This document shows positions 1 to 64,000 of a stretch of 64,000 nucleotides of DNA, one piece after another (position 1 is the stretch's first letter; each line of letters opens with the position of its first letter). The DNA is from Phorcus lineatus (lineage: Eukaryota > Mollusca > Gastropoda > Trochida > Trochidae). The stretch covers positions 20,216,960 through 20,280,959 of the forward strand of contig OV121084.1 of assembly GCA_921293015.1 (NCBI GenBank). Reading direction: 5' to 3'. The translations under genes were made by a program, and so were the position numbers. Under the pieces are notes generated by a model. The model saw nothing but the letters and a program-made list of their open reading frames with translations. It was not told the origin of the DNA and searched no databases.

Positions 1-724
1 CTTCATCACCGTTAACTCTGCCATTAAGAATATGTAAACAATGAGTTCGGCAAATGTCAAGTAAACGTCGACCGAAGTTATTCACTTCGGTATCACAGTT
101 CTTACGTGGATATTGGAAGTCATCGCTGTCATACCAGTCTCCTCCAGGCATATAATCTGAGTCATCGTTGACTATGAAGTCATCCAGTGTTCCAGTTCTA
201 CAGTTAAAGTCTCCAGTTAAGATAACTTCAGCATCATAAGAGCTTTCTATATCATATAAGCAGTCTTCTAGCACTTCTAAACTGTCTTTCTGTTTATCAC
301 TGTAATAATGTGAGTATTCTGGTGAAATATAAAGAACACAGACAACAATATCTTTATGAAAGTTAAATGCATTCTTATCAATCAATAGATAAACACTATC
401 TGTTACATGTGAACAAATCCTCCTTGTTTGTGCAAATAATGAGTTCTCAATGTATACACATACACCACCATGCTTGTTCTTGTCTCTCAGTGAAGATAGA
501 AGTGTGTGAGTAGAAGATAGAAAGTCACTGCAGTGATCACTTACATACAACCATGTCTCACACAATCCCACAATGGCATGCTGTGATAACATCTCTTGTA
601 TACTTTTACTAGATAAATGTCGCTTTAGTGATTGACAGTTCCATGTGTATAAGCTTAAGGGTCTTTCTTGTGAATGTTTGATTTTGGTTATGTGTGTGTT
701 TACACTTTGGCCCTGGCCAATGTG
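1..724 (-). CDS. LINE ORF2, N-terminal apurinic-type endonuclease (partial)
   Basis: The frame is open from 724 down to the left edge, so the protein is cut by the window and the reverse transcriptase is not visible. It reads as the endonuclease that nicks target DNA for a non-LTR retrotransposon. Visible motifs are a start-like TWNCQSLKRHL, GLCETWLYV (expected catalytic Glu), GGVCVYIENS and VILTGDFNCRTG (Asp/Asn of the active site). It lies in the same frame as ORF1 and is separated from it by one TAA at 725-727; the first in-frame ATG is at 592-590, inside the domain, so the start is unclear. Family assignment (CR1/L2-like, jockey superfamily) is inferred from the endonuclease and from the ORF1 layout. 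No stop or frameshift is seen in the visible part. Confidence 0.8.
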
Positions 725-1597
725 TTATTTACAAACACAGAGTTTATCTTTAGTGCTATCAAACTCATATGGTATCCTATCAATCACAAGCTTGTCAAAT
801 CTCAGAAAAGCTTCTTTACCCTCCTTCCTGGCCTGTATCATGTGGGGAATGAGATTCTTCCTCTTCTGCCCGACTGGGAAACTGAAATCCTCACTGATCT
901 TCACACTGCTTCCTTTCAGTTTCTCCCTTGCACAGCTCAGAATAGCAGATTTAGTTTTGCTTCTTGTCATTTTAACAAGAACTGGTCTTGCTTTCCCACC
1001 ATCTATCTTCTTCCCCACTCTATGGGCCCTCTCAATACCAACTTGTGAATCATCATCAGCCCCATCCATTTCTAATTTTTCTGTTAAAATGTCTCTCACT
1101 GCTGTTTCACATTCATTCCAAGTTTCCTTTTCTTTCCCACTTTTCTCAGGAATCCCATAAAACACTAAATTATCTCTTCTTGATCTGTTTTCTAGATCAT
1201 CAGTTTTTCTTTCAATATCACATGTTTTTCTGTCTAGGGCCTGAGTTAATGAATGAACTTGATCTTTTAATTCTTTCACTTCCCCCTGGAGAGTTTTAAC
1301 AATCTCACTAAGTTCTTTAACAGTAACCTTCGTGTGGTCTGGCCCGGGGTTAGTTTCTACATCACCCCCTAATGTTATTGTCAACATGGCCAACACGAGC
1401 GGTGTCGCTACTGACAGGGACACACACACAATTTTCGGCCTGAATTTAACTGGGGGTTTTCGAGGATGAAAAGTGCCAATTTTGCATCTCCATGTGCTAA
1501 TGTCTACACCCATACCTGGCTTTTTGGTGTAAGCTGTACTTTGAGTGTATTTTGACAAGAAAATTCTCGCTGGGTGTTTACTTCGTGTACCTCTCAA
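725..1597 (-). CDS. LINE ORF1 with 2A peptide, coiled coil and L1-like RNA-binding domain
   Basis: A 290-residue ORF. Residues 77-86 read GGDVETNPGP, a complete 2A motif with separation expected between G85 and P86, preceded by a hydrophobic stretch (about 57-76). Residues 92-135 are heptad-like and rich in Leu/Lys/Glu (coiled coil). ENRSRRDNLVFYGIPE at about 136-151 is the signature of L1-type ORF1 RRM proteins, which bind element RNA as nucleic-acid chaperones. 2A sequences at the N-terminus of non-LTR retrotransposon proteins are known from sea urchin, amphioxus and oyster; the first 85 residues would be released as a separate leader. The start was taken at the first ATG; upstream sequence is unrecognised. 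The frame is intact, so the copy is fairly young. Confidence 0.82.
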   Translation of the reverse strand: MRGTRSKHPARIFLSKYTQSTAYTKKPGMGVDISTWRCKIGTFHPRKPPVKFRPKIVCVSLSVATPLVLAMLTITLGGDVETNPGPDHTKVTVKELSEIVKTLQGEVKELKDQVHSLTQALDRKTCDIERKTDDLENRSRRDNLVFYGIPEKSGKEKETWNECETAVRDILTEKLEMDGADDDSQVGIERAHRVGKKIDGGKARPVLVKMTRSKTKSAILSCAREKLKGSSVKISEDFSFPVGQKRKNLIPHMIQARKEGKEAFLRFDKLVIDRIPYEFDSTKDKLCVCK

Positions 1598-1944
1598 AGG
1601 GACGTTACTCGCGATCGCCTAGTGGGTAAGTTTGGACATTATGTAAACAAATTGAAATTGTTTACTATGGATCCTTTGGTGACATTCAAGTTAAGTTATT
1701 TCTGTGTAATCTGAACATTGTATTCTACTATGTTCTATCATTTTCATGAAACAAGATTTTTACAAATTATTCTACAACTTTTAATATCCTTGTTATATTA
1801 CGCGGTAAGGTTAATTTTTGAATTTGGTTCTTATCTATGTCATAAGATTTTTACAAATTATTCTACAACTTTTAATATCCTTGTTATATTTGGCGGCAAT
1901 GTTAATTTTTGGATTTGGTTCTTATTTATGTAGTAAATGGAACG
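1598..1944. repeat. Intergenic DNA with a 91-bp tandem duplication
   Basis: No gene is visible. Two copies of an approximately 91-bp block lie at about 1754-1844 and 1845-1935, sharing a long stretch beginning AGATTTTTACAAATTATTCT and a second stretch around TTAATTTTTG. The copies differ by a few substitutions, so this is a simple local duplication. It separates the LINE from a piggyBac relative. Confidence 0.6.
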
Positions 1945-4195
1945 TAACATTCAACACATTTAAATCTTCAATGCATTTTCCATGTGCACATGACCCATCA
2001 TGTGCTAATAGCCTAAGGACACCTTCTACTCTCTCGCACAAGCTTAGCGATCTTACTGACCTGCTATAATTTACTTAGACGCATGCATTGCGACCATATG
2101 CACACCCTCCTATTGCACTACTTATGGATTTCAATATGGGTGGGATCATTTGAAAGAGAAAGAAATTGTCTTCAATTCAATGAAAATTACATATCTGCGT
2201 GTTAATGTGAAATAAAGATACAGCTTGTGCCGCAAAAAGTTGATTTTTACATATATTTAGTTTTACACCATTTTGTCACACCAAATTTTCTCATGATGTG
2301 CTCAATGTATTTTGACAATTTTTATATCACAAGATAGAGAAAAAGATTGTTTTTCATTCAATGTAAAAATTTTACATGCGCAAAAATAAATACAGACACA
2401 GCAAGCGCCGCACAAAAAGCTAATTACCCTATTCAAATCATGTGAACACAACGGCGATTTTGACATGTATCTTTCGCGCATATCTTCTCAACAGCTAAGG
2501 GTATATTGAAATTGATAACCTTGTGATAAAGAAGGAGTAAATGTTTGATTTGGTCTAAAATTTGTATATGCGCTAAATGAAATAAAGATACAGCAAGTGC
2601 CGCAAAAGGGTGACTTTTGTTTATTCTTTAGTTTTTACTATTTTTTAGCACTTTATATCACATAAACTTCTTGGCATATTTTGAAATTTTATATATCAAA
2701 ATATAGAAAAAAGGATGATCTTCATTTCCTTATAAAATTTGTCTGTATACGAAAATCAGTAAAGACCCAGGGAGCATAGCACAAACAGGCAATTTCTCTA
2801 TTCATATCTTTTTAACTGAGAAGCGATTTTTCACCTGCTATTTACACTTCCTATCCATTTAACGACAGAGCGCATTATCAAAATTCTTATATTACAATAT
2901 AGAGGAAAGGATCGTCTTCAATTCTGTATAAAATTTGCAAATTACAATGAGACAATAACGGAGTGTTAAGTGATGTGGCAATCATTAAAATGTGTTCTCA
3001 AATACCTGATGGTACCATCTTTGCACACTATATATGTTCCAAACCATGTGGTACATATTTATTTTTTTCATATCATCGTAAAGAAGAAATAAATATCTCA
3101 ATTTCCATATATAATTTGCACATATTTGCATCAAAATAAAACGAGTGGAAATGATGCGACAAATGTTTCGTAAGGCGATTATCAAATTCTGTTTTACCTA
3201 GCTATACCCACGTTTGGTTGGTAACACCTTCTGATCACAGTGCAATAAATTATTATGTTTTATATCTTTGTAAAGAAGAATAAATTGCCTTCAATTCCAT
3301 ATATAATTTGCATGTATACAAAGCGAATTACTTGATTTATATAAATTTTGAAATAAAGACAATTTCTATTATGTGCGAGTGAATTTTTCAGCTGGGATAT
3401 CACTGTGCCGCCTGCACGCGCTGAGCTCGTGTGTTTGCCCGGGGCTATTAGCTTAGTAATATTACTGTGGGGATCAGAACATTATCGGGGTTTATCACTA
3501 CCCTGCTTTCGTAATTTATATCTTTCGTTTAGGATGGCGTATTGTTATGAAATTTATCGTGAAATATACAGCAAGAAATTAGCTTCATTTCCGCATATAA
3601 TTTGTTTATGTGCAATCAGTGATTAAATGATTTGATAAAGTTCGAAATAAAGGCAATTTGTAAATAATTGTAAAATTCGTTCTAGACATATTTTTATAAG
3701 AACTTTTATATTGATGTCAAGAGGAACTATACTTCTTGAGTTTCGTATTGATTTCGCGCATGCGCTCAGAATTTATTGAGTTATGACGCCCAAATTAAAA
3801 ACAAGTTTACTTCAGTTATAGAAACCATTCTACGGGTGATAGAAATTTCATTCTTCATGGCAGGTAAGTATCATCCATTTATGCCATGGGATTGGCTGAC
3901 TAGTTTTGTAAACAACGATGAGACACTAAATGGGGCGGCGCTTATCCATGGGGGTTATGAAGAAAGTGTGCCTCCTGTTTTTTATATGTTTGGCTTTCAC
4001 CACCCCCTTAATCGTAAACAACGATGATAACGTTCATATTTCACCATGTAAACACACCATATGTTGTTTAAATGGTCGACCTCGCGGCTTGAATATTCAG
4101 CCACAGGTGCTAGTTACGCTTTTACGGTAGTGAGGCGAGTGCTTGAAAGTTCAGCCACGGGGGAAAAACCGGTCAAAATAATATTCAGCAATGTA
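1945..4195 (-). mobile_element. piggyBac-related copy without transposase, reversed
   Basis: The right end (4010-4195) matches, in reverse complement, the left terminal region of the complete piggyBac at 27510-33929, including the recurring GTGGCTGAA(T/C) blocks and the ATTGCTGAATATTATTTTGACC stretch just inside the terminus. The left end (1945-2160) matches the right subterminal region of that element (shared blocks around TAGCCT, CTCTCGCAC and GATCATTTGAAAGAGAAA). The middle holds several diverged copies of the roughly 200-bp subterminal repeat (AAAGATACAGC(T/A)AGTGCCGCA and variants). No transposase codons are seen. The outermost bases have decayed (no clean CCC/TTAA at 4195). Confidence 0.65.
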
Positions 4196-4639
4196 AGTTA
4201 TTGATGAGCGTGGTTTCATACTTATATGCAAATTAGGTCTCGGTCATCCAGTCATGTTAAACTAAATTAGAATGCATAAATGAGGCAAAAGAATTTCGCC
4301 TGATAAAACGAAACTGGTTTTGGTGTTTCAGTGGCCTTATGTATTCAACACAGGAAATCAATTCAACTTCTTATCTCGATGTTGACATCAGTGATGTTAC
4401 AATTATGTCAAAATTATAATGTTGATGCACCATTCAAGTATAATTAGCGCAAATGGCACAATCGCACAGCCTAGAATGACCACTGGGGACAGCTGTTAGG
4501 TCTGCCAACAATAGAGTCTTTCAGCTCTCAGCCGTGCTGTGAAAGCATGATACAGAACTTTGCAGTGAATCCGTGTTTAGAGAAATGCTAATAGATTGAA
4601 TCAGCTGTTTGAACATTGAGTTGATATTGATGAAGGAGT

Positions 4640-4945
4640 AAGCATATATGAAGGGCTCACACGGTCAGAAAATCTATAAATTACAATCCCCATCAGTTAA
4701 GGAGACTGTACACAAGTCTCAGTTTTCTAGGCCTCAAGGTTTTGGAGAAGTAGTTGAAAATTGTTTTTGGGATGTGGCCCCTGTGGCCCTTATTAGGTGT
4801 TACAGGGTCATCATATCTAAACATTTGAATCCTCATCAGCTTAGGAGTCTGAACGCATGGTCTTAGCTTTCTCAGCCTCTTGCTTTTGGAGAAGAAGATG
4901 AAAATTGGTTTTGGGACATGGCTCTTGTGACCATTATTAGTTCTT
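4640..4945 (-). repeat. Dispersed repeat, 'GACCCTGTAACC' family, copy 1
   Basis: Reverse-strand copy of a family found at least six more times in this window. Shared blocks include the (A)GGCCTAGAAAGCTGA-like segment, a CATCTTCTTCTCC-like segment and a segment around CACAGGGGCCAC. The unit repeats internally about every 145 bp. The short ORF here is an accident of the repeat. No coding capacity is recognised. Confidence 0.6.
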
Positions 4946-5279
4946 GAATTGAAATAATTGAAATATAATCCAATTGTTGTACTAGTTGCATAAACTTACT
5001 CTGCCAAATAATATGCAAAATGTACTCACAAAGAATGGCACAATGATTTGATTTAATATTTCAGGTTTTCTGTAAGAACAGAGCATCACATCACAATGAT
5101 GAGATTTGTGTGTATACTGAATTGCATTCTTGTACTAAACAATATAAAACTATGTAATAAATGAACTAATATCTGTGATATATATTTCTTAATTAATTAC
5201 CCCATAAAAGAACTTCCACATGGATTTTAAAGGCTTGTAATGTGATCAAACTCTTGTGAAATCTTGTGACAAATGTTAC

Positions 5280-5377
5280 TTGCATACAAGGGCTGCAATG
5301 TTCTTCTCTTTCCTCCTCTTGAAGGTCTTGAGGCGAGACAGAAGATCAGGGTCTACCTCACACACTGAAACTTGAGC
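5280..5377 (-). CDS. GMF: Glia maturation factor (GMF)-like internal exon
   Basis: On the minus strand a good acceptor (CTGCAATTTCAG) precedes 98 bases that translate from phase 0 as AQVSVCEVDPDLLSRLK, then TFKRRKEKNIAALVC and two bases of a Lys codon before a GTAACA donor at 5279. The VCEVD..L...L..F..RKE.N.AA pattern is the N-terminal strand and helix of the ADF-homology fold in GMF, which binds Arp2/3 and promotes debranching of actin networks. In vertebrate GMF a very short first coding exon supplies Met plus a few residues, and the next exon begins near this point. Reading past the donor meets TAA at once, so this is an internal exon. The remaining exons are not found in 1-5279 and probably lie off the left edge. 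Cofilin-type ADF-H proteins fit less well. Confidence 0.72.
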
Positions 5378-8334
5378 CTGAAATTGCAGAAAGATTATAG
5401 TACGAAGCATAACATTCCGGCAAGAATTCAGCTTACCTGTATTATCAACTTATGAAATTATTACAGAGCAACAATCTCATTAAAATGAAATCTAAATGCT
5501 CCACTACATGCGTGTAGATCTCACCAGGCTCCCTTACGTGAGCCATCAGATTTGCCCCTGACATAATTCAAATCAGCCAAACAGTGAGTTCGCCCCGTAT
5601 CTTATGGTGCAGGCTAGTTCTATTTTGCTTGTAAGCTTTTCAGCACTCGAAAATAGAACATTTCCAACTGTTTTCCGAATGTCGAACTGCCTAAATATCC
5701 GAATAAATGTATTATATGTACTTTCAATTTACCCTAGGTTGTTTTGTTGGACGAAAAGTCAAATTGAACACTGTGGTGTAATCTTTCACAAAGCCAGCTC
5801 TGCATATCTCAACTTAATGCATAGTAGAAGGGACAAATCCAAAATGCCTTTCTGAAAACAGATACGTTGAATAATCGTTTTGTCTTTTAGTTTGTAATAA
5901 TCGTTGAATAATTCTTAATTTCGTGAAACAAATTAACCATAAACATGTTGAGAAACAAAAGCAACCGAAACATGTACAAATACCAATAAGAGGTTTCTTG
6001 ATTATTATTTATTAGTCATATGCGACGTACATTTGCTAATGAGATTGACCCTTGTTTCGTCAAAGACTGGCATGTTATAACTAACTCTGCCTGGTTGCCA
6101 TGCAATTTAAGGACATATACCAATTACTACAACTTTATAAGAGTTTCAACTGCCAATTGAGAAAATACTCCCTATCACTAAAAAAGCCTTGAAGTTACGA
6201 GCATTGTGATTGCTTGAAGGTATCTGCGGCAAGCCAATGAGATTTAGAGGTCAAATTGAGGCAAAGGTTAACCTGACGGCTTTAGTAAAGGAGCCTAGTG
6301 AGATCTATAATTTGCGTAACGTAGTGCAGCGTAATATTAGATTTTATTTTAATGAGATTGACAGAGCAAAGAATTCCAAGATGACACTTTAAAATCAAAT
6401 GTAAATTCCAGGCGTAACATAGAGTCTCATTCGGTGAGTTTGTTCGGTTCAAATCAAGAAAGCAAATCAAACAGCTAACCATTTGTTGAGCATAATTTAA
6501 ATGGATAGAGGGTAGTTTTTTTCGGGTGACAGTAACTAACGGGTTAATGAAAGATATCTCTTACACAAGCTAAATTTTGGTTTTAAACAATGCGTTTTGG
6601 AAATGAATCATCATTTATGAATGCGAAAACAAACATATTTTCAATATAAGCAATACAAATTTGACGTGATATGTATGCTATGTCAGAATGTATTATATAT
6701 AATAAATCAATAAAACTCGATACAATATAAGATAAGCAAACAGAGTCGGCTATATCCCCCGCCAAGTGGCCAAAGTGTGAAAAAATTTATCAATAGTTGA
6801 GAAGCAGTATTCTTTCATAAACCCCAAATACACATAATTTTAGTGAAAACTTTCCTAAACAGATAGCTGGTAATACATTTATCCTTCAGAAGATCCTTAG
6901 TTTCAATACGCTTAACGTTAAGGTTTTAAAGTTCAACCTTGGAAACAATATTGTGACTTTTGTGTTCCATGGACACAGCAAAAACAAAAAGGAATATGAA
7001 GAAGTCAAAAAACACAAAACACAAAGACTTTTCTACACACCAAGTTTCAATGAACTAGAACTTATGGTTTTTGAGTTCTTGTCCAGAAACAAATTTCTAA
7101 GTTGCATTTCCATGGAACTGGTTAAATATGAATATAAGAATCAGTTGAAAACCCGAAACAATATGATTATTTCATATAAACTTCACATTATTATTGCTCC
7201 ATATTCAGTTTCAATGAGCTAAGCTAGTTATGGCTGTTTAGTTCTGGACAGATAGATGGACAGAGGTCATTTCTATATCCCCTGAAAATTTCATTTGGTG
7301 CGCGATAATTACATATTATCTAGGACATAAAATGAAGTTTAGATAGCAAGTGTGTTTTCTTTACAAAAGACTCATCCATCTAGTGTTGAAAAAACTGTAG
7401 AACTTAAATGATATGATAAAAAGAAAACAAAACTACAAGCATTTTAATAATATAACCTTTCATCCCCTTGATCTATAGTTCAGATAATCTAAACTTTGAT
7501 TTATGCGCGATGAGTCCACAAACAACGTCCGAAGCCTTTTTTATCTGTAGCAGCTTTGAAACAATTTAGATTCGGAAGTAGTTTGCTATATAAGTCAATA
7601 AACAAAATCATTTTACTTCAATGGACACACAGATGGCTACTATATACAACCACTGTATCATCTTTGAAATTTTCTTTTTGATTTATCTGCATTATATTCA
7701 TCGCTACCCACTACCCAAGGTAGCATCTGTCCTAGTTGTCAAATAAGAGGGGATACTGGCTGGTAAGCAGTTATTGCCATGTTACGAGATGTTTTGTTTC
7801 AAACTCGGAAACACATCTTCCGATTTAAGATATACTCTTCATGATTCATGCCCTGTCAGGAAAAAAATTGAATTTCATTGCCAACTTAGAGATTTTCAAA
7901 ATGACAAGCATAATGACACGGACCACAACCAAACGGTTCAGCAAGGCCCTTTGGGTTAACTTTTGTGGCTAAATCTTTAATTATCGAAATTAGACTACCT
8001 AAAATATTTAAATTGTATCATTTGAAGCATATATCTATAGCATTTTATGATAATGGTTGTTTACTTTATTCAAAAGCAGTAGTCATGTGTGAAGGCTAAA
8101 AATATGAACATCACAATTCTGACGATATTTGTTTTCAAATAATTACTTATCATACAATTGACATTTTTCTATACCAAAACTATTCCCAAGTAATTTTCTA
8201 TAAATATTACAATCAAACAAAAATTTTGGAAACAAGTAGTAGTGACTTCCCCATCTTTGCTCGTTTCAATGTGCTAAATATGTGCTAAATAATACCTTTT
8301 ATTATATTTTGAATGGTGAAATATGCCATTTATC
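5378..8334. other. Non-coding region, presumed GMF intron
   Basis: AT-rich sequence with only short random ORFs. I recognise no exon, RNA gene or intact element. If the GMF first exon lies further right, this is intron. Confidence 0.4.
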
Positions 8335-8542
8335 GGTGAAAATAAAACCCGTATTTTCACTGAGTGAAATAATTATGGTATTCTACTCAGTGAAATGATG
8401 CAACAATCATATGACGTCGTCTGTGACGTCATGAAACAATTGAATTACGTCATGCGACGGCCGCGCTAGCGAAGCGTTTTAGCTTCTCCAATCATATAGT
8501 TAGGGTCATTTACGGGGTTTTGGGAAACATAATAAATAGAAC

Positions 8543-8691
8543 ATTTGACATTTCTCGTCGAATACCATGAATATCTCATCTCGTGAAGTAGAAAATCATA
8601 TATTTACACTCGTGGCTGCGCCACTCGTGAAAATATAAATTTCTACTTCACTCGATGAGATATCCATGGTATTCGACGAGAAATGTCAAAT
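8543..8691. repeat. Foldback (long inverted repeat, about 70-bp arms)
   Basis: Left arm starting ATTTGACATTTCTCGTCGAA and right arm ending TTCGACGAGAAATGTCAAAT are reverse complements over about 70 bases with a few mismatches, separated by a few bases around 8616-8620. A neighbouring stretch (8330-8400) has shorter inverted blocks (TTTCACTGAGTGAAAT, ACTCAGTGAAAT) and a TGACGTCA site at about 8423-8430. Probably a MITE or foldback transposon; no target duplication was identified. Confidence 0.65.
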
Positions 8692-8699
8692 ATCCTCAA

Positions 8700-10680
8700 T
8701 TCGTCGTATAAGGAAAATTAAATTATTTTGGAGATTTTTTTTTATTAGTTACTGATTCAAACATAATTTTTCCCCAAAATATTTACAAATATAATTTATG
8801 AAAACATAAAAACTATCATATTTGATGTAAACTTGTGTGAACATTCATAAAAACATTTATAATAATGAAATTTATAGTTTCAGGGGTGTGTAAAAATATC
8901 TTTAATGGAAATCTCATTTCAGTTTATTATGTGATGTTACAGGAGGTATACTTTTCGCTCAGTATTTTGACTTTTGATTCAGTAAATGATTTGATAATCT
9001 GATTATAATCAATAACGTTAGTAATTTCACATTTTGGGGATAGGGGGACCTATTTATTCAAAAGTAATTTTAGCTTTTTCGCTTGAATAGGCCATTTTCC
9101 AATGGTAGCGAGATCTCACCACACGCCCAAGCAACCAGTTATGGCTGACAAGACCTGGATCAAGCTTTGTCTTAGCAACATGGTTATCGTTCTAGATTCT
9201 AGGTTCTTTCTCCATCTCACCTTTGATATTTCTTAAGTAAATACGGAATATAGACGTCCATATATCAAAAACAAGTGTTGCTACATTTAACAAGGTGTAT
9301 TTTTTTACCTTAATGTGGAATTTGATCCAAATAGAGAGGAGTAAAAACCCATGATGCCGTCAACAGGTGTTTTGTTTTTTCTTCAATGATCCCTTTAAAC
9401 TAAAATTATCAGCCGATTATATACATATATATCCATAGAAAACTAAAAGGGGATCAGAGACCCAGCAAACACAAACACAACAAGACAAATGTTCTTCAAG
9501 GAAAAACTCATGTTACATTTCATCTGATGAAGGGGGGTTTACGCTCCGTGAAATATACAGGGATTGGGAAAGGCAGGGGCCATGGGCCATTTTTCACATT
9601 AGATGAAAAAATGGCCCATTCAAATCAGAAATTTTACAATTGCTACTATGGGGAATGGCCCATTCGAAATTCTGGAAATGACTAAAAACCCTAAAAATGG
9701 CCCATTGTCCAGGATGTCTTTCCCAATCCCTGAATATAACATGAACTTTTCCCCTAAAGAACCTTCATCTTGTTGTGTTTGTCCCCAACCCCCTTATAGA
9801 ATACAAAAGAAATATTAATGGTGTTCAAGTAATTTATAATTTCTGGAGCTCATCTAAAATGTGACCTGTAGGCCATATTTTAAAATGTTAAATTTATATC
9901 GTAAAATAAAAATTTAAATATGTTAAATAAATGGTATATTATACATGAAATCTAATGACTAAATGTTACCCTACAAATTTTGTTAGGATGTTCTACGTGA
10001 TTTTGCTGTCTTATATAATTTTTGGTGTATGAAATGTTTTTATATGCGTCAGGTTGCCCTTTATACTTTCTATTGGTGACTTGTTTTTCTTTCCTTGATG
10101 ATAGATATTGCATTTTATTTTGAATATAGATAGAAATCATACAAATAAACATCTAGGGTTAAGGTTATTGATTGAAGGAAAAAAAAATTTCAATATAAAT
10201 TGTATGAGACATTGTCTAAAGAAATTTGGCAGTATACTTCAGAGCAGCATTGTGAAAGGGAAGACAATAATTATACATATTGTATTCTTGGTTTTTAAAA
10301 TATGTTGATGACTTACACTTAGCCCTAGCTACATAAATATTATAATTGAGATTTTAGGCCTAAGACTTTAAAAGAAATATTGTCAGTTGCTAGAGTCATA
10401 TATGCCAAACTTAATGAATGGTGTCACTTTATTTAAAAGTACTGGCTGTTGTCAAAAAGTCAGTGGAGGAGAGTTATATAACAAGTATCTATGTAGTATG
10501 TAGCCTAATAAGTCACAATTTTGATAAAAATTATAATGCACATCAATTAGTCACACATTTTTTGTAAATTAATCTAAAGCAGGAAGAGGAAACACTTTCA
10601 GTGGATAGTGTTTTGAAGGTTATACAAGGGTAAATAGAAAACTTCAAAGAATGACATAGAAAACAAGACCAAAGTATCAC
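8700..10680. other. Non-coding region
   Basis: AT-rich, with no recognisable gene. A short patch at 9585-9705 repeats ATGGCCCATT several times (two of them within 9610-9670), which looks like local duplication. Confidence 0.4.
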
Positions 10681-11110
10681 TTATTGCATTTCATTTTTCA
10701 ACATAGTCTCCACTGACATCAATACATTTGGACCAACGATGTTCCAGCTTCATTATACCATTCTTTTAAAACTCTATAAGAATTTAAAATCCACATTCAG
10801 TACCGGCAGTGAACGTGTGCTTTGTGGACAGGAGCACAATGTCGTGAACAGCATAAACTAGAACATCACTGGTGGGGGTTCTTGGCCAACCAGACCTTAC
10901 ATCATCTTCAACACTCTGCTTATCACGTTTAAATTCAGCAACCCATTTGGCAACTTTTCCCAATGCAAGGGAGTCATCACCAAATATATCAATGTTTTCA
11001 TTGATTTCCTGTGCAGACATTCGTTTGTTGACCAAATACTTGATGTCTATAGACTTTTCAACATCTTTTTTCAAGTTTCTTAACTTATGCACTTTGGCAT
11101 GTGACATCTC
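10680..11110 (-). pseudogene. Mariner-like transposase relic, internally deleted
   Basis: The first 80 residues (start 11107) show the mariner N-terminal helix-turn-helix: IKYLVNKRMSAQEINENI, then GDDSLALGKVAKWVAEFKR and the linker VEDDVRSGWPRTPT. After TECGF at about 10790 the frame stops, and the DNA at 10680-10780 encodes only the family's C-terminal tail (KLEHRWSKCIDVSGDYVEK). The DDD catalytic domain is missing, so this is an internally deleted, inactive copy. Confidence 0.72.
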
Positions 11111-11621
11111 GAAAATTACTCTACGGATGGTTGCAATATCTTGTCACAAGAATTGCTTTCAAGGCCTTATAGATAATTTGGATGAAGTTGATTATTACAT
11201 CATGCTTATTCTACCACCTTTTTTTATTTACCCACGTGTAAGTAATATTCTTGTAAATGGTATGTGTTATTTCAGTCTTGTTATCCATAGTTTTGTATCC
11301 AAGTATTTACTCTTGTATGGAACTACAATAAGCATGCACTGTAATTTCAACTCTCAACCTTTCTCAAAACGATTCGTTTATGATAATGGTACTTTTATAA
11401 ATAAGATAACGATGTAGTTTTAAATGTGACTTATTTCATTCATAGACAACGAAAAACAAGTTACATTTAAAGGAAAAAACTCTATTCTGCCTGTGTTTAC
11501 GAGTCCACTTGCCTACCGAAAGCTTCCACCGACCTTGTGATCACAACAAAATACACCAGGCAAGGATTTACCATAGTATTTGTTACACACAAATGAGAAT
11601 AAATGACAGATGACCTACCAT

Positions 11622-12078
11622 AGTTAATTTACGTAGGTGAGTTAGACCAAAGTAAAAAAGCCCCTTTTGCAAGTGCAGAACCAAAAATCGATGTATTGAA
11701 AATTTAAGTTATGATTAGAATAACGCTGCTATCCCTCAGAAACAATGGCTCCAACCCGCCTATGCACAGTCGCTCACGATCGTAACTTGAAGATGTTCAA
11801 CCACTCCCCCAGATGTAAACGCGGAAGTAGATAACTATTCATGCGCATGTGCGGGAAACACAAACTTCCGCCACGTGTGCGATCACGATCATAAACACAC
11901 AGTCACTCAAAATATTTACTAGTCGAATGCGACTTGAAAGATATTAGAATCTAAAGTTACAATTACAATTTTCACTTCCAGGCTCTAGAAGTTAACTGCA
12001 AGTGAACTTCTCTATACACTGTACGTTGGAGCTTTAATCTAACCGGCTTGAAAAGCAAGGAAGTCAGCGATTGATGAC
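11622..12078. promoter_or_regulatory. Presumed promoter and 5' UTR of TARBP1, possibly shared with GMF
   Basis: About 460 bp upstream of the TARBP1 start, richer in CpG than its surroundings around 11750-11900 (for example CCACGTGTGCGATCACGATC). No TATA box is convincing. A TGA lies in frame upstream of the chosen ATG (about 12049), which supports that start. A small ATG at 12074 opens a five-codon uORF overlapping the true start and ending at 12091. On the minus strand, ATG directly followed by a donor (ATG-GTAGGT, at 11621-11619) could be the first coding codon of GMF, which would make this a bidirectional promoter; that part is inference. Confidence 0.35.
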
Positions 12079-13146
12079 ATGTCTGATGTGATGGATGTAA
12101 CGGAACTTATTTGTCGATTTGCAGGACTCGATTCACTCACAGTTATTAGCCGAATAGTGCAAGAAACATGTGAAAACGAGGAAAGTTTGAGAAAAAAATG
12201 GCACGGCAATAAAACCACAATCAGCAACACTGTTCAACTGCTCTTGAATCTCGTGAAGCATTTTGCTGATGAGGACACTCCGGCTACAGTTAAGTTTATG
12301 CAAGAACTAACAAATATAACTCGGAGACTGTGTCTGCCCATTTTGGAATTGTTACACCCTTCTACAGGGGAGACAGAGGAAACTGGGCAACTGCTGTATG
12401 CCACCTGTGAGTTGTTGTGCGAGTGTTTAAGGAGAAGCAGCACCGTCTTGTCACTGGATGTTCTTGGTGTGTTACTGAGGGCACTGGATATCTGCAAGGA
12501 TGAGCATGAGGGGGGTATTGTGTACTCTCAACAATCCTATCCTGAAGGTTACATTGACGTGTTGTGTGTTGTTGAGTTTATTCGAACATACTTGCAAAGT
12601 ATCAAACAGATTTTAGATTTTGAGATCAAGGAAGCTTTTGATGACTTTTTCCCCAAACTGCTGTGCACAATTTCTCATGTACCAGAAAGAGTAACAGCGA
12701 GGGTCATATCCAGTGGATTATTTTATCTTTTGAAAGAAGAAGATGAGAAAGTTGATCAGCGCCTTGGCATTGTGTGGAAACACATTCAATCCCTATGTAC
12801 AGGTCAAAAGCAAAATAATTTTGAGCAAGAAGCATTGCTTGTATTCTGCAGTCTAGCTGACTTTTTCTTTCCTATCTCTGATCCAATTCCATCGACAGAT
12901 TTACAGTGTTGTGATGATTTTTGGGCAGTTGTCCAAACTGGACTGTGTGCCGAAAATCCACTGGCAAGAAAACGGTCCTTGTATTTGTTGAAGCGGGTGG
13001 TTGACACATGTGAGAGGAGGGGAGTGGATTTGAATGTGGCAAGAGAAGACATCCCAATGTTCCAGTGGAAGGCAGATGCAAAGAATGAAGAAACTAAAGT
13101 TTGGCAGGATTTTATTCTACTGGTGGAAACGCTTGAAGAGAAACAA
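12079..13146 (+). CDS. TARBP1: TARBP1 exon 1 (356 codons)
   Basis: Large first coding exon. It starts at ATG 12079 (purine at -3, in-frame TGA upstream) and ends LVETLEEKQ before donor GTATGT, phase 0. The translation is a run of amphipathic helices rich in Leu, Cys and Glu with no signal peptide or membrane segment, consistent with a HEAT-like solenoid. ENPLARKRSLYLLKRVVDT at about residues 297-315 and the C-terminal LVETLEEKQ are the clearest TARBP1 landmarks. Reading on past the donor gives only a few extra residues and a stop, which is why the open frame seems to end at 13164. Confidence 0.9.
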
Positions 13147-13236
13147 GTATGTGGTACCATATGAAAAAGAAAAGCAATGTTCATGATGATGTTTTGTTAT
13201 TGATATTAGGTTTGACAAAATGACCCTGATTTGACT

Positions 13237-14310
13237 TTACCGGGAATTCCCGTAATTAAGCCCTTGGCTTAAAAACGGAAAATCATTGTTCCAGTGATTA
13301 AATATTTTACCCATAATTAAGCCCGGGATTTAAATTAGAAAAATGCAGTATATTTCAATATGAATTAAAACAATCGTTAATCTGAAATATTACCATGAAT
13401 TGCATCTATAAAATGTAAATCACAATTATCATCTATGTCAGCAAATACTAAATTTCTTCGATGGCTAAGCATGCAGAATGGTTGTCTCCCATATAATCTC
13501 TTCTGTATTGGAATCAAAGACCTACAATCTTGATTTGTATTTTCTGTAATACTTCAATCATATCATCTTAAATAAGTGCGAAGGTACATATAGAATAAAC
13601 GTTTATGAAAGGGTAATTTAAGATGTCTGTTTGGCTAGATAGAACTTCAATGTCGCATTTAAACAAATTAATTTACAGGAACCACAATGCATTCGCATAG
13701 CTTTCTCAACGACAAGGGTTTACAGAACTGAAACTGCAAATGATTTTCATATTTCAACAGTTTCGATTGTAAAGCAAATCTATCAAAATCTTACAAGAAA
13801 TGCACTGTAAATATTTCACCGTTTCATGTAAATCCCGTACATGCACAAAGGATTTTAAAACGCTAGCCTTAGATATTTTTGTTGAGCTTTATTATAATTC
13901 AAAATTCTTATTTTAAAATTGTGATAAAGGAAAATTCAGCATAAGTTGAGTTAATTAATAACCAATTAATATCAATAATGTAGAAAATACCATTCATATT
14001 TCGTTGGAAACCCTGGATTAATAGTGCATGTCTAGCATTATCATTGAGCATAAGTTAGATACACACTTTTTTAGGGAAATAATTCAATACAATATGAAAC
14101 TGATGAAATGATATTCATTCATATGAACATTAGGATTAGAACAGGATACTGTTTTATATGCAAAACAACCAACATTGTCTTTTATCTATGGTCAACAACG
14201 TTGAAGACGTTGAGAATGACCATATAATTTGAAAGAGATCTAACTTTAAACACCAAAAAAAAATAATCCAAATTTAAGCCCATGGGCTTAATAACGGTAA
14301 AAATTCCTGT
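13237..14310. mobile_element. Candidate TIR element (about 1.07 kb)
   Basis: The left end (TTACCGGGAATTCCCGTAAT, then TAAGCCCTTGGCTTAAA) and the reverse complement of 14265-14310 (TTACCGTTATTAAGCCCATG, then GGCTTAAA) share a terminal block of about 30 bp with gaps. No ORF lies between them, so this would be a non-autonomous DNA transposon. Exact ends and target duplication are not resolved. Confidence 0.4.
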
Positions 14311-14559
14311 GGGCCTAAATACTGGAATTCTGGGTAGTGTTAGCCATAACACATTGAAACTCATGATAACATTGGAGTTATCTATTTTCACCCACTGTTG
14401 CGTTAGTTTTTACTGTTACTCCCAAACTTTTAGAATAATCTTCACGACATTAAAAGGCCACCAACGTTGACATGAAAAATGTAAGAGTGTAAAGAATAAC
14501 AAGAATTCAAATATACTTGCATGAATATAATGTTGTAGTGCATAAACATAGGTGTAGGA

Positions 14560-15540
14560 ACAATTCAAAAGTTGGGGGGGCGGGGGGACGGTAGAGGCAA
14601 GAGTGGAGCGTCAGCATATACATTTAACCTGGGACAGGGTGACTCTGTGGCACAGAGAATCGGTTGTAGCCAGAGTGTAGTTGGGAGACTATGGCAGCGT
14701 TTCCAGGCAACCAATTCAATTAAAAATTGCCCACGGTCTGGTAGGCCAAGATCAACGTCACAACGTCAAGACCGGCCTGTCATTCAACTGGCCTTATGTC
14801 AGCGCGTTGTTACAGCGAGATGTCTGAGAGATGAACTGCGAAATGCAAGTGGTGTTCAGGTAATGGACCAGACCATAAGAAATCCTCTGCGAGCCCACAA
14901 CTTTCGATCATCTCGACGAGCGGTTCAACCTCCTCTTTTTCACCGTCACAGGGCAGCACTTTGTGACTGGTGCACACGTCAAAGAGACTGGAGATGGCGT
15001 CAATGGGAGCGGGTACTCTTGACTGATTAGTCCCGATTTGCATTACAGTTCAATGATTGCAGACTTCGCGTCTATAGGCGGCAAGGAGTAAGATTTGCTG
15101 ATGTTAATGTCAGTTGTTAGGGTACTGTTGTGGTTTGGAATTTCGGTACACAGGACCCCTCTTTTTGTCATCCAAGGAAATTTGACGGGTATGACGTACA
15201 GAGACGAAATTTTACAGCCTTTTGTCATCCCAAGTCTTCGTCAAATTGGAGCAGGTTCTGTTCTTCAAGATGACAGTATAGAGCACGAGTTGTAAATAAT
15301 TTTCTCACCCAAAATGGTATTGAACAAATGGCAGGCTTACTCTCCTGACTTGGCACCAATTGAGCATGCACGGGATGAGTTCGGCAGACATGTGAGAGAC
15401 AGTCATAGACAACCTGATAATCATCAGGTATTGGTGCAATTCCTTCAGGCAGAGTGGCAGGCCATTCCCCAGATGTTTTTTCGATGTCTGATTGACAGCA
15501 TGCTTAGCTGACGAGCATATGGTGGTTTCACTCGTTATAA
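14560..15540 (+). pseudogene. Tc1-like transposase relic
   Basis: Reading in three pieces, the DNA encodes a Tc1-family transposase. 14572-15030 has the HTH and linker (IGCSQSVVGRLWQRFQ, CPRSGRPRST) and then the first catalytic Asp in LLTD; the Glu codon that normally follows has become TAG at 15028. The same frame continues with SRFALQFNDCRLRVYRR before a further TAG and frameshifts. LQDDSIEHE (second Asp region) and YSPDLAPIEHARDEFGR (third acidic residue, Glu) are in other frames, so a DD34E catalytic triad can be traced but the gene is dead. Terminal repeats were not identified. Confidence 0.82.
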
Positions 15541-16197
15541 ACAAAGTTATCAAATTTGAGACAGTTTTGTTGGACCTCCTTATGCTCAAAATGGTGAATT
15601 TGCATAACAGACTCAACATTGAGACATATTAAACTCATTCTGACCAAAAGTTGTGATTTACATGTTCCCTGTGTCTAATAAGATGTCAAACAAAACGTCT
15701 TTAAAGTAGTATATTAAGTAAGTCATTAAACTAATATTCATGTTAATGGGAAACAGAATTTGGACTTATTCAAAATTATATGACTATTTTTAAAGTTTCA
15801 TTTAAAACAAGATGATATCACCTTTTTTGTATTTTTGAGATTAAGATGCATGTTACGGGTCCGATTTGATATTAACTCAGGACTTTTTTTTTTTTATATT
15901 TAATACTAAACGACCTTCCATTTAATACTATTTTTATTATTAATTTTTCAACTATCCCTCAATAACATACTCAAATCCTCAAATAATATATATGAATTAA
16001 AAAAATAGATGTATTTAAAAAGAGTCATTCACTGATAGGTGTTAAAATAAAAATATCTTATTCTAGGTTCTGTAATTGTCTGTTGTTTATCTACTTCTTT
16101 AACTTATTTACACTTAAGTTTCAAAATTGAAGTGATAACTAGATGAAGGTGACTTGGTTGCAAGTAACATAAATAGATTGTATGTTGTTTGCTTCAG

Positions 16198-16261
16198 GTG
16201 CATGTTATAAAACCAGTGTTATGGAGGATGCAAACTTTGATCAAGGCAGCCAGTTCAACAG
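16198..16261 (+). CDS. TARBP1: TARBP1 exon 2
   Basis: 64 bases between TTGCTTCAG and GTTAGT. Encodes VHVIKPVLWRMQTLIKAASST plus one base (phase 1). Continues the VETLEEKQ of exon 1 exactly as in the family. Confidence 0.9.
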
Positions 16262-16849
16262 GTTAGTCAGTTGAGGGTTGTACCTGTCTACACTGTAATG
16301 ATTACCTTGTTGTATGATAGAGATGGTGATTGCTCTGATAGCCGTATACAGTATTATACCATGTGCTATACATCAAACACACTTACTTAATAGGTGGTTG
16401 TAGGGGTTCTAAGCAACATAAAAAGCAGAACACCAGTTATTATCCTGATACCGAGAAAAATATTGTAAATCAGTAAATAAAGAGTATTTTAATACCTCTG
16501 TTATGATACATGTAGTAGAGGGTATAAAGTGCTCTGCTTGTATGTCAGTCCATCCAAACTCGTGTCCGGAGCATTTCTTGAGTACTTTATGACTTGGAAA
16601 TTTCAAATTTGGTATGAATGTTAATTGAGTGTCTATGTGCCTCTTCAGGGTAACAACTCCAGGGTGCAAATAATTTTTAAAGTTTTGACCAAAAATAGCC
16701 CAATTTTACGACTTTGATCATCTCTGAAGCATTACACAAACACTTTATGACATGGAAACTTTAAATTTCTTATGAATGTTATCTACAGGGTGTTGATATT
16801 CCTTTTGGGGTTAAAAATTAAGAGTCCCAATAACATATGTGAATGTTAG

Positions 16850-17577
16850 TACTATATCACATGGAAACTTTCCTATGCAAAATTAGCTTTTTGTGCGGCG
16901 CTTGCTGTTTCTTTATAAATTTTTGTACCTGTACAAATTTTACATTGAATTAAAGGTAATCTTTTTCTTTATTTTTGTGATATAAAAATTGTCGTACATT
17001 GATTAATGATTAGATACATCTTGAGAAAAATGGTGTGAAAATGGTATGAAAAATATATGTAAAAATCCCCTTTTTCTCTTTCAAATGATCCAACCCATTT
17101 TGAACTCCACCCAAGAAGTCAGATCATAGGGTGTGCGATAGGATGTGTGCATGTTGTCTGAATGCATGCATCTCTAAGTAAACGATAGCACGGCTGTGGG
17201 TCGGTAAGCTCATGCAAGAGGGTAGAAGGTGCCCACAGGCTATTAGCTTGTGCGGCGTAGAGTGGGGAAAAATTTAGTGTTTGTTATGCTTATTATTAGT
17301 ACAATAGACATTATCAATGTTTACATAACTTTTGGAACATGTACCCGCATTAAGTAGAACACCAACGAAACAAGACTCGGAAGCTTAGCAACAGCTGAAT
17401 CGAAAGTACAAGCGCTGACCTGACTACTCATATATGATAAGTGCCCGAGCTCAGCCACCAAGGACCGCAGTGATGAGCTAGCGTGAGAAAAGCTAAGTGT
17501 GCTAGTCGCATCTCGTCGGGACATCGTGCAGAAAGTTTAATTCATCCCAGACCAGCTCGGCACCTGCATCTTAAGGG
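16850..17577 (+). mobile_element. piggyBac-related right-end fragment
   Basis: Matches the right 700 bp of the complete element: the TGTGCGGCGCTTGCTGT block, the AAATGATCCAACCCA-like block, GTCGGTAAGCTC, GTGCCCACAGGCTATTAGC, and the terminus GCATCTTAAGGG followed by TTAA (17578-17581), identical to the end of the intron 5 copy. The left side is truncated, so this is a fragment or solo end. Confidence 0.72.
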
Positions 17578-17989
17578 TTAAGTTAAAACTGAATGGATTA
17601 CTTCATTGGGCAACTTTTACTGAATTGTATTTTTCAAATATTGCAATTTTGAAAGTTCATTCTACTGTAACCAGTGACTATTGTTAAGAGGAAGTCACTG
17701 ACAGTATGAGTATGAACATTTCACTTGACATAAGGAGTTTCCTACATTGCAACAACCAATACTGACTTATTTATGAATTCCTTAAATTGCTGAATTTTGG
17801 GGAGCCTTTGCATCTTAACTTCTCAACACAGTGAACAGCAGAAAGTTTTTGAGAAAATCTCATGTGTTAGTGATAGTCATATTACAACTGTTTTCAAGCG
17901 CATGAACACTTTCAACTTTTTAGCAGTTGTGTTTCAAAGCTTATGTGTATGGAGTGGTTGTAGGGTAGGGTTGGGGAGGGGAAAGACAG

Positions 17990-18520
17990 TCACAGTGTGA
18001 AACTTGATTGGGATGACCAACTGCCTTTCCTGATGATGGCTTATCGTTCAGGGACTCACAAGAGTACCAAATGCTCCCCCACCCTTTTGTTGGGAAGAGA
18101 AATTCATTGTCCTTTAGATGTAATGGTGTGTTCACCCCTGAATTCTAATATCCGGTGGAGTATGTGAATTGGCTTCAGCAAAGCATGCAAGATAATTTTG
18201 ATTTTGCATGTCAGCATTTAGCTGCACAAGTCCAAAAGTGCAATTATAATACAAAGCTGAAGGTTAGGGAATTTGGAATTGGCAGTTGGGTTTGATGGTG
18301 GTATCCTCCAATAGGCGGGAAAGTCTAGGGTGGACAGATCCGTTTTTGGTTGTTGAGAAACACACCTCCTTGGTGTATAGAATGCAGTGGGCAGCTAGGT
18401 CAAGGATAATTAGCATTCATGTAGATCAGCTCAAACCATATGAGTGTGATCAGGTTCTACCCAGTTGGCTAAAGTCAGAGGATTGTCAGGTCCTGAGGAG
18501 GTTGCTGGAGTTGATAGGGA
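17990..18520 (+). pseudogene. Ty3/gypsy pol relic: end of integrase
   Basis: Broken frames encode the C-terminal part of a gypsy integrase: DWDDQLPFLMMAYRSGTHKS, LLLGREIHCPLDV, and then, in another frame, the small SH3-like domain (WTDPFLVVEKHTSLVYRMQW, IHVDQLKPYE). At least four stops or frameshifts interrupt it, so it is inactive. A 48-bp tandem array follows immediately, and then a matching pol tail. Confidence 0.75.
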
Positions 18521-19035
18521 TGGGCTAGTTGAGTTACCCTTAGAGGAGGTTGCTGGAGTTGATAGGGATGGGCTAGTAGAGTTACCCTTAGAGGAGGTTG
18601 CTGGAGTTGATAGGGATGGGCTAGTTGAGTTACCCTTAGAGGAGGTTGCTTGAGTTGATAGGGATGGGCTAGTAGAGTTACCCTTAGAGGAGGTTGCTTG
18701 AGTTGATAGGGATGGGCTAGTTGAGTTACCCTTAGAGGAGGTTGCTGGAGTTGATAGGGATGGGCTAGTTGAGTTACCCTTAGAGGAGGTTGCTTGAGTT
18801 GATAGGGATGGGCTAGTAGAGTTACCCTTAGAGGAGGTTGCTTGAGTTGATAGGGATGGGCTAGTTGAGTTACCCTTAGAGGAGGTTGCTTGAGTTGATA
18901 GGGATGGGCTAGCAGAGTTACCCTTAGAGGAGGTTGCTTGAGTTGATAGGGATGGGCTAGTTGAGTTACCCTTAGAGGAGGTTGCTTGAGTTGATAGGGA
19001 TGGGCTAGTTGAGTTAGCCTTAGAGGAGGTTTTTG
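18490..19035 (+). repeat. 48-bp minisatellite within the gypsy pol tail (about 11 copies)
   Basis: Unit of 48 bp containing GAGGTTGCTGGAGTTGATAG and GGATGGGCTAGTTGAGTTAC, i.e. 16 codons (EEVAGVDRDGLVELPL) in one frame. Early copies are open; most later copies carry GCTTGA in place of GCTGGA, which puts a stop in each. Copies alternate CTAGTTGAG and CTAGTAGAG in pairs, hinting at a 96-bp doublet. The long minus-strand ORF here is an artefact of the repeat. Confidence 0.85.
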
Positions 19036-19800
19036 ATGTTGAGAAAAGTCGAGACGATTTTCCAACCAGTCGGTACGGGCGTACTATCCGTCCAAGACAG
19101 AGGTATTCTACTTAGGCTGGTTGATTTGTCCAGATTTATGTGTATATGCTTTTGTTCTATTTTGTTTTTATGGTTCACAACGTCGAGTAGGATTGTAGTT
19201 ATTCCTGGCTTTAGGGAACAGTTGCCGGCGAGAAATATTAGAGGATTTTTGTTTTAAAAAATTTTAGTGTCATATATTTTCAGTCGTACTATGGAGATTG
19301 AGACTGATATCAAGGAATTACGGGAATTTCAAGAGGCTTATGGGAGGGAGCCCTGGCCGTCTGGTGGGATGGTTTGCGATGTGTTGGCTTGCGATGGTAC
19401 CTGGTAAAGGACATATGAGAGATTCATGTGCCACTAGCACAAGTTTCACCAACTGGAAGTGGCCCTGTACATCTGTTCCGTCTGTACATGTAGTTCTGTG
19501 TTCAAGGTCAGACGCCGTTGCAACCAGCACCTCCGCACTCACCGTACCTTTTTGGCAAATGTTTTAGTAGAGAGGAAAAGGAACTGGGATCTCAGAGATC
19601 ACGAGGGCACGACGCCAGAGAGGGTTGAGGCTCAGGAGAAGGCGCAGCGAGAACGTCATGAGATGCCCGTCCGGCGAATGGTTGGAGGGGTAACCTGGAA
19701 CAAAGGGACCTCATTGTTGAACTTTATTTTCATATCGAAACACGATTTCCTTGTATTGTTTTCGTTATTATTTATTTCTATTAAATTTGAATAATGTCGT
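19036..19800 (+). pseudogene. Gypsy pol tail and downstream C2H2-like ORF
   Basis: 19040-19110 encodes a basic tail typical of gypsy pol ends (RYGRTIRPRQRYS). From about 19290 a second reading frame begins METDIKELREFQ-like (TMEIETDIKELREFQEAYG), and at 19459-19690 it shows a zinc-finger-like CSVC, phenylalanine and HLRTH pattern (Cys-x2-Cys ... His-x3-His) followed by a charged helix. One stop separates the pieces. It may be the third ORF of the retroelement or a captured fragment; function is unknown. Confidence 0.5.
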
Positions 19801-20099
19801 CATTTCTTTGTGCTAATTTCCTGGTGAGATAAAGTTCAGGAATCTTAATCTAATGTGTTCGTATTGCTAAATATAGCAAGCCAATGAAATGACTCGCATT
19901 CAGCAATAGCGGCACCACCCGGATGAGAATTCAAACAAATGTCAATGTAGGCTATAAATAGCCACAAGTAAGCAGCCGTAGGTGATACAAGCATTTTATG
20001 CCAAAGGATATCAGGGTATATGATGGAGCTAGGGGGAAACAAATAAGCTGATGTAGCAGGATGCTGCTGAGCAAGTTCTAATGTTGCAGGACACTTTCT

Positions 20100-21370
20100 C
20101 ACTTTTGACGACTAACAACACCGGCTGCCGACGATGTGTCAACATTATCAACCTAGATGGCGCCTTCTGACTTCCTAAGCAACGAGCAGGCGAACAAATG
20201 CCTTCTATGTCAAGGAAGTTCTGATTGTCAGTTGTGGATTACAGGAGTTTTTCAACTCTTGACTTCTCTTCCAAGAATGATAGGTTCCGTCCGTAGTAAA
20301 CGAGCACCCGGCCCCTTGTCTTTTGTTCACTCGACAGAACTCATGCTCTCCTGACATATAAAGTGATATATGTACATATAATGTCATATACTAAAGTAAT
20401 TGAGCTTAGAAGACATCAAACCAAACTTTATTTTCAAAAATGAGTTTTCTTGGCCAAAAAAAGTTTGTTTGAAAAATCCCCATAGCTGATGGCGGTGCCC
20501 GACGGAAGACCCCAGCATATTGTGTCTCAAACACAAATATTTTCTTTGGACAATTTTCCCATGACCTGATGGTGGTGCCCGGCTGAAGATCCACGACATA
20601 TTGTGTCTCAAACACGAACATTTTCGTTGGACGATTTTCGCATGACCGACACTGAATACCCTGCATCAAAAAAGACATCAATAACTCTATGAATGTAAAC
20701 CCCAAAGTTTATTCCCCTATGATTTTATGGTTTATGATACTCTATAATTGAACACTAAAGAAACAGAGTTTCCTCCATGATTCTTTTACTTATTACATTT
20801 TACTTATAACATTTTTGCGGCGCTTGATGTATCTTTATTTCTGTGAGGGCATATACAAAATGCGGCATTTGCTGTATCACTATTAGTTTTAGCGCATGTA
20901 CATATTATACATAAAACTGAAGACAATTCATTCCTCTTGACAATGATATAAATATATTTGGAATGAGTCATTTGGTTATGTAGAGTGCCAAAGTTTATAT
21001 GGACGCGGCACCTACCAGTAATGGAGAAACAAAGTGTGAAAGTTGTCCTTTTGTTGTGTCTTTATTTATTTGCACTCCAAAATTATCGGTGTATAGGGTT
21101 GAAGCCAAATGTTTTTTATTTATTATGATGTAAAATTTAACAAAAACCACTTAGGAAATAATTTAGTGCAAAAGAAAGGTACATGAAAATCGTGCTTCGG
21201 ATCACATGATACGAAGAGCTGTGTCGCTATTAGTTTAAGAGCATATACATATTATACATCAAATTGAAGACAATTTATTCATCCTTGACAATTATGTAAA
21301 TGTTTTTGGAATGCATTATTCTGATATAGAGATATAAAGTGCATTTGAACCATTGTTACAATACTATACT
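20100..21370 (+). mobile_element. piggyBac-related internal fragment
   Basis: Collinear with about 31650-33110 of the complete piggyBac: GTCAACATTATCAACC, CTTCTGACTTCC, four approximately 80-bp blocks around GATGG(C/T)GGTGCCCG, CACTAAAGAAACAG, then two or three copies of the 200-bp repeat. No transposase and no terminus. 19800-20100 in front of it is unrecognised. Confidence 0.65.
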
Positions 21371-21470
21371 TATTTTTACTTTTAAAAAATCAATAGTGTT
21401 AAAACAATATCACGGTGTGCACTTTGTGCAAGCAGACTGCCTGCAATATGTATGACTGATGTTGATGCAG

Positions 21471-21631
21471 GAGATGCTGTGGTGGGATGGAGGCTGCACA
21501 CGTCCTGGCTGCACACGCTGCTCTTGCGATGCTTCAAACACGAAAGTCATCAGGTGGTCAGGTGGGCAGTGGACACTGTTCTTTCCTTCAGCTTCACTCA
21601 ACTACCCTTGCGTCAGCAGGGACAGCTACAG
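21471..21631 (+). CDS. TARBP1: TARBP1 exon 3
   Basis: 161 bases between GATGTTGATGCAG and donor GTACAT; ends in phase 0. Encodes GDAVVGWRLHTSWLHTLLLR, then CFKHESHQVVRWAVDTVLSF and SFTQLPLRQQGQLQ. SWLH...F.HE......W is the family pattern for this helix pair. The last 36 bases plus the first 30 bases of the intron are the seed of the tandem array that follows. Confidence 0.88.
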
Positions 21632-22276
21632 GTACATACTGAGTGGTAACTTATAGACATCCCCCAACTACCCTTGTAATTAGAGGGACAGCTACAGGTA
21701 CATACTGAGTGGTAACTTATAGACATCCCTCAACTACCCTTGTAATTAGAGGGACAGCTACAGGTACATACTGAGTGGTAACTTATAGACATCCCCCAAC
21801 TACCCTTGTAATTAGAGGGACAGCTACAGGTACATACTGAGTGGTAACTTATAGACATCACTCAACTACCCTTGTAATTAGAGGGACAGCTACAGGTACA
21901 CACTGAGTGGTAACTTATAGACATCACTCAACTACCCTTGTAATTAGAGGGACAGCTACAGGTACACACTGAGTGGTAACTTATAGACATCACTCAACTA
22001 CCCTTGTAATTAGAGGGACAGCTACAGGTACATACTGAGTGGTAACTTATAGACATCACTCAACTACCCTTGCGTCAGCAGAGACAGCTACAGGTACACA
22101 CTGAGTGGTAACTTATAGACATCACTCAACTACCCTTGTAATTAGAGGGACAGCTACAGGTACATACTGAGTGGTAACTTATAGACATCACTCAACTACC
22201 CTTGTAATTAGAGGGACAGCTACAGGTACATACTGAGTGGTCACTTATAGACATCCCCCAACTACCCTTGTAATTA
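21596..22276 (+). repeat. 66-bp minisatellite copying the exon 3 / intron 3 junction (10 donors)
   Basis: GACAGCTACAG followed by GTAC occurs at 21621 (the real donor) and then at 21687, 21753, 21819, 21885, 21951, 22017, 22083, 22149 and 22215, exactly every 66 bp. Each unit holds about 36 bp of exon 3 end and 30 bp of intron start. Most copies read TTGTAATTAGAGGGACAG where the exon reads TTGCGTCAGCAGGGACAG; the copy near 22072 still has the exon-like form. Each unit therefore offers a complete CAG-GTACA donor. Confidence 0.95.
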
Positions 22277-22284
22277 GCTGACAG

Positions 22285-22530
22285 ATATTCTAATTTATAG
22301 ATTTGGTGACAGTGTAACCCTTAATAAGGGCCACAGAGGCTACACCCTCAAAACTTTTTAGCCTCTTGTATTTCCAAAAGAAAAAAGGCCTAGTGAATCT
22401 TGTGTACAAACTACTTAGCTCATGAGGATTTTGATAAATTGAATTTGTGATCCTTTAACATCAATATGGTGACCCTGTGACCAGTTATATATATCAAATA
22501 AATCACACATGGCTGGATGAGCTACAGAGC
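22285..22530 (+). repeat. Dispersed repeat, 'GACCCTGTAACC' family, copy 2
   Basis: Starts with GGTGACAGTGTAACCCTTAA, carries GGGCCACAGAGGC and the AAAAAGGCCTAGTGAA-like block, and ends with the tail GATGAGCTACAGAGCAAATG that marks one end of the family. Confidence 0.65.
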
Positions 22531-22954
22531 AAATGGCTCTATCTTTATCAAATTTGGAATGCAGATACATAGTAACTTTAAGTGTATCATTATCATTAAT
22601 TTTTATAATATTGATATAAAATTAGGCATTTTTTGGCAAAAAGTGGTGAGTTCTTAGAAAACTGCAGGATAGCCTATCCATAAAATGTTATTAGTGCAAT
22701 GTCCATGAACAACTGTAATTAAAGTCTTAAATTTTTGTACCAGTCTTCATATGGGTGATAAGTGGCCACTAGTCGATGTGGGTGATGTTGACCTCACTTT
22801 CAAGGTCACTATGAGAATGTGCCCAATTATTTAAATGTTTAAACTGTAATTATTTGTTTGGTGTATTTTCCTGTTTAATTTCAAAATGCAATAAACAACA
22901 TTTGCTTGTTTTTGAAGTAATTTCGTGAGACTGACATATAACTTTTATCACCCA

Positions 22955-23475
22955 CCAAATACATTTTTTGGGGACATAGAAATGACCTCCCCCCATCCGT
23001 CCGTCTGTCCATGACCAGAACACAAAAAATATATGGCCTAGCTCAATGAAACTTGGTATGTGGAATAATCATAGTGTATATTGGAACCTTTTGGGGTTTT
23101 CAACTTCTTCCTATATTTATCTTTGGCTGCAACTAAGAATTTTGTATGAGGTCTAGAACTAAAAATCTGTAAGGCCTAGCTCATCGAAACTTGGTGTGTG
23201 CCTTTTGGATTTTCTACTTCTTCAGAATTGATTTCTTTGCGATTTTCATGGTAACAAAAGTCACAATACAGTTTCTGAGATTGAAACTTAAAATCTTAAC
23301 GCTAAGCATAATGAAACTGATGATCTTAAACAATTGTCTTCTGAAGGATTAATGAATTACCAATGATCTTCAACTAAAAATATGAGCTATTGAGCGTTTA
23401 TGAAAGAATGCAGCTTCTATACTGTGTTCAACATATCACACATGGTGGGGGATATAGCTGACTGTGTCTACTTAT
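22955..23475 (+). repeat. Second dispersed repeat family ('GGGGGATATAGC' end)
   Basis: Opens with CACCCACCAAATACATTTTT, has the run of CCGTCCGTCTGTCC, twice repeats GGCCTAGCTCA(A/T)(T/C)GAAACTTGG, and closes with GGTGGGGGATATAGCTGACTG. Related blocks lie at 24370-24640 and 54600-55490. Non-coding. Confidence 0.55.
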
Positions 23476-23903
23476 TATTTATCTTCTCTTCAGCTTATTG
23501 ATGATAGATTTTATGAACCAGACAACACATTTTACAAGTTTGTGGTCATGTTGAAACTTGACTTTTTGCAGTGTGTTAAATCAGTTTTGAGTTATGAGTA
23601 CCTTTAAAGGATAATAACAATTAAATAAGACATGAAAGGCTCACTTCTGTTGAAACTCTGATGTGTGTTCACCATTCAAGCTCATTCCTAAATTGCTGTT
23701 GGGGTCTTGGTCATGTTTGTGATTATTACTTGTTCTTGATTGCATTCATATTGCTTTTCTGCATATTTTCAGCTGTCATTCTCAATTGCAGTAATATTGC
23801 CCAAATGTAAAATTCATCATAAATGTTGTAAAACACATTATGATTTTTAAACAGATCTATTATTTTGCATATGCGATCTATTAAAAGTCCAATTTGTTTG
23901 CAG

Positions 23904-23956
23904 TTTCTGTCTGGGAAGTTTTTGTACATATTTCAAGAGCTGAAACTTTATGTCAG
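23904..23956 (+). CDS. TARBP1: TARBP1 exon 4
   Basis: 53 bases between TTTGTTTGCAG and GTGAGT. Encodes FLSGKFLYIFQELKLYV plus AG (phase 2). Too short to stand alone; accepted because both splice sites are strong and it joins exons 3 and 5 in phase. Confidence 0.82.
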
Positions 23957-24369
23957 GTGAGTTGAGGCCAAAAATGTTGTTTTTCAGGTAAATGTGTAAA
24001 AGAATTCACATTTCTAATAGATGAAACTTTTGACTGAGCTTTCTTGACTAATGAATGGCAAACGTTGGATAAAAATTGGGAAATTTGCTCACATGCATAG
24101 ACATCTATGGTCAGTCTTTCAGTGTTTTGTTCAAGTTTTTATTTTATGATGCAGGCCACAGGCCCAAAACCTGCCCTTACAAAAATGCTCATGTTTTGGC
24201 CTAAAACTAGGACTCTATGGATGTCTCCCCATAAGTAAATAACTTGTGTTCTGTCCATTCTTCTTCAGGAGCATATCCCTAAATTTATGGATGCTTGCTA
24301 CCCATATTAATACGAAAATAATGTGCCTTTAAGTAATTTTTGCAGGAAGTGGAGCTGTGTCAGCTGTGC

Positions 24370-25256
24370 TTGATAGTTGTATGTGGGATATAGTCGTCAC
24401 CCTGTCCGTCCATCCGTACATATGTAACATTTCCATCCCAGACCAGAACTCAGAAACTGTGCATGAGGTCTTTCTTAAACTTTGAATGTGCATTGCCCAC
24501 CTTCTGAAGTGGTGCTGTTTGAAACTTTTTGGAATTCTGAATTTTTTAGAAAATGAATTATCCATGGAAATGTGTTGAATAACAGAAGTGGTTCCTTTCA
24601 ATATTTCTAGAAAATTGTTTTTTATTTATTTCATTAGAAATTTGTTGAAGAAGGACTCTACATGAGCAGAACTTGATAACCTCTCATTTTGTCTTTCTTA
24701 AAATTTGCATGTATAAAACTAACTTACTGAAGTAGAGCCTTTTTTTATATTTTCATAAATTATTTAATTATATTATTTTATGCAGATAGCTTCATTTCTG
24801 GGGCTGAACTCCAACACTGCTTATCATATCTACCTGAAATTCTGAACTCAATATTTTTATCAGAGTTTTTTTTTTATTGTTTTACAATTACAAGAATTAC
24901 AGATTATTGAGGACCAGTGGCATGTGTCATAGCTTTCTCTAGTGCTTAAGAAACCATCTGAAACTCTGCCTCATTAACTGCAACCAGTTCTAGTTTTGCA
25001 CTTGATATAGGAGGAATGAGACCTAATGACCTTTCTATATTTACTACATATACAAGGTGTTCATGACATGAGCAAAATAAATCATTGTGTAGGTTGTTCA
25101 GGTTAAGAAATGACATGTTATTACTCACCCGTGTAGAGAACTGCAGTGTAGTATTTATATGGCGATATTAAACTAATATTAAATGGAAGGTCGTTTAGTA
25201 TCCTCTATCTAAGGCTGAAAATGTGTAAGTCTTCTCATGATTGATGTTACATATAG
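24370..25256 (+). other. TARBP1 intron 4, distal part
   Basis: Fragment of the second dispersed family at about 24370-24640 (GTGGGATATAGTCGTCACCC, CTGTCCGTCCATCCG); the rest is unrecognised. A 28-bp stretch near 25172-25200 (AATGGAAGGTCGTTTAGTAT) is an inverted copy of 15898-15925 in intron 1. Confidence 0.4.
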
Positions 25257-25357
25257 GCCCCCTGGTGTCACATATGGTGCCTGCCCTCCTGTGGGAAGTC
25301 AACTTGTTGCCTTCTTCTCCAACTGTCTTCAAGCACTGCCGACCTCAGAAGAACAAA
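25257..25357 (+). CDS. TARBP1: TARBP1 exon 5
   Basis: 101 bases after ACATATAG, donor GTGAGT. The first base completes an Arg codon with exon 4, then PPGVTYGACPPVGSQLVAFF and SNCLQALPTSEEQ plus one base (phase 1). Confidence 0.85.
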
Positions 25358-28300
25358 GTGAGTAATTCTTTTAAATGGGCCAGTTCAAATTGTGTCCATC
25401 TCATGACTTTGTAACTAAAAACAATTTCAAATCAATTCAATTTGTCATATAAATTCAGAAATATGTAAAGATGTATCATTATGTCGCCCATCCAAAAGGA
25501 TGTTTTTGGTTGTGTTTTCATCAATGTCAGCGTCGGCATTCCCATAATTATTGTTTCCAGAGCATTACTCTTACACTAGTTCACCAATCATCACCAAATA
25601 TTGGTTTACTGCTCCCAATTGGTATATGTGCCTTTTGAGGGTCTGAATATCTTTTCAATATTATTTATTCTGTTTCATGGCAAAAATTGGACCTTGTCTC
25701 CATTCCAGTTTCAGTTTCCATTCATTTCTGGAGCATATTTCTAAAACTACCTGACCAATTATCACCAAATTAATGCAAATGTGGTATACTGCCTCTCCAT
25801 AACATGTTTAGGTGCGTTTTGGGTATATGACCGTCTTTCAGTGTTTGTCGTTGTTTACAACTTGGACTTTGTCTATAAATTAAAGGTTATGTTTTGCTAT
25901 CATCAATATAAAACAACTTTGAGAATACATGTTACAATCTGTTTTTACGAAAAAAATAGTTTCCAATTATTAACTATTTTGAGAATATCTTCTGAAAGTT
26001 TTGTTTATTTGGGGAAAAGTGATGAATTTGTAAGAAAAATGTTAACACGTTTAGTTCCGCTCATCAGCATCTAAACTAATCATCTAATTTTGATCAAATT
26101 TAGTATGAGCATGCATAATTACATGAATGTGTGTCATGATTAATGATTTTGAAAATATTTTTGTAAAATTTTGGGGTTTTTTGGGGAAAAAAGGAGGACT
26201 GTTTAAAAACCTGTCCTTCTCATAATTTCTAAGCTATTGTTTGCCAATTCACAAAGACCTCATTAATTTAGGAGCTCGTAGTGCATACGACCTTGTTACG
26301 ACCCTCTTACGACATGCCCATCCATCCATGTCTTACATAGGTGTCATAACTCCAGGTCATACGTCATGTAAGAAGTACTTGGTTGCATAGCAACATATGG
26401 TCTCGGCAGAACGGGCACCTTTTTTCCAATTCGTACAAATAATATCTTGTCTATACAACTAGTGTTTGTTAGTTTTTTAAATTTTGCGATTACAAATTGA
26501 ATACACAATTCAAAAGGCAGATTCTTGAGCTTACCAAAATGTTTGCATTCTATGGGAAATTGCAGTCACTAAAATTAAATAATTTTTGGGTAAAATCAGT
26601 GAGATTTGAACAATTGACTTTGGTGCCTAATAAAGAATTTTATTTTTAACCCTAAAGCATGAATTACATCCTTTCAACTCTGTCGCGTAATGTGAATATA
26701 CAATATAACACATTAAAACACCTTGTTGCGGCTTCCTTAACCCCGTTGATGTAAACTGTCATCGGATATGATTAATGACAACTTGAGTATCATTTAGATG
26801 GCCTCAGACGAAACACTAGTAAGTCAATAATGTCAATGTTTTTAATTAATTCAGGCCAAATTGAAACGTTAGTAAAATATCGACTATAGCATTTTCAGCT
26901 TTTAGCTATAACCTAGGCTATATGATTTTCATATCAAGCATTTAAAGACATGCTTTTAATGGTTTAGGAAAATAATATACGCCATTACATCCTGCACGGG
27001 ACATAATATTATCCCAAGTCCTTGAGTTTGATTTCTTCATGAATACAAACATCGTATGATACTATGGCTGTAGGTTTTGATTACTGTATGTTTTCTTCAA
27101 TTTCCAAAAGATAGATCTTGTTTGCAGGAATATTCAAAATATGATATTCTCAATTATGTATGAAATTTATATTCAATAATTCATTAGAAATTGAAGAAGA
27201 ATATGACCAGGCCATTCTGATTCATCAATTCAAATACTATCACATTCTCCAACTAACAAGCAGAAATCAAGGATGAGTTACTCGTAATTCTAAGTAAGTA
27301 CAATAGGGTAATTTGTTTTTAATGTACATGTACAGCAAAGCATTAAGTTAACCTTGGTGAAAACATTTTGATAAATCTGCTTTCTTTTGTTTCTAAAAGC
27401 TTATTGTTATAAAAATCTAATTTATACTTTGGGAAAACTGAAAAATGCCCATTTACACACTCAGCTAAATGTTTACTCAATGGAATTGTACAGTTTTTTG
27501 GATGATTAACCCTTCCGTTGCTGAATATTATTTTGACCAGTTTTGCCCCCGTGGCTGAATTTTCCAGCACTCGCCTCGCTACGGTAATAACGCAATTAGC
27601 CCCTGTGGCTGAATTATTTCGCACCGTGAGTCGCGGCTGTTTTTTCGATAAATGGTGTATTCACATGGCGGATTACGGGTGAAACTGACCGTTCGATACA
27701 AAAGTAGCCCGCCAATCCCGTACACAAATGAACGATCTTTATCCGACACTTTGAATGAAATTTTTATCTTACCTAGAACGGTTTCTATTGCAATATGAAG
27801 ATTGTCTTTATTTAGAGTTACGGAAAATCCTTAGATATAATCGCACAATTAATTTTTTTATATGGAATTGAAGATACATTATTCCTCTTTACGATGATAT
27901 ATATCTTTTTACAATGCGACCTCTAGTTAGATTTCTACAATTATCTAAAGATTGTCTTTATATCCGGCTGAATAAAATCCCTAATACTTAGCGCGCATAC
28001 ATGTATTATATATGGAATTGTAGACAATTTATTCTTCTTTATGATGATAAAAGATTGTTAGAATATGTCACCCTGTTCAAAAGATATACGCCGCGAAAGA
28101 TGGTTGGGGGTACCCCGAGGATGCTCCGACATAACGGGATTTTTAGCCATAACTAATTCTCCCTTGGGCAGTCTGGCATCAGTACGCTAATTAGTACCGT
28201 TATACCCCAGGGGCACCCCCGAGGCACCAGCATGCGAGTGCCAGTGTTCTAAGCACCAGCGTTGCTTCCTGCTGTACCGATCCTCTCGGCGCATGCAGTC

Positions 28301-29272
28301 ACACGCGGGCGAACATTCCGAGATAATAAAATCAATCATTCTATACGCACGCCGCATCGTTATTTCTTGCTGGGCATGTACAAATTATACATGGAAATAA
28401 AGATAAATCTTTCGTTCTTACGACTGTGAAAAAATAATGAAAAGGTGCCAACTGGTTCAAAAGATATGAAAAACGAAAGAGTGATACCCTCAACTACTTG
28501 AAAACAAATTTTGATAAGCGTTCTATTTGCGACACCAGTCGCATCATCCACCGCTTCGTTATTATTGACTGCGCATATGCATATTATACATGGAATTAAA
28601 AACAATTATATTCCCTTGAAATAGGTGAAAAAAATATAAAAAAGTATAAAATAGTTCGGGAGATATGAACCGCGAAAGAGCGACACCCTCAACTACTTGA
28701 AAATAGATTTTGACAATCGTTTTATTTGCGACATTTGTCGCAGCACTCGCCGCACCATTTTTATTAATTGCGCACATGCATATTATACATGGAATTAAAG
28801 ATCATTCTTTCCTTTGAGAAAGGTGGAAAAAAGTTTTAAAAGTGCCAAATAGTTCGGGAGATATGAACCGTTAAAGAGGGGTACCCTCAGACATTTGGGG
28901 AAAAAAATTGATAATTGCGACATTTCTCGCATTATTTGCCGCTCCTTTATTATGTGTTGCGCACATACACATTTCATAATGAATCAAAGCCAGTTCTTTT
29001 CCCTTTACGATGATGTAAATAGTATGAAGTTTCGCCACACGATTCTAAGAAAACAAATTGCGAAAGATCGGGGGTAGGTTCGTGATGCGGCTCGTATCGA
29101 ACGTCCAGTGACAGCTCACATTGACTTTCTCTGTCTCTTTTACGACTTAAAAAAAAGATTATTTTATTGACAATAAGTATTTTATATTACACTTATTCAC
29201 CTTATTGATGTGAAGAATAAACTTTATAAGGAGAGTAACGCTCATCCACACTTCTGCTTCTTTCTTCTTTCT

Positions 29273-29709
29273 TCAATCTTCTTGATTATCCCCCTCATTT
29301 TCCTTCTCTGACATCAAACTGATATAAGCTTTAGTGCAATCTTGTGACGTGTGATAAATTCTGAAACATGGTGCTGCACATAGAGCCACATTACACTCGC
29401 TACATTCGAAAGAAGATTCTTTGCCTACCCTTTTCTTCTTTCGAACTGGCTGATTTGTTTCTTCGAATTCCCTTCGACGAAGTTCTCTATTCGCTTTGGA
29501 GCAAACAACACACATGCGTGTGAGGTTTTTCTTCTTTCCAACAGGCTGAATCTTTGATGGAAAGTGACGACCATGGAGTCGCAAGACACTATCGTCGCTC
29601 GTGCTCGGCCGGCCGCGAGGACGTCTGCGCAGGGAGGGCACTTTTTCTGTTTCGGCGAAGGTGATCATATGCTGCACCAAATCTTTTCTAAATTGACGGC
29701 TTGTTTTCA
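29273..29709 (-). pseudogene. piggyBac transposase C-terminal Cys-rich domain, frameshifted
   Basis: About 145 codons in the frame next to the main ORF; there is no ATG at its head (TTG at 29710). It encodes the expected continuation of the transposase: a basic stretch (SLRRRPRGRPS), then a zinc-binding domain with MCVVC, SFECSECNVALC, PC and HTSQDC. In piggyBac this domain binds subterminal DNA. A one-base loss in the A-run just before 29709 would explain the shift; a sequencing error or programmed shift are alternatives. Confidence 0.75.
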
Positions 29710-31260
29710 AAGTTTTTCTTCTGAGAATTCTTTATAGATAATGTAAGAATTCAACATGGCAACGTTCAACACATGAAACCACACGCGCTTCCACCATTTA
29801 AGAGTTTTCATTTTGAACGGGGTGTACGACAGCATCTGGTCCGCCCGATCCACACCTCCCATATATTTGTTGTATTCGTGCACAATACGTGGTCTCGTAT
29901 TTGCTTCCCCAGTCACTCGGTTCTTCTTTCCTGTCTCTACAATTTCGGCGTCTTCTAAGGTTGACATGAGCAACACTGACTTCCTGTCCTCATACCGCAA
30001 AACGAGTAGGTCTTGATTGTGATAGACTGTCATATCCCCTTTCTTCTGATTCTTCTGTGCCTTCTTTAGCTTTTCAGGAATGCCTTTGCGATTCCCTCTC
30101 AAAGTTCCCGTCGCACCAGTTCCCATTTCCCACAAGTTTATATACAATGCCACCGAGGAATAGAAATTGTCCATGAACACATGATACCCTTTCCCAGCAT
30201 ATTCCTTCACCAAGTCCATGATGAGATCATACGTTTTCCCACCAACAGAAACAGCTTCATTTGTTTTTCCAGTGTAGAGTTTGAACTTGCAAACATAACC
30301 ATTTGTTGAGTCGCACAACATGTAGGCCTTTATCCCATACTTCTTCGGCTTGTCGGGATTATATACTTTGAAACTCAGATTGCCTTTCCAAGGCACCAAC
30401 CCTTCGTCAACACAAATGTTTTGATGCGGCTTATAAACTCTGGAAAAACGATGCACGATGCGTTGGTACAGATAGCCAAGTTTATTCATTGGTGAAAAAT
30501 GCGGAGTGTTTCGTCCCGGCATTAGGTTGTTATCATTCGAATGTAGATACGTTAGCAGTAGCCAGAACCTGTCGCGGGGCATGCACTTGGAAAAGAAGGG
30601 CGTCGACGTAACATCACTTGTTGACCAATACTCAGAAAAGTTTCTCTGTACAACCAGAGACATTGCTATTGTCATTGCAATGAATACTTTCATTTCTTCG
30701 GCATTCGTATCATACCAGTGCCTCAACCGTGAACAGGGTTTCAGAACCTTATCATCGACCTGTTGGTGGAAGTATCTGTTGGTTTCTGCTGCCAATGATC
30801 CATAATCATCTTCATGAAAAAACAGTCCGAAAAAGTCTACAGGTTGCGGGTTATCAGGCAATTCTATGAACCGTCCTAATCCCGTTGCGCCAGTAAAATG
30901 CAATTCGACACGTCCACGTTGCCTCGGCCCCTCTTCCCAGCGATCCATAAAATTATCATGGTCATCAAAATGTGTGTCCATTTCATTATATTGCTCGTCA
31001 AAGCCACTGAACTCTTCCTCTGTGGAAGTACCAGTCGTAGCAGTTTCACCCGTACCAGCTAATATGTCTCTTGCAATGTTTCTTATTTCTTGATCACTAT
31101 CAATGTCACTTTCACTATCACTGTCACTGTCACTATCACTCTCATCAGTTGATTCCATATCAGAAGCTTCATCGGCATGGACCTCGTTGATGAAGTCGTC
31201 GTCGCTAGACGTTGACGGACCTTCCCAACTCCTGGTTCGCGGCCTCTTGGCCTTAGGCAT
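29707..31260 (-). CDS. piggyBac transposase (catalytic part)
   Basis: 517 codons. An acidic, Ser/Asp-rich N-terminus (about 15-60) precedes the DDE_Tnp_1_7 core starting near residue 135. Catalytic aspartates: D285 in CVDEGLVPWKG, D364 in VFMDNFYSS, and D471 (with D474) in MGGVDRADQM, all present. RWW-type landmarks such as LKWWKRVWFHVLNVAMLNSY close the core. The ORF ends at EEKL-TGA; the Cys-rich tail continues in another frame from 29710. The enzyme excises and inserts the element at TTAA by a hairpin intermediate without leaving footprints. Apart from the end shift, no damage is seen, so insertion is recent or the gene was until recently under constraint. Confidence 0.9.
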   Translation of the reverse strand: MPKAKRPRTRSWEGPSTSSDDDFINEVHADEASDMESTDESDSDSDSDSESDIDSDQEIRNIARDILAGTGETATTGTSTEEEFSGFDEQYNEMDTHFDDHDNFMDRWEEGPRQRGRVELHFTGATGLGRFIELPDNPQPVDFFGLFFHEDDYGSLAAETNRYFHQQVDDKVLKPCSRLRHWYDTNAEEMKVFIAMTIAMSLVVQRNFSEYWSTSDVTSTPFFSKCMPRDRFWLLLTYLHSNDNNLMPGRNTPHFSPMNKLGYLYQRIVHRFSRVYKPHQNICVDEGLVPWKGNLSFKVYNPDKPKKYGIKAYMLCDSTNGYVCKFKLYTGKTNEAVSVGGKTYDLIMDLVKEYAGKGYHVFMDNFYSSVALYINLWEMGTGATGTLRGNRKGIPEKLKKAQKNQKKGDMTVYHNQDLLVLRYEDRKSVLLMSTLEDAEIVETGKKNRVTGEANTRPRIVHEYNKYMGGVDRADQMLSYTPFKMKTLKWWKRVWFHVLNVAMLNSYIIYKEFSEEKL

Positions 31261-34200
31261 CTTTCACATCAATCTGTAAATGATTGAAAATAATTTAGGC
31301 ACACGCAAGATATAATAACATCAACACATGACCTGTTGTACAGAGAAATTCAATGTGAGCTTCATGGACATTCAATTGCCACATTTTGTAAGTGTTTATA
31401 ACAAATTTGCCGTTGCGCGCCTTTGGCGCCAGCGGTCATCAATAATCCGGACATTTTCTAATTGTCCTGGCGAAAGCCGGACATTTTGTTTCCTGATTTG
31501 CAAAAATAACAAATCAGGACAAATTCTAACATTGCTGGACAATTTCTAACTTTCGGACAACTTTTCACAATCCAGCCGAACAAGTTCTAATGTCGCCGGA
31601 CACTTTCTAACTTTTGGACGACTTTTCACAATCCCGCCGAAGGTGCCGATGGCACCGACGGCCGCCGACGTTGTATCAACATTATCAACCCTGATGCCGC
31701 CTTCTGACTCCTATGCAACGAGCCGGCGAGTCGCGAACAACTGCCTTCTACGTCAGGAAAGTTCTGATTGTCAGTTGTGGATTACAAAAGTTTTTCAACT
31801 CTTGACTTCTCTTCCGAGAATGATAGGTTCCACGGGCCTATCTGTCGGGACGGCCGTAGTCAACGAGCACCCGGCCCCTTGTCTTTAGTTCACTGGAAGG
31901 AACTCATGCCATCCCAACATATATAGCAAACTATTTAAAACATCGGAATGCTACCAAACTTTTTTTTCAAAAATGAGTTTCCTAGACCAACAAAAATTTG
32001 GCAGAAAAAAACACATACCTGCTGGCGGTGCCCGGCGAAAGTCCGCTGAAATTTTTTTTCTCGAACACGAACATTTTCGTTGGACACATTTTCTCATGAC
32101 CTGATGGCAGTGCCCGGCGAAAGATCCCCGACATATTGTGTCTCAACCACAAACATTTTCGTTGGACAACTTTGCCTTGACCTGATGGCGGTTCCCGACG
32201 GCATCCCCGACATACTGTGTCTCAACCACAACATTTTCGTTGGACAATTTTCCCATGAACTGATGGCGGTGCCCGACGCAAAAATCCCCTAACTCAAAAA
32301 AGACATCAATAACGCTATGAATGTAAATCCAAAAGATTTTTTTCCTTCAACTTTCATGGTTTATAAAACTCTATAATTGAACACTAAAGAAACAGGGTTT
32401 CCTTCATAATTTTTTTTACTTATTACATTTATTTATAACATTTTAGCGGCGCTTGTTGAGTCTTTATTTCTATATGCGCATAAACAAATTGTATATCAAA
32501 TTGAAGAGAATTTTCTGCTCTTTACGCTGATACCAAACGTTGTTGAGCGCGCCACTTGGTTACAGAAATACGAAATGCGAAACTTGCCAAATTTGCGGCA
32601 CTTCTTGTGCCTTTATTTTTGTGTGCGCATGTATGATCAATATATTGAAATGAAGAACAACGTTCCGTCTTTATTTAGACGTAATATTAATCAAAATCCG
32701 CCAAGTGGTATAGAAAATATCGAGTGCCAAAGAAAGGTACATGAAAATCGAACTTCAGATCACATGAAAAGAACCTTTTGTGCGGCGCTTGCTGCATCGT
32801 CGTTTGTTTTAGCGCATGTACATTTTATATATCACTTTGTAGACAATTTATTCCTCTTGATAATGATATAAATGGTTTTGAAATGTGTCATTTGTACACG
32901 GGGATATGAAGTGCCAAAGTTTCCCTATTTGCGTCACTAACGGAATTGCGAAGTGCGAAAGTTGTTCTTTTTACGGCACTTGTTGAGTCTTTATTTATTT
33001 GCGCGCATAATAATTGATATAGGGAATTAAAGACAATTCATTTGTCTTTATAGTGATGTAAAATTCAACAAAATCTTTTTCACGGTGTAAAAGAAATTCA
33101 TTGTGAAAGAAAGGCACATGAAAATCGCGCTTCAGATCACATGATAAGAAAGTCAGCAAAATTACCTTTTTGTGCGGCGCTTGCTGTATCTTTATGAATT
33201 GTTGCGCATGTACACATTTTACATGGAATTAAAGACAATCTTTTTCTCTATCTTGTGATATAAAAAATGTCAAAATATGTTGAGCACATCATGAGAAAAT
33301 TGGTGTGACAAAACAGTGTAAAACTAAAAATATATAAAAATCACCTTTTTTGCGGCACATGCGGTATCTTTATTTCACGAGGCGCACATATGTTTTTTAC
33401 ATCGAATTAAAGACATTTTTTTTCTCTTTCAAATGATCCCACCTATATTGAAATCCGCCCAAGGGTTCAGAACATAGGGCGTGCGATAGGAAGGCGTGCA
33501 TAGGGTCAAAATGCACGCGTCTCAGTAAATGATAGCATGCGCGGGTCGGTAAGCTCGTGCGAGAGGGTAGAAAGTGCCCACAGGCTATTAGCACGTGCGG
33601 CGGGGAGTGGGGAAAAATTGAGTGATTTTAACGTTTATTTTCGGTACGATAAACATTATCAATACTCTCATAACTTTCGGAGCATGTTCGTGCATTATTT
33701 AGAACACCAACGAAACAAAACACGGTTGCTTAGCGACAGCCGGAACGAAAATACAAGCGTTGAACTGAGACTACTGCTAGGCAATAAATTTCCGGGCCCC
33801 GCTACCGAGACCCGCAGTCATAATTAGTTAGTGTGAGAAAAATAGAGTGTGCTACTCGCATCCCGCTAAGGGGACTTGCGGGCAAAGCTAATTTCATCCC
33901 GGAATATTCCGGGATCCGCATCTTAAGGGTTAATCTGACATCTGTGTAAATTCATGCGAAACTTCATTTCAGTTTTTCCGATGTATTTTTCATTGCATCC
34001 AGAGCATGTGATAACATAAACAACATTATTACTGTTACAACTAAGATTTTGTCTTACAGAACATACTTAACTTTTATTCATAATTACAGAAGAGCCGACT
34101 ATGATATTTAAGACAACGTGAACTGCTGCATTTAGTTACAGTTGGTTCTACATCAGTTGAATCAAATTTGGATGAAGTTAACAACTTAAGATTTTTAGGT

Positions 34201-34289
34201 TGTTTAAGACTGTTCACAATTTTTGTTTTACATAAAACTATCTATAGAATAAGATGGTTGGAACGTTCCGACTCTAAGATTTTGTTCAC

Positions 34290-34830
34290 TTGAAGGAAAA
34301 CATGCTCTCCTGACATATGTAGCAAAATGTTTCACACTCCTTAATAACACCACACTTTATTTACCATTCTGAGATTATCCACAATGGAAATTGACATCGG
34401 AAAATTATCCTTTCCCCATGGTGATTTCTGTTACCAGATGTAGGATCTCCTTAAAAACATTGTAAGTCAAGTGGTTTGAAGGATATTTAGTGCAAACGAA
34501 AGGTACATAAAAAGCGTTTTTTGTATCACTATTTGTTTGATATATACATTATATTCATCAAATTGAAGTCAATTTATTTCTCTTGACAATGATATAAATG
34601 TTTTTGGTATGCATGTCATTGGTTACAAAGAGATAAAGCGTCAAGTTGCTCTTTCCACGGCAATTACTGTGTTTATATTTTGTGTGTGAATGTACTTTTT
34701 AATATGGAATTGAAGACAATCTTTTCTTTGTTATTGTGATGCAACAGTTATTAAAATGTGCCAAACCATTAAAAAGATATGATGAACTTAAGGAAAGTAG
34801 ATGACAAAATCACCACTCAGTTTACAAGGA
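34290..34830 (+). mobile_element. piggyBac-related fragment
   Basis: Matches about 31890-33000 of the complete element with gaps: GTTCACTTGAAGGAA, CTCCTGACATAT(G)TAGCAAA, then two copies of the 200-bp repeat (ATATTCATCAAATTGAAGTC, TATGGAATTGAAGACAATC). No termini. Confidence 0.55.
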
Positions 34831-34987
34831 TGGAAGAGCCAAATTAGCTTTTGACTGTCTTTGGTTATTTTTGCAAACTCAAGAGTATGTGTGGTTTACT
34901 TCTTGCGTGCATGGCTATGTTGATATATCCCCCCCCCCCAATAGGTACCGGAGTGTTTGAGACTAGTGTATATTCCTATATTTGCAG

Positions 34988-35123
34988 GTACATGGCTGTG
35001 TGCGGTGCTGCAGACGATTCTCTCCTCCACTTGGGGTTCGATACCACTTTACTTCCTGACACGGGCCTTGGCTGCTCTGCCTCCGTCCCCGATTCTTGCT
35101 GCATCAGCTCTTCGTCTTATCAA
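34988..35123 (+). CDS. TARBP1: TARBP1 exon 6
   Basis: 136 bases between TATTTGCAG and GTCAGT. With the last base of exon 5 it reads STWLCAVLQTILSSTWGSIP, then LYFLTRALAALPPSPILAAS and ALRLI plus AA (phase 2). W..IP.YFL..ALA..P is a TARBP1 landmark. Confidence 0.9.
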
Positions 35124-37222
35124 GTCAGTACACATGATAACTCTACTGTAAAGATGTGCATGTAATCTATTAATACCATTTTTCTTCAATCAGTAGAAAT
35201 CAGAGTGAGTCCATTATCTGTTAGTCATTTCCCACTTCTCCTCCCCAACTAATGCACTGTGGTAAGCATTTTCTCTGAAACCTTAACACTTAACTAAGAA
35301 AGCCCACATTTTTAGATTGTTATTTTTGGAGACTCAAAATTGTAGATTTTGTCTTTTAAAAGCCACCCTCTAATCTTCTTTCATCTTTTACCCTGAAATT
35401 GATAACATTAATTAGGAATTTAAAATTTTGAGAATGTCATATCTTTGTTGGATTGATACCAAGATGTGTAAATTTCATTGTTCTACTCCATGAAATAAAG
35501 CAGATAAAACATTTTAAGAGCTTTGATATAAAAATTTGTGTAATCATATTGCTGTGGTAATAGCATTCAAAGCCCAATTTCATTTTTGTAGTATAATTCA
35601 AAGCAGAATATGAGTTTGTGTCCAGTGAATGATGCATCTGGTTACCTGCATTTGAGGCTGAGCCAAGTGTTCAATGTTTAGCTCATTTGCTCAAAAATAT
35701 AAGATTCATTTCATCAAATGTAAAGGAATAAAATGATTTTTACCTCATGTAATCTAATTGCAATGTGATCATTCAGCTGTATCAGCTTTTACACACATAA
35801 TTTGTTATCTCCCCCTATTGTTTGTTTCTGGGGCCAAACATGGGGTCAGCAATGGCTTGATCAGAAGTTCTTTAAGACAGTCACTGTTTTTTTAATTCAT
35901 GTTTCTTTTCTTCATATACCATTGAAACAATATACAAGTATTTGTTTTCAAAATTATTGTGAAATCATGGTAATAACAAGCAGTTCAAACAAACTGCTAA
36001 TTACTTTTTACATAAAATTTACCTTTTTACAAGGTATGATAAACAATAAACAATGCTAAAGTACTTGAAATGTACTTATAATTTTAAGTACTTCCATAGT
36101 TTACTTAAGTACAAGTACAAATAATTTGTAAAAATAATTAAAAGTACTTATGTACATCAAGTACATTGAAAATTGTACATTAGTACAAAAGTTAGTTCAA
36201 AGTATCCAATCTAGTTCACAAATATGATTAAATCTCAAATCAAGTTTTTATTTCTCCTGGAACAAGTTTTTAAAACTTCTAACCGTTTTCATTATCAATG
36301 ATTTATGTATCCACTTTGTGTACACATAAAATGCACTTTAAATTTGAGCCTGGAGTCAATTCCACAAACATTCAAGTATTACCTTTAGTTCCCGCCATAT
36401 GAATCCTACATCCAGCGCATGCACCTTTGAGATTTATATATCATTCTCTCCCAACAGAGGTAGCTCCGTCATAAATTTTTATACAACCTCTGTCTGAATA
36501 CAAAGGTTTCTCGGTCTTCTGGCACTCTCCCCTAGCGGGACAATATTGCAACTTAAACTACCTGGCTATATTTCAGCCAATGAAAACAACGAATGCATGA
36601 ATAACATATTTTATGTCACACATGCCTGTGCAATGAAACAGTCGGAAAATGAGGCATTTGTGTACTGTAAAGATGACCCAAAGTGCAAGGTGCATATTCG
36701 AATAAAGTTTAGCTTTTGGGAAGCTTACGGAAATAATTTAAGCGATTTGAATGATACCTTTTGAAAAGGCATCGCTGATTGCACAACTATTTTTGATTGC
36801 ATCCAATCAGCGTTCTACATTTCATGCACAAGAAACCTTAGAATTAAGACAGAGGTTTTTTGACGGAGCTACATCTGTTAGGAGAGAATGTTTATATATG
36901 GGAGTAATGACAACACACACTCCATTATGTGTGTTCAGAAATCATCAAAATGCACAACAGGGTTGAGAATATATAGTGTGCATTGCATTGCCATAGGGAG
37001 GAAAGCATTTTAAGTCCAAATACAAAATTGGAAAATCTCCCTCTTTGCATCACATGCTGTATTTTCAAATATTTGTGCTCGTATGCAAATCATATATTGT
37101 TACTATAGATCTGTTTTTAAAATATTGAGTGTTTTACATCAAGTAATTTATTATAAAGCATAGAGCTTCAGCGCACTACCTGTGTTTTCTTTTATAAGAT
37201 TAACATTTGTTTTATTCATGAG
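35124..37222 (+). other. TARBP1 intron 6
   Basis: Phase-2 intron. Holds a cluster of AAGTACTT-like motifs (36055-36190) and a MITE-like element (36431-36902); otherwise unrecognised. Confidence 0.8.
36431..36902. mobile_element. MITE-like element with about 65-bp terminal inverted repeats
   Basis: The left end (CATTCTCTCCCAACAGAGGT, AGCTCCGTCA, ACAACCTCTGTCTGAAT) is the near reverse complement of the right end (TTAAGACAGAGG, GACGGAGCTACATCTGTTAG, GAGAGAATGT). The interior (about 330 bp) has no meaningful ORF. Non-autonomous; superfamily not assigned. Confidence 0.75.
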
Positions 37223-37319
37223 GGACGTGCTGGTGAGGCTGATGACAACCCTGGAGCCCTTGCCCAAGGGTGCTATACAGTGCAACCTGCTGCAAACTGT
37301 GCTACACCTGACAGACACG
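37223..37319 (+). CDS. TARBP1: TARBP1 exon 7
   Basis: 97 bases after TTATTCATGAG, donor GTATGA. With AA from exon 6 reads KDVLVRLMTTLEPLPKGAIQ, then CNLLQTVLHLTDT; ends in phase 0. Confidence 0.88.
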
Positions 37320-37539
37320 GTATGAACCTTCTATGTGTCACTATGTCATTCCTCTCAGTCTTTCCTTTGTTATACAGGTACCTTGGCATTGAGGATTGTG
37401 AATTGTAGATTTTGTGATTCTGTGGCTATTACTATATGGACCCCTAGGGCAATGCCCAAATAACTATTTTCACCTGGGTGTATTTTCAGAAGGAAAAGGT
37501 CGAGAAAGCTTGGGAGATGAGATATATTATCATATTATT

Positions 37540-38105
37540 TTTAAGAATGACACTGAAAGGTCCAATGGGCTTATGACACGGCAAGACGTCCAGCATTCGT
37601 CCGTCCGTCCATTCATGCGTCTGTAAACTTTTTGCTATTTTATCTTCTTTTTCAAAACCATTGACTCCCAAAATCATAAATAAGGGCCACAAGGACCACA
37701 CCTTAAAACCTTCTTTAATCTTATCCACAAAACAAGAAGCCTTGAAAGCTGAAACCTTGTGTACATACTCATTTGCTAATGGGGATTTTAATTTATAGAT
37801 TTGGTGACCCTGTAACACCTAATTAGGGCAAGGGGACCACGCCCAAAAAACCTATTTTCATATTCTTCACCAAAGGAAGAGGCCTGGAAAGCGTAAACCT
37901 TGTGCTCTGAAAACCTATTTTCATCTTCTTCTCCACAAGCAAAATGCCTAGAAAGCTAACACCTTATGTAATTCTCCTAAGCAAATGGGAATTATGATTT
38001 ATAGATTTCATGATTCTGTGGCCCCAAAATGGTGACACTGTGACCATTTGTAAAATGAATTATGGATAGAGAGCTACAGAGCCAATGGCTCTATTTTAAT
38101 CATTT
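37540..38105 (+). repeat. Dispersed repeat, 'GACCCTGTAACC' family, copy 3
   Basis: Near-complete copy: head CTGAAAGGTCCAATGGGCTT with CCGTCCGTCC, internal 145-bp units with GGTGACCCTGTAACACC and ATTTTCATCTTCTTC, tail GAGCTACAGAGCCAATGGCT. Fills most of intron 7. Confidence 0.7.
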
Positions 38106-38233
38106 CCGGTCATAGAGCAGACCTGATTTTGTCACCTCTGATTTATATGTTAGATAATTAGGAAGTACTTATATGTCTATAATAGGGTCTGGTGCCTGTG
38201 TTCTACTACAACTACAGATATATTATGTTTCAG

Positions 38234-38432
38234 AATGCGGTGAGTGTAGAAGAAATTGCAGGTCTACTGGCTGTGTTAGAGCGACGGGAGAGTCTAATGC
38301 GTGGAACATGGCTGTGGGGAGAAGTTGTGTCTTGGCTCAAGCAAACCTCTCAGAAGGGTCAGCATTGGACGGCAAGCAGTGTCTGTGCTACTATCAACAC
38401 AATGGTCACTGAGTTTTTGGACGAAAATTCTG
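38234..38432 (+). CDS. TARBP1: TARBP1 exon 8
   Basis: 199 bases between TTATGTTTCAG and GTAGCT. Encodes NAVSVEEIAGLLAVLERRES, LMRGTWLWGEVVSWLKQTSQ, and ends VTEFLDENS plus one base (phase 1). RG..LW.E...WL is a family landmark. Confidence 0.9.
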
Positions 38433-38724
38433 GTAGCTTTGTTATCTTCTTATTTTCTTGAATGGAACTGTGTGAAAAATCATTGCTCCATCATCATGCT
38501 GCAAATTTAATGTCCATTGTGAAATGCTTTCTTCTCCCATTATTGTACATGATATTCATTTGCTTAGACCAATGTTTAAACTGAGATACAATGATTTTAC
38601 TTCTTTCTGGTTTGTAATTGAAATATAAATGCTCTTTGTGATTCTCTTTCTTGTTTGACACTAACATTGTTTGACATGAATCGATACAATATTTGACTTA
38701 GATCATATGTTATCTGAACATGGG

Positions 38725-39089
38725 TACCGTATTCGACATGATTAGCGCCCAGGGCACTTAAAGAATTGGTAAAAGGGGGCGCTAATTAAAACGATAAAAA
38801 TTGTCTTCAAGTTTAGTTTTCGAGTTTTCTTACGATACACATGTCTTTGAAATATGGTTTTGTAACTTTTATCATTTTGATGGTGGCTTGGGGTCATGAA
38901 ATACCCTGTATTCTTCACTTTAGTGGAAGTAAAAGACTTATTGCAAGACTGAAAAACCTTCTTCAATGAATCGGCAAGGTTAGCAATGTTGAGAGGTGGG
39001 CGCTAAATCAGGACGCATATTGTTCAGTCAAAAACGTGTTGGGATGGCGCTTATAGGGGAGTGGGCGGTTATTAAGACGAATACAGTAT
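38725..39089. mobile_element. MITE (about 365 bp) with TA ends
   Basis: The left end TACCGTATTCGACATGATTA followed by GCGCCC and the reverse complement of the right end (TACTGTATTCGTCTTAATAA, then CCGCCC) match over about 25 bp. Short GC-rich GGGCGCT blocks recur inside. No ORF. It sits in intron 8, just upstream of exon 9. Confidence 0.72.
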
Positions 39090-39199
39090 ATTGCAGTCAT
39101 TCCAAGCTGTCCATTCCTCTTTTTTATTTTTAAAGAAAAAGGACAATATTCAACTGAAATTTAAAGTTTTCTTAATTTATAATATTGAATATATTTCAG

Positions 39200-39301
39200 A
39201 CTCTGGCATTAGCAACTCAGTTTATCTCACCAAGATGAGCAGGCTCCTGGTGCTGGCAGCAGATGCAGATTTACTCCTTGTCCAAGAGGGATCTTTTCAG
39301 G
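39200..39301 (+). CDS. TARBP1: TARBP1 exon 9
   Basis: 102 bases between ATATTTCAG and GTAGGA. Reads DSGISNSVYLTKMSRLLVLA, ADADLLLVQEGSFQ plus one base (phase 1). The donor sequence GTAGGACAC resembles the repeat unit that follows. Confidence 0.87.
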
Positions 39302-40290
39302 GTAGGACACTAACATTTCTTTACACACCTACCCAAAGAAACTCCTTGATGTTGTCACCCTAAATAGGATGAACATTCACAAACCTATCTGCAGCAGATA
39401 GGACACATATATTCAAAGACATATTTACCTGAGATAAAACACACACATTCACAGACCTACCTACCTTAGAGAGCACACACATTCACAGACATGTTTTCCT
39501 CAGATAGAACACATACTCACGGACATACCTAATACAGATAGGACACACACAATCTCAGACATATCTACCCCATATAAGATTCAACCCTTCACAGACCTAT
39601 CTACCCTAGATAGACCACATGCATTCACAGATTTACCTAGCCTAAATAATATTCATACATTTACAGACAAACCTTCCCAAGATAGATTATACACATCCAC
39701 AGACCTATCTACCCAGATAGAACACACACATTCATAGACCAATCTACCCCAGATAGGACACACACATTCACAGATCTATAATCTCCAGATAGGACACACA
39801 CGTTCACAGATCTATAATCTCCAGAAGAACACACACGTTCACAGATCTATAATCTCCAGATAGAACACACACGTTCACAGATCTATAATCTCCAGATAGA
39901 ACACACACGTTCACAGATCTATAATCTCCAGATAGGACACACACATTCACAGACCTATAATCTCCAGATAGGACACACATGTTCACAGATCTATAATCTC
40001 CAGATAGAACACACACGTTCACAGATCTATAATCTCCAGATAGAACACACACATTCACAGACCTATAATCTCCAGATAGAACACACACATTCACAGATCT
40101 ATAATCTCCAGATAGAACACACACATTCACAGATCTATAATCTCCAGATAGAACACACATTCACAGACCTATCTACTCCAGATTGGACACATACATTCAC
40201 AGACCCATCTACTCCAGATTGGACACACACATTCACAGACCTATCCATACCCAGATTGGACACACTCATTCACAGACATATCTGCCCAAG
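39302..40290 (+). repeat. 36-bp minisatellite from the exon 9 donor
   Basis: Unit GATAGGACACACACATTCAC plus AGATCTATAATCTCCA, about 25 copies. The most uniform copies are 39720-40160; copies nearest the exon are diverged (GTAGGACACTAACATTTC immediately after exon 9 lines up with GATAGGACACACACATTC). The GT of the donor is replaced by AT in the units, so they are not donors. The 118-residue minus-strand ORF (12-residue period) is an artefact. A degenerate extension runs at 40450-40715. Confidence 0.85.
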
Positions 40291-40380
40291 ATACCCCCAG
40301 ACAAACAGTAGGTATTAATGAGGATTCTGGCTAAAGGGAGCCTAAAGGCTATTTTTTTCCATTATCCATAAAAGAAGGTA

Positions 40381-40430
40381 CATACATACATACATACATA
40401 CATACATACATACGTATGTACATATATATG
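40381..40430 (+). repeat. CATA microsatellite
   Basis: About eight CATA tetranucleotides followed by a palindromic TACGTATGTACATATATATG stretch; interrupts the 36-bp array. Confidence 0.9.
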
Positions 40431-40769
40431 AAAAAGTACCCTCAGAAGCCTCATTTATTCGTACTCAAACATTTACAGGACTCACACATTTACAGACCTT
40501 TCTACCCCAGATATACCACACACTCCTTGACATATCTACCGCATATAGAACACAGGCTCCTTGAGATATCTACGCCAGACACAGGCACACCTACATATCT
40601 ACCCCACATAGAAAATATGCTTCTGGACACTTCTTCATATTGGACATGCACACTTCCCCATATAGAACACAAGTACCCGGACAGGCTTCCCAACAAAGGA
40701 CACAACATTCAGTAGTCCACAAACATTTTGAACTGTTGCACTCTAGGGGATTAATTTTTTAACTTAACT

Positions 40770-41105
40770 TGCCTGAAAGGCCTAATGGGCTTATTGTATG
40801 AAATGCCTTCGTTGTCTGTCCGTCCATCTGTCCGTAATATTTTCGCAATTTCATCTTCTGCTCCAGAACCTTTGACTCAGGAAATCTGAAATCGTGTACA
40901 GACTCCTCGCTTTATAGATTTGGTGACCCTGTAACCCCAATTAAGGGCCACAGGGGCCATGCCCTAAAAACCTATTTTCACCTTTATCTCCAGAAGAATA
41001 AGGCCTAGAAAGCTGAAACCTTGTGTACAGACTTCTTAGGTGATGGGGATTCTAATTGATAGATTCTGTAATAATTTTTAGATAGCAGGATGAGCAACAG
41101 AGCCA
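40770..41105 (+). repeat. Dispersed repeat, 'GACCCTGTAACC' family, copy 4
   Basis: Head GCCTGAAAGGCCTAATGGGC, middle GGTGACCCTGTAACCCC and GGGCCACAGGGGCC, tail GGATGAGCAACAGAGCCAAT. A second tail (GCTACAGAGCCATCGGCTC) at 41880-41905 suggests that the mariner relic landed inside or beside a copy. Confidence 0.65.
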
Positions 41106-41204
41106 ATTTCCCTAGACCACCGCCACTCCCCCTCTATGATATGAGCGTGCCAGGGATTGTCCCTAAGACCCTAAACTCATTTGCATAGGCAGGCATAATA
41201 TATG

Positions 41205-41840
41205 TACGAGGGGAAGTCAATAAGTATATAGAAGTTGATATGAAACAGAAGCCAATGATTGTGAAATTTATTTTGTTTTCAATATTATCATGCTGGACCT
41301 CGATGCATTTTGCCCATTTATCTTTGAGACTGTCTATGCCCTTGAGGTAGAAGTCTTTGATTGGCCCCTCAGCCACACCTCAGTAGCTGCCTTGAGTTCA
41401 TCATCAATGCCAATTCTTGTCTCACGCAAGTCCCTTGGGCCAGATCTGGACTGTAGGGGGTTAGTTAAGTTGTTCAAAGCCACATTGTTGAAGTGCAGCC
41501 TGTGCAATACGTCTCATGTGCACTGGAGCGTTGTCATGAAGAAGCATTACTCCAGCAGTCAACATCCCGCACGTCTCCTCTTGACAGCTGCTCTCAGCTC
41601 TCAGCTCTCAGCTCTCAGCTCTCTCTTTAGATGGTTTATTGTCTATAAGTATTATGTCCCTTGAATCCCAGAAAATGGTCGCTATGATCTTGCCAGCAAA
41701 AGGCCAAGTTCTGAACCTCTTGAGTGCAGGAGAGTGCTTATGTTTCTATTGCATTGATTCTTGCTTGGTATCAGGATCTGAGTTATGAATCCATGTTTCA
41801 TCCCCTATAACCAGAAAGGCATGAAAATTATTCAGATTAG
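41205..41840 (-). pseudogene. Mariner-like transposase relic (C-terminal half)
   Basis: A terminal sequence TACGAGGGGAAGTCAATAAG after TA (41205) marks the 3' end. Reverse-strand frames encode GDETWIHNSDPDTKQ (first catalytic Asp), FWDSRDIILID, LLHDNAPVHMRRIAQAAL-like sequence (second Asp) and the tail IDSLKDKWAKCIEVQHD. Several stops and a small AGCTCTC expansion (about 41590-41625, five units) interrupt it. The N-terminal half is missing. Confidence 0.78.
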
Positions 41841-42086
41841 TACTTCATGTCTGAAAAATAACCATAAACCATGAATGACTGAATAGCTACAGAGCCATCG
41901 GCTCATTTTTTAAAATTGTTATTTTTGCACAGGGTATAATGTATAACCATTTCTTCTGATTATTATCTACACTTGTTCACATTGTTGGTGAAAAAGGCTT
42001 TATAATAAATGAGACATTTGCCTTTATTGTTGAAAACAGTGTTAATTGGAACTAAAAAAAAAAGTGTCATATTGTTATACCTGCAG

Positions 42087-42212
42087 GTCATTGCAGTTTA
42101 AAAGAAGTCGTCTTGGTAATCAACAGCATCAACTCCCATCCGTACATGTCCAGGGTGAAGGCAGACCGAGCTGTTGCTCTCCTTTCAACTGTGGCAACAG
42201 AACACCGAGCAT
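42087..42212 (+). CDS. TARBP1: TARBP1 exon 10
   Basis: 126 bases between TACCTGCAG and GTAAGT. Reads (with the base from exon 9) GHCSLKEVVLVINSINSHPY, MSRVKADRAVALLSTVATEH, RA plus T (phase 1). Its donor seeds the following array. Confidence 0.9.
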
Positions 42213-44370
42213 GTAAGTACACCACCACATTCATAACTAGCACGAAGGTACACCACCACCACATTCATACCTAGCGTGTAAGTACACCTCCACATTCACA
42301 CTTAGCATGTTGGTACACCACCACGCTCATACCTAGTAAGTAGGTACACCATCACCACATTCATACCTAGCATGTAGGTACACCATCACATTCATACCTA
42401 GGAAGTAGGTACACCACCACCACACTCACACCTAGTAAGTAGGTACACCACCACCACACTCACACCTAGTAAGTAGGTACACCATCACCACATTCATACC
42501 TAGCATGTAGGTACACCACCACATTCATACCTAGGAAGTAGGTACACCATCACCACATTCATACCTAGCATGTAGGTACACCACCACATTCATACCTAGC
42601 ATGTAGATGAACCACCACATTCCTACCTAGCATGTAGGTACACCACCACATTCCTACTTAGCATGTAGGTACACCACCACACTCATACCTAACATGTAGA
42701 TGAACCACCACATTCCTACCTAGCATGTAGGTACACCACCACATTCCTACTTAGCATGTAGGTACACCACCACATTCATATCTAACATGTAGATGAACCA
42801 CCACATTCCTACCTAGCATGTAGGTACACCACCACATTCATACCTAGCATGTAGGTACACCACCACATTCATATCTAACATGTAGATGAACCACCACATT
42901 CCTACCTAGCATGTAGGTACACCACCACATTCCTACTTAGCATGAAGGTACACCACCACATTCACACCTAGCATGTAGGTTCACCACCTCATTCACACCT
43001 AGCATGTAGCTACACCACCACATTCATATCTAGCATGAAGGTACACCATCACAACATCCATACCTAGCATGTAGGTACACCACCACCACATTCATGTATA
43101 GTATATAGATACACCACCATCACATTCACACCTATCATATAAGTACACCACCACATTCATACCTACCATGTAGGTACACCACCACATTCATGTATAGTAT
43201 ATAGATACACCACCACCACATTCATATCTACCATGTAGGTATACCACCACATTCATACCTACCATGTAGGTACACAATCACACTCAAACTTAGCATGAAG
43301 GTACACCACCACATTCATACCTACCATGTAGGTACACCACCACATTCATGTATAGTATATAGATACACCACCACCACATTCATATCTACCATGTAGGTAT
43401 ACCACCACATTCATACCTACCATGTAGGTACACAATCACACTCAAACTTAGCATGAAGGTACACCACCACATTCATACCTACCATGTAGGTACACCACCA
43501 CATTCATGTATAGTATATAGATACACCACCACCACATTCATATCTACCATGTAGGTATACCACCACATTCATACCTACCATGTAGGTACACAATCACACT
43601 CAAACTTAGCATGTAGGTACATCACCACATTCATACCTACCATGTAGGTACACAATCACACTCAAACTTAGCATGTAGGTACACCACCACCACATTCATA
43701 TCTACCATGTAGGTATACCACCACATTCATACCTACCATGTAGGTACACAATCACACTCAAACTTAGCATGAAGGTACACCACCACATTCATACCTACCA
43801 TGTAGGTACACCACCACATTCATGTATAGTATATAGATACACCACCACCACATTCATATCTACCATGTAGGTATACCACCACATTCATACCTACCATGTA
43901 GGTACACAATCACACTCAAACTTAGCATGTAGGTACACCACCACATTCATACCTACCATGTAGGTACACAATCACACTCAAACTTAGCATGTAGGTACAC
44001 CACCACATTCATACCTACCATGTAGGTACACAATCACACTCAAACTTAGCATGTAGGTACACCACCACATTCATACCTGCCATGTAGGTACACAATCACA
44101 CTCATACCTACCATATAGGTACACCACCATCACATTCACACCTAGCATGAAGGTACACCACCACCACATTCATATCTAGTATGTAGGTACACCACCAAAT
44201 TCATGCCTACCATTTAGGTACACCACCACATTCATATCTAGTATGTAGGTACACCACCACATTTTTACTTAGTATGTAGGTACACCACCACATTTTTACT
44301 TAGTATGTAGGTACACCACCACATTCATATCTAGTATGTAGGTACACCACCACATTTTTACTTAGTTATC
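42208..44370 (+). repeat. 31-bp minisatellite from the exon 10 donor (about 68 copies)
   Basis: Unit close to CTAGCATGTAGGTACACCAC plus CACATTCATAC. The exon end and donor (GAGCAT-GTAAGTACACC) form the first unit, so five exonic bases plus the donor are copied. Most later copies read CATGTAGGTA; a few keep GTAAGTA. From about 43190 a higher-order repeat of 158 bp (five units) appears: TGTATAGTAT occurs at 43191, 43349, 43507 and 43823 (the last after two periods). Confidence 0.92.
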
Positions 44371-44515
44371 TGTAAATGCAAGTGAATGCTAGGCCTACCC
44401 ATTTCACAGCATTCCAATTAGTTTTACAAACAAATCTTATCAAAGAATATGAACGTGGTTAACTGACCGCTGTTTCAGTTAACCATTCTACCGGTGATTT
44501 TTTAGTAAACTCAGT

Positions 44516-44766
44516 TACTCAGTTTGTATGCTGGTCAGTTACTCAGTTTGTATGCTGGTCAGTTACTCAGTTTGATTGAGTAGAGTGGAGGTATGGTCAG
44601 TTACTCAGTTTGATTGCTGGTCAGTTACTCAGTTTGTATGCTGATCAGTTAATCAGTTTGTATGCTGGTCAGTTACTCAGTTTGTATGCTGGTCAGTTAC
44701 TCAGTTTGTATGCTGATCAGTTAATCAGTTTGTATGCTGGTCAGTTACTCAGTTTGTATGCTGATG
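44516..44766 (+). repeat. 24-bp minisatellite abutting the exon 11 acceptor (about 10 copies)
   Basis: Unit GGTCAGTTACTCAGTTTGTA plus TGCT, with some TGATCAGTTAATCAG variants. The last unit runs straight into the acceptor (TATGCTGATGTGTTGCAG). The unit lacks an AG acceptor of its own but has CTCAG. Confidence 0.9.
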
Positions 44767-44774
44767 TGTTGCAG

Positions 44775-44881
44775 TAAGTCCAAAGTCTGGTCAACGGGAC
44801 CTAGTCAGGGATGCAGTGGAGCAGTGCTGGAACCAACTTTTCCAATATGTGGACAATCGAGTCATGCAAGACAGTCAACAG
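44775..44881 (+). CDS. TARBP1: TARBP1 exon 11
   Basis: 107 bases between TGTGTTGCAG and GTACTT. With T from exon 10 reads LSPKSGQRDLVRDAVEQCWN, QLFQYVDNRVMQDSQQ; ends in phase 0. Confidence 0.9.
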
Positions 44882-45064
44882 GTACTTTCTCAATTATCAA
44901 TACAAAAAATGATTTATCATACCCCCAGCCAACAATTTAAGATCAGAATCTGTCTGACTGATTGAAAAAAACTATTCATTAATTTTTTCAAATGTTGCAC
45001 TTGTTTTCTGTATCTCCAAATTTCAAGTGATTTGATTTCCAAATTTTGTACATACTACCTTTTT

Positions 45065-45605
45065 TAGCTAATAACGACTGGAAGGGCCGATGAGCTTACA
45101 GCATGGCATCTTGCGTCCGTCTATCAATCCGTAAACTTTTCGTTTTTTCGATTTCTTCTCATTAACCACTCACTTTAAGAAGATTATGTACAGGTACCTT
45201 GGGCAATTTGAACTTCAATCTGTAGAATTTGTGATTCTGTGGCCTCTTTTAAGGGCCAGGGGGACACATCCTTAAAACTTTTTTTCATTTTCTCCTGAGA
45301 ATGAAAAGGCCCAGAAAGCTTAAATCTTGTATACAGATTCCTTAAACCGTTAGCCTTATAAATTGTGCATTTCGGGAACATCTGGCCCCTAATAATGACC
45401 ACAGGGGCCACACTTTAAGAACCTACTTTCATCTTCTTCTCATGAATGAAAAGGGTCAGAAAAATAAAGTATTCCATATAGACTTCTTTCCTCTTGTTGC
45501 TAACTAGGATGGAGACAACCTAGGCATTGTTTTTGACATGTAAGTCATGCCTGATAATGAATGATTGTGTACACGATGAGCTGGAGAGCCCATGGCTTTA
45601 TTGTT
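45065..45605 (+). repeat. Dispersed repeat, 'GACCCTGTAACC' family, copy 5
   Basis: Head CTGGAAGGGCCGATGAGCTT, middle GAAAAGGCCCAGAAAGCTTA and GACCACAGGGGCCACACTTT, tail GATGAGCTGGAGAGCCCATG. Occupies most of intron 11. Confidence 0.65.
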
Positions 45606-45836
45606 GCTTGTTGAATTATATTTTGATGGAAGGGTTTATGTTTGAACAAATAGACCATTAATTAACATGTTGTTAAGGGTAAAAATGTTCCTGACTTATC
45701 TTTGAAAAATTAGCGTTTCCTTCGCAACTTTCTCTGTCTTGTTTTTAATCCAGATAATAACATGGCTACTATGTAACACTGCTTGATAATAGAAGGTAAC
45801 TGAAGAATAAGACAAGGATATTTGTTTTTGTTTCAG

Positions 45837-45980
45837 ATATCAGACCTTGATCTTGTTGACATGTTCTGTGCTTGTCTTAAGACATTTTGTATAGGATACC
45901 TGCAGCCTTCACAGTTCATGGAACCTCTAAATAATCTCGCTGTGTCATGCAGCAAGACCCTTCTCTCTAAAAAACCTTTG
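45837..45980 (+). CDS. TARBP1: TARBP1 exon 12
   Basis: 144 bases (48 codons) between TTTGTTTCAG and GTGAGT. Reads ISDLDLVDMFCACLKTFCIG, YLQPSQFMEPLNNLAVSCSK, TLLSKKPL; phase 0 at both ends. Confidence 0.9.
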
Positions 45981-46242
45981 GTGAGTATACAGAATAAAGA
46001 AAGGTCCTTAATTGTTATAACTCAACATGAATATCTGCCTGTGTGTGATGTTGATCCTCCAGTGATGGTGTAAGGTTAGTGACGTTAAAGTTAATGCTAA
46101 TGTTGATTGTCCCAAGCTATGAGTGTGATTCAGATTCTCATTTTGATTGCTAAGGTTGAAGTGTTCTGCGAGAACTGTAATGATGATGTCCATGGTCGCT
46201 TTGGCTGTGTAAAACATGTCATTGTAAATGTAAATGTTAATG

Positions 46243-46375
46243 GTCTCTTGAACTAGGCTAGGGATGTTTATATTTATGCTTATGATTGCAATCTCTTGAA
46301 CTAGGCGAATTATGTTTATATTTATGCTTATGATTGTAATCTCTTGAACTAGGCTAGGGATGTTTATGTTTTAAG
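46243..46375 (+). repeat. Three diverged 48-bp units
   Basis: CTCTTGAACTAGGC occurs at 46245, 46293 and 46341, exactly 48 bp apart, each followed by a GTTTAT(A/G)TTTATGCTTATGATTG-like stretch. The period and layout (TCTCT..AGG...GTTT...CTTATG.TTG) are those of the giant array 1.3 kb downstream. Confidence 0.75.
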
Positions 46376-46880
46376 CTGGTGATTAAGGTTTCTTGAACTG
46401 TGTGTGAAATTGTCACATGATTTTTAGGTTCATTGTAGGATTTCATACCATGTAAATCAACATAAAACTTTATGATAAAACATTAAATGTATGTGTTTCT
46501 TATAGCTATCAAATCACAAGACTTAGAATGAGATTATATTTCAAGGGAGATTTGAAGTATCAATTTTGGAAGCATTCATAAAATATTCATTAGAGGACAT
46601 GACGTGATATCTCCACTTTTAAAAGATGATGATTTGATAACATGCATAAATAGGCATTTTCTTTATCATAGAGGCTTGCTAATGCAACTATGGCAAGTTG
46701 TCAGTTTTAATGTCTGAATTATGTAACACTGCCTTTACATTATTATTCATGGTCTTGTCATTTTCAACTGGAACAGAGGTCTGTGTCACCGGACTGGAAG
46801 TTCCATCATCTAATTGAACTGATGTAGCAGGCCATTTCTTCTCCTGTCGAATCTTTCCTTGGGAGAAAACAGCCTAGACT

Positions 46881-46919
46881 AAACTTTCCCAGTGACCAAA
46901 CTTTCCACTGGGAAAGTTT
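46881..46919. repeat. Short hairpin
   Basis: AAACTTTCCCAGTG and CACTGGGAAAGTTT form a 14-bp perfect stem around an 11-base loop; further CTTTCCC/GGGAAAG pieces follow up to 46975. Confidence 0.8.
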
Positions 46920-47050
46920 GTCCTAGGATATTCTCTCCCAGGGGAAAGTTTTAACTTGGCCAAAGTTTCCCCCTTGTCAGAACTATGATGGTTTTCTGTA
47001 TCTGTGTCTTTCCCATTCTTGTTTGTAAATAAAAAGAGGAAGATTCTAGC

Positions 47051-47661
47051 TTACGAGGGATGTCCCAAAATTTTTTCGGCCTGACCATCAACATCAAAGA
47101 AACATTCAAATTTGTATGAATTATTTTTCGACATAATCACCCTTGACCTCAATGCACTTGCCCCAGCGTTTTTGTAAAATTTTTAATCCATCTGAAAACC
47201 AATTCTTATCACAAGACCCCAAAAACTCCTTTACTGCAGCAATGACTTCATTGTCAGTCTCAAACGTTTGGCCATGGAGCTCCGTTTTCAGTCGAGGGAA
47301 GAGAAGGAAGTCTGAGGGGGCTAGATCTGGAGAATAGGCAGGGTGGGGGAGAATCCTGAACCTACAATCCTGTGCTGCACTGACTGCAATTTGGGCAGTT
47401 TGAATGGGAGCATTGTCCTGCAACAGCCACACACCCTTGCGCAGTTTACCCCTTTGTTTCTCTTTTGATTTTTTCTCGTAATTGTTGTAGTTCATTCATG
47501 CTAAGTACCATTGATTGTAGAACCTTGCTGTAAAAAATCAATCACTATTACACCCTGAGAGTCCCAGAAAAGGGATGCTGTGACTTTCCGACTGGAGGAA
47601 CAAGATTTGAACTTTTAGGGGTTGGTGATGTGCTGTGTTTCCATTGCATGCTTTGACCATG
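47051..47661 (-). pseudogene. Mariner-like transposase relic, truncated
   Basis: Terminus TTACGAGGGATGTCCCAAAA at 47051. On the reverse strand 47121-47495 is open and encodes LLQDNAPIQTAQIAVSAA (second catalytic Asp), HPAYSPDLAPSDFLLFPRLK (third Asp) and the tail ILQKRWGKCIEVKGDYVEK. Upstream, 47500-47661 adds VTASLFWDSQGVIVIDFLQ-like sequence with stops. The N-terminal half is absent: the sequence stops where the 48-bp array starts. Confidence 0.82.
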
Positions 47662-50600
47662 ATACTTATTCTTATGTTGATGGTCTCTAGGATTGTGTGA
47701 GAGTTTGTAATACTTATTCTTATGTTGATTGTCTCTAGGAGTGTGTGAGAGTTTGTAATACTTATTCTTATGTTGATTGTCTCTAGGGGTGGTTTAGAGT
47801 TTGTAATACTTATTCTTATGTTGATGGTCTCTAGGATTGTTTGAGAGTTTGTAATACTTATTCCTATGTTGATGGTCTCTAGGGGTGGTTTAGAGTTTGT
47901 AATACTTATTCTTATGTTGATGGTCTCTAGGAGTGTGTGAGAGTTTGTAATACTTATTCTTATGTTGATTGTCTCTAGGAGTGTGTGAGAGTTTGTAATA
48001 CTTATTCTTATGTTGATGGTCTCTAGGAGTGTGTGAGAGTTTGTAATACTTATTCTTATGTTGATTGTCTCTAGGATTGTTTGAGAGTTTGTAATACTTA
48101 TTCTTATGTTGATGGTCTCTAGGATTGTTTGAGAGTTTGTAATAATTATTCTTATGTTGATGGTCTCTAGGAGTGTGTGAGAGTTTGTAATACTTATTCT
48201 TATGTTGATGGTCTCTAGGAGTGTGTGAGAGTTTGTAATACTTATTCTTATGTTGATGGTCTCTAGGAGTGTGTGAGAGTTTGTAATACTTATTCTTATG
48301 TTGATGGTCTCTAGGATTGTTTGAGAGTTTGTAATACTTATTCTTATGTTGATGGTCTCTAGGATTGTTTGAGAGTTTGTAATACTTATTCTTATGTTGA
48401 TGGTCTCTAGGAGTGTGTGAGAGTTTGTTATACTTATTCTTATGTTGATGGTCTCTAGGATTGTTTGAGAGTTTGTAATACTTATTCTTATGTTGATGGT
48501 CTCTAGGATTGTTTGAGAGTTTGTAATACTTATTCTTATGTTGATGGTCTCTAGGAGTGTGTGAGAGTTTGTAATACTTATTTTATGTTGATGGTCTCTA
48601 GGAGTGTGTGAGAGTTTGTAATACTTATTCTTATGTTGATTGTCTCTAGGGGTGGTTTAGAGTTTGTAATACTTATTCTTATGTTGATGGTCTCTAGGAG
48701 TGTGTGAGAGTTTGTAATACTTATTCTTATGTTGATTGTCTCTAGGAGTGTGTGAGAGTTTGTAATACTTATTCTTATGTTGATTGTCTCTAGGGGTGGT
48801 TTAGAGTTTGTAATACTTATTCTTATGTTGATGGTCTCTAGGATTGTTTGAGAGTTTGTAATACTTATTCTTATGTTGATTGTCTCTAGGAGTGTGTGAG
48901 AGTTTGTAATACTTATTCTTATGTTGATTGTCTCTAGGGGTGGTTTAGAGTTTGTAATACTTATTCTTATGTTGATGGTCTCTAGGAGTGTGTGAGAGTT
49001 TGTAATACTTATTCTTATGTTGATTGTCTCTAGGAGTGTGTGAGAGTTTGTAATACTTATTCTTATGTTGATTGTCTCTAGGGGTGGTTTAGAGTTTGTA
49101 ATACTTATTCTTATGTTGATGGTCTCTAGGAGTGTGTGAGAGTTTGTAATACTTATTCTTATGTTGATGGTCTCTAGGATTGTGTGAGAGTTTGTAATAC
49201 TTATTTTATGTTGATGGTCTCTAGGATTGTTTGAGAGTTTGTAATACTTATTCTTATGTTGATGGTCTCTAGGGGTGTGTGAGAGTTTGTAATACTTATT
49301 CTTATGTTGATTGTCTCTAGGGGTGGTTTAGAGTTTGTAATACTTATTCTTATGTTGATGGTCTCTAGGAGTGTGTGAGAGTTTGTAATACTTATTTTAT
49401 GTTGATGGTCTCTAGGATTGTTTGAGAGTTTGTAATACTTATTCTTATGTTGATGGTCTCTAGGGGTGGTTTAGAGTTTGTAATACTTATTCTTATGTTG
49501 ATGGTCTCTAGGAGTGTGTGAGAGTTTGTAATACTTATTCTTATGTTGATGGTCTCTAGGAGTTGTTTAGAGTTTGTAATACTTATTCTTATGTTGATGT
49601 TCTCTAGGAGTGTGTGAGAGTTTGTAATACTTATTCTTATGTTGATGTTCTCTAGGAGTGTGTGAGAGTTTGGAATACTTATTCTTATGTTGATTGTCTC
49701 TAGGAGTGTGTGAGAGTTTGTAATACTTATTCTTATGTTGATGGTCTCTAGGAGTGTGTGAGAGTTTGTAATACTTATTCTTATGTTGATGGTCTCTAGG
49801 AGTGTGTGAGAGTTTGTAATACTTATTCTTATGTTGATTGTCTCTAGGGGTGGTTTAGAGTTTGTAATACTTATTCTTATGTTGATTGTCTCTAGGGGTG
49901 GTTTAGAGTTTGTAATACTTATTCTTATGTTGATGGTCTCTAGGAGTGTGTGAGAGTTTGTAATACTTATTCTTATGTTGATGGTCTCTAGGAGTGTGTG
50001 AGAGTTTGTAATACTTATTCTTATGTTGATGGTCTCTAGGAGTGTGTGAGAGTTTGTAATACTTATTCTTATGTTGATGGTCTCTAGGGGTGGTTTAGAG
50101 TTTGTAATACTTATTCTTATGTTGATGGTCTCTAGGAGTGTGTGAGAGTTTGTAATACTTATTCTTATGTTGATGGTCTCTAGGAGTTGTTTAGAGTTTG
50201 TAATACTTATTCTTATGTTGATGTTCTCTAGGAGTGTGTGAGAGTTTGTAATACTTATTCTTATGTTGATGTTCTCTAGGAGTGTGTGAGAGTTTGTAAT
50301 ACTTATTCTTATGTTGATTGTCTCTAGGAGTGTGTGAGAGTTTGTAATACTTATTCTTATGTTGATGGTCTCTAGGAGTGTGTGAGAGTTTGTAATACTT
50401 ATTCTTATGTTGATGGTCTCTAGGAGTGTGTGAGAGTTTGTAATACTTATTCTTATGTTGATTGTCTCTAGGGGTGGTTTAGAGTTTGTAATACTTATTC
50501 TTATGTTGATTGTCTCTAGGGGTGGTTTAGAGTTTGTAATACTTATTCTTATGTTGATGGTCTCTAGGAGTGTGTGAGAGTTTGTAATACTTATTCTTAT

Positions 50601-53507
50601 GTTGATTGTCTCTAGGGGTGGTTTAGAGTTTGTAATACTTATTCTTATGTTGATTGTCTCTAGGGGTGGTTTAGAGTTTGTAATACTTATTCTTATGTTG
50701 ATGGTCTCTAGGAGTGTGTGAGAGTTTGTAATACTTATTCTTATGTTGATGGTCTCTAGGAGTGTGTGAGAGTTTGTAATACTTATTCTTATGTTGATGG
50801 TCTCTAGGAGTGTGTGAGAGTTTGTAATACTTATTCTTATGTTGATGGTCTCTAGGGGTGGTTTAGAGTTTGTAATACTTATTCTTATGTTGATGGTCTC
50901 TAGGAGTGTGTGAGAGTTTGTAATACTTATTCTTATGTTGATGGTCTCTAGGAGTTGTTTAGAGTTTGTAATACTTATTCTTATGTTGATGTTCTCTAGG
51001 AGTGTGTGAGAGTTTGTAATACTTATTCTTATGTTGATGTTCTCTAGGAGTGTGTGAGAGTTTGGAATACTTATTCTTATGTTGATTGTCTCTAGGAGTG
51101 TGTGAGAGTTTGTAATACTTATTCTTATGTTGATGGTCTCTAGGAGTGTGTGAGAGTTTGTAATACTTATTCTTATGTTGATGGTCTCTAGGAGTGTGTG
51201 AGAGTTTGTAATACTTATTCTTATGTTGATTGTCTCTAGGGGTGGTTTAGAGTTTGTAATACTTATTCTTATGTTGATTGTCTCTAGGGGTGGTTTAGAG
51301 TTTGTAATACTTATTCTTATGTTGATGGTCTCTAGGAGTGTGTGAGAGTTTGTAATACTTATTCTTATGTTGATGGTCTCTAGGAGTGTGTGAGAGTTTG
51401 TAATACTTATTCTTATGTTGATGGTCTCTAGGAGTGTGTGAGAGTTTGTAATACTTATTCTTATGTTGATGTTCTCTAGGAGTGTGTGAGAGTTTGTAAT
51501 ACTTATTCTTATGTTGATGGTCTCTAGGAGTGTGTGAGAGTTTGTAATACTTATTCTTATGTTGATGTTCTCTAGGAGTGTGTGAGAGTTTGTAATACTT
51601 ATTCTTATGTTGATGTTCTCTAGGAGTGTGTGAGAGTTTGGAATACTTATTCTTATGTTGATTGTCTCTAGGAGTGTGTGAGAGTTTGTAATACTTATTC
51701 TTATGTTGATGGTCTCTAGGAGTGTGTGAGAGTTTGTAATACTTATTCTTATGTTGATGGTCTCTAGGAGTGTGTGAGAGTTTGTAATACTTATTCTTAT
51801 GTTGATTGTCTCTAGGGGTGGTTTAGAGTTTGTAATACTTATTCTTATGTTGATTGTCTCTAGGGGTGGTTTAGAGTTTGTAATACTTATTCTTATGTTG
51901 ATGGTCTCTAGGAGTGTGTGAGAGTTTGTAATACTTATTCTTATGTTGATGGTCTCTAGGAGTGTGTGAGAGTTTGTAATACTTATTCTTATGTTGATGG
52001 TCTCTAGGAGTGTGTGAGAGTTTGTAATACTTATTCTTATGTTGATGGTCTCTAGGGGTGGTTTAGAGTTTGTAATACTTATTCTTATGTTGATGGTCTC
52101 TAGGAGTGTGTGAGAGTTTGTAATACTTATTCTTATGTTGATGGTCTCTAGGAGTTGTTTAGAGTTTGTAATACTTATTCTTATGTTGATGTTCTCTAGG
52201 AGTGTGTGAGAGTTTGTAATACTTATTCTTATGTTGATGTTCTCTAGGAGTGTGTGAGAGTTTGGAATACTTATTCTTATGTTGATTGTCTCTAGGAGTG
52301 TGTGAGAGTTTGTAATACTTATTCTTATGTTGATGGTCTCTAGGAGTGTGTGAGAGTTTGTAATACTTATTCTTATGTTGATGGTCTCTAGGAGTGTGTG
52401 AGAGTTTGTAATACTTATTCTTATGTTGATTGTCTCTAGGGGTGGTTTAGAGTTTGTAATACTTATTCTTATGTTGATTGTCTCTAGGGGTGGTTTAGAG
52501 TTTGTAATACTTATTCTTATGTTGATGGTCTCTAGGAGTGTGTGAGAGTTTGTAATACTTATTCTTATGTTGATTGTCTCTAGGGGTGGTTTAGAGTTTG
52601 TAATACTTATTCTTATGTTGATTGTCTCTAGGGGTGGTTTAGAGTTTGTAATACTTATTCTTATGTTGATGGTCTCTAGGAGTGTGTGAGAGTTTGTAAT
52701 ACTTATTCTTATGTTGATGGTCTCTAGGAGTGTGTGAGAGTTTGTAATACTTATTCTTATGTTGATGGTCTCTAGGAGTGTGTGAGAGTTTGTAATACTT
52801 ATTCTTATGTTGATGGTCTCTAGGGGTGGTTTAGAGTTTGTAATACTTATTCTTATGTTGATGGTCTCTAGGAGTGTGTGAGAGTTTGTAATACTTATTC
52901 TTATGTTGATGGTCTCTAGGAGTTGTTTAGAGTTTGTAATACTTATTCTTATGTTGATGTTCTCTAGGAGTGTGTGAGAGTTTGTAATACTTATTCTTAT
53001 GTTGATGTTCTCTAGGAGTGTGTGAGAGTTTGGAATACTTATTCTTATGTTGATTGTCTCTAGGAGTGTGTGAGAGTTTGTAATACTTATTCTTATGTTG
53101 ATGGTCTCTAGGAGTGTGTGAGAGTTTGTAATACTTATTCTTATGTTGATGGTCTCTAGGAGTGTGTGAGAGTTTGTAATACTTATTCTTATGTTGATTG
53201 TCTCTAGGGGTGGTTTAGAGTTTGTAATACTTATTCTTATGTTGATTGTCTCTAGGGGTGGTTTAGAGTTTGTAATACTTATTCTTATGTTGATGGTCTC
53301 TAGGAGTGTGTGAGAGTTTGTAATACTTATTCTTATGTTGATGGTCTCTAGGAGTGTGTGAGAGTTTGTAATACTTATTCTTATGTTGATGGTCTCTAGG
53401 AGTGTGTGAGAGTTTGTAATACTTATTCTTATGTTGATGGTCTCTAGGAGTGTGTGAGAGTTTGTAATACTTATTCTTATGTTGATGGTCTCTAGGAGTG
53501 TGTAGAG
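47662..53507 (+). repeat. 48-bp minisatellite of about 120 units copying the exon 13 acceptor
   Basis: Unit GATGGTCTCTAGGAGTGTGT plus GAGAGTTTGTAATACTTATT plus CTTATGTT. Each unit carries CTCTAG-GAGTGTGT, the same as the real acceptor and first exonic bases of exon 13 (CTCTAG-GAGTGTGTAGAG). Main variants after TAG are GAGTGTGTGAGAG, GGGTGGTTTAGAG, GATTGTTTGAGAG and GAGTTGTTTAGAG; three units lack one base. A marker (GTTCTCTAGG) occurs at 49599, 50223 and 50991 and again at 51567, 52191 and 52959, each exactly 1968 bp (41 units) later, showing block duplication. Confidence 0.96.
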
Positions 53508-53671
53508 GATCAGATAGTACTGGTGTCATGTTGCTGCCTGGTGGCCACTATTGCTGACTTGTCTGTCTCACTGCCACCCAACACAGAGCTCCACCGGACA
53601 CTACTGCAGTTCACTTCAAACTTTAAACTCACCACAACCTTCATAAAACTCCCAGCAAGGAACAGCGTCAG
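53496..53671 (+). CDS. TARBP1: TARBP1 exon 13
   Basis: 176 bases after GGTCTCTAG, donor GTAAAA. Reads ECVEDQIVLVSCCLVATIAD, LSVSLPPNTELHRTLLQFTS, and ends FIKLPARNSV plus AG (phase 2). The first 12 bases belong to the repeat unit. Confidence 0.9.
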
Positions 53672-53769
53672 GTAAAAAACTGTATTCCACTGTCCATACT
53701 CATAGTTTGCGTGCCATTTTGAATTTACTTTGTGAAGGCATCATCTAACATTGACCAAAATGCTATTTT

Positions 53770-54335
53770 AGCTCATCTGGGCTGAAAGTCCCTATGGCCT
53801 TTTGTCATCCGGTGTCCATCCATCTGTCTGTAAACTTTTCACTAATCTGGTTCTCCATAACCATTGACTCAGGAAATCTGAAATCTTGTGTACAGACCTT
53901 CTTGACTGATAAAAGCCAAAAGGGCCACATTCTAAAAACCCATTTTCATCTTCTGCGGAAGAAAGAGGCTAAGAAATCTGTACTCTGTCTACAGACTACT
54001 CTGATGATGGGTTATTTTGTTTATAGATTTGTTGACCCTATGACCATTAACAGGGGCAACAGGGATCACACACTAACAAACAAATTTCATCTTCTTCTAC
54101 AGAAGCAAGATGACTAGAAAGCTAAAACCTTGTGCATAGACTCCTAAGCTGATGGGGATTATAATTAATAGATTTCATGATCCTGCAACCCCTAATAAGG
54201 GACCCAGGGGCAGTGCCCTTTAAACCAATTTTCATCTTCTTCTTCAGAAGCAAGAGGCCTAGAAGGCTGAAACCTTGTGTACATATTCCTTAGCTCATGG
54301 GGAATCTAATTGATAGCTTTCATGACCCTGTTTCC
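53770..54335 (+). repeat. Dispersed repeat, 'GACCCTGTAACC' family, copy 6
   Basis: Head CTGAAAGTCCCTATGGCCTT, at least four internal units of about 145 bp each containing a CTTGTGTACAGAC-like block (53885, 53985, 54130, 54272), then CATGACCCTGTTTCC. The short plus-strand ORF here is an accident. Confidence 0.7.
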
Positions 54336-54599
54336 TTTTCTATAATAAAATTTAGTGGATATGGGGGGTAGGGTCTTTTTGCAAATAGGGTGTGTGCATC
54401 TTTTCTGGTCTTTATCTCAAATCCTATTCTTATTATTTTATGATATTTGATAAGTGGTAGTGGTGGAATGGGAACTGTTCTTACTTTGGTTATTCTGAAT
54501 TAATTATCTAAAAACAAAATGTCTATGGAAACAATTTGAACTTAGTCCAGTCCCAGAATCTGAGCTGCAGAGGCCATGGCTCAAGTCTTATCCTCTCAA

Positions 54600-55490
54600 C
54601 AACAACATTGTGGGGGTATTACAATGGGCACCATCCGACCTTCCAACAGTCCATCCATTTGTCTGTCCGTACATTAGACATTGAGTCTGGCTCTTAACTT
54701 TCTAACTAATCAACCAATTCAATTAAATTTGTAATGGAACTTCTATGATATAGAATGATGTGTCTATTTTGAAAATATCTTTTTTTTGTAAAGAAAAATG
54801 ATATTTTTAAAAATGTGATGACTTCTCTGTTACAAAGATTTTACAAGTCGTGTCCAGATCATTAACTTCTTAACCATGGTTATCACCAGATCCTGATAAA
54901 ATTTAGTATGATGGGACAGAATACAAGAATGTGTGTCATTATTAACAGTTTTGAAAAATATTTTTGTGCTCTGTTTCGTTTGGTTTTAGAAAAGTGATGT
55001 ATGGGAAAGAAAATTTAAGTGAGTCATGTATGGAACATGAACTGCTTTCTTATTTTGGCTCCTTAAAGGTCCAATTCATCACATGGATCAAGTAATACAT
55101 AAAGTTTGATTTGATACAAAATCTTTCAGATGTTAATTTTTGGGGCCCATAACAATAATGTCATTAAAAGACTGAAATGATGCAGTATTCTTCACCTATT
55201 GGGATTTTAATGTGTATTATAATTACAAACATGATTTAAAAATATTTCCTTTAGATTTTATGAGTTTTTAAAAAATATGTTAATTTAAATTTTGTTGTGA
55301 TTGAACAGTTACTTTCCTTATTTTCCTTACCCTAAATACAACATTGTAACTGACATATGATTCAGCAAAATTTTATTAAAGAATCGTTAGTTTTAGTACA
55401 GTCATAGAAAAATCTTAAATTGAAAATTATATGATACCTGAAAACATTGTGTTAGTTGCGGGGGATATAGCTTGACCGTGTCAGCTGCTT
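54600..55490 (+). repeat. Second dispersed family, copy 2
   Basis: Opens near GGGGGTATTACAATGGGCAC with CCATCCATTTGTCTGTCCGT and closes with TTGCGGGGGATATAGCTTGA, the end block shared with 22955-23475. Non-coding. Confidence 0.5.
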
Positions 55491-55550
55491 GTTGATACTC
55501 TGATCAATGCCTAAAGGAGGTGGTATTTATAATTCAAATATCTGCTTTAG

Positions 55551-55758
55551 TGACTATTCAGTATCCCAGAAGGATTGGGGACGTGTTGTTTCACAGTACA
55601 TTCATGCCCAGTGGATATGTCTGAACTTTCTACTGGAGACTTCCCCAAACAAAGTGGAGGCTTCTCACCTGGCAATTGCTTGCCATGAAGCATTTGATGT
55701 TGGCACCCGTGACTCTGATGTTGCAGTGCTGTGCTGTATCAAGACTTTGCTGAATCAG
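55551..55758 (+). CDS. TARBP1: TARBP1 exon 14
   Basis: 208 bases. The acceptor is TCTGCTTTAG at 55550, chosen because its first base T completes a Ser codon with AG of exon 13; the nearer CAG at 55569 would break the frame. Reads DYSVSQKDWGRVVSQYIHAQ, WICLNFLLETSPNKVEASHL, ends CIKTLLNQ at donor GTAAAA (phase 0). Confidence 0.85.
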
Positions 55759-56174
55759 GTAAAACAGTGTGTTGTGTGTCTGTGCTTTTTCTGTCTCTGT
55801 TATGTGTCTTGCTCTGTCTCTGTTGTGTGTCTTGCTCTGTCTCTGTTGTGTGTCTTGCTCTGTTTCTGCTCTTTGACTTGCTCTATTTCTTTTGTCTGTC
55901 TGTGCTTTCTGTCTTCTGTTGTTTATTTTTTACTTGATTCTGTTGTGTATCTTCCTGTTTCTATTGATTGCCCATGCCTTCTGTCTCTTTTGTGTGTCTT
56001 GCTCTGTCTCTGTTGTGTGTCTTTCTCTGTCTCTGTTGTGTGTCTTGCTCTGTCTCTGTTGTGTGTCTTGCTCTGTCTATGTTGTGTGTCTTTGCTCTGT
56101 TTTGTTGTGTGTCTATGCTTTCTGTCTCTGTGTTGGTGTTATATTGATATGACTGATTTGTGCTGATGTTACAG
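55759..56174 (+). repeat. Intron 14, mostly a 23-bp pyrimidine-rich minisatellite
   Basis: From about 55770 to 56130 the intron is made of TGTTGTGTGTCTTGCTCTGT plus CTC units with variants. It begins 12 bases after the donor and ends about 40 bases before the acceptor TGATGTTACAG. The plus-strand ORFs over it are low-complexity artefacts. Confidence 0.85.
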
Positions 56175-56354
56175 GTTGATAAGTTGCCCGAGGATCAGGT
56201 TTGTGACCTTATGCAGTTGGCGTGGGGCAAGGCTGAGGAGGAGCTGCACTGTGCCAGCTACTGGAAGAAGCTAGAGCACTTCATCCGCCTCATCTGTCAG
56301 GCACCGTTACTGCTCTCCCAACAAGGCTCTACTGTCAATCTATGCATCACTAAG
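56175..56354 (+). CDS. TARBP1: TARBP1 exon 15
   Basis: 180 bases (60 codons) between GATGTTACAG and AAG-GTCATT. Reads VDKLPEDQVCDLMQLAWGKA, EEELHCASYWKKLEHFIRLI, CQAPLLLSQQGSTVNLCITK; phase 0. The donor is slightly weak but keeps phase with exon 16. Confidence 0.83.
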
Positions 56355-58049
56355 GTCATTTTCTTAAGTAATTCTCTTGTCATTATCTCTAACAAATTCT
56401 AATCACACAGCTATATATAAAAGATGTGTCTTTTTGTTTCGTGAAAATCTGCAATTAAGGTACTAAAACATTAAGTTTCTTAATGTCTTTATGCAGCTGT
56501 AACACATTCTCATCTGGTACCCCACCACAATTTTAGCATTCTTTACAAACTAGGTACTTCCCATTGAATCTTGAACATTTTTGGACTCTGGTCATTTTAT
56601 TTTAGCGCTTGTATTGATGCAATACATCTTAGTATGAAGCAGATTTGTTTTTGATCAGCCAAATTGTCATATGGTTTGATAGCCATTCTTCACCTCTACT
56701 GCATCAAAAATAAAAATAAGAAAAGCCCAATTTCCTTTTGCTTAGTATGATACCCACTTCTGCTTATTGGCCTTGTACCCTCTCATTCAGCTCATTATGT
56801 ATACCTGAAAGGTCAGATGGGCCTATGACATGGCCGTTGTCTGGTGTAAATATTCCCTCTGGAATAAGCTGTGCCCTTCTTTCCGTCCCCATTAATGTAT
56901 CTGCAGAAGTCAAAATGATAGAAAATAAAAGATTAAAGACCTTATTACCTTTGGTGGTATGCAGCTCTCCTCTTCTGTCTGGAATCATTTCCCCTCTCGA
57001 TTAATGTCATCTTTCTAGCTATCGGTTAGAGTAACAGAAATCTTTTACTAAGACTAAGTCACGATCTTGAAATGCTAGTTTAGCTTCTTCTCCAACGTGA
57101 GACCGTGTCTTTTTCTGGGTGGAAGGTCCTCTGATGATAATATTGAACCTAGTATCCGGACTGCCGACCCCAACGGTTGTATTTTTGGTAAAACGGCAGG
57201 TGGCTTGCGTCCCAAATTACAGTGTTTACCTTCCACTGGCCTGCCATGGTTGGGGGTTGTGGATGAATTCAACTATCTGATTTTACTGATTATTATGGAT
57301 GCTTGAAGTTTCTGTTGGATTCTAACTTGATTCACATAAGGGTTTATTGACTATTCTCCCGCTGATTTTTTGGTTCGGGACATAGTACCTGAATATTTTT
57401 TTGTGGAAAAGATTGACATCCTGCTTACACTTAAGCTGTATATGCAGCCATCTTCTGTGGATCTAAAAGTGATAAATTTTTGCCAGAGTAACTTGACACT
57501 TCAGGCTTGGGGGGCCCCCAAGCAGTTTCACTTGATCTAATCAATAAGAATCTGACCAAAGCAAGGGATGTTTTTTTCAGCTTTGCCCAGACTTCCACTT
57601 AAGCAAGCTTAGCTGGGTATTTTGGGATGTCTTACTGCTCTTGAAGCAAAATTGGACTCGATCCATATACAGACGAATACAATACAAGTCAACCACAAAC
57701 AAAACAACAAACGGTTTGTCCTATAAGAGTTACCTCCCTTCTTATAATTTATCAATATGGCTTCCTGTGACAAGCCTGTTGGCTTTAGGAACTGGAATAA
57801 TGAAGCAAGCACATCAGATATATCCAGTTTACAATCTTGCGAATATCTGAACACATTAAACAGAACTCGTTGTCATACCTGTCATATCACGAAATCAGCG
57901 AAGCTTGTCAGGTAAGCTATGTGCACACATTAGAGGATAGAGCATTTGTTGCTAATCAAACCTATTGAGGTTGACTTGATATGATAAGTTATATAGAACC
58001 TAGAAGGAAATGAGTTGTCACTCTCGAATTTGATTGATTTACATATTTA

Positions 58050-58960
58050 TTAACGGTTGAAGGTTTGGGGCTCATGTAAATCGCCTCCAGAATTAGGTCT
58101 TGTCAGGAATCGATGTTCCATATTAATGTTCTAGAGATGCTGGCAGTGATCAGGGCCTTCAAGAAATCGTGGCATCTTCTGTACTGTGCCAGTGCGATGA
58201 TAGCCACGGACAATGCAACAGTTGTTGCATATATAAACAAACAGGGAGGTACACGTTCCAGGATTCTTACAGATGTTACACTCCAACTACCTCTGTGGAA
58301 AAATCTGTTACATCAACCTCTATCGGGAGAGTTTCACGGGAACTTGGCAACCTTAAATCCTCATGCCAGGAGATTAGCAAGGAATTCCTTACAAGTAAAG
58401 ATTTCAGCAAGGGCATCAACTGCTATATCCCAGTCTGTTAGGCTTTCAACAACAAGATTTTACAATTCAGTGTAGGAATTTTTTTTTTCCGATTTGAGAG
58501 AGAAGCGACAACTACTAGACAAAGATATATCAATTCCAATGATAACAAAATTTTTACTTTATTTGAGAACTGTGAGTAAACTTTAATACAGAACTATCAT
58601 TGGATATTGTTCAGCTACTATCAGATTATCAGTAGGTGCAGATGTTCCTTACATAAACTGATGAAGTCATTTCATAACTATTTTTTCAAAATGGGATTTA
58701 TGTGTGGTTCTACAATCTCTTGTGAAAGCTCCTTATGAACCATTGCAAACTGTTTCATTAAAGTTCTTTTCCTTCCAGAGGGCTTTGCTGTTTGTGTTCG
58801 CCTCAGCAGCTAGTGTTTCAGAGTTGTATGCTATTGTCAATTCTTCAATAAGGTTTGCGAGTGGTCATAAGGAAATGACATATCGGGCTCGGCCGGAGTT
58901 CGTGGCTAACGTCATCGGGCATCCTTGGAGCGTGGATTTGTAGAATTCCTGCACTACAGT
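58050..58960 (+). pseudogene. DIRS-like retroelement relic (RNase H and tyrosine recombinase)
   Basis: 58060-58260 encodes FGAHVNRLQ, HINVLEMLAVIRAFKKSW and ATDNATVVAYINKQGG, the RNase H region typical of DIRS elements. 58530-58960 encodes recombinase pieces: IPMITKFLLYLRTVS and SFQRALLFVFASAASVSELY, where the usual catalytic Arg before (V)SEL is replaced. Stops and shifts are frequent. Such elements integrate with a tyrosine recombinase rather than an integrase. Sequence at 57080-58050 may belong to it but I cannot align it. Confidence 0.7.
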
Positions 58961-59369
58961 ATTCCACCTCTTCTTCTGATAAAAATTGTCTGTTTTGTGC
59001 AATAAGAGCTCTCAGATGGTATTTACAAATTGACATATTTTAGTAGTTTTATAGTAGTAAATGCATTTAATAGTTCCAGAGAGTATTTCCACATGATAAA
59101 AGAGAGCAAATATGTGAATTTATTTCTGTTTTGTACATAGCAATCTTGTGTTAAGACATCTTCTGTAATGCACTGATAGTTGACAACTTGGGTGATGTTG
59201 TATTTCATCTGGATAACTATGTGTCTTAGTATTGAACATGAACAATACAAAGGTAGATGAGCTACAGAGCCCATGGCTATTTGTTCTGGTTGTATGCATA
59301 TGGTGTATTGTAATTCACATTTTGCACTGAGTTGCACCTTTAACGTCAACCTTATATATAAACTGTGCA

Positions 59370-60290
59370 GTGCTCTTGTCATTTCTTGGAGCTGCCAATT
59401 TCTACCTCAAGCTTGTACCAAAGTTTGCAACAAAGCTGAACCATTTTGAAAACTACTGCTAAAGGATGTACCTTTGGAAATTGATGAAGCACAACATTGC
59501 ATCTACGTCCATTCTTACTCACTTTGCTTTTACCCAGATGCTTAGATGTTTGTGTCTACAAATGTTTTATTGCAGTTGGGCGGTGCCGAGCTAGGGAATA
59601 CGAGGATTGAGAATGCCCTGTCTGATTCTGTTCTTGAACTCATGACTGAAACAGAAATTAAGTGCTCAACAGGGGAGCGTGAAGCCCTTGCTTGCATATA
59701 TCCTTGTGAACACTGGCATATCTACCTGTTTGGAAGGAAGTTTGGACGATGAATGAGGACAGCATGCTATTAACCAAGAGTCTCTCAGACAGAAAGTCTT
59801 GAAGATGGCCAGTGAAGGTCATCCCAGCATTGTGAGAAGAAAACAGATGCGCAGAAAATCTGTTGTTGGTCTGGAGTTGAGCGCCAAATCGAACAGTTTG
59901 TGTGGGATTGTGTGAGAAGTTTTTTAAGCCAATGAGTCCAGTAGCTCAATCCATTCCTTGGCCAAAACAGCCTTGGCAACAGTTGCAGATTGCAACTACA
60001 TGGACTCTCAGGTCTGAAGTCAGGAAAGCCATTGTCATCAATATCTTCACACTTTGGGGAGTACCAGATGTTATCAACGTAGTTTATTTGCGACATCATC
60101 AAGAAATTCCTGGACAACTTGGGCATATAACATTTTTTTACATCTAAACATAACCGTTAAAGCAACAGATGGGTGGAGAGGTTCAACAGAGTGATCAAGA
60201 AAGGCCTCAAAGTACTGACTGTGACCGAAGTGTTCAAGTTAGATGAATCCTTGCACATGTGAATCATGAACGCTGTGGCGGTTAGGCTGA
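59370..60290 (+). pseudogene. Ty3/gypsy pol relic
   Basis: Fragments in order: SFLGAANFYLKLVPKFATKL (end of reverse transcriptase), ETEIKCSTGEREALACIYPC and EHWHIYLFGRKFG (RNase H), ASEGHPSIVRRKQM- and RQIEQFVWDC-like pieces (integrase zinc region), and NRWVERFNRVIKKGLK (integrase core). Interrupted by many stops; inactive. It is distinct in position from the gypsy relic in intron 2, and both could be the same family. Confidence 0.75.
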
Positions 60291-61311
60291 AGTTTTCATG
60301 TTTCATGTAACTTGAACCCAAAGTCAAATCACTATATCAATCTGCATACAAAATTAAGTGGATTTTGATAATGAATGTCTTTCTTTATATCTTAATGTTT
60401 CGAAATATATTGAAAAATTGCAACGTTGACTCCTCTTTCGACAAATCAGAAAAAGCATAGAGGTAGCATGCTGGTGAGAGAAAAGAATATATAAGCCCTT
60501 AAATAATTTTCTTGGAATGAAAGCAAGAGGAGGTGTCATGTGATTTTGCTTGATGTGTATCTTCAACAAGAGGGATGAAGGGGGGCAGAATCTAGGAGTA
60601 TGGTAGGAAATGATATGTCTTTTGTTTTTTTAAACATGTTGTTTGCTTACAGTAAGTATATTCACTAGATTAAAATTGAAAGCAAATATATATGACTGTG
60701 GAAAGAAGTTTGTTTTCCATTTTGTTTCATATTCTAAGGAATATGATATGGTGTTATCAATTTTCTTCAAATTTATTGTCGCATCATCTTGGTTCCATGC
60801 ATTGATACATACAACATGTTTTGGTTTTTTTAAATTTCACCATAAGGAGAGATAAATTGTGCTTTTCATTTTGTTATATTCTCTCAGAATTAACTTTTAG
60901 GATGCCAAAAGTAAGGTCTCTTCCATTTGTTATAAAAAGAATTCTATATATGGTAGATATTCCATTCGAAGTGTCAGATGTGTTCTACCCACAGATTAGA
61001 ATTGTATGTTTCCAGTGAATATTTGCTCCCTTTGCAACTACTTTTAGCCTTTGTGTTTGATAAATTAAAGCACAAGAAAGCTTAAATCGATGCCAGATGT
61101 AAGGTTTGATTGAAACAACATTGGCAAAACCTATTGTTATATATGTTAAATGACTGATGAGCTACAGAGTCAGTGGCTCTATTATATTCTGTTTGAAATT
61201 CAGATTTTTAGGGTCACTGAAGTTAGAGTTTTGATTATGAAGGTGTACGATTTCCAGCCCTGTACCCTTTGCTTGGGGTTGGTCATGCATTTGTGTGTGT
61301 GTGTGTTGCAG

Positions 61312-61487
61312 CACATGGAGCTGCTTCTGATGCTTGGGGGTGAGAAGATGGGGGTGGTGAACCTGCTGTTTGAGCACCTATTGCCCTGTCTCACTGCCCC
61401 CCACACCGGGGTAGTGATAGCCACTAACCTCCTTCCAATCATCGCAGAGGCTACTGTGTTTGGAGCCATCCACAAGAGGACTGATAG
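61312..61487 (+). CDS. TARBP1: TARBP1 exon 16
   Basis: 176 bases after GTGTGTGTTGCAG, donor GTGTGT. Reads HMELLLMLGGEKMGVVNLLF, EHLLPCLTAPHTGVVIATNL, LPIIAEATVFGAIHKRTD plus AG (phase 2). It is bracketed by a GT run upstream and a GT/TCTG microsatellite (61488-61540) that includes the donor. Confidence 0.9.
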
Positions 61488-61540
61488 GTGTGTGTGTCTC
61501 TCTGTGTGTCTCTGTCTGTCTGTCTGTCTGTCTGTCACTC
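61488..61540 (+). repeat. GT/TCTG microsatellite beginning at the exon 16 donor
   Basis: GTGTGTGTGTCTCTCTGTGT followed by CTCTGTC and four TGTC tetranucleotides. The donor GTGTGT is itself part of the simple repeat, an unusual and weak donor. Confidence 0.9.
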
Positions 61541-61549
61541 ACTCTCTCA

Positions 61550-62436
61550 ATCTTACATTTCCAAGGTCACTAAAAGACTGACGACTTTTTATAATGTTGT
61601 TGGTGTAATATCTCATGACCCACTGCACCCACAGTCCTCAAATTTCTTAACAGACTTCATTGGGGGAGTACACAGACACCAATAAATTTTGGTGACCTTG
61701 ACTTCATTTTCAAGGCCACTACAAGACCGTTACCAGTTTTTTAAATGTTGTAAAGGCTAAATCTCTTGTACCGCTGCACCGAGAATCTTTAACTTTGTTC
61801 AATGGAGAAGTACTCAGACACCAGGTATTTGGGTGTCATTTTCGAGGTAACTAACATACTTAATTTGACCAGGTTTTGCAATGTTTAAATTGTATCTGTT
61901 TGTTGTTGTTTCATTGTTTTATATTTAACAGTGTTTACTTGTTCTTGATGTATTAAGGTAACACTGATATATGTTTATTTACTTTTTCTACAATTTATTA
62001 ATGAAATATTTCAAGAACAAGATAACAGATTATACAGGTTTGTGGTCATGTTGAATGTGAACTTTTAGTATTGTAATGTCACAAGGTCTAAGCCCTCAGT
62101 TTATGTTGTGGACATCTCATTATTGATTACTAGTACCTTGTCACAAGGATAATAACAATTGAATAAAACATGAAAAGCTCACTTCTCTGTAGAAACTCTG
62201 ATATATATTTCAATGATTTTAGCTTATTCTATAATTGCGGCGGGAACCATGATCACATTTGTGACAATGATCTCACTGATGTATGGGTCAAATTCTGCTG
62301 AAATAAAGTGATACCTTCTTTTCCAAACGATTTTGACTCAAGATTGCAATAACGTCAGAATGATGTATTATTTAAGATTTGATACAATAAAGAATTTAGA
62401 AATGTTTTTATGTTAAATATAATGATATGATTATTT
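61550..62436 (+). other. Intron 16, proximal part
   Basis: 61560-62170 resembles 22730-23640 of intron 3: paired GGTGACCTTGACTTCATTTT-like blocks, TTTACTTGTTCTTGATG, and the GTTTGTGGTCATGTTGAA block. Old dispersed repeat; nothing coding. Confidence 0.45.
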
Positions 62437-62607
62437 AAGAAATGAATTTCATCATATGGTTGTCCACACGGTTATAACCTGTTTGAAACTTGTAAGATAA
62501 ACTTGTATAACCGGCAAGCTTGCGACGCCGGTTATACAAAAGTTTATCTTACAAGTTTCAAACAGGTTATAACCGTGTGGACAACCATATGATGAAATTC
62601 ATTTCTT
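62437..62607. repeat. Large near-perfect hairpin (arms about 77 bp, loop 13)
   Basis: Left arm from AAGAAATGAATTTCATCATA to TATAACCGG (62514), 13-base loop 62515-62527, right arm from CCGGTTATAC to ATGAAATTCATTTCTT (62607). Only one or two mismatches or bulges. Short GGTTATA/TATAACC blocks recur to 63000, so it may be part of a larger foldback element. Confidence 0.9.
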
Positions 62608-63245
62608 ATAAATTCAAACGTTGTATTTAAAGCGAAAATGCATTCGAAATGCAATTCTATAGCTGCTTGTCGCACTGACCTACGTACCGGTTACACCAAG
62701 ACGGATCTCTACCCGTATTCAGACGCATAAACAAAATAGTTCCAAAGACTCGGTAAAAATGACACTTTTTTATTCTACAAATAATACATTTTGTGTATCA
62801 AAAAACTAACAATGATTATATTTTTGGAAAAAAGTGGAAAATGTAAAGTTTAATTTAAATAGATCAAAGTTAACAAATAATACTCGCGTATTTATACTGT
62901 CCAGAATCTAGGTGACAGTACAGCGTGTTTTGGCTATGAAGAAAATAGTTCCGGCACGATATCGTATAACCTGCATTTACTGAAGGTTATTTTGTATAAC
63001 CCTCAACTTTGGGTTCATTGAAATGTATACCGATCACATGACCATGTCTGATTCAATCAGAATGCAGCATATCGTTTACATCACAAAGTCTGAATTTATA
63101 TACTATTGAATAGTTGATGTCAACCAAAGATTTTTAATCTAGATTGATTAGTTTTTATGAGTGAATGCTTGTTACCCGGTAATGTTATGACATTGACAAT
63201 GTAAGAGTTGATACTGTCGTGAAGGTACTTTTTTACTATTTGCAG

Positions 63246-63317
63246 GCTGGTGCTGGAGCTTAATGCCCATATAAGAACGTTAGGCAGGAACTGTGCAGCA
63301 AATGAAACATCTGGCAG
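63246..63317 (+). CDS. TARBP1: TARBP1 exon 17 (last visible)
   Basis: 72 bases between ACTATTTGCAG and GTGGGA. The first base completes an Arg codon, then LVLELNAHIRTLGRNCAANE, TSG plus AG (phase 2). Later exons, including the SpoU methyltransferase domain, are outside the window. Confidence 0.85.
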
Positions 63318-63819
63318 GTGGGAAACACTTATGTTTGACATGATATATCAACTATTTCCTACTGTCATTTAGCAAAGCACAGGATCTAGTATAAAGCAGA
63401 GTCATGCTATACATGCGTACGTTTGTAGGAAATGGAGTAACTTAATTGTGCTTCATGTTGCTTCATCACAATGAGAGTTCAAGACTAGATCAAGGGTGGA
63501 AATAACCCACTGCCCAACGCCCCAGTCCAGTGTGGGTTTTTTGTAATCTAGAGTTACCTTATAATTTCTTTATCTCCGATTTCCAACACTTCTTCTCTCT
63601 GCAATTATTGGTTATGCAAAAACTAATACTTATTTGAATGTTTCATCTTTATAAAAAAAAAAAACTGGAGTATTGAAATACATAACCTCATTACCAAATG
63701 TTAACTTTGACGGATCTTTCTTGTTTCGTCCAAAACAGTGGTACAGGGGGGGAAAAATCAGGGCAAGTGAATAAACATGTGCTACTGTACCCGAAATTGT
63801 TTAATTTACAGATTTGGTA

Positions 63820-64000
63820 TTAAACCTATTTTCAGCTTCTTCTCTAAAACCAAAATGCCTAGAAATATAAAACCTTGTGTACACTCCGTAGCTGATAGGG
63901 ATCCAAATTTATAGATTTGGTGACCCTGTGACCCCTATTAAGGGCCATTGGGACCTCACCCTAAAAACCTGTTTTAACTCTTACTTTGCTAAATATTTTT
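63820..64000 (+). repeat. Dispersed repeat, 'GACCCTGTAACC' family, copy 7 (cut by window)
   Basis: Contains AAAATGCCTAGAAA, CCTTGTGTACACTCCGTAGC, GATTTGGTGACCCTGTGACC and AAGGGCCATTGGGACC. Continues past the edge. 63318-63820 is unrecognised intron 17. Confidence 0.65.

Follow-up and report, generated by a model that had tools for sequence, protein, structure and literature searches.

Minisatellites in several introns of the TARBP1 gene of the gastropod Phorcus lineatus are seeded from splice junctions of the gene itself, and seeding of this kind is also present in other genes of the genome. Repeat units lie across the exon-intron boundary in introns 3, 10, 12, and 24, and both types of boundary have been duplicated (the donors of exons 3, 10, and 24 and the acceptor of exon 13). 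We consider it probable that these arrays are minisatellites of the type called mirages, in which ordinary duplications spanning a junction were pinned to the exon by selection and amplified into the intron.

Repeat arrays at and near TARBP1 splice junctions

The window, i.e., the whole stretch of DNA that was analyzed, comprises 64 kb of the 957.8-Mb assembly. Exons 1-17 of TARBP1 lie on its + strand (12079-63317; exon 12 ends at 45980) and can be joined in frame without a stop. When the first 786 residues were used as query, two proteins were retrieved, namely a protein of the freshwater mussel Potamilus (32% identity, 90% cover), which bears the TARBP1 domain name, and TARBP1 of the hydrozoan Clytia, and homology to both of them backs the exon calls (exon 3, for instance, shows 46% identity to the Potamilus protein over 21494-21631). 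Further exons detected by translated search reach ~120.4 kb in window coordinates, giving a gene of ~108 kb. The exons most relevant here are as follows:

12079..13146, + strand: TARBP1 exon 1, with the first ATG taken for the model (open reading frame; homology to Potamilus and Clytia proteins)
21471..21631, + strand: TARBP1 exon 3, whose last 38 bases recur in the 66-bp array (in-frame exon; homology)
39200..39301, + strand: TARBP1 exon 9 (in frame)
42087..42212, + strand: TARBP1 exon 10 (in frame; 59% identity to Potamilus over 42092-42202)
53496..53671, + strand: TARBP1 exon 13 (in frame; single genome match to 53508-53672)
61312..61487, + strand: TARBP1 exon 16 (a TG/TGTC-rich tract adjoins its donor)

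All six arrays that the sequence-only reading had described (66, 36, 31, 24, 48, and 23 bp) were recovered by TRF. Its claim that the 66-, 31-, and 48-bp arrays carry exonic bases (about 36, 5, and 12) also held, with 38, ~5-9, and ~8-12 such bases found, respectively. These arrays, together with older 48-bp units, are located as follows:

21594..22277, + strand: 66-bp array, 10.4 copies, across the exon 3 donor (TRF; exon match of each unit)
42204..44356, + strand: 31-bp array, 67.9 copies, across the exon 10 donor, also read as a 158-bp period (TRF; exon comparison)
46087..46429, + strand: decayed older 48-bp units in early intron 12 (TRF core 46244-46371; weak profile match, E = 0.0024)
47662..53507, + strand: 48-bp array, 121.9 copies, across the exon 13 acceptor, in intron 12 (TRF; unit typing)

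The donor CAG/GTACA is found in 9/9 full units of the 66-bp array after exon 3. Over the 38 exonic bases, the ten further units match exon 3 at 37 positions in one case (22056), 31 in five, 30 in one, 29 in two, and 16 in the last, partial unit. Exon 3 reads CTTGCGTCAGC where nine of the ten further units read CTTGTAATTAG, and selection on the exon would give the same difference. The end of exon 10 plus GT agrees with the 31-bp unit at 8/9 bases when the consensus is used and at 4/5 when the first copy is used. At exon 13, the 48-bp unit is identical to the first 8 exonic bases and then becomes shifted. The acceptor CTCTAG is present in 121/121 full 48-bp units, which comprise 27 unit types; 26 types occur in the first 43 units and seven, in recurring order, in the last 78 (the exon side). 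The decayed units were searched for with a profile built from the young 48-bp unit. A mariner-like remnant (judged by eye) is located between the decayed and the young units (47060-47660).

The other arrays of the window that were claimed to be associated with exon edges, and one additional tract, are:

39345..40676, + strand: 36-bp array, 25.4 copies, with decayed outer units (TRF core 39373-40281; profile gap 40294-40475)
44511..44763, + strand: 24-bp array, 10 copies, close to the acceptor of exon 11 at a distance of 11 bp (TRF; distance)
55790..56131, + strand: 23-bp array, 14.5 copies, in intron 14 (55759-56174; TRF)
61488..61536, + strand: TG/TGTC-rich tract starting at the exon 16 donor (TRF; sequence)

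The 36-bp array, which had been placed at the exon 9 donor, actually begins 71 bp (TRF) or 43 bp (profile) within intron 9 and is thus not junction-spanning; neither TRF nor the profile search detected a copied exonic base in it. The 24-bp array is indeed near the exon 11 acceptor but ends 11 bp short of it and copies no exon, and the 23-bp array does fill most of intron 14 but falls 31 and 43 bp short of its ends, again copying no exon. The acceptor of exon 16 is also preceded by a TG tract. Other structures observed in TARBP1 introns include a 48-bp array of 11 copies in the middle of intron 2 (18495-19031), which lies at the end of decayed gypsy-like polyprotein remains (by eye), a composite element with internal repeats of 199, 61, and 82 bp (28462-32289), whose repeat lengths are found again, in reverse order, in introns farther downstream (75060-78969 and 96965-102505), RNase H-like remains in intron 15 that perhaps belong to a DIRS-type element (58080-58940, by eye), and an inverted repeat in intron 16 (62428-62616; 82-bp arms, 94% complementary, 25 bp spacing).

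Beyond the window, a 46-bp array (113750-114870) starts 15 bases within exon 24 (exon end 113764). A translated search with Clytia TARBP1 revealed that the conserved end of this exon, DKIPNLGG, is copied in the 46-bp units, which read either DKVPNLGG or NKVPNLGG. Two further arrays come close to a junction, at 53 bp in intron 22 and at 37 bp in intron 25.

With introns taken at their present length, the ten TARBP1 arrays of at least 4 copies and a period of at least 20 lie nearer to junctions, as had been proposed, than uniform placement within their introns would allow (combined P = 3e-8, including the mid-intron array 18495-19031 with P = 0.96). Leaving out this array and including the old 48-bp units gave a combined P of 4e-9, and the three TARBP1 arrays outside the window, which the earlier reading could not see, gave a placement P of 1e-3. 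Neither combined test includes secondary TRF rows for arrays already counted or a weak 20-bp row at 97796-97890, which lies within a dispersed repeat. When arrays and dispersed repeats are subtracted, 74-661 bases are left of introns 3, 9, 10, 14, 24, and 25, and 1.3 and 5.7 kb of introns 12 and 22, respectively. Random founding in these reduced introns predicts 1.7 junction-spanning arrays out of nine versus four observed (P = 0.063, for which ~600 bp of mariner-like sequence judged by eye was also taken off intron 12); P is 0.024 without any masking and 0.069 when the intron 2 array is added. Thus, the mutational process focused on exon edges that had been suggested as one reading of the pattern is not needed within TARBP1, whose pattern comes close to that expected from random founding followed by selection on exons, and pinning of arrays by the exon, the other reading suggested, is the better of the two.

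Donor-bearing arrays in other genes

A helicase-domain exon (PF00271 at 9.8e-12) is located on the opposite strand, ~83 kb upstream of the window and ~95 kb from TARBP1, and beyond its donor comes a 56-bp array in which 47 bases of the exon recur with 41 matches. We assume that this gene is FANCM. An exon of glutamate-cysteine ligase (PF03074 at 1.6e-13) also bears a donor array. The exons flanking two other arrays, L032 and L033, are presumably PARP-like and glycosidase-like, identities that neither Pfam (PARP at E = 0.21) nor a PDB search confirmed. In total, identity between exon and unit was observed at four TARBP1 junctions and ten other donors, several of these exons having been called by eye. 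Considering the conserved codons of exon 24 together with the helicase and ligase cases, the exon appears to be the source of the repeat, and TARBP1 is not alone; a direction from exon to array is supported, as judged from the conserved codons. Two 59-bp arrays separated by 4.5 kb, with consensus units that appear the same save for their starting point, were also noticed upstream of the window (~97.0 and 92.4 kb from its start).

The genome was searched for a strong donor motif (MAGGTRAGT) occurring three times at the spacing of an array, with the reversed motif as control. Raw matches numbered 424 for the donor and 190 for the reversed motif; by donor type, AAG gave 189 versus 437 control matches and CAG 222 versus 34. 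Because a few long arrays dominate these counts, raw matches were rejected as a statistic and distinct arrays were counted by hand instead. Within the stretch common to the donor and control listings (C1 to C9:56.3 Mb), 21 donor arrays (13 CAG, 7 AAG, and 1 mixed) were found versus 7 reversed ones (P = 0.002), with slightly different spacers (N20-50 for donors plus one mixed array from N15-45; N15-45 for the control). The reversed 9-mer is commoner in the genome than the donor 9-mer (38,350 versus 33,435 sites).

Seventeen donor arrays were fetched, 15 of which show their 5' edge (L069 and L071, in which the edge was not reached, were dropped). A codon score trained on TARBP1, which recognized 12/16 TARBP1 donors, classified 6/15 array donors as exon ends versus 5/40 single donor motifs (P = 0.033), the latter yardstick having been drawn from the plus strand of the first 2.3 Mb of C1 and scored without a judgment by eye; calling the same 15 donor arrays by eye gave 9/15 exonic. 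Among the matches listed for the control, 17 distinct arrays include two with a nearby coding exon (PF00209 at 2.9e-16 and PF01067 at 5.2e-06), in both cases uncopied, and in one array on C11 a unit resembling a donor follows an open frame scored as not coding; these flanks were read by eye for frames of at least 42 residues, a limit that would hide short exons, and in some cases the sequence fetched did not extend to the array edge. The genome-wide excess of donor-bearing arrays is modest.

Origin of the arrays and alternative explanations

The probable origin by pinned and amplified duplications may be pictured as follows. Short tandem duplications of 20-70 bp would have happened to cross an exon-intron boundary. 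Before the insertion of mobile elements the introns were probably short, so that many duplications arising at random would reach a junction. That the copies include coding bases indicates that the founding event crossed the boundary, and the units show that exonic bases were carried along with the donor or acceptor. Being coding and keeping a working splice site, the copy on the exon side would stay fixed, so that the array would be pinned there and could lengthen only into the intron, whereas arrays internal to exons would be lost by selection. Unequal exchange or slippage would then have produced tens to about a hundred copies, as the higher-order repeats and homogenized units partly show. 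The inner donors or acceptors would be decoys, the reading frame needing the site on the exon side: splicing at the next decoy would run into a stop one unit on in introns 3 and 24, and one acceptor upstream in intron 12, and would shift the frame in introns 10 and 24 (31- and 46-bp units), which implies that splicing has to rely on the site next to the exon. A function of the arrays is doubtful, and they are most likely tolerated. Several observations count against this explanation. The genome-wide donor excess and the exon scores are not predicted by plain random founding, introns 12 and 22 have long unmasked sequence and yet their arrays reach the junction or sit 53 bp from it, and one TARBP1 array (18495-19031) is mid-intron. 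In addition, the identity of neighboring units near the exon versus away from it is 0.61 versus 0.77 in the 36-bp array and 0.38 versus 0.85 in the 31-bp array, i.e., the more regular part lies away from the exon, which implies that the polarity of amplification is not uniform.

It is possible, but in our opinion rather unlikely, that tandem duplications are founded more often at transcribed exon-intron junctions than at other places, by a mutational process directed at these junctions (repair of nicks or R-loops, or template switching). Such a process would be consistent with the threefold excess of donor arrays in spite of the commoner reversed 9-mer, with the exon scores of array donors compared with single donor motifs in the opening 2.3 Mb of C1, and with the proximity to junctions (0, 37, and 53 bp) of the three TARBP1 arrays tested beyond the window. 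However, TARBP1 is nearly explained without it, the array counts pool genic and intergenic arrays, C1 to C2:65.1 Mb alone gives 9 donor versus 4 reversed arrays (P = 0.087), and the AAG count at the level of matches is reversed. The suggested founding by R-loops is without support, the 15 tabulated units having no common strand skew (their GC skew spans -0.60 to +0.53). We consider it quite improbable that the repeated splice sites are kept for a role in splicing, such as recursive splicing, site buffering, or unproductive regulatory transcripts. The invariant CTCTAG of the full 48-bp units, the donor in every full 66-bp unit after the exon, and the stops caused by the next decoy in introns 3, 12, and 24 would fit such a role, but homogenization alone keeps sites alike, and amphioxus mirages are reported to leave splicing undisturbed (PMC3087553, PMC3902484).

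Considering that unit and exon share sequence, as they also would if the exon edge had formed from a pre-existing array (exonization), the direction must be shown case by case. The codons of exon 24 are conserved in Clytia, exon 3 aligns with Potamilus up to the donor, and Pfam domains were recognized in the exons of the ligase and helicase genes, all of which make exonization very improbable; at exons 10 and 13, where the copied stretch is short, either direction would be compatible with the sequence. There is scarcely any chance that the arrays came to lie near exons as cargo of mobile elements, e.g., as the tandem core of a non-autonomous element. Certain other tandem repeats in TARBP1 introns (82/61/199-bp) are indeed part of dispersed repeats, but the units discussed here hold the adjoining exon's own bases. 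This candidate was rejected when 0/9 units matched outside their own intron in the 341 kb searched.

Relation to amphioxus mirages

The statement that such arrays lack a named description turned out to be incorrect, as they have been named mirages in amphioxus, where they were described in Adh3, for which length instability, even somatic, is reported, and further in the globins BflGb6 and BflGb9, TnC, and PGBD5 (PMC3087553, PMC3902484). According to these studies, the amphioxus and Phorcus arrays share a unit that straddles an exon-intron boundary, 5' or 3', so that the splice signal is repeated with it, as well as distinct units at distinct junctions. In amphioxus the boundary copy is less homogenized; the difference between the exon 3 copy and the further units would fit this, but equally selection on the exon. 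Unlike the cases described there, the Phorcus arrays belong to another animal lineage, reach 122 copies, occupy four junctions of one gene, and are accompanied by donor-bearing arrays at further genes detected in the genome search. Instability and normal splicing are features reported for amphioxus; the Phorcus data comprise one assembly and the open reading frame. Among the open-licence papers listed, which were screened on their titles and opening abstract lines, none dealt with a mollusc case. In a case of intron gain by tandem duplication, that of potato RdRp, the duplication likewise crosses an exon-intron boundary and duplicates splice signals, but the TARBP1 copies, unlike those of that case as described, sit inside introns (PMC4974935), the arrays falling within the introns of our model apart from the copied exon ends. 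Minisatellite expansion within genes is also common to TARBP1 and human segmental duplications, in which internal tandem repeats alter gene structure (PMC2812944).

The phenomenon observed in TARBP1 has been described before, although little studied, and is extended here to another animal lineage and to several genes. We may tentatively speculate, although this seems rather doubtful, that duplications are founded preferentially at junctions throughout the genome, in which case many genes would have decoy arrays, TARBP1 with its four would be an extreme example, and such arrays would be a source of new splice sites and introns. For annotators, the arrays serve as a warning that repeats adjoining an exon can be derived from it. 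If mirages are common outside amphioxus, they would provide natural tests of how one splice site is chosen out of tens of almost identical ones, as in the 121 full units of intron 12 with their CTCTAG, and would also represent natural intermediates on the way to intron gain via duplication.
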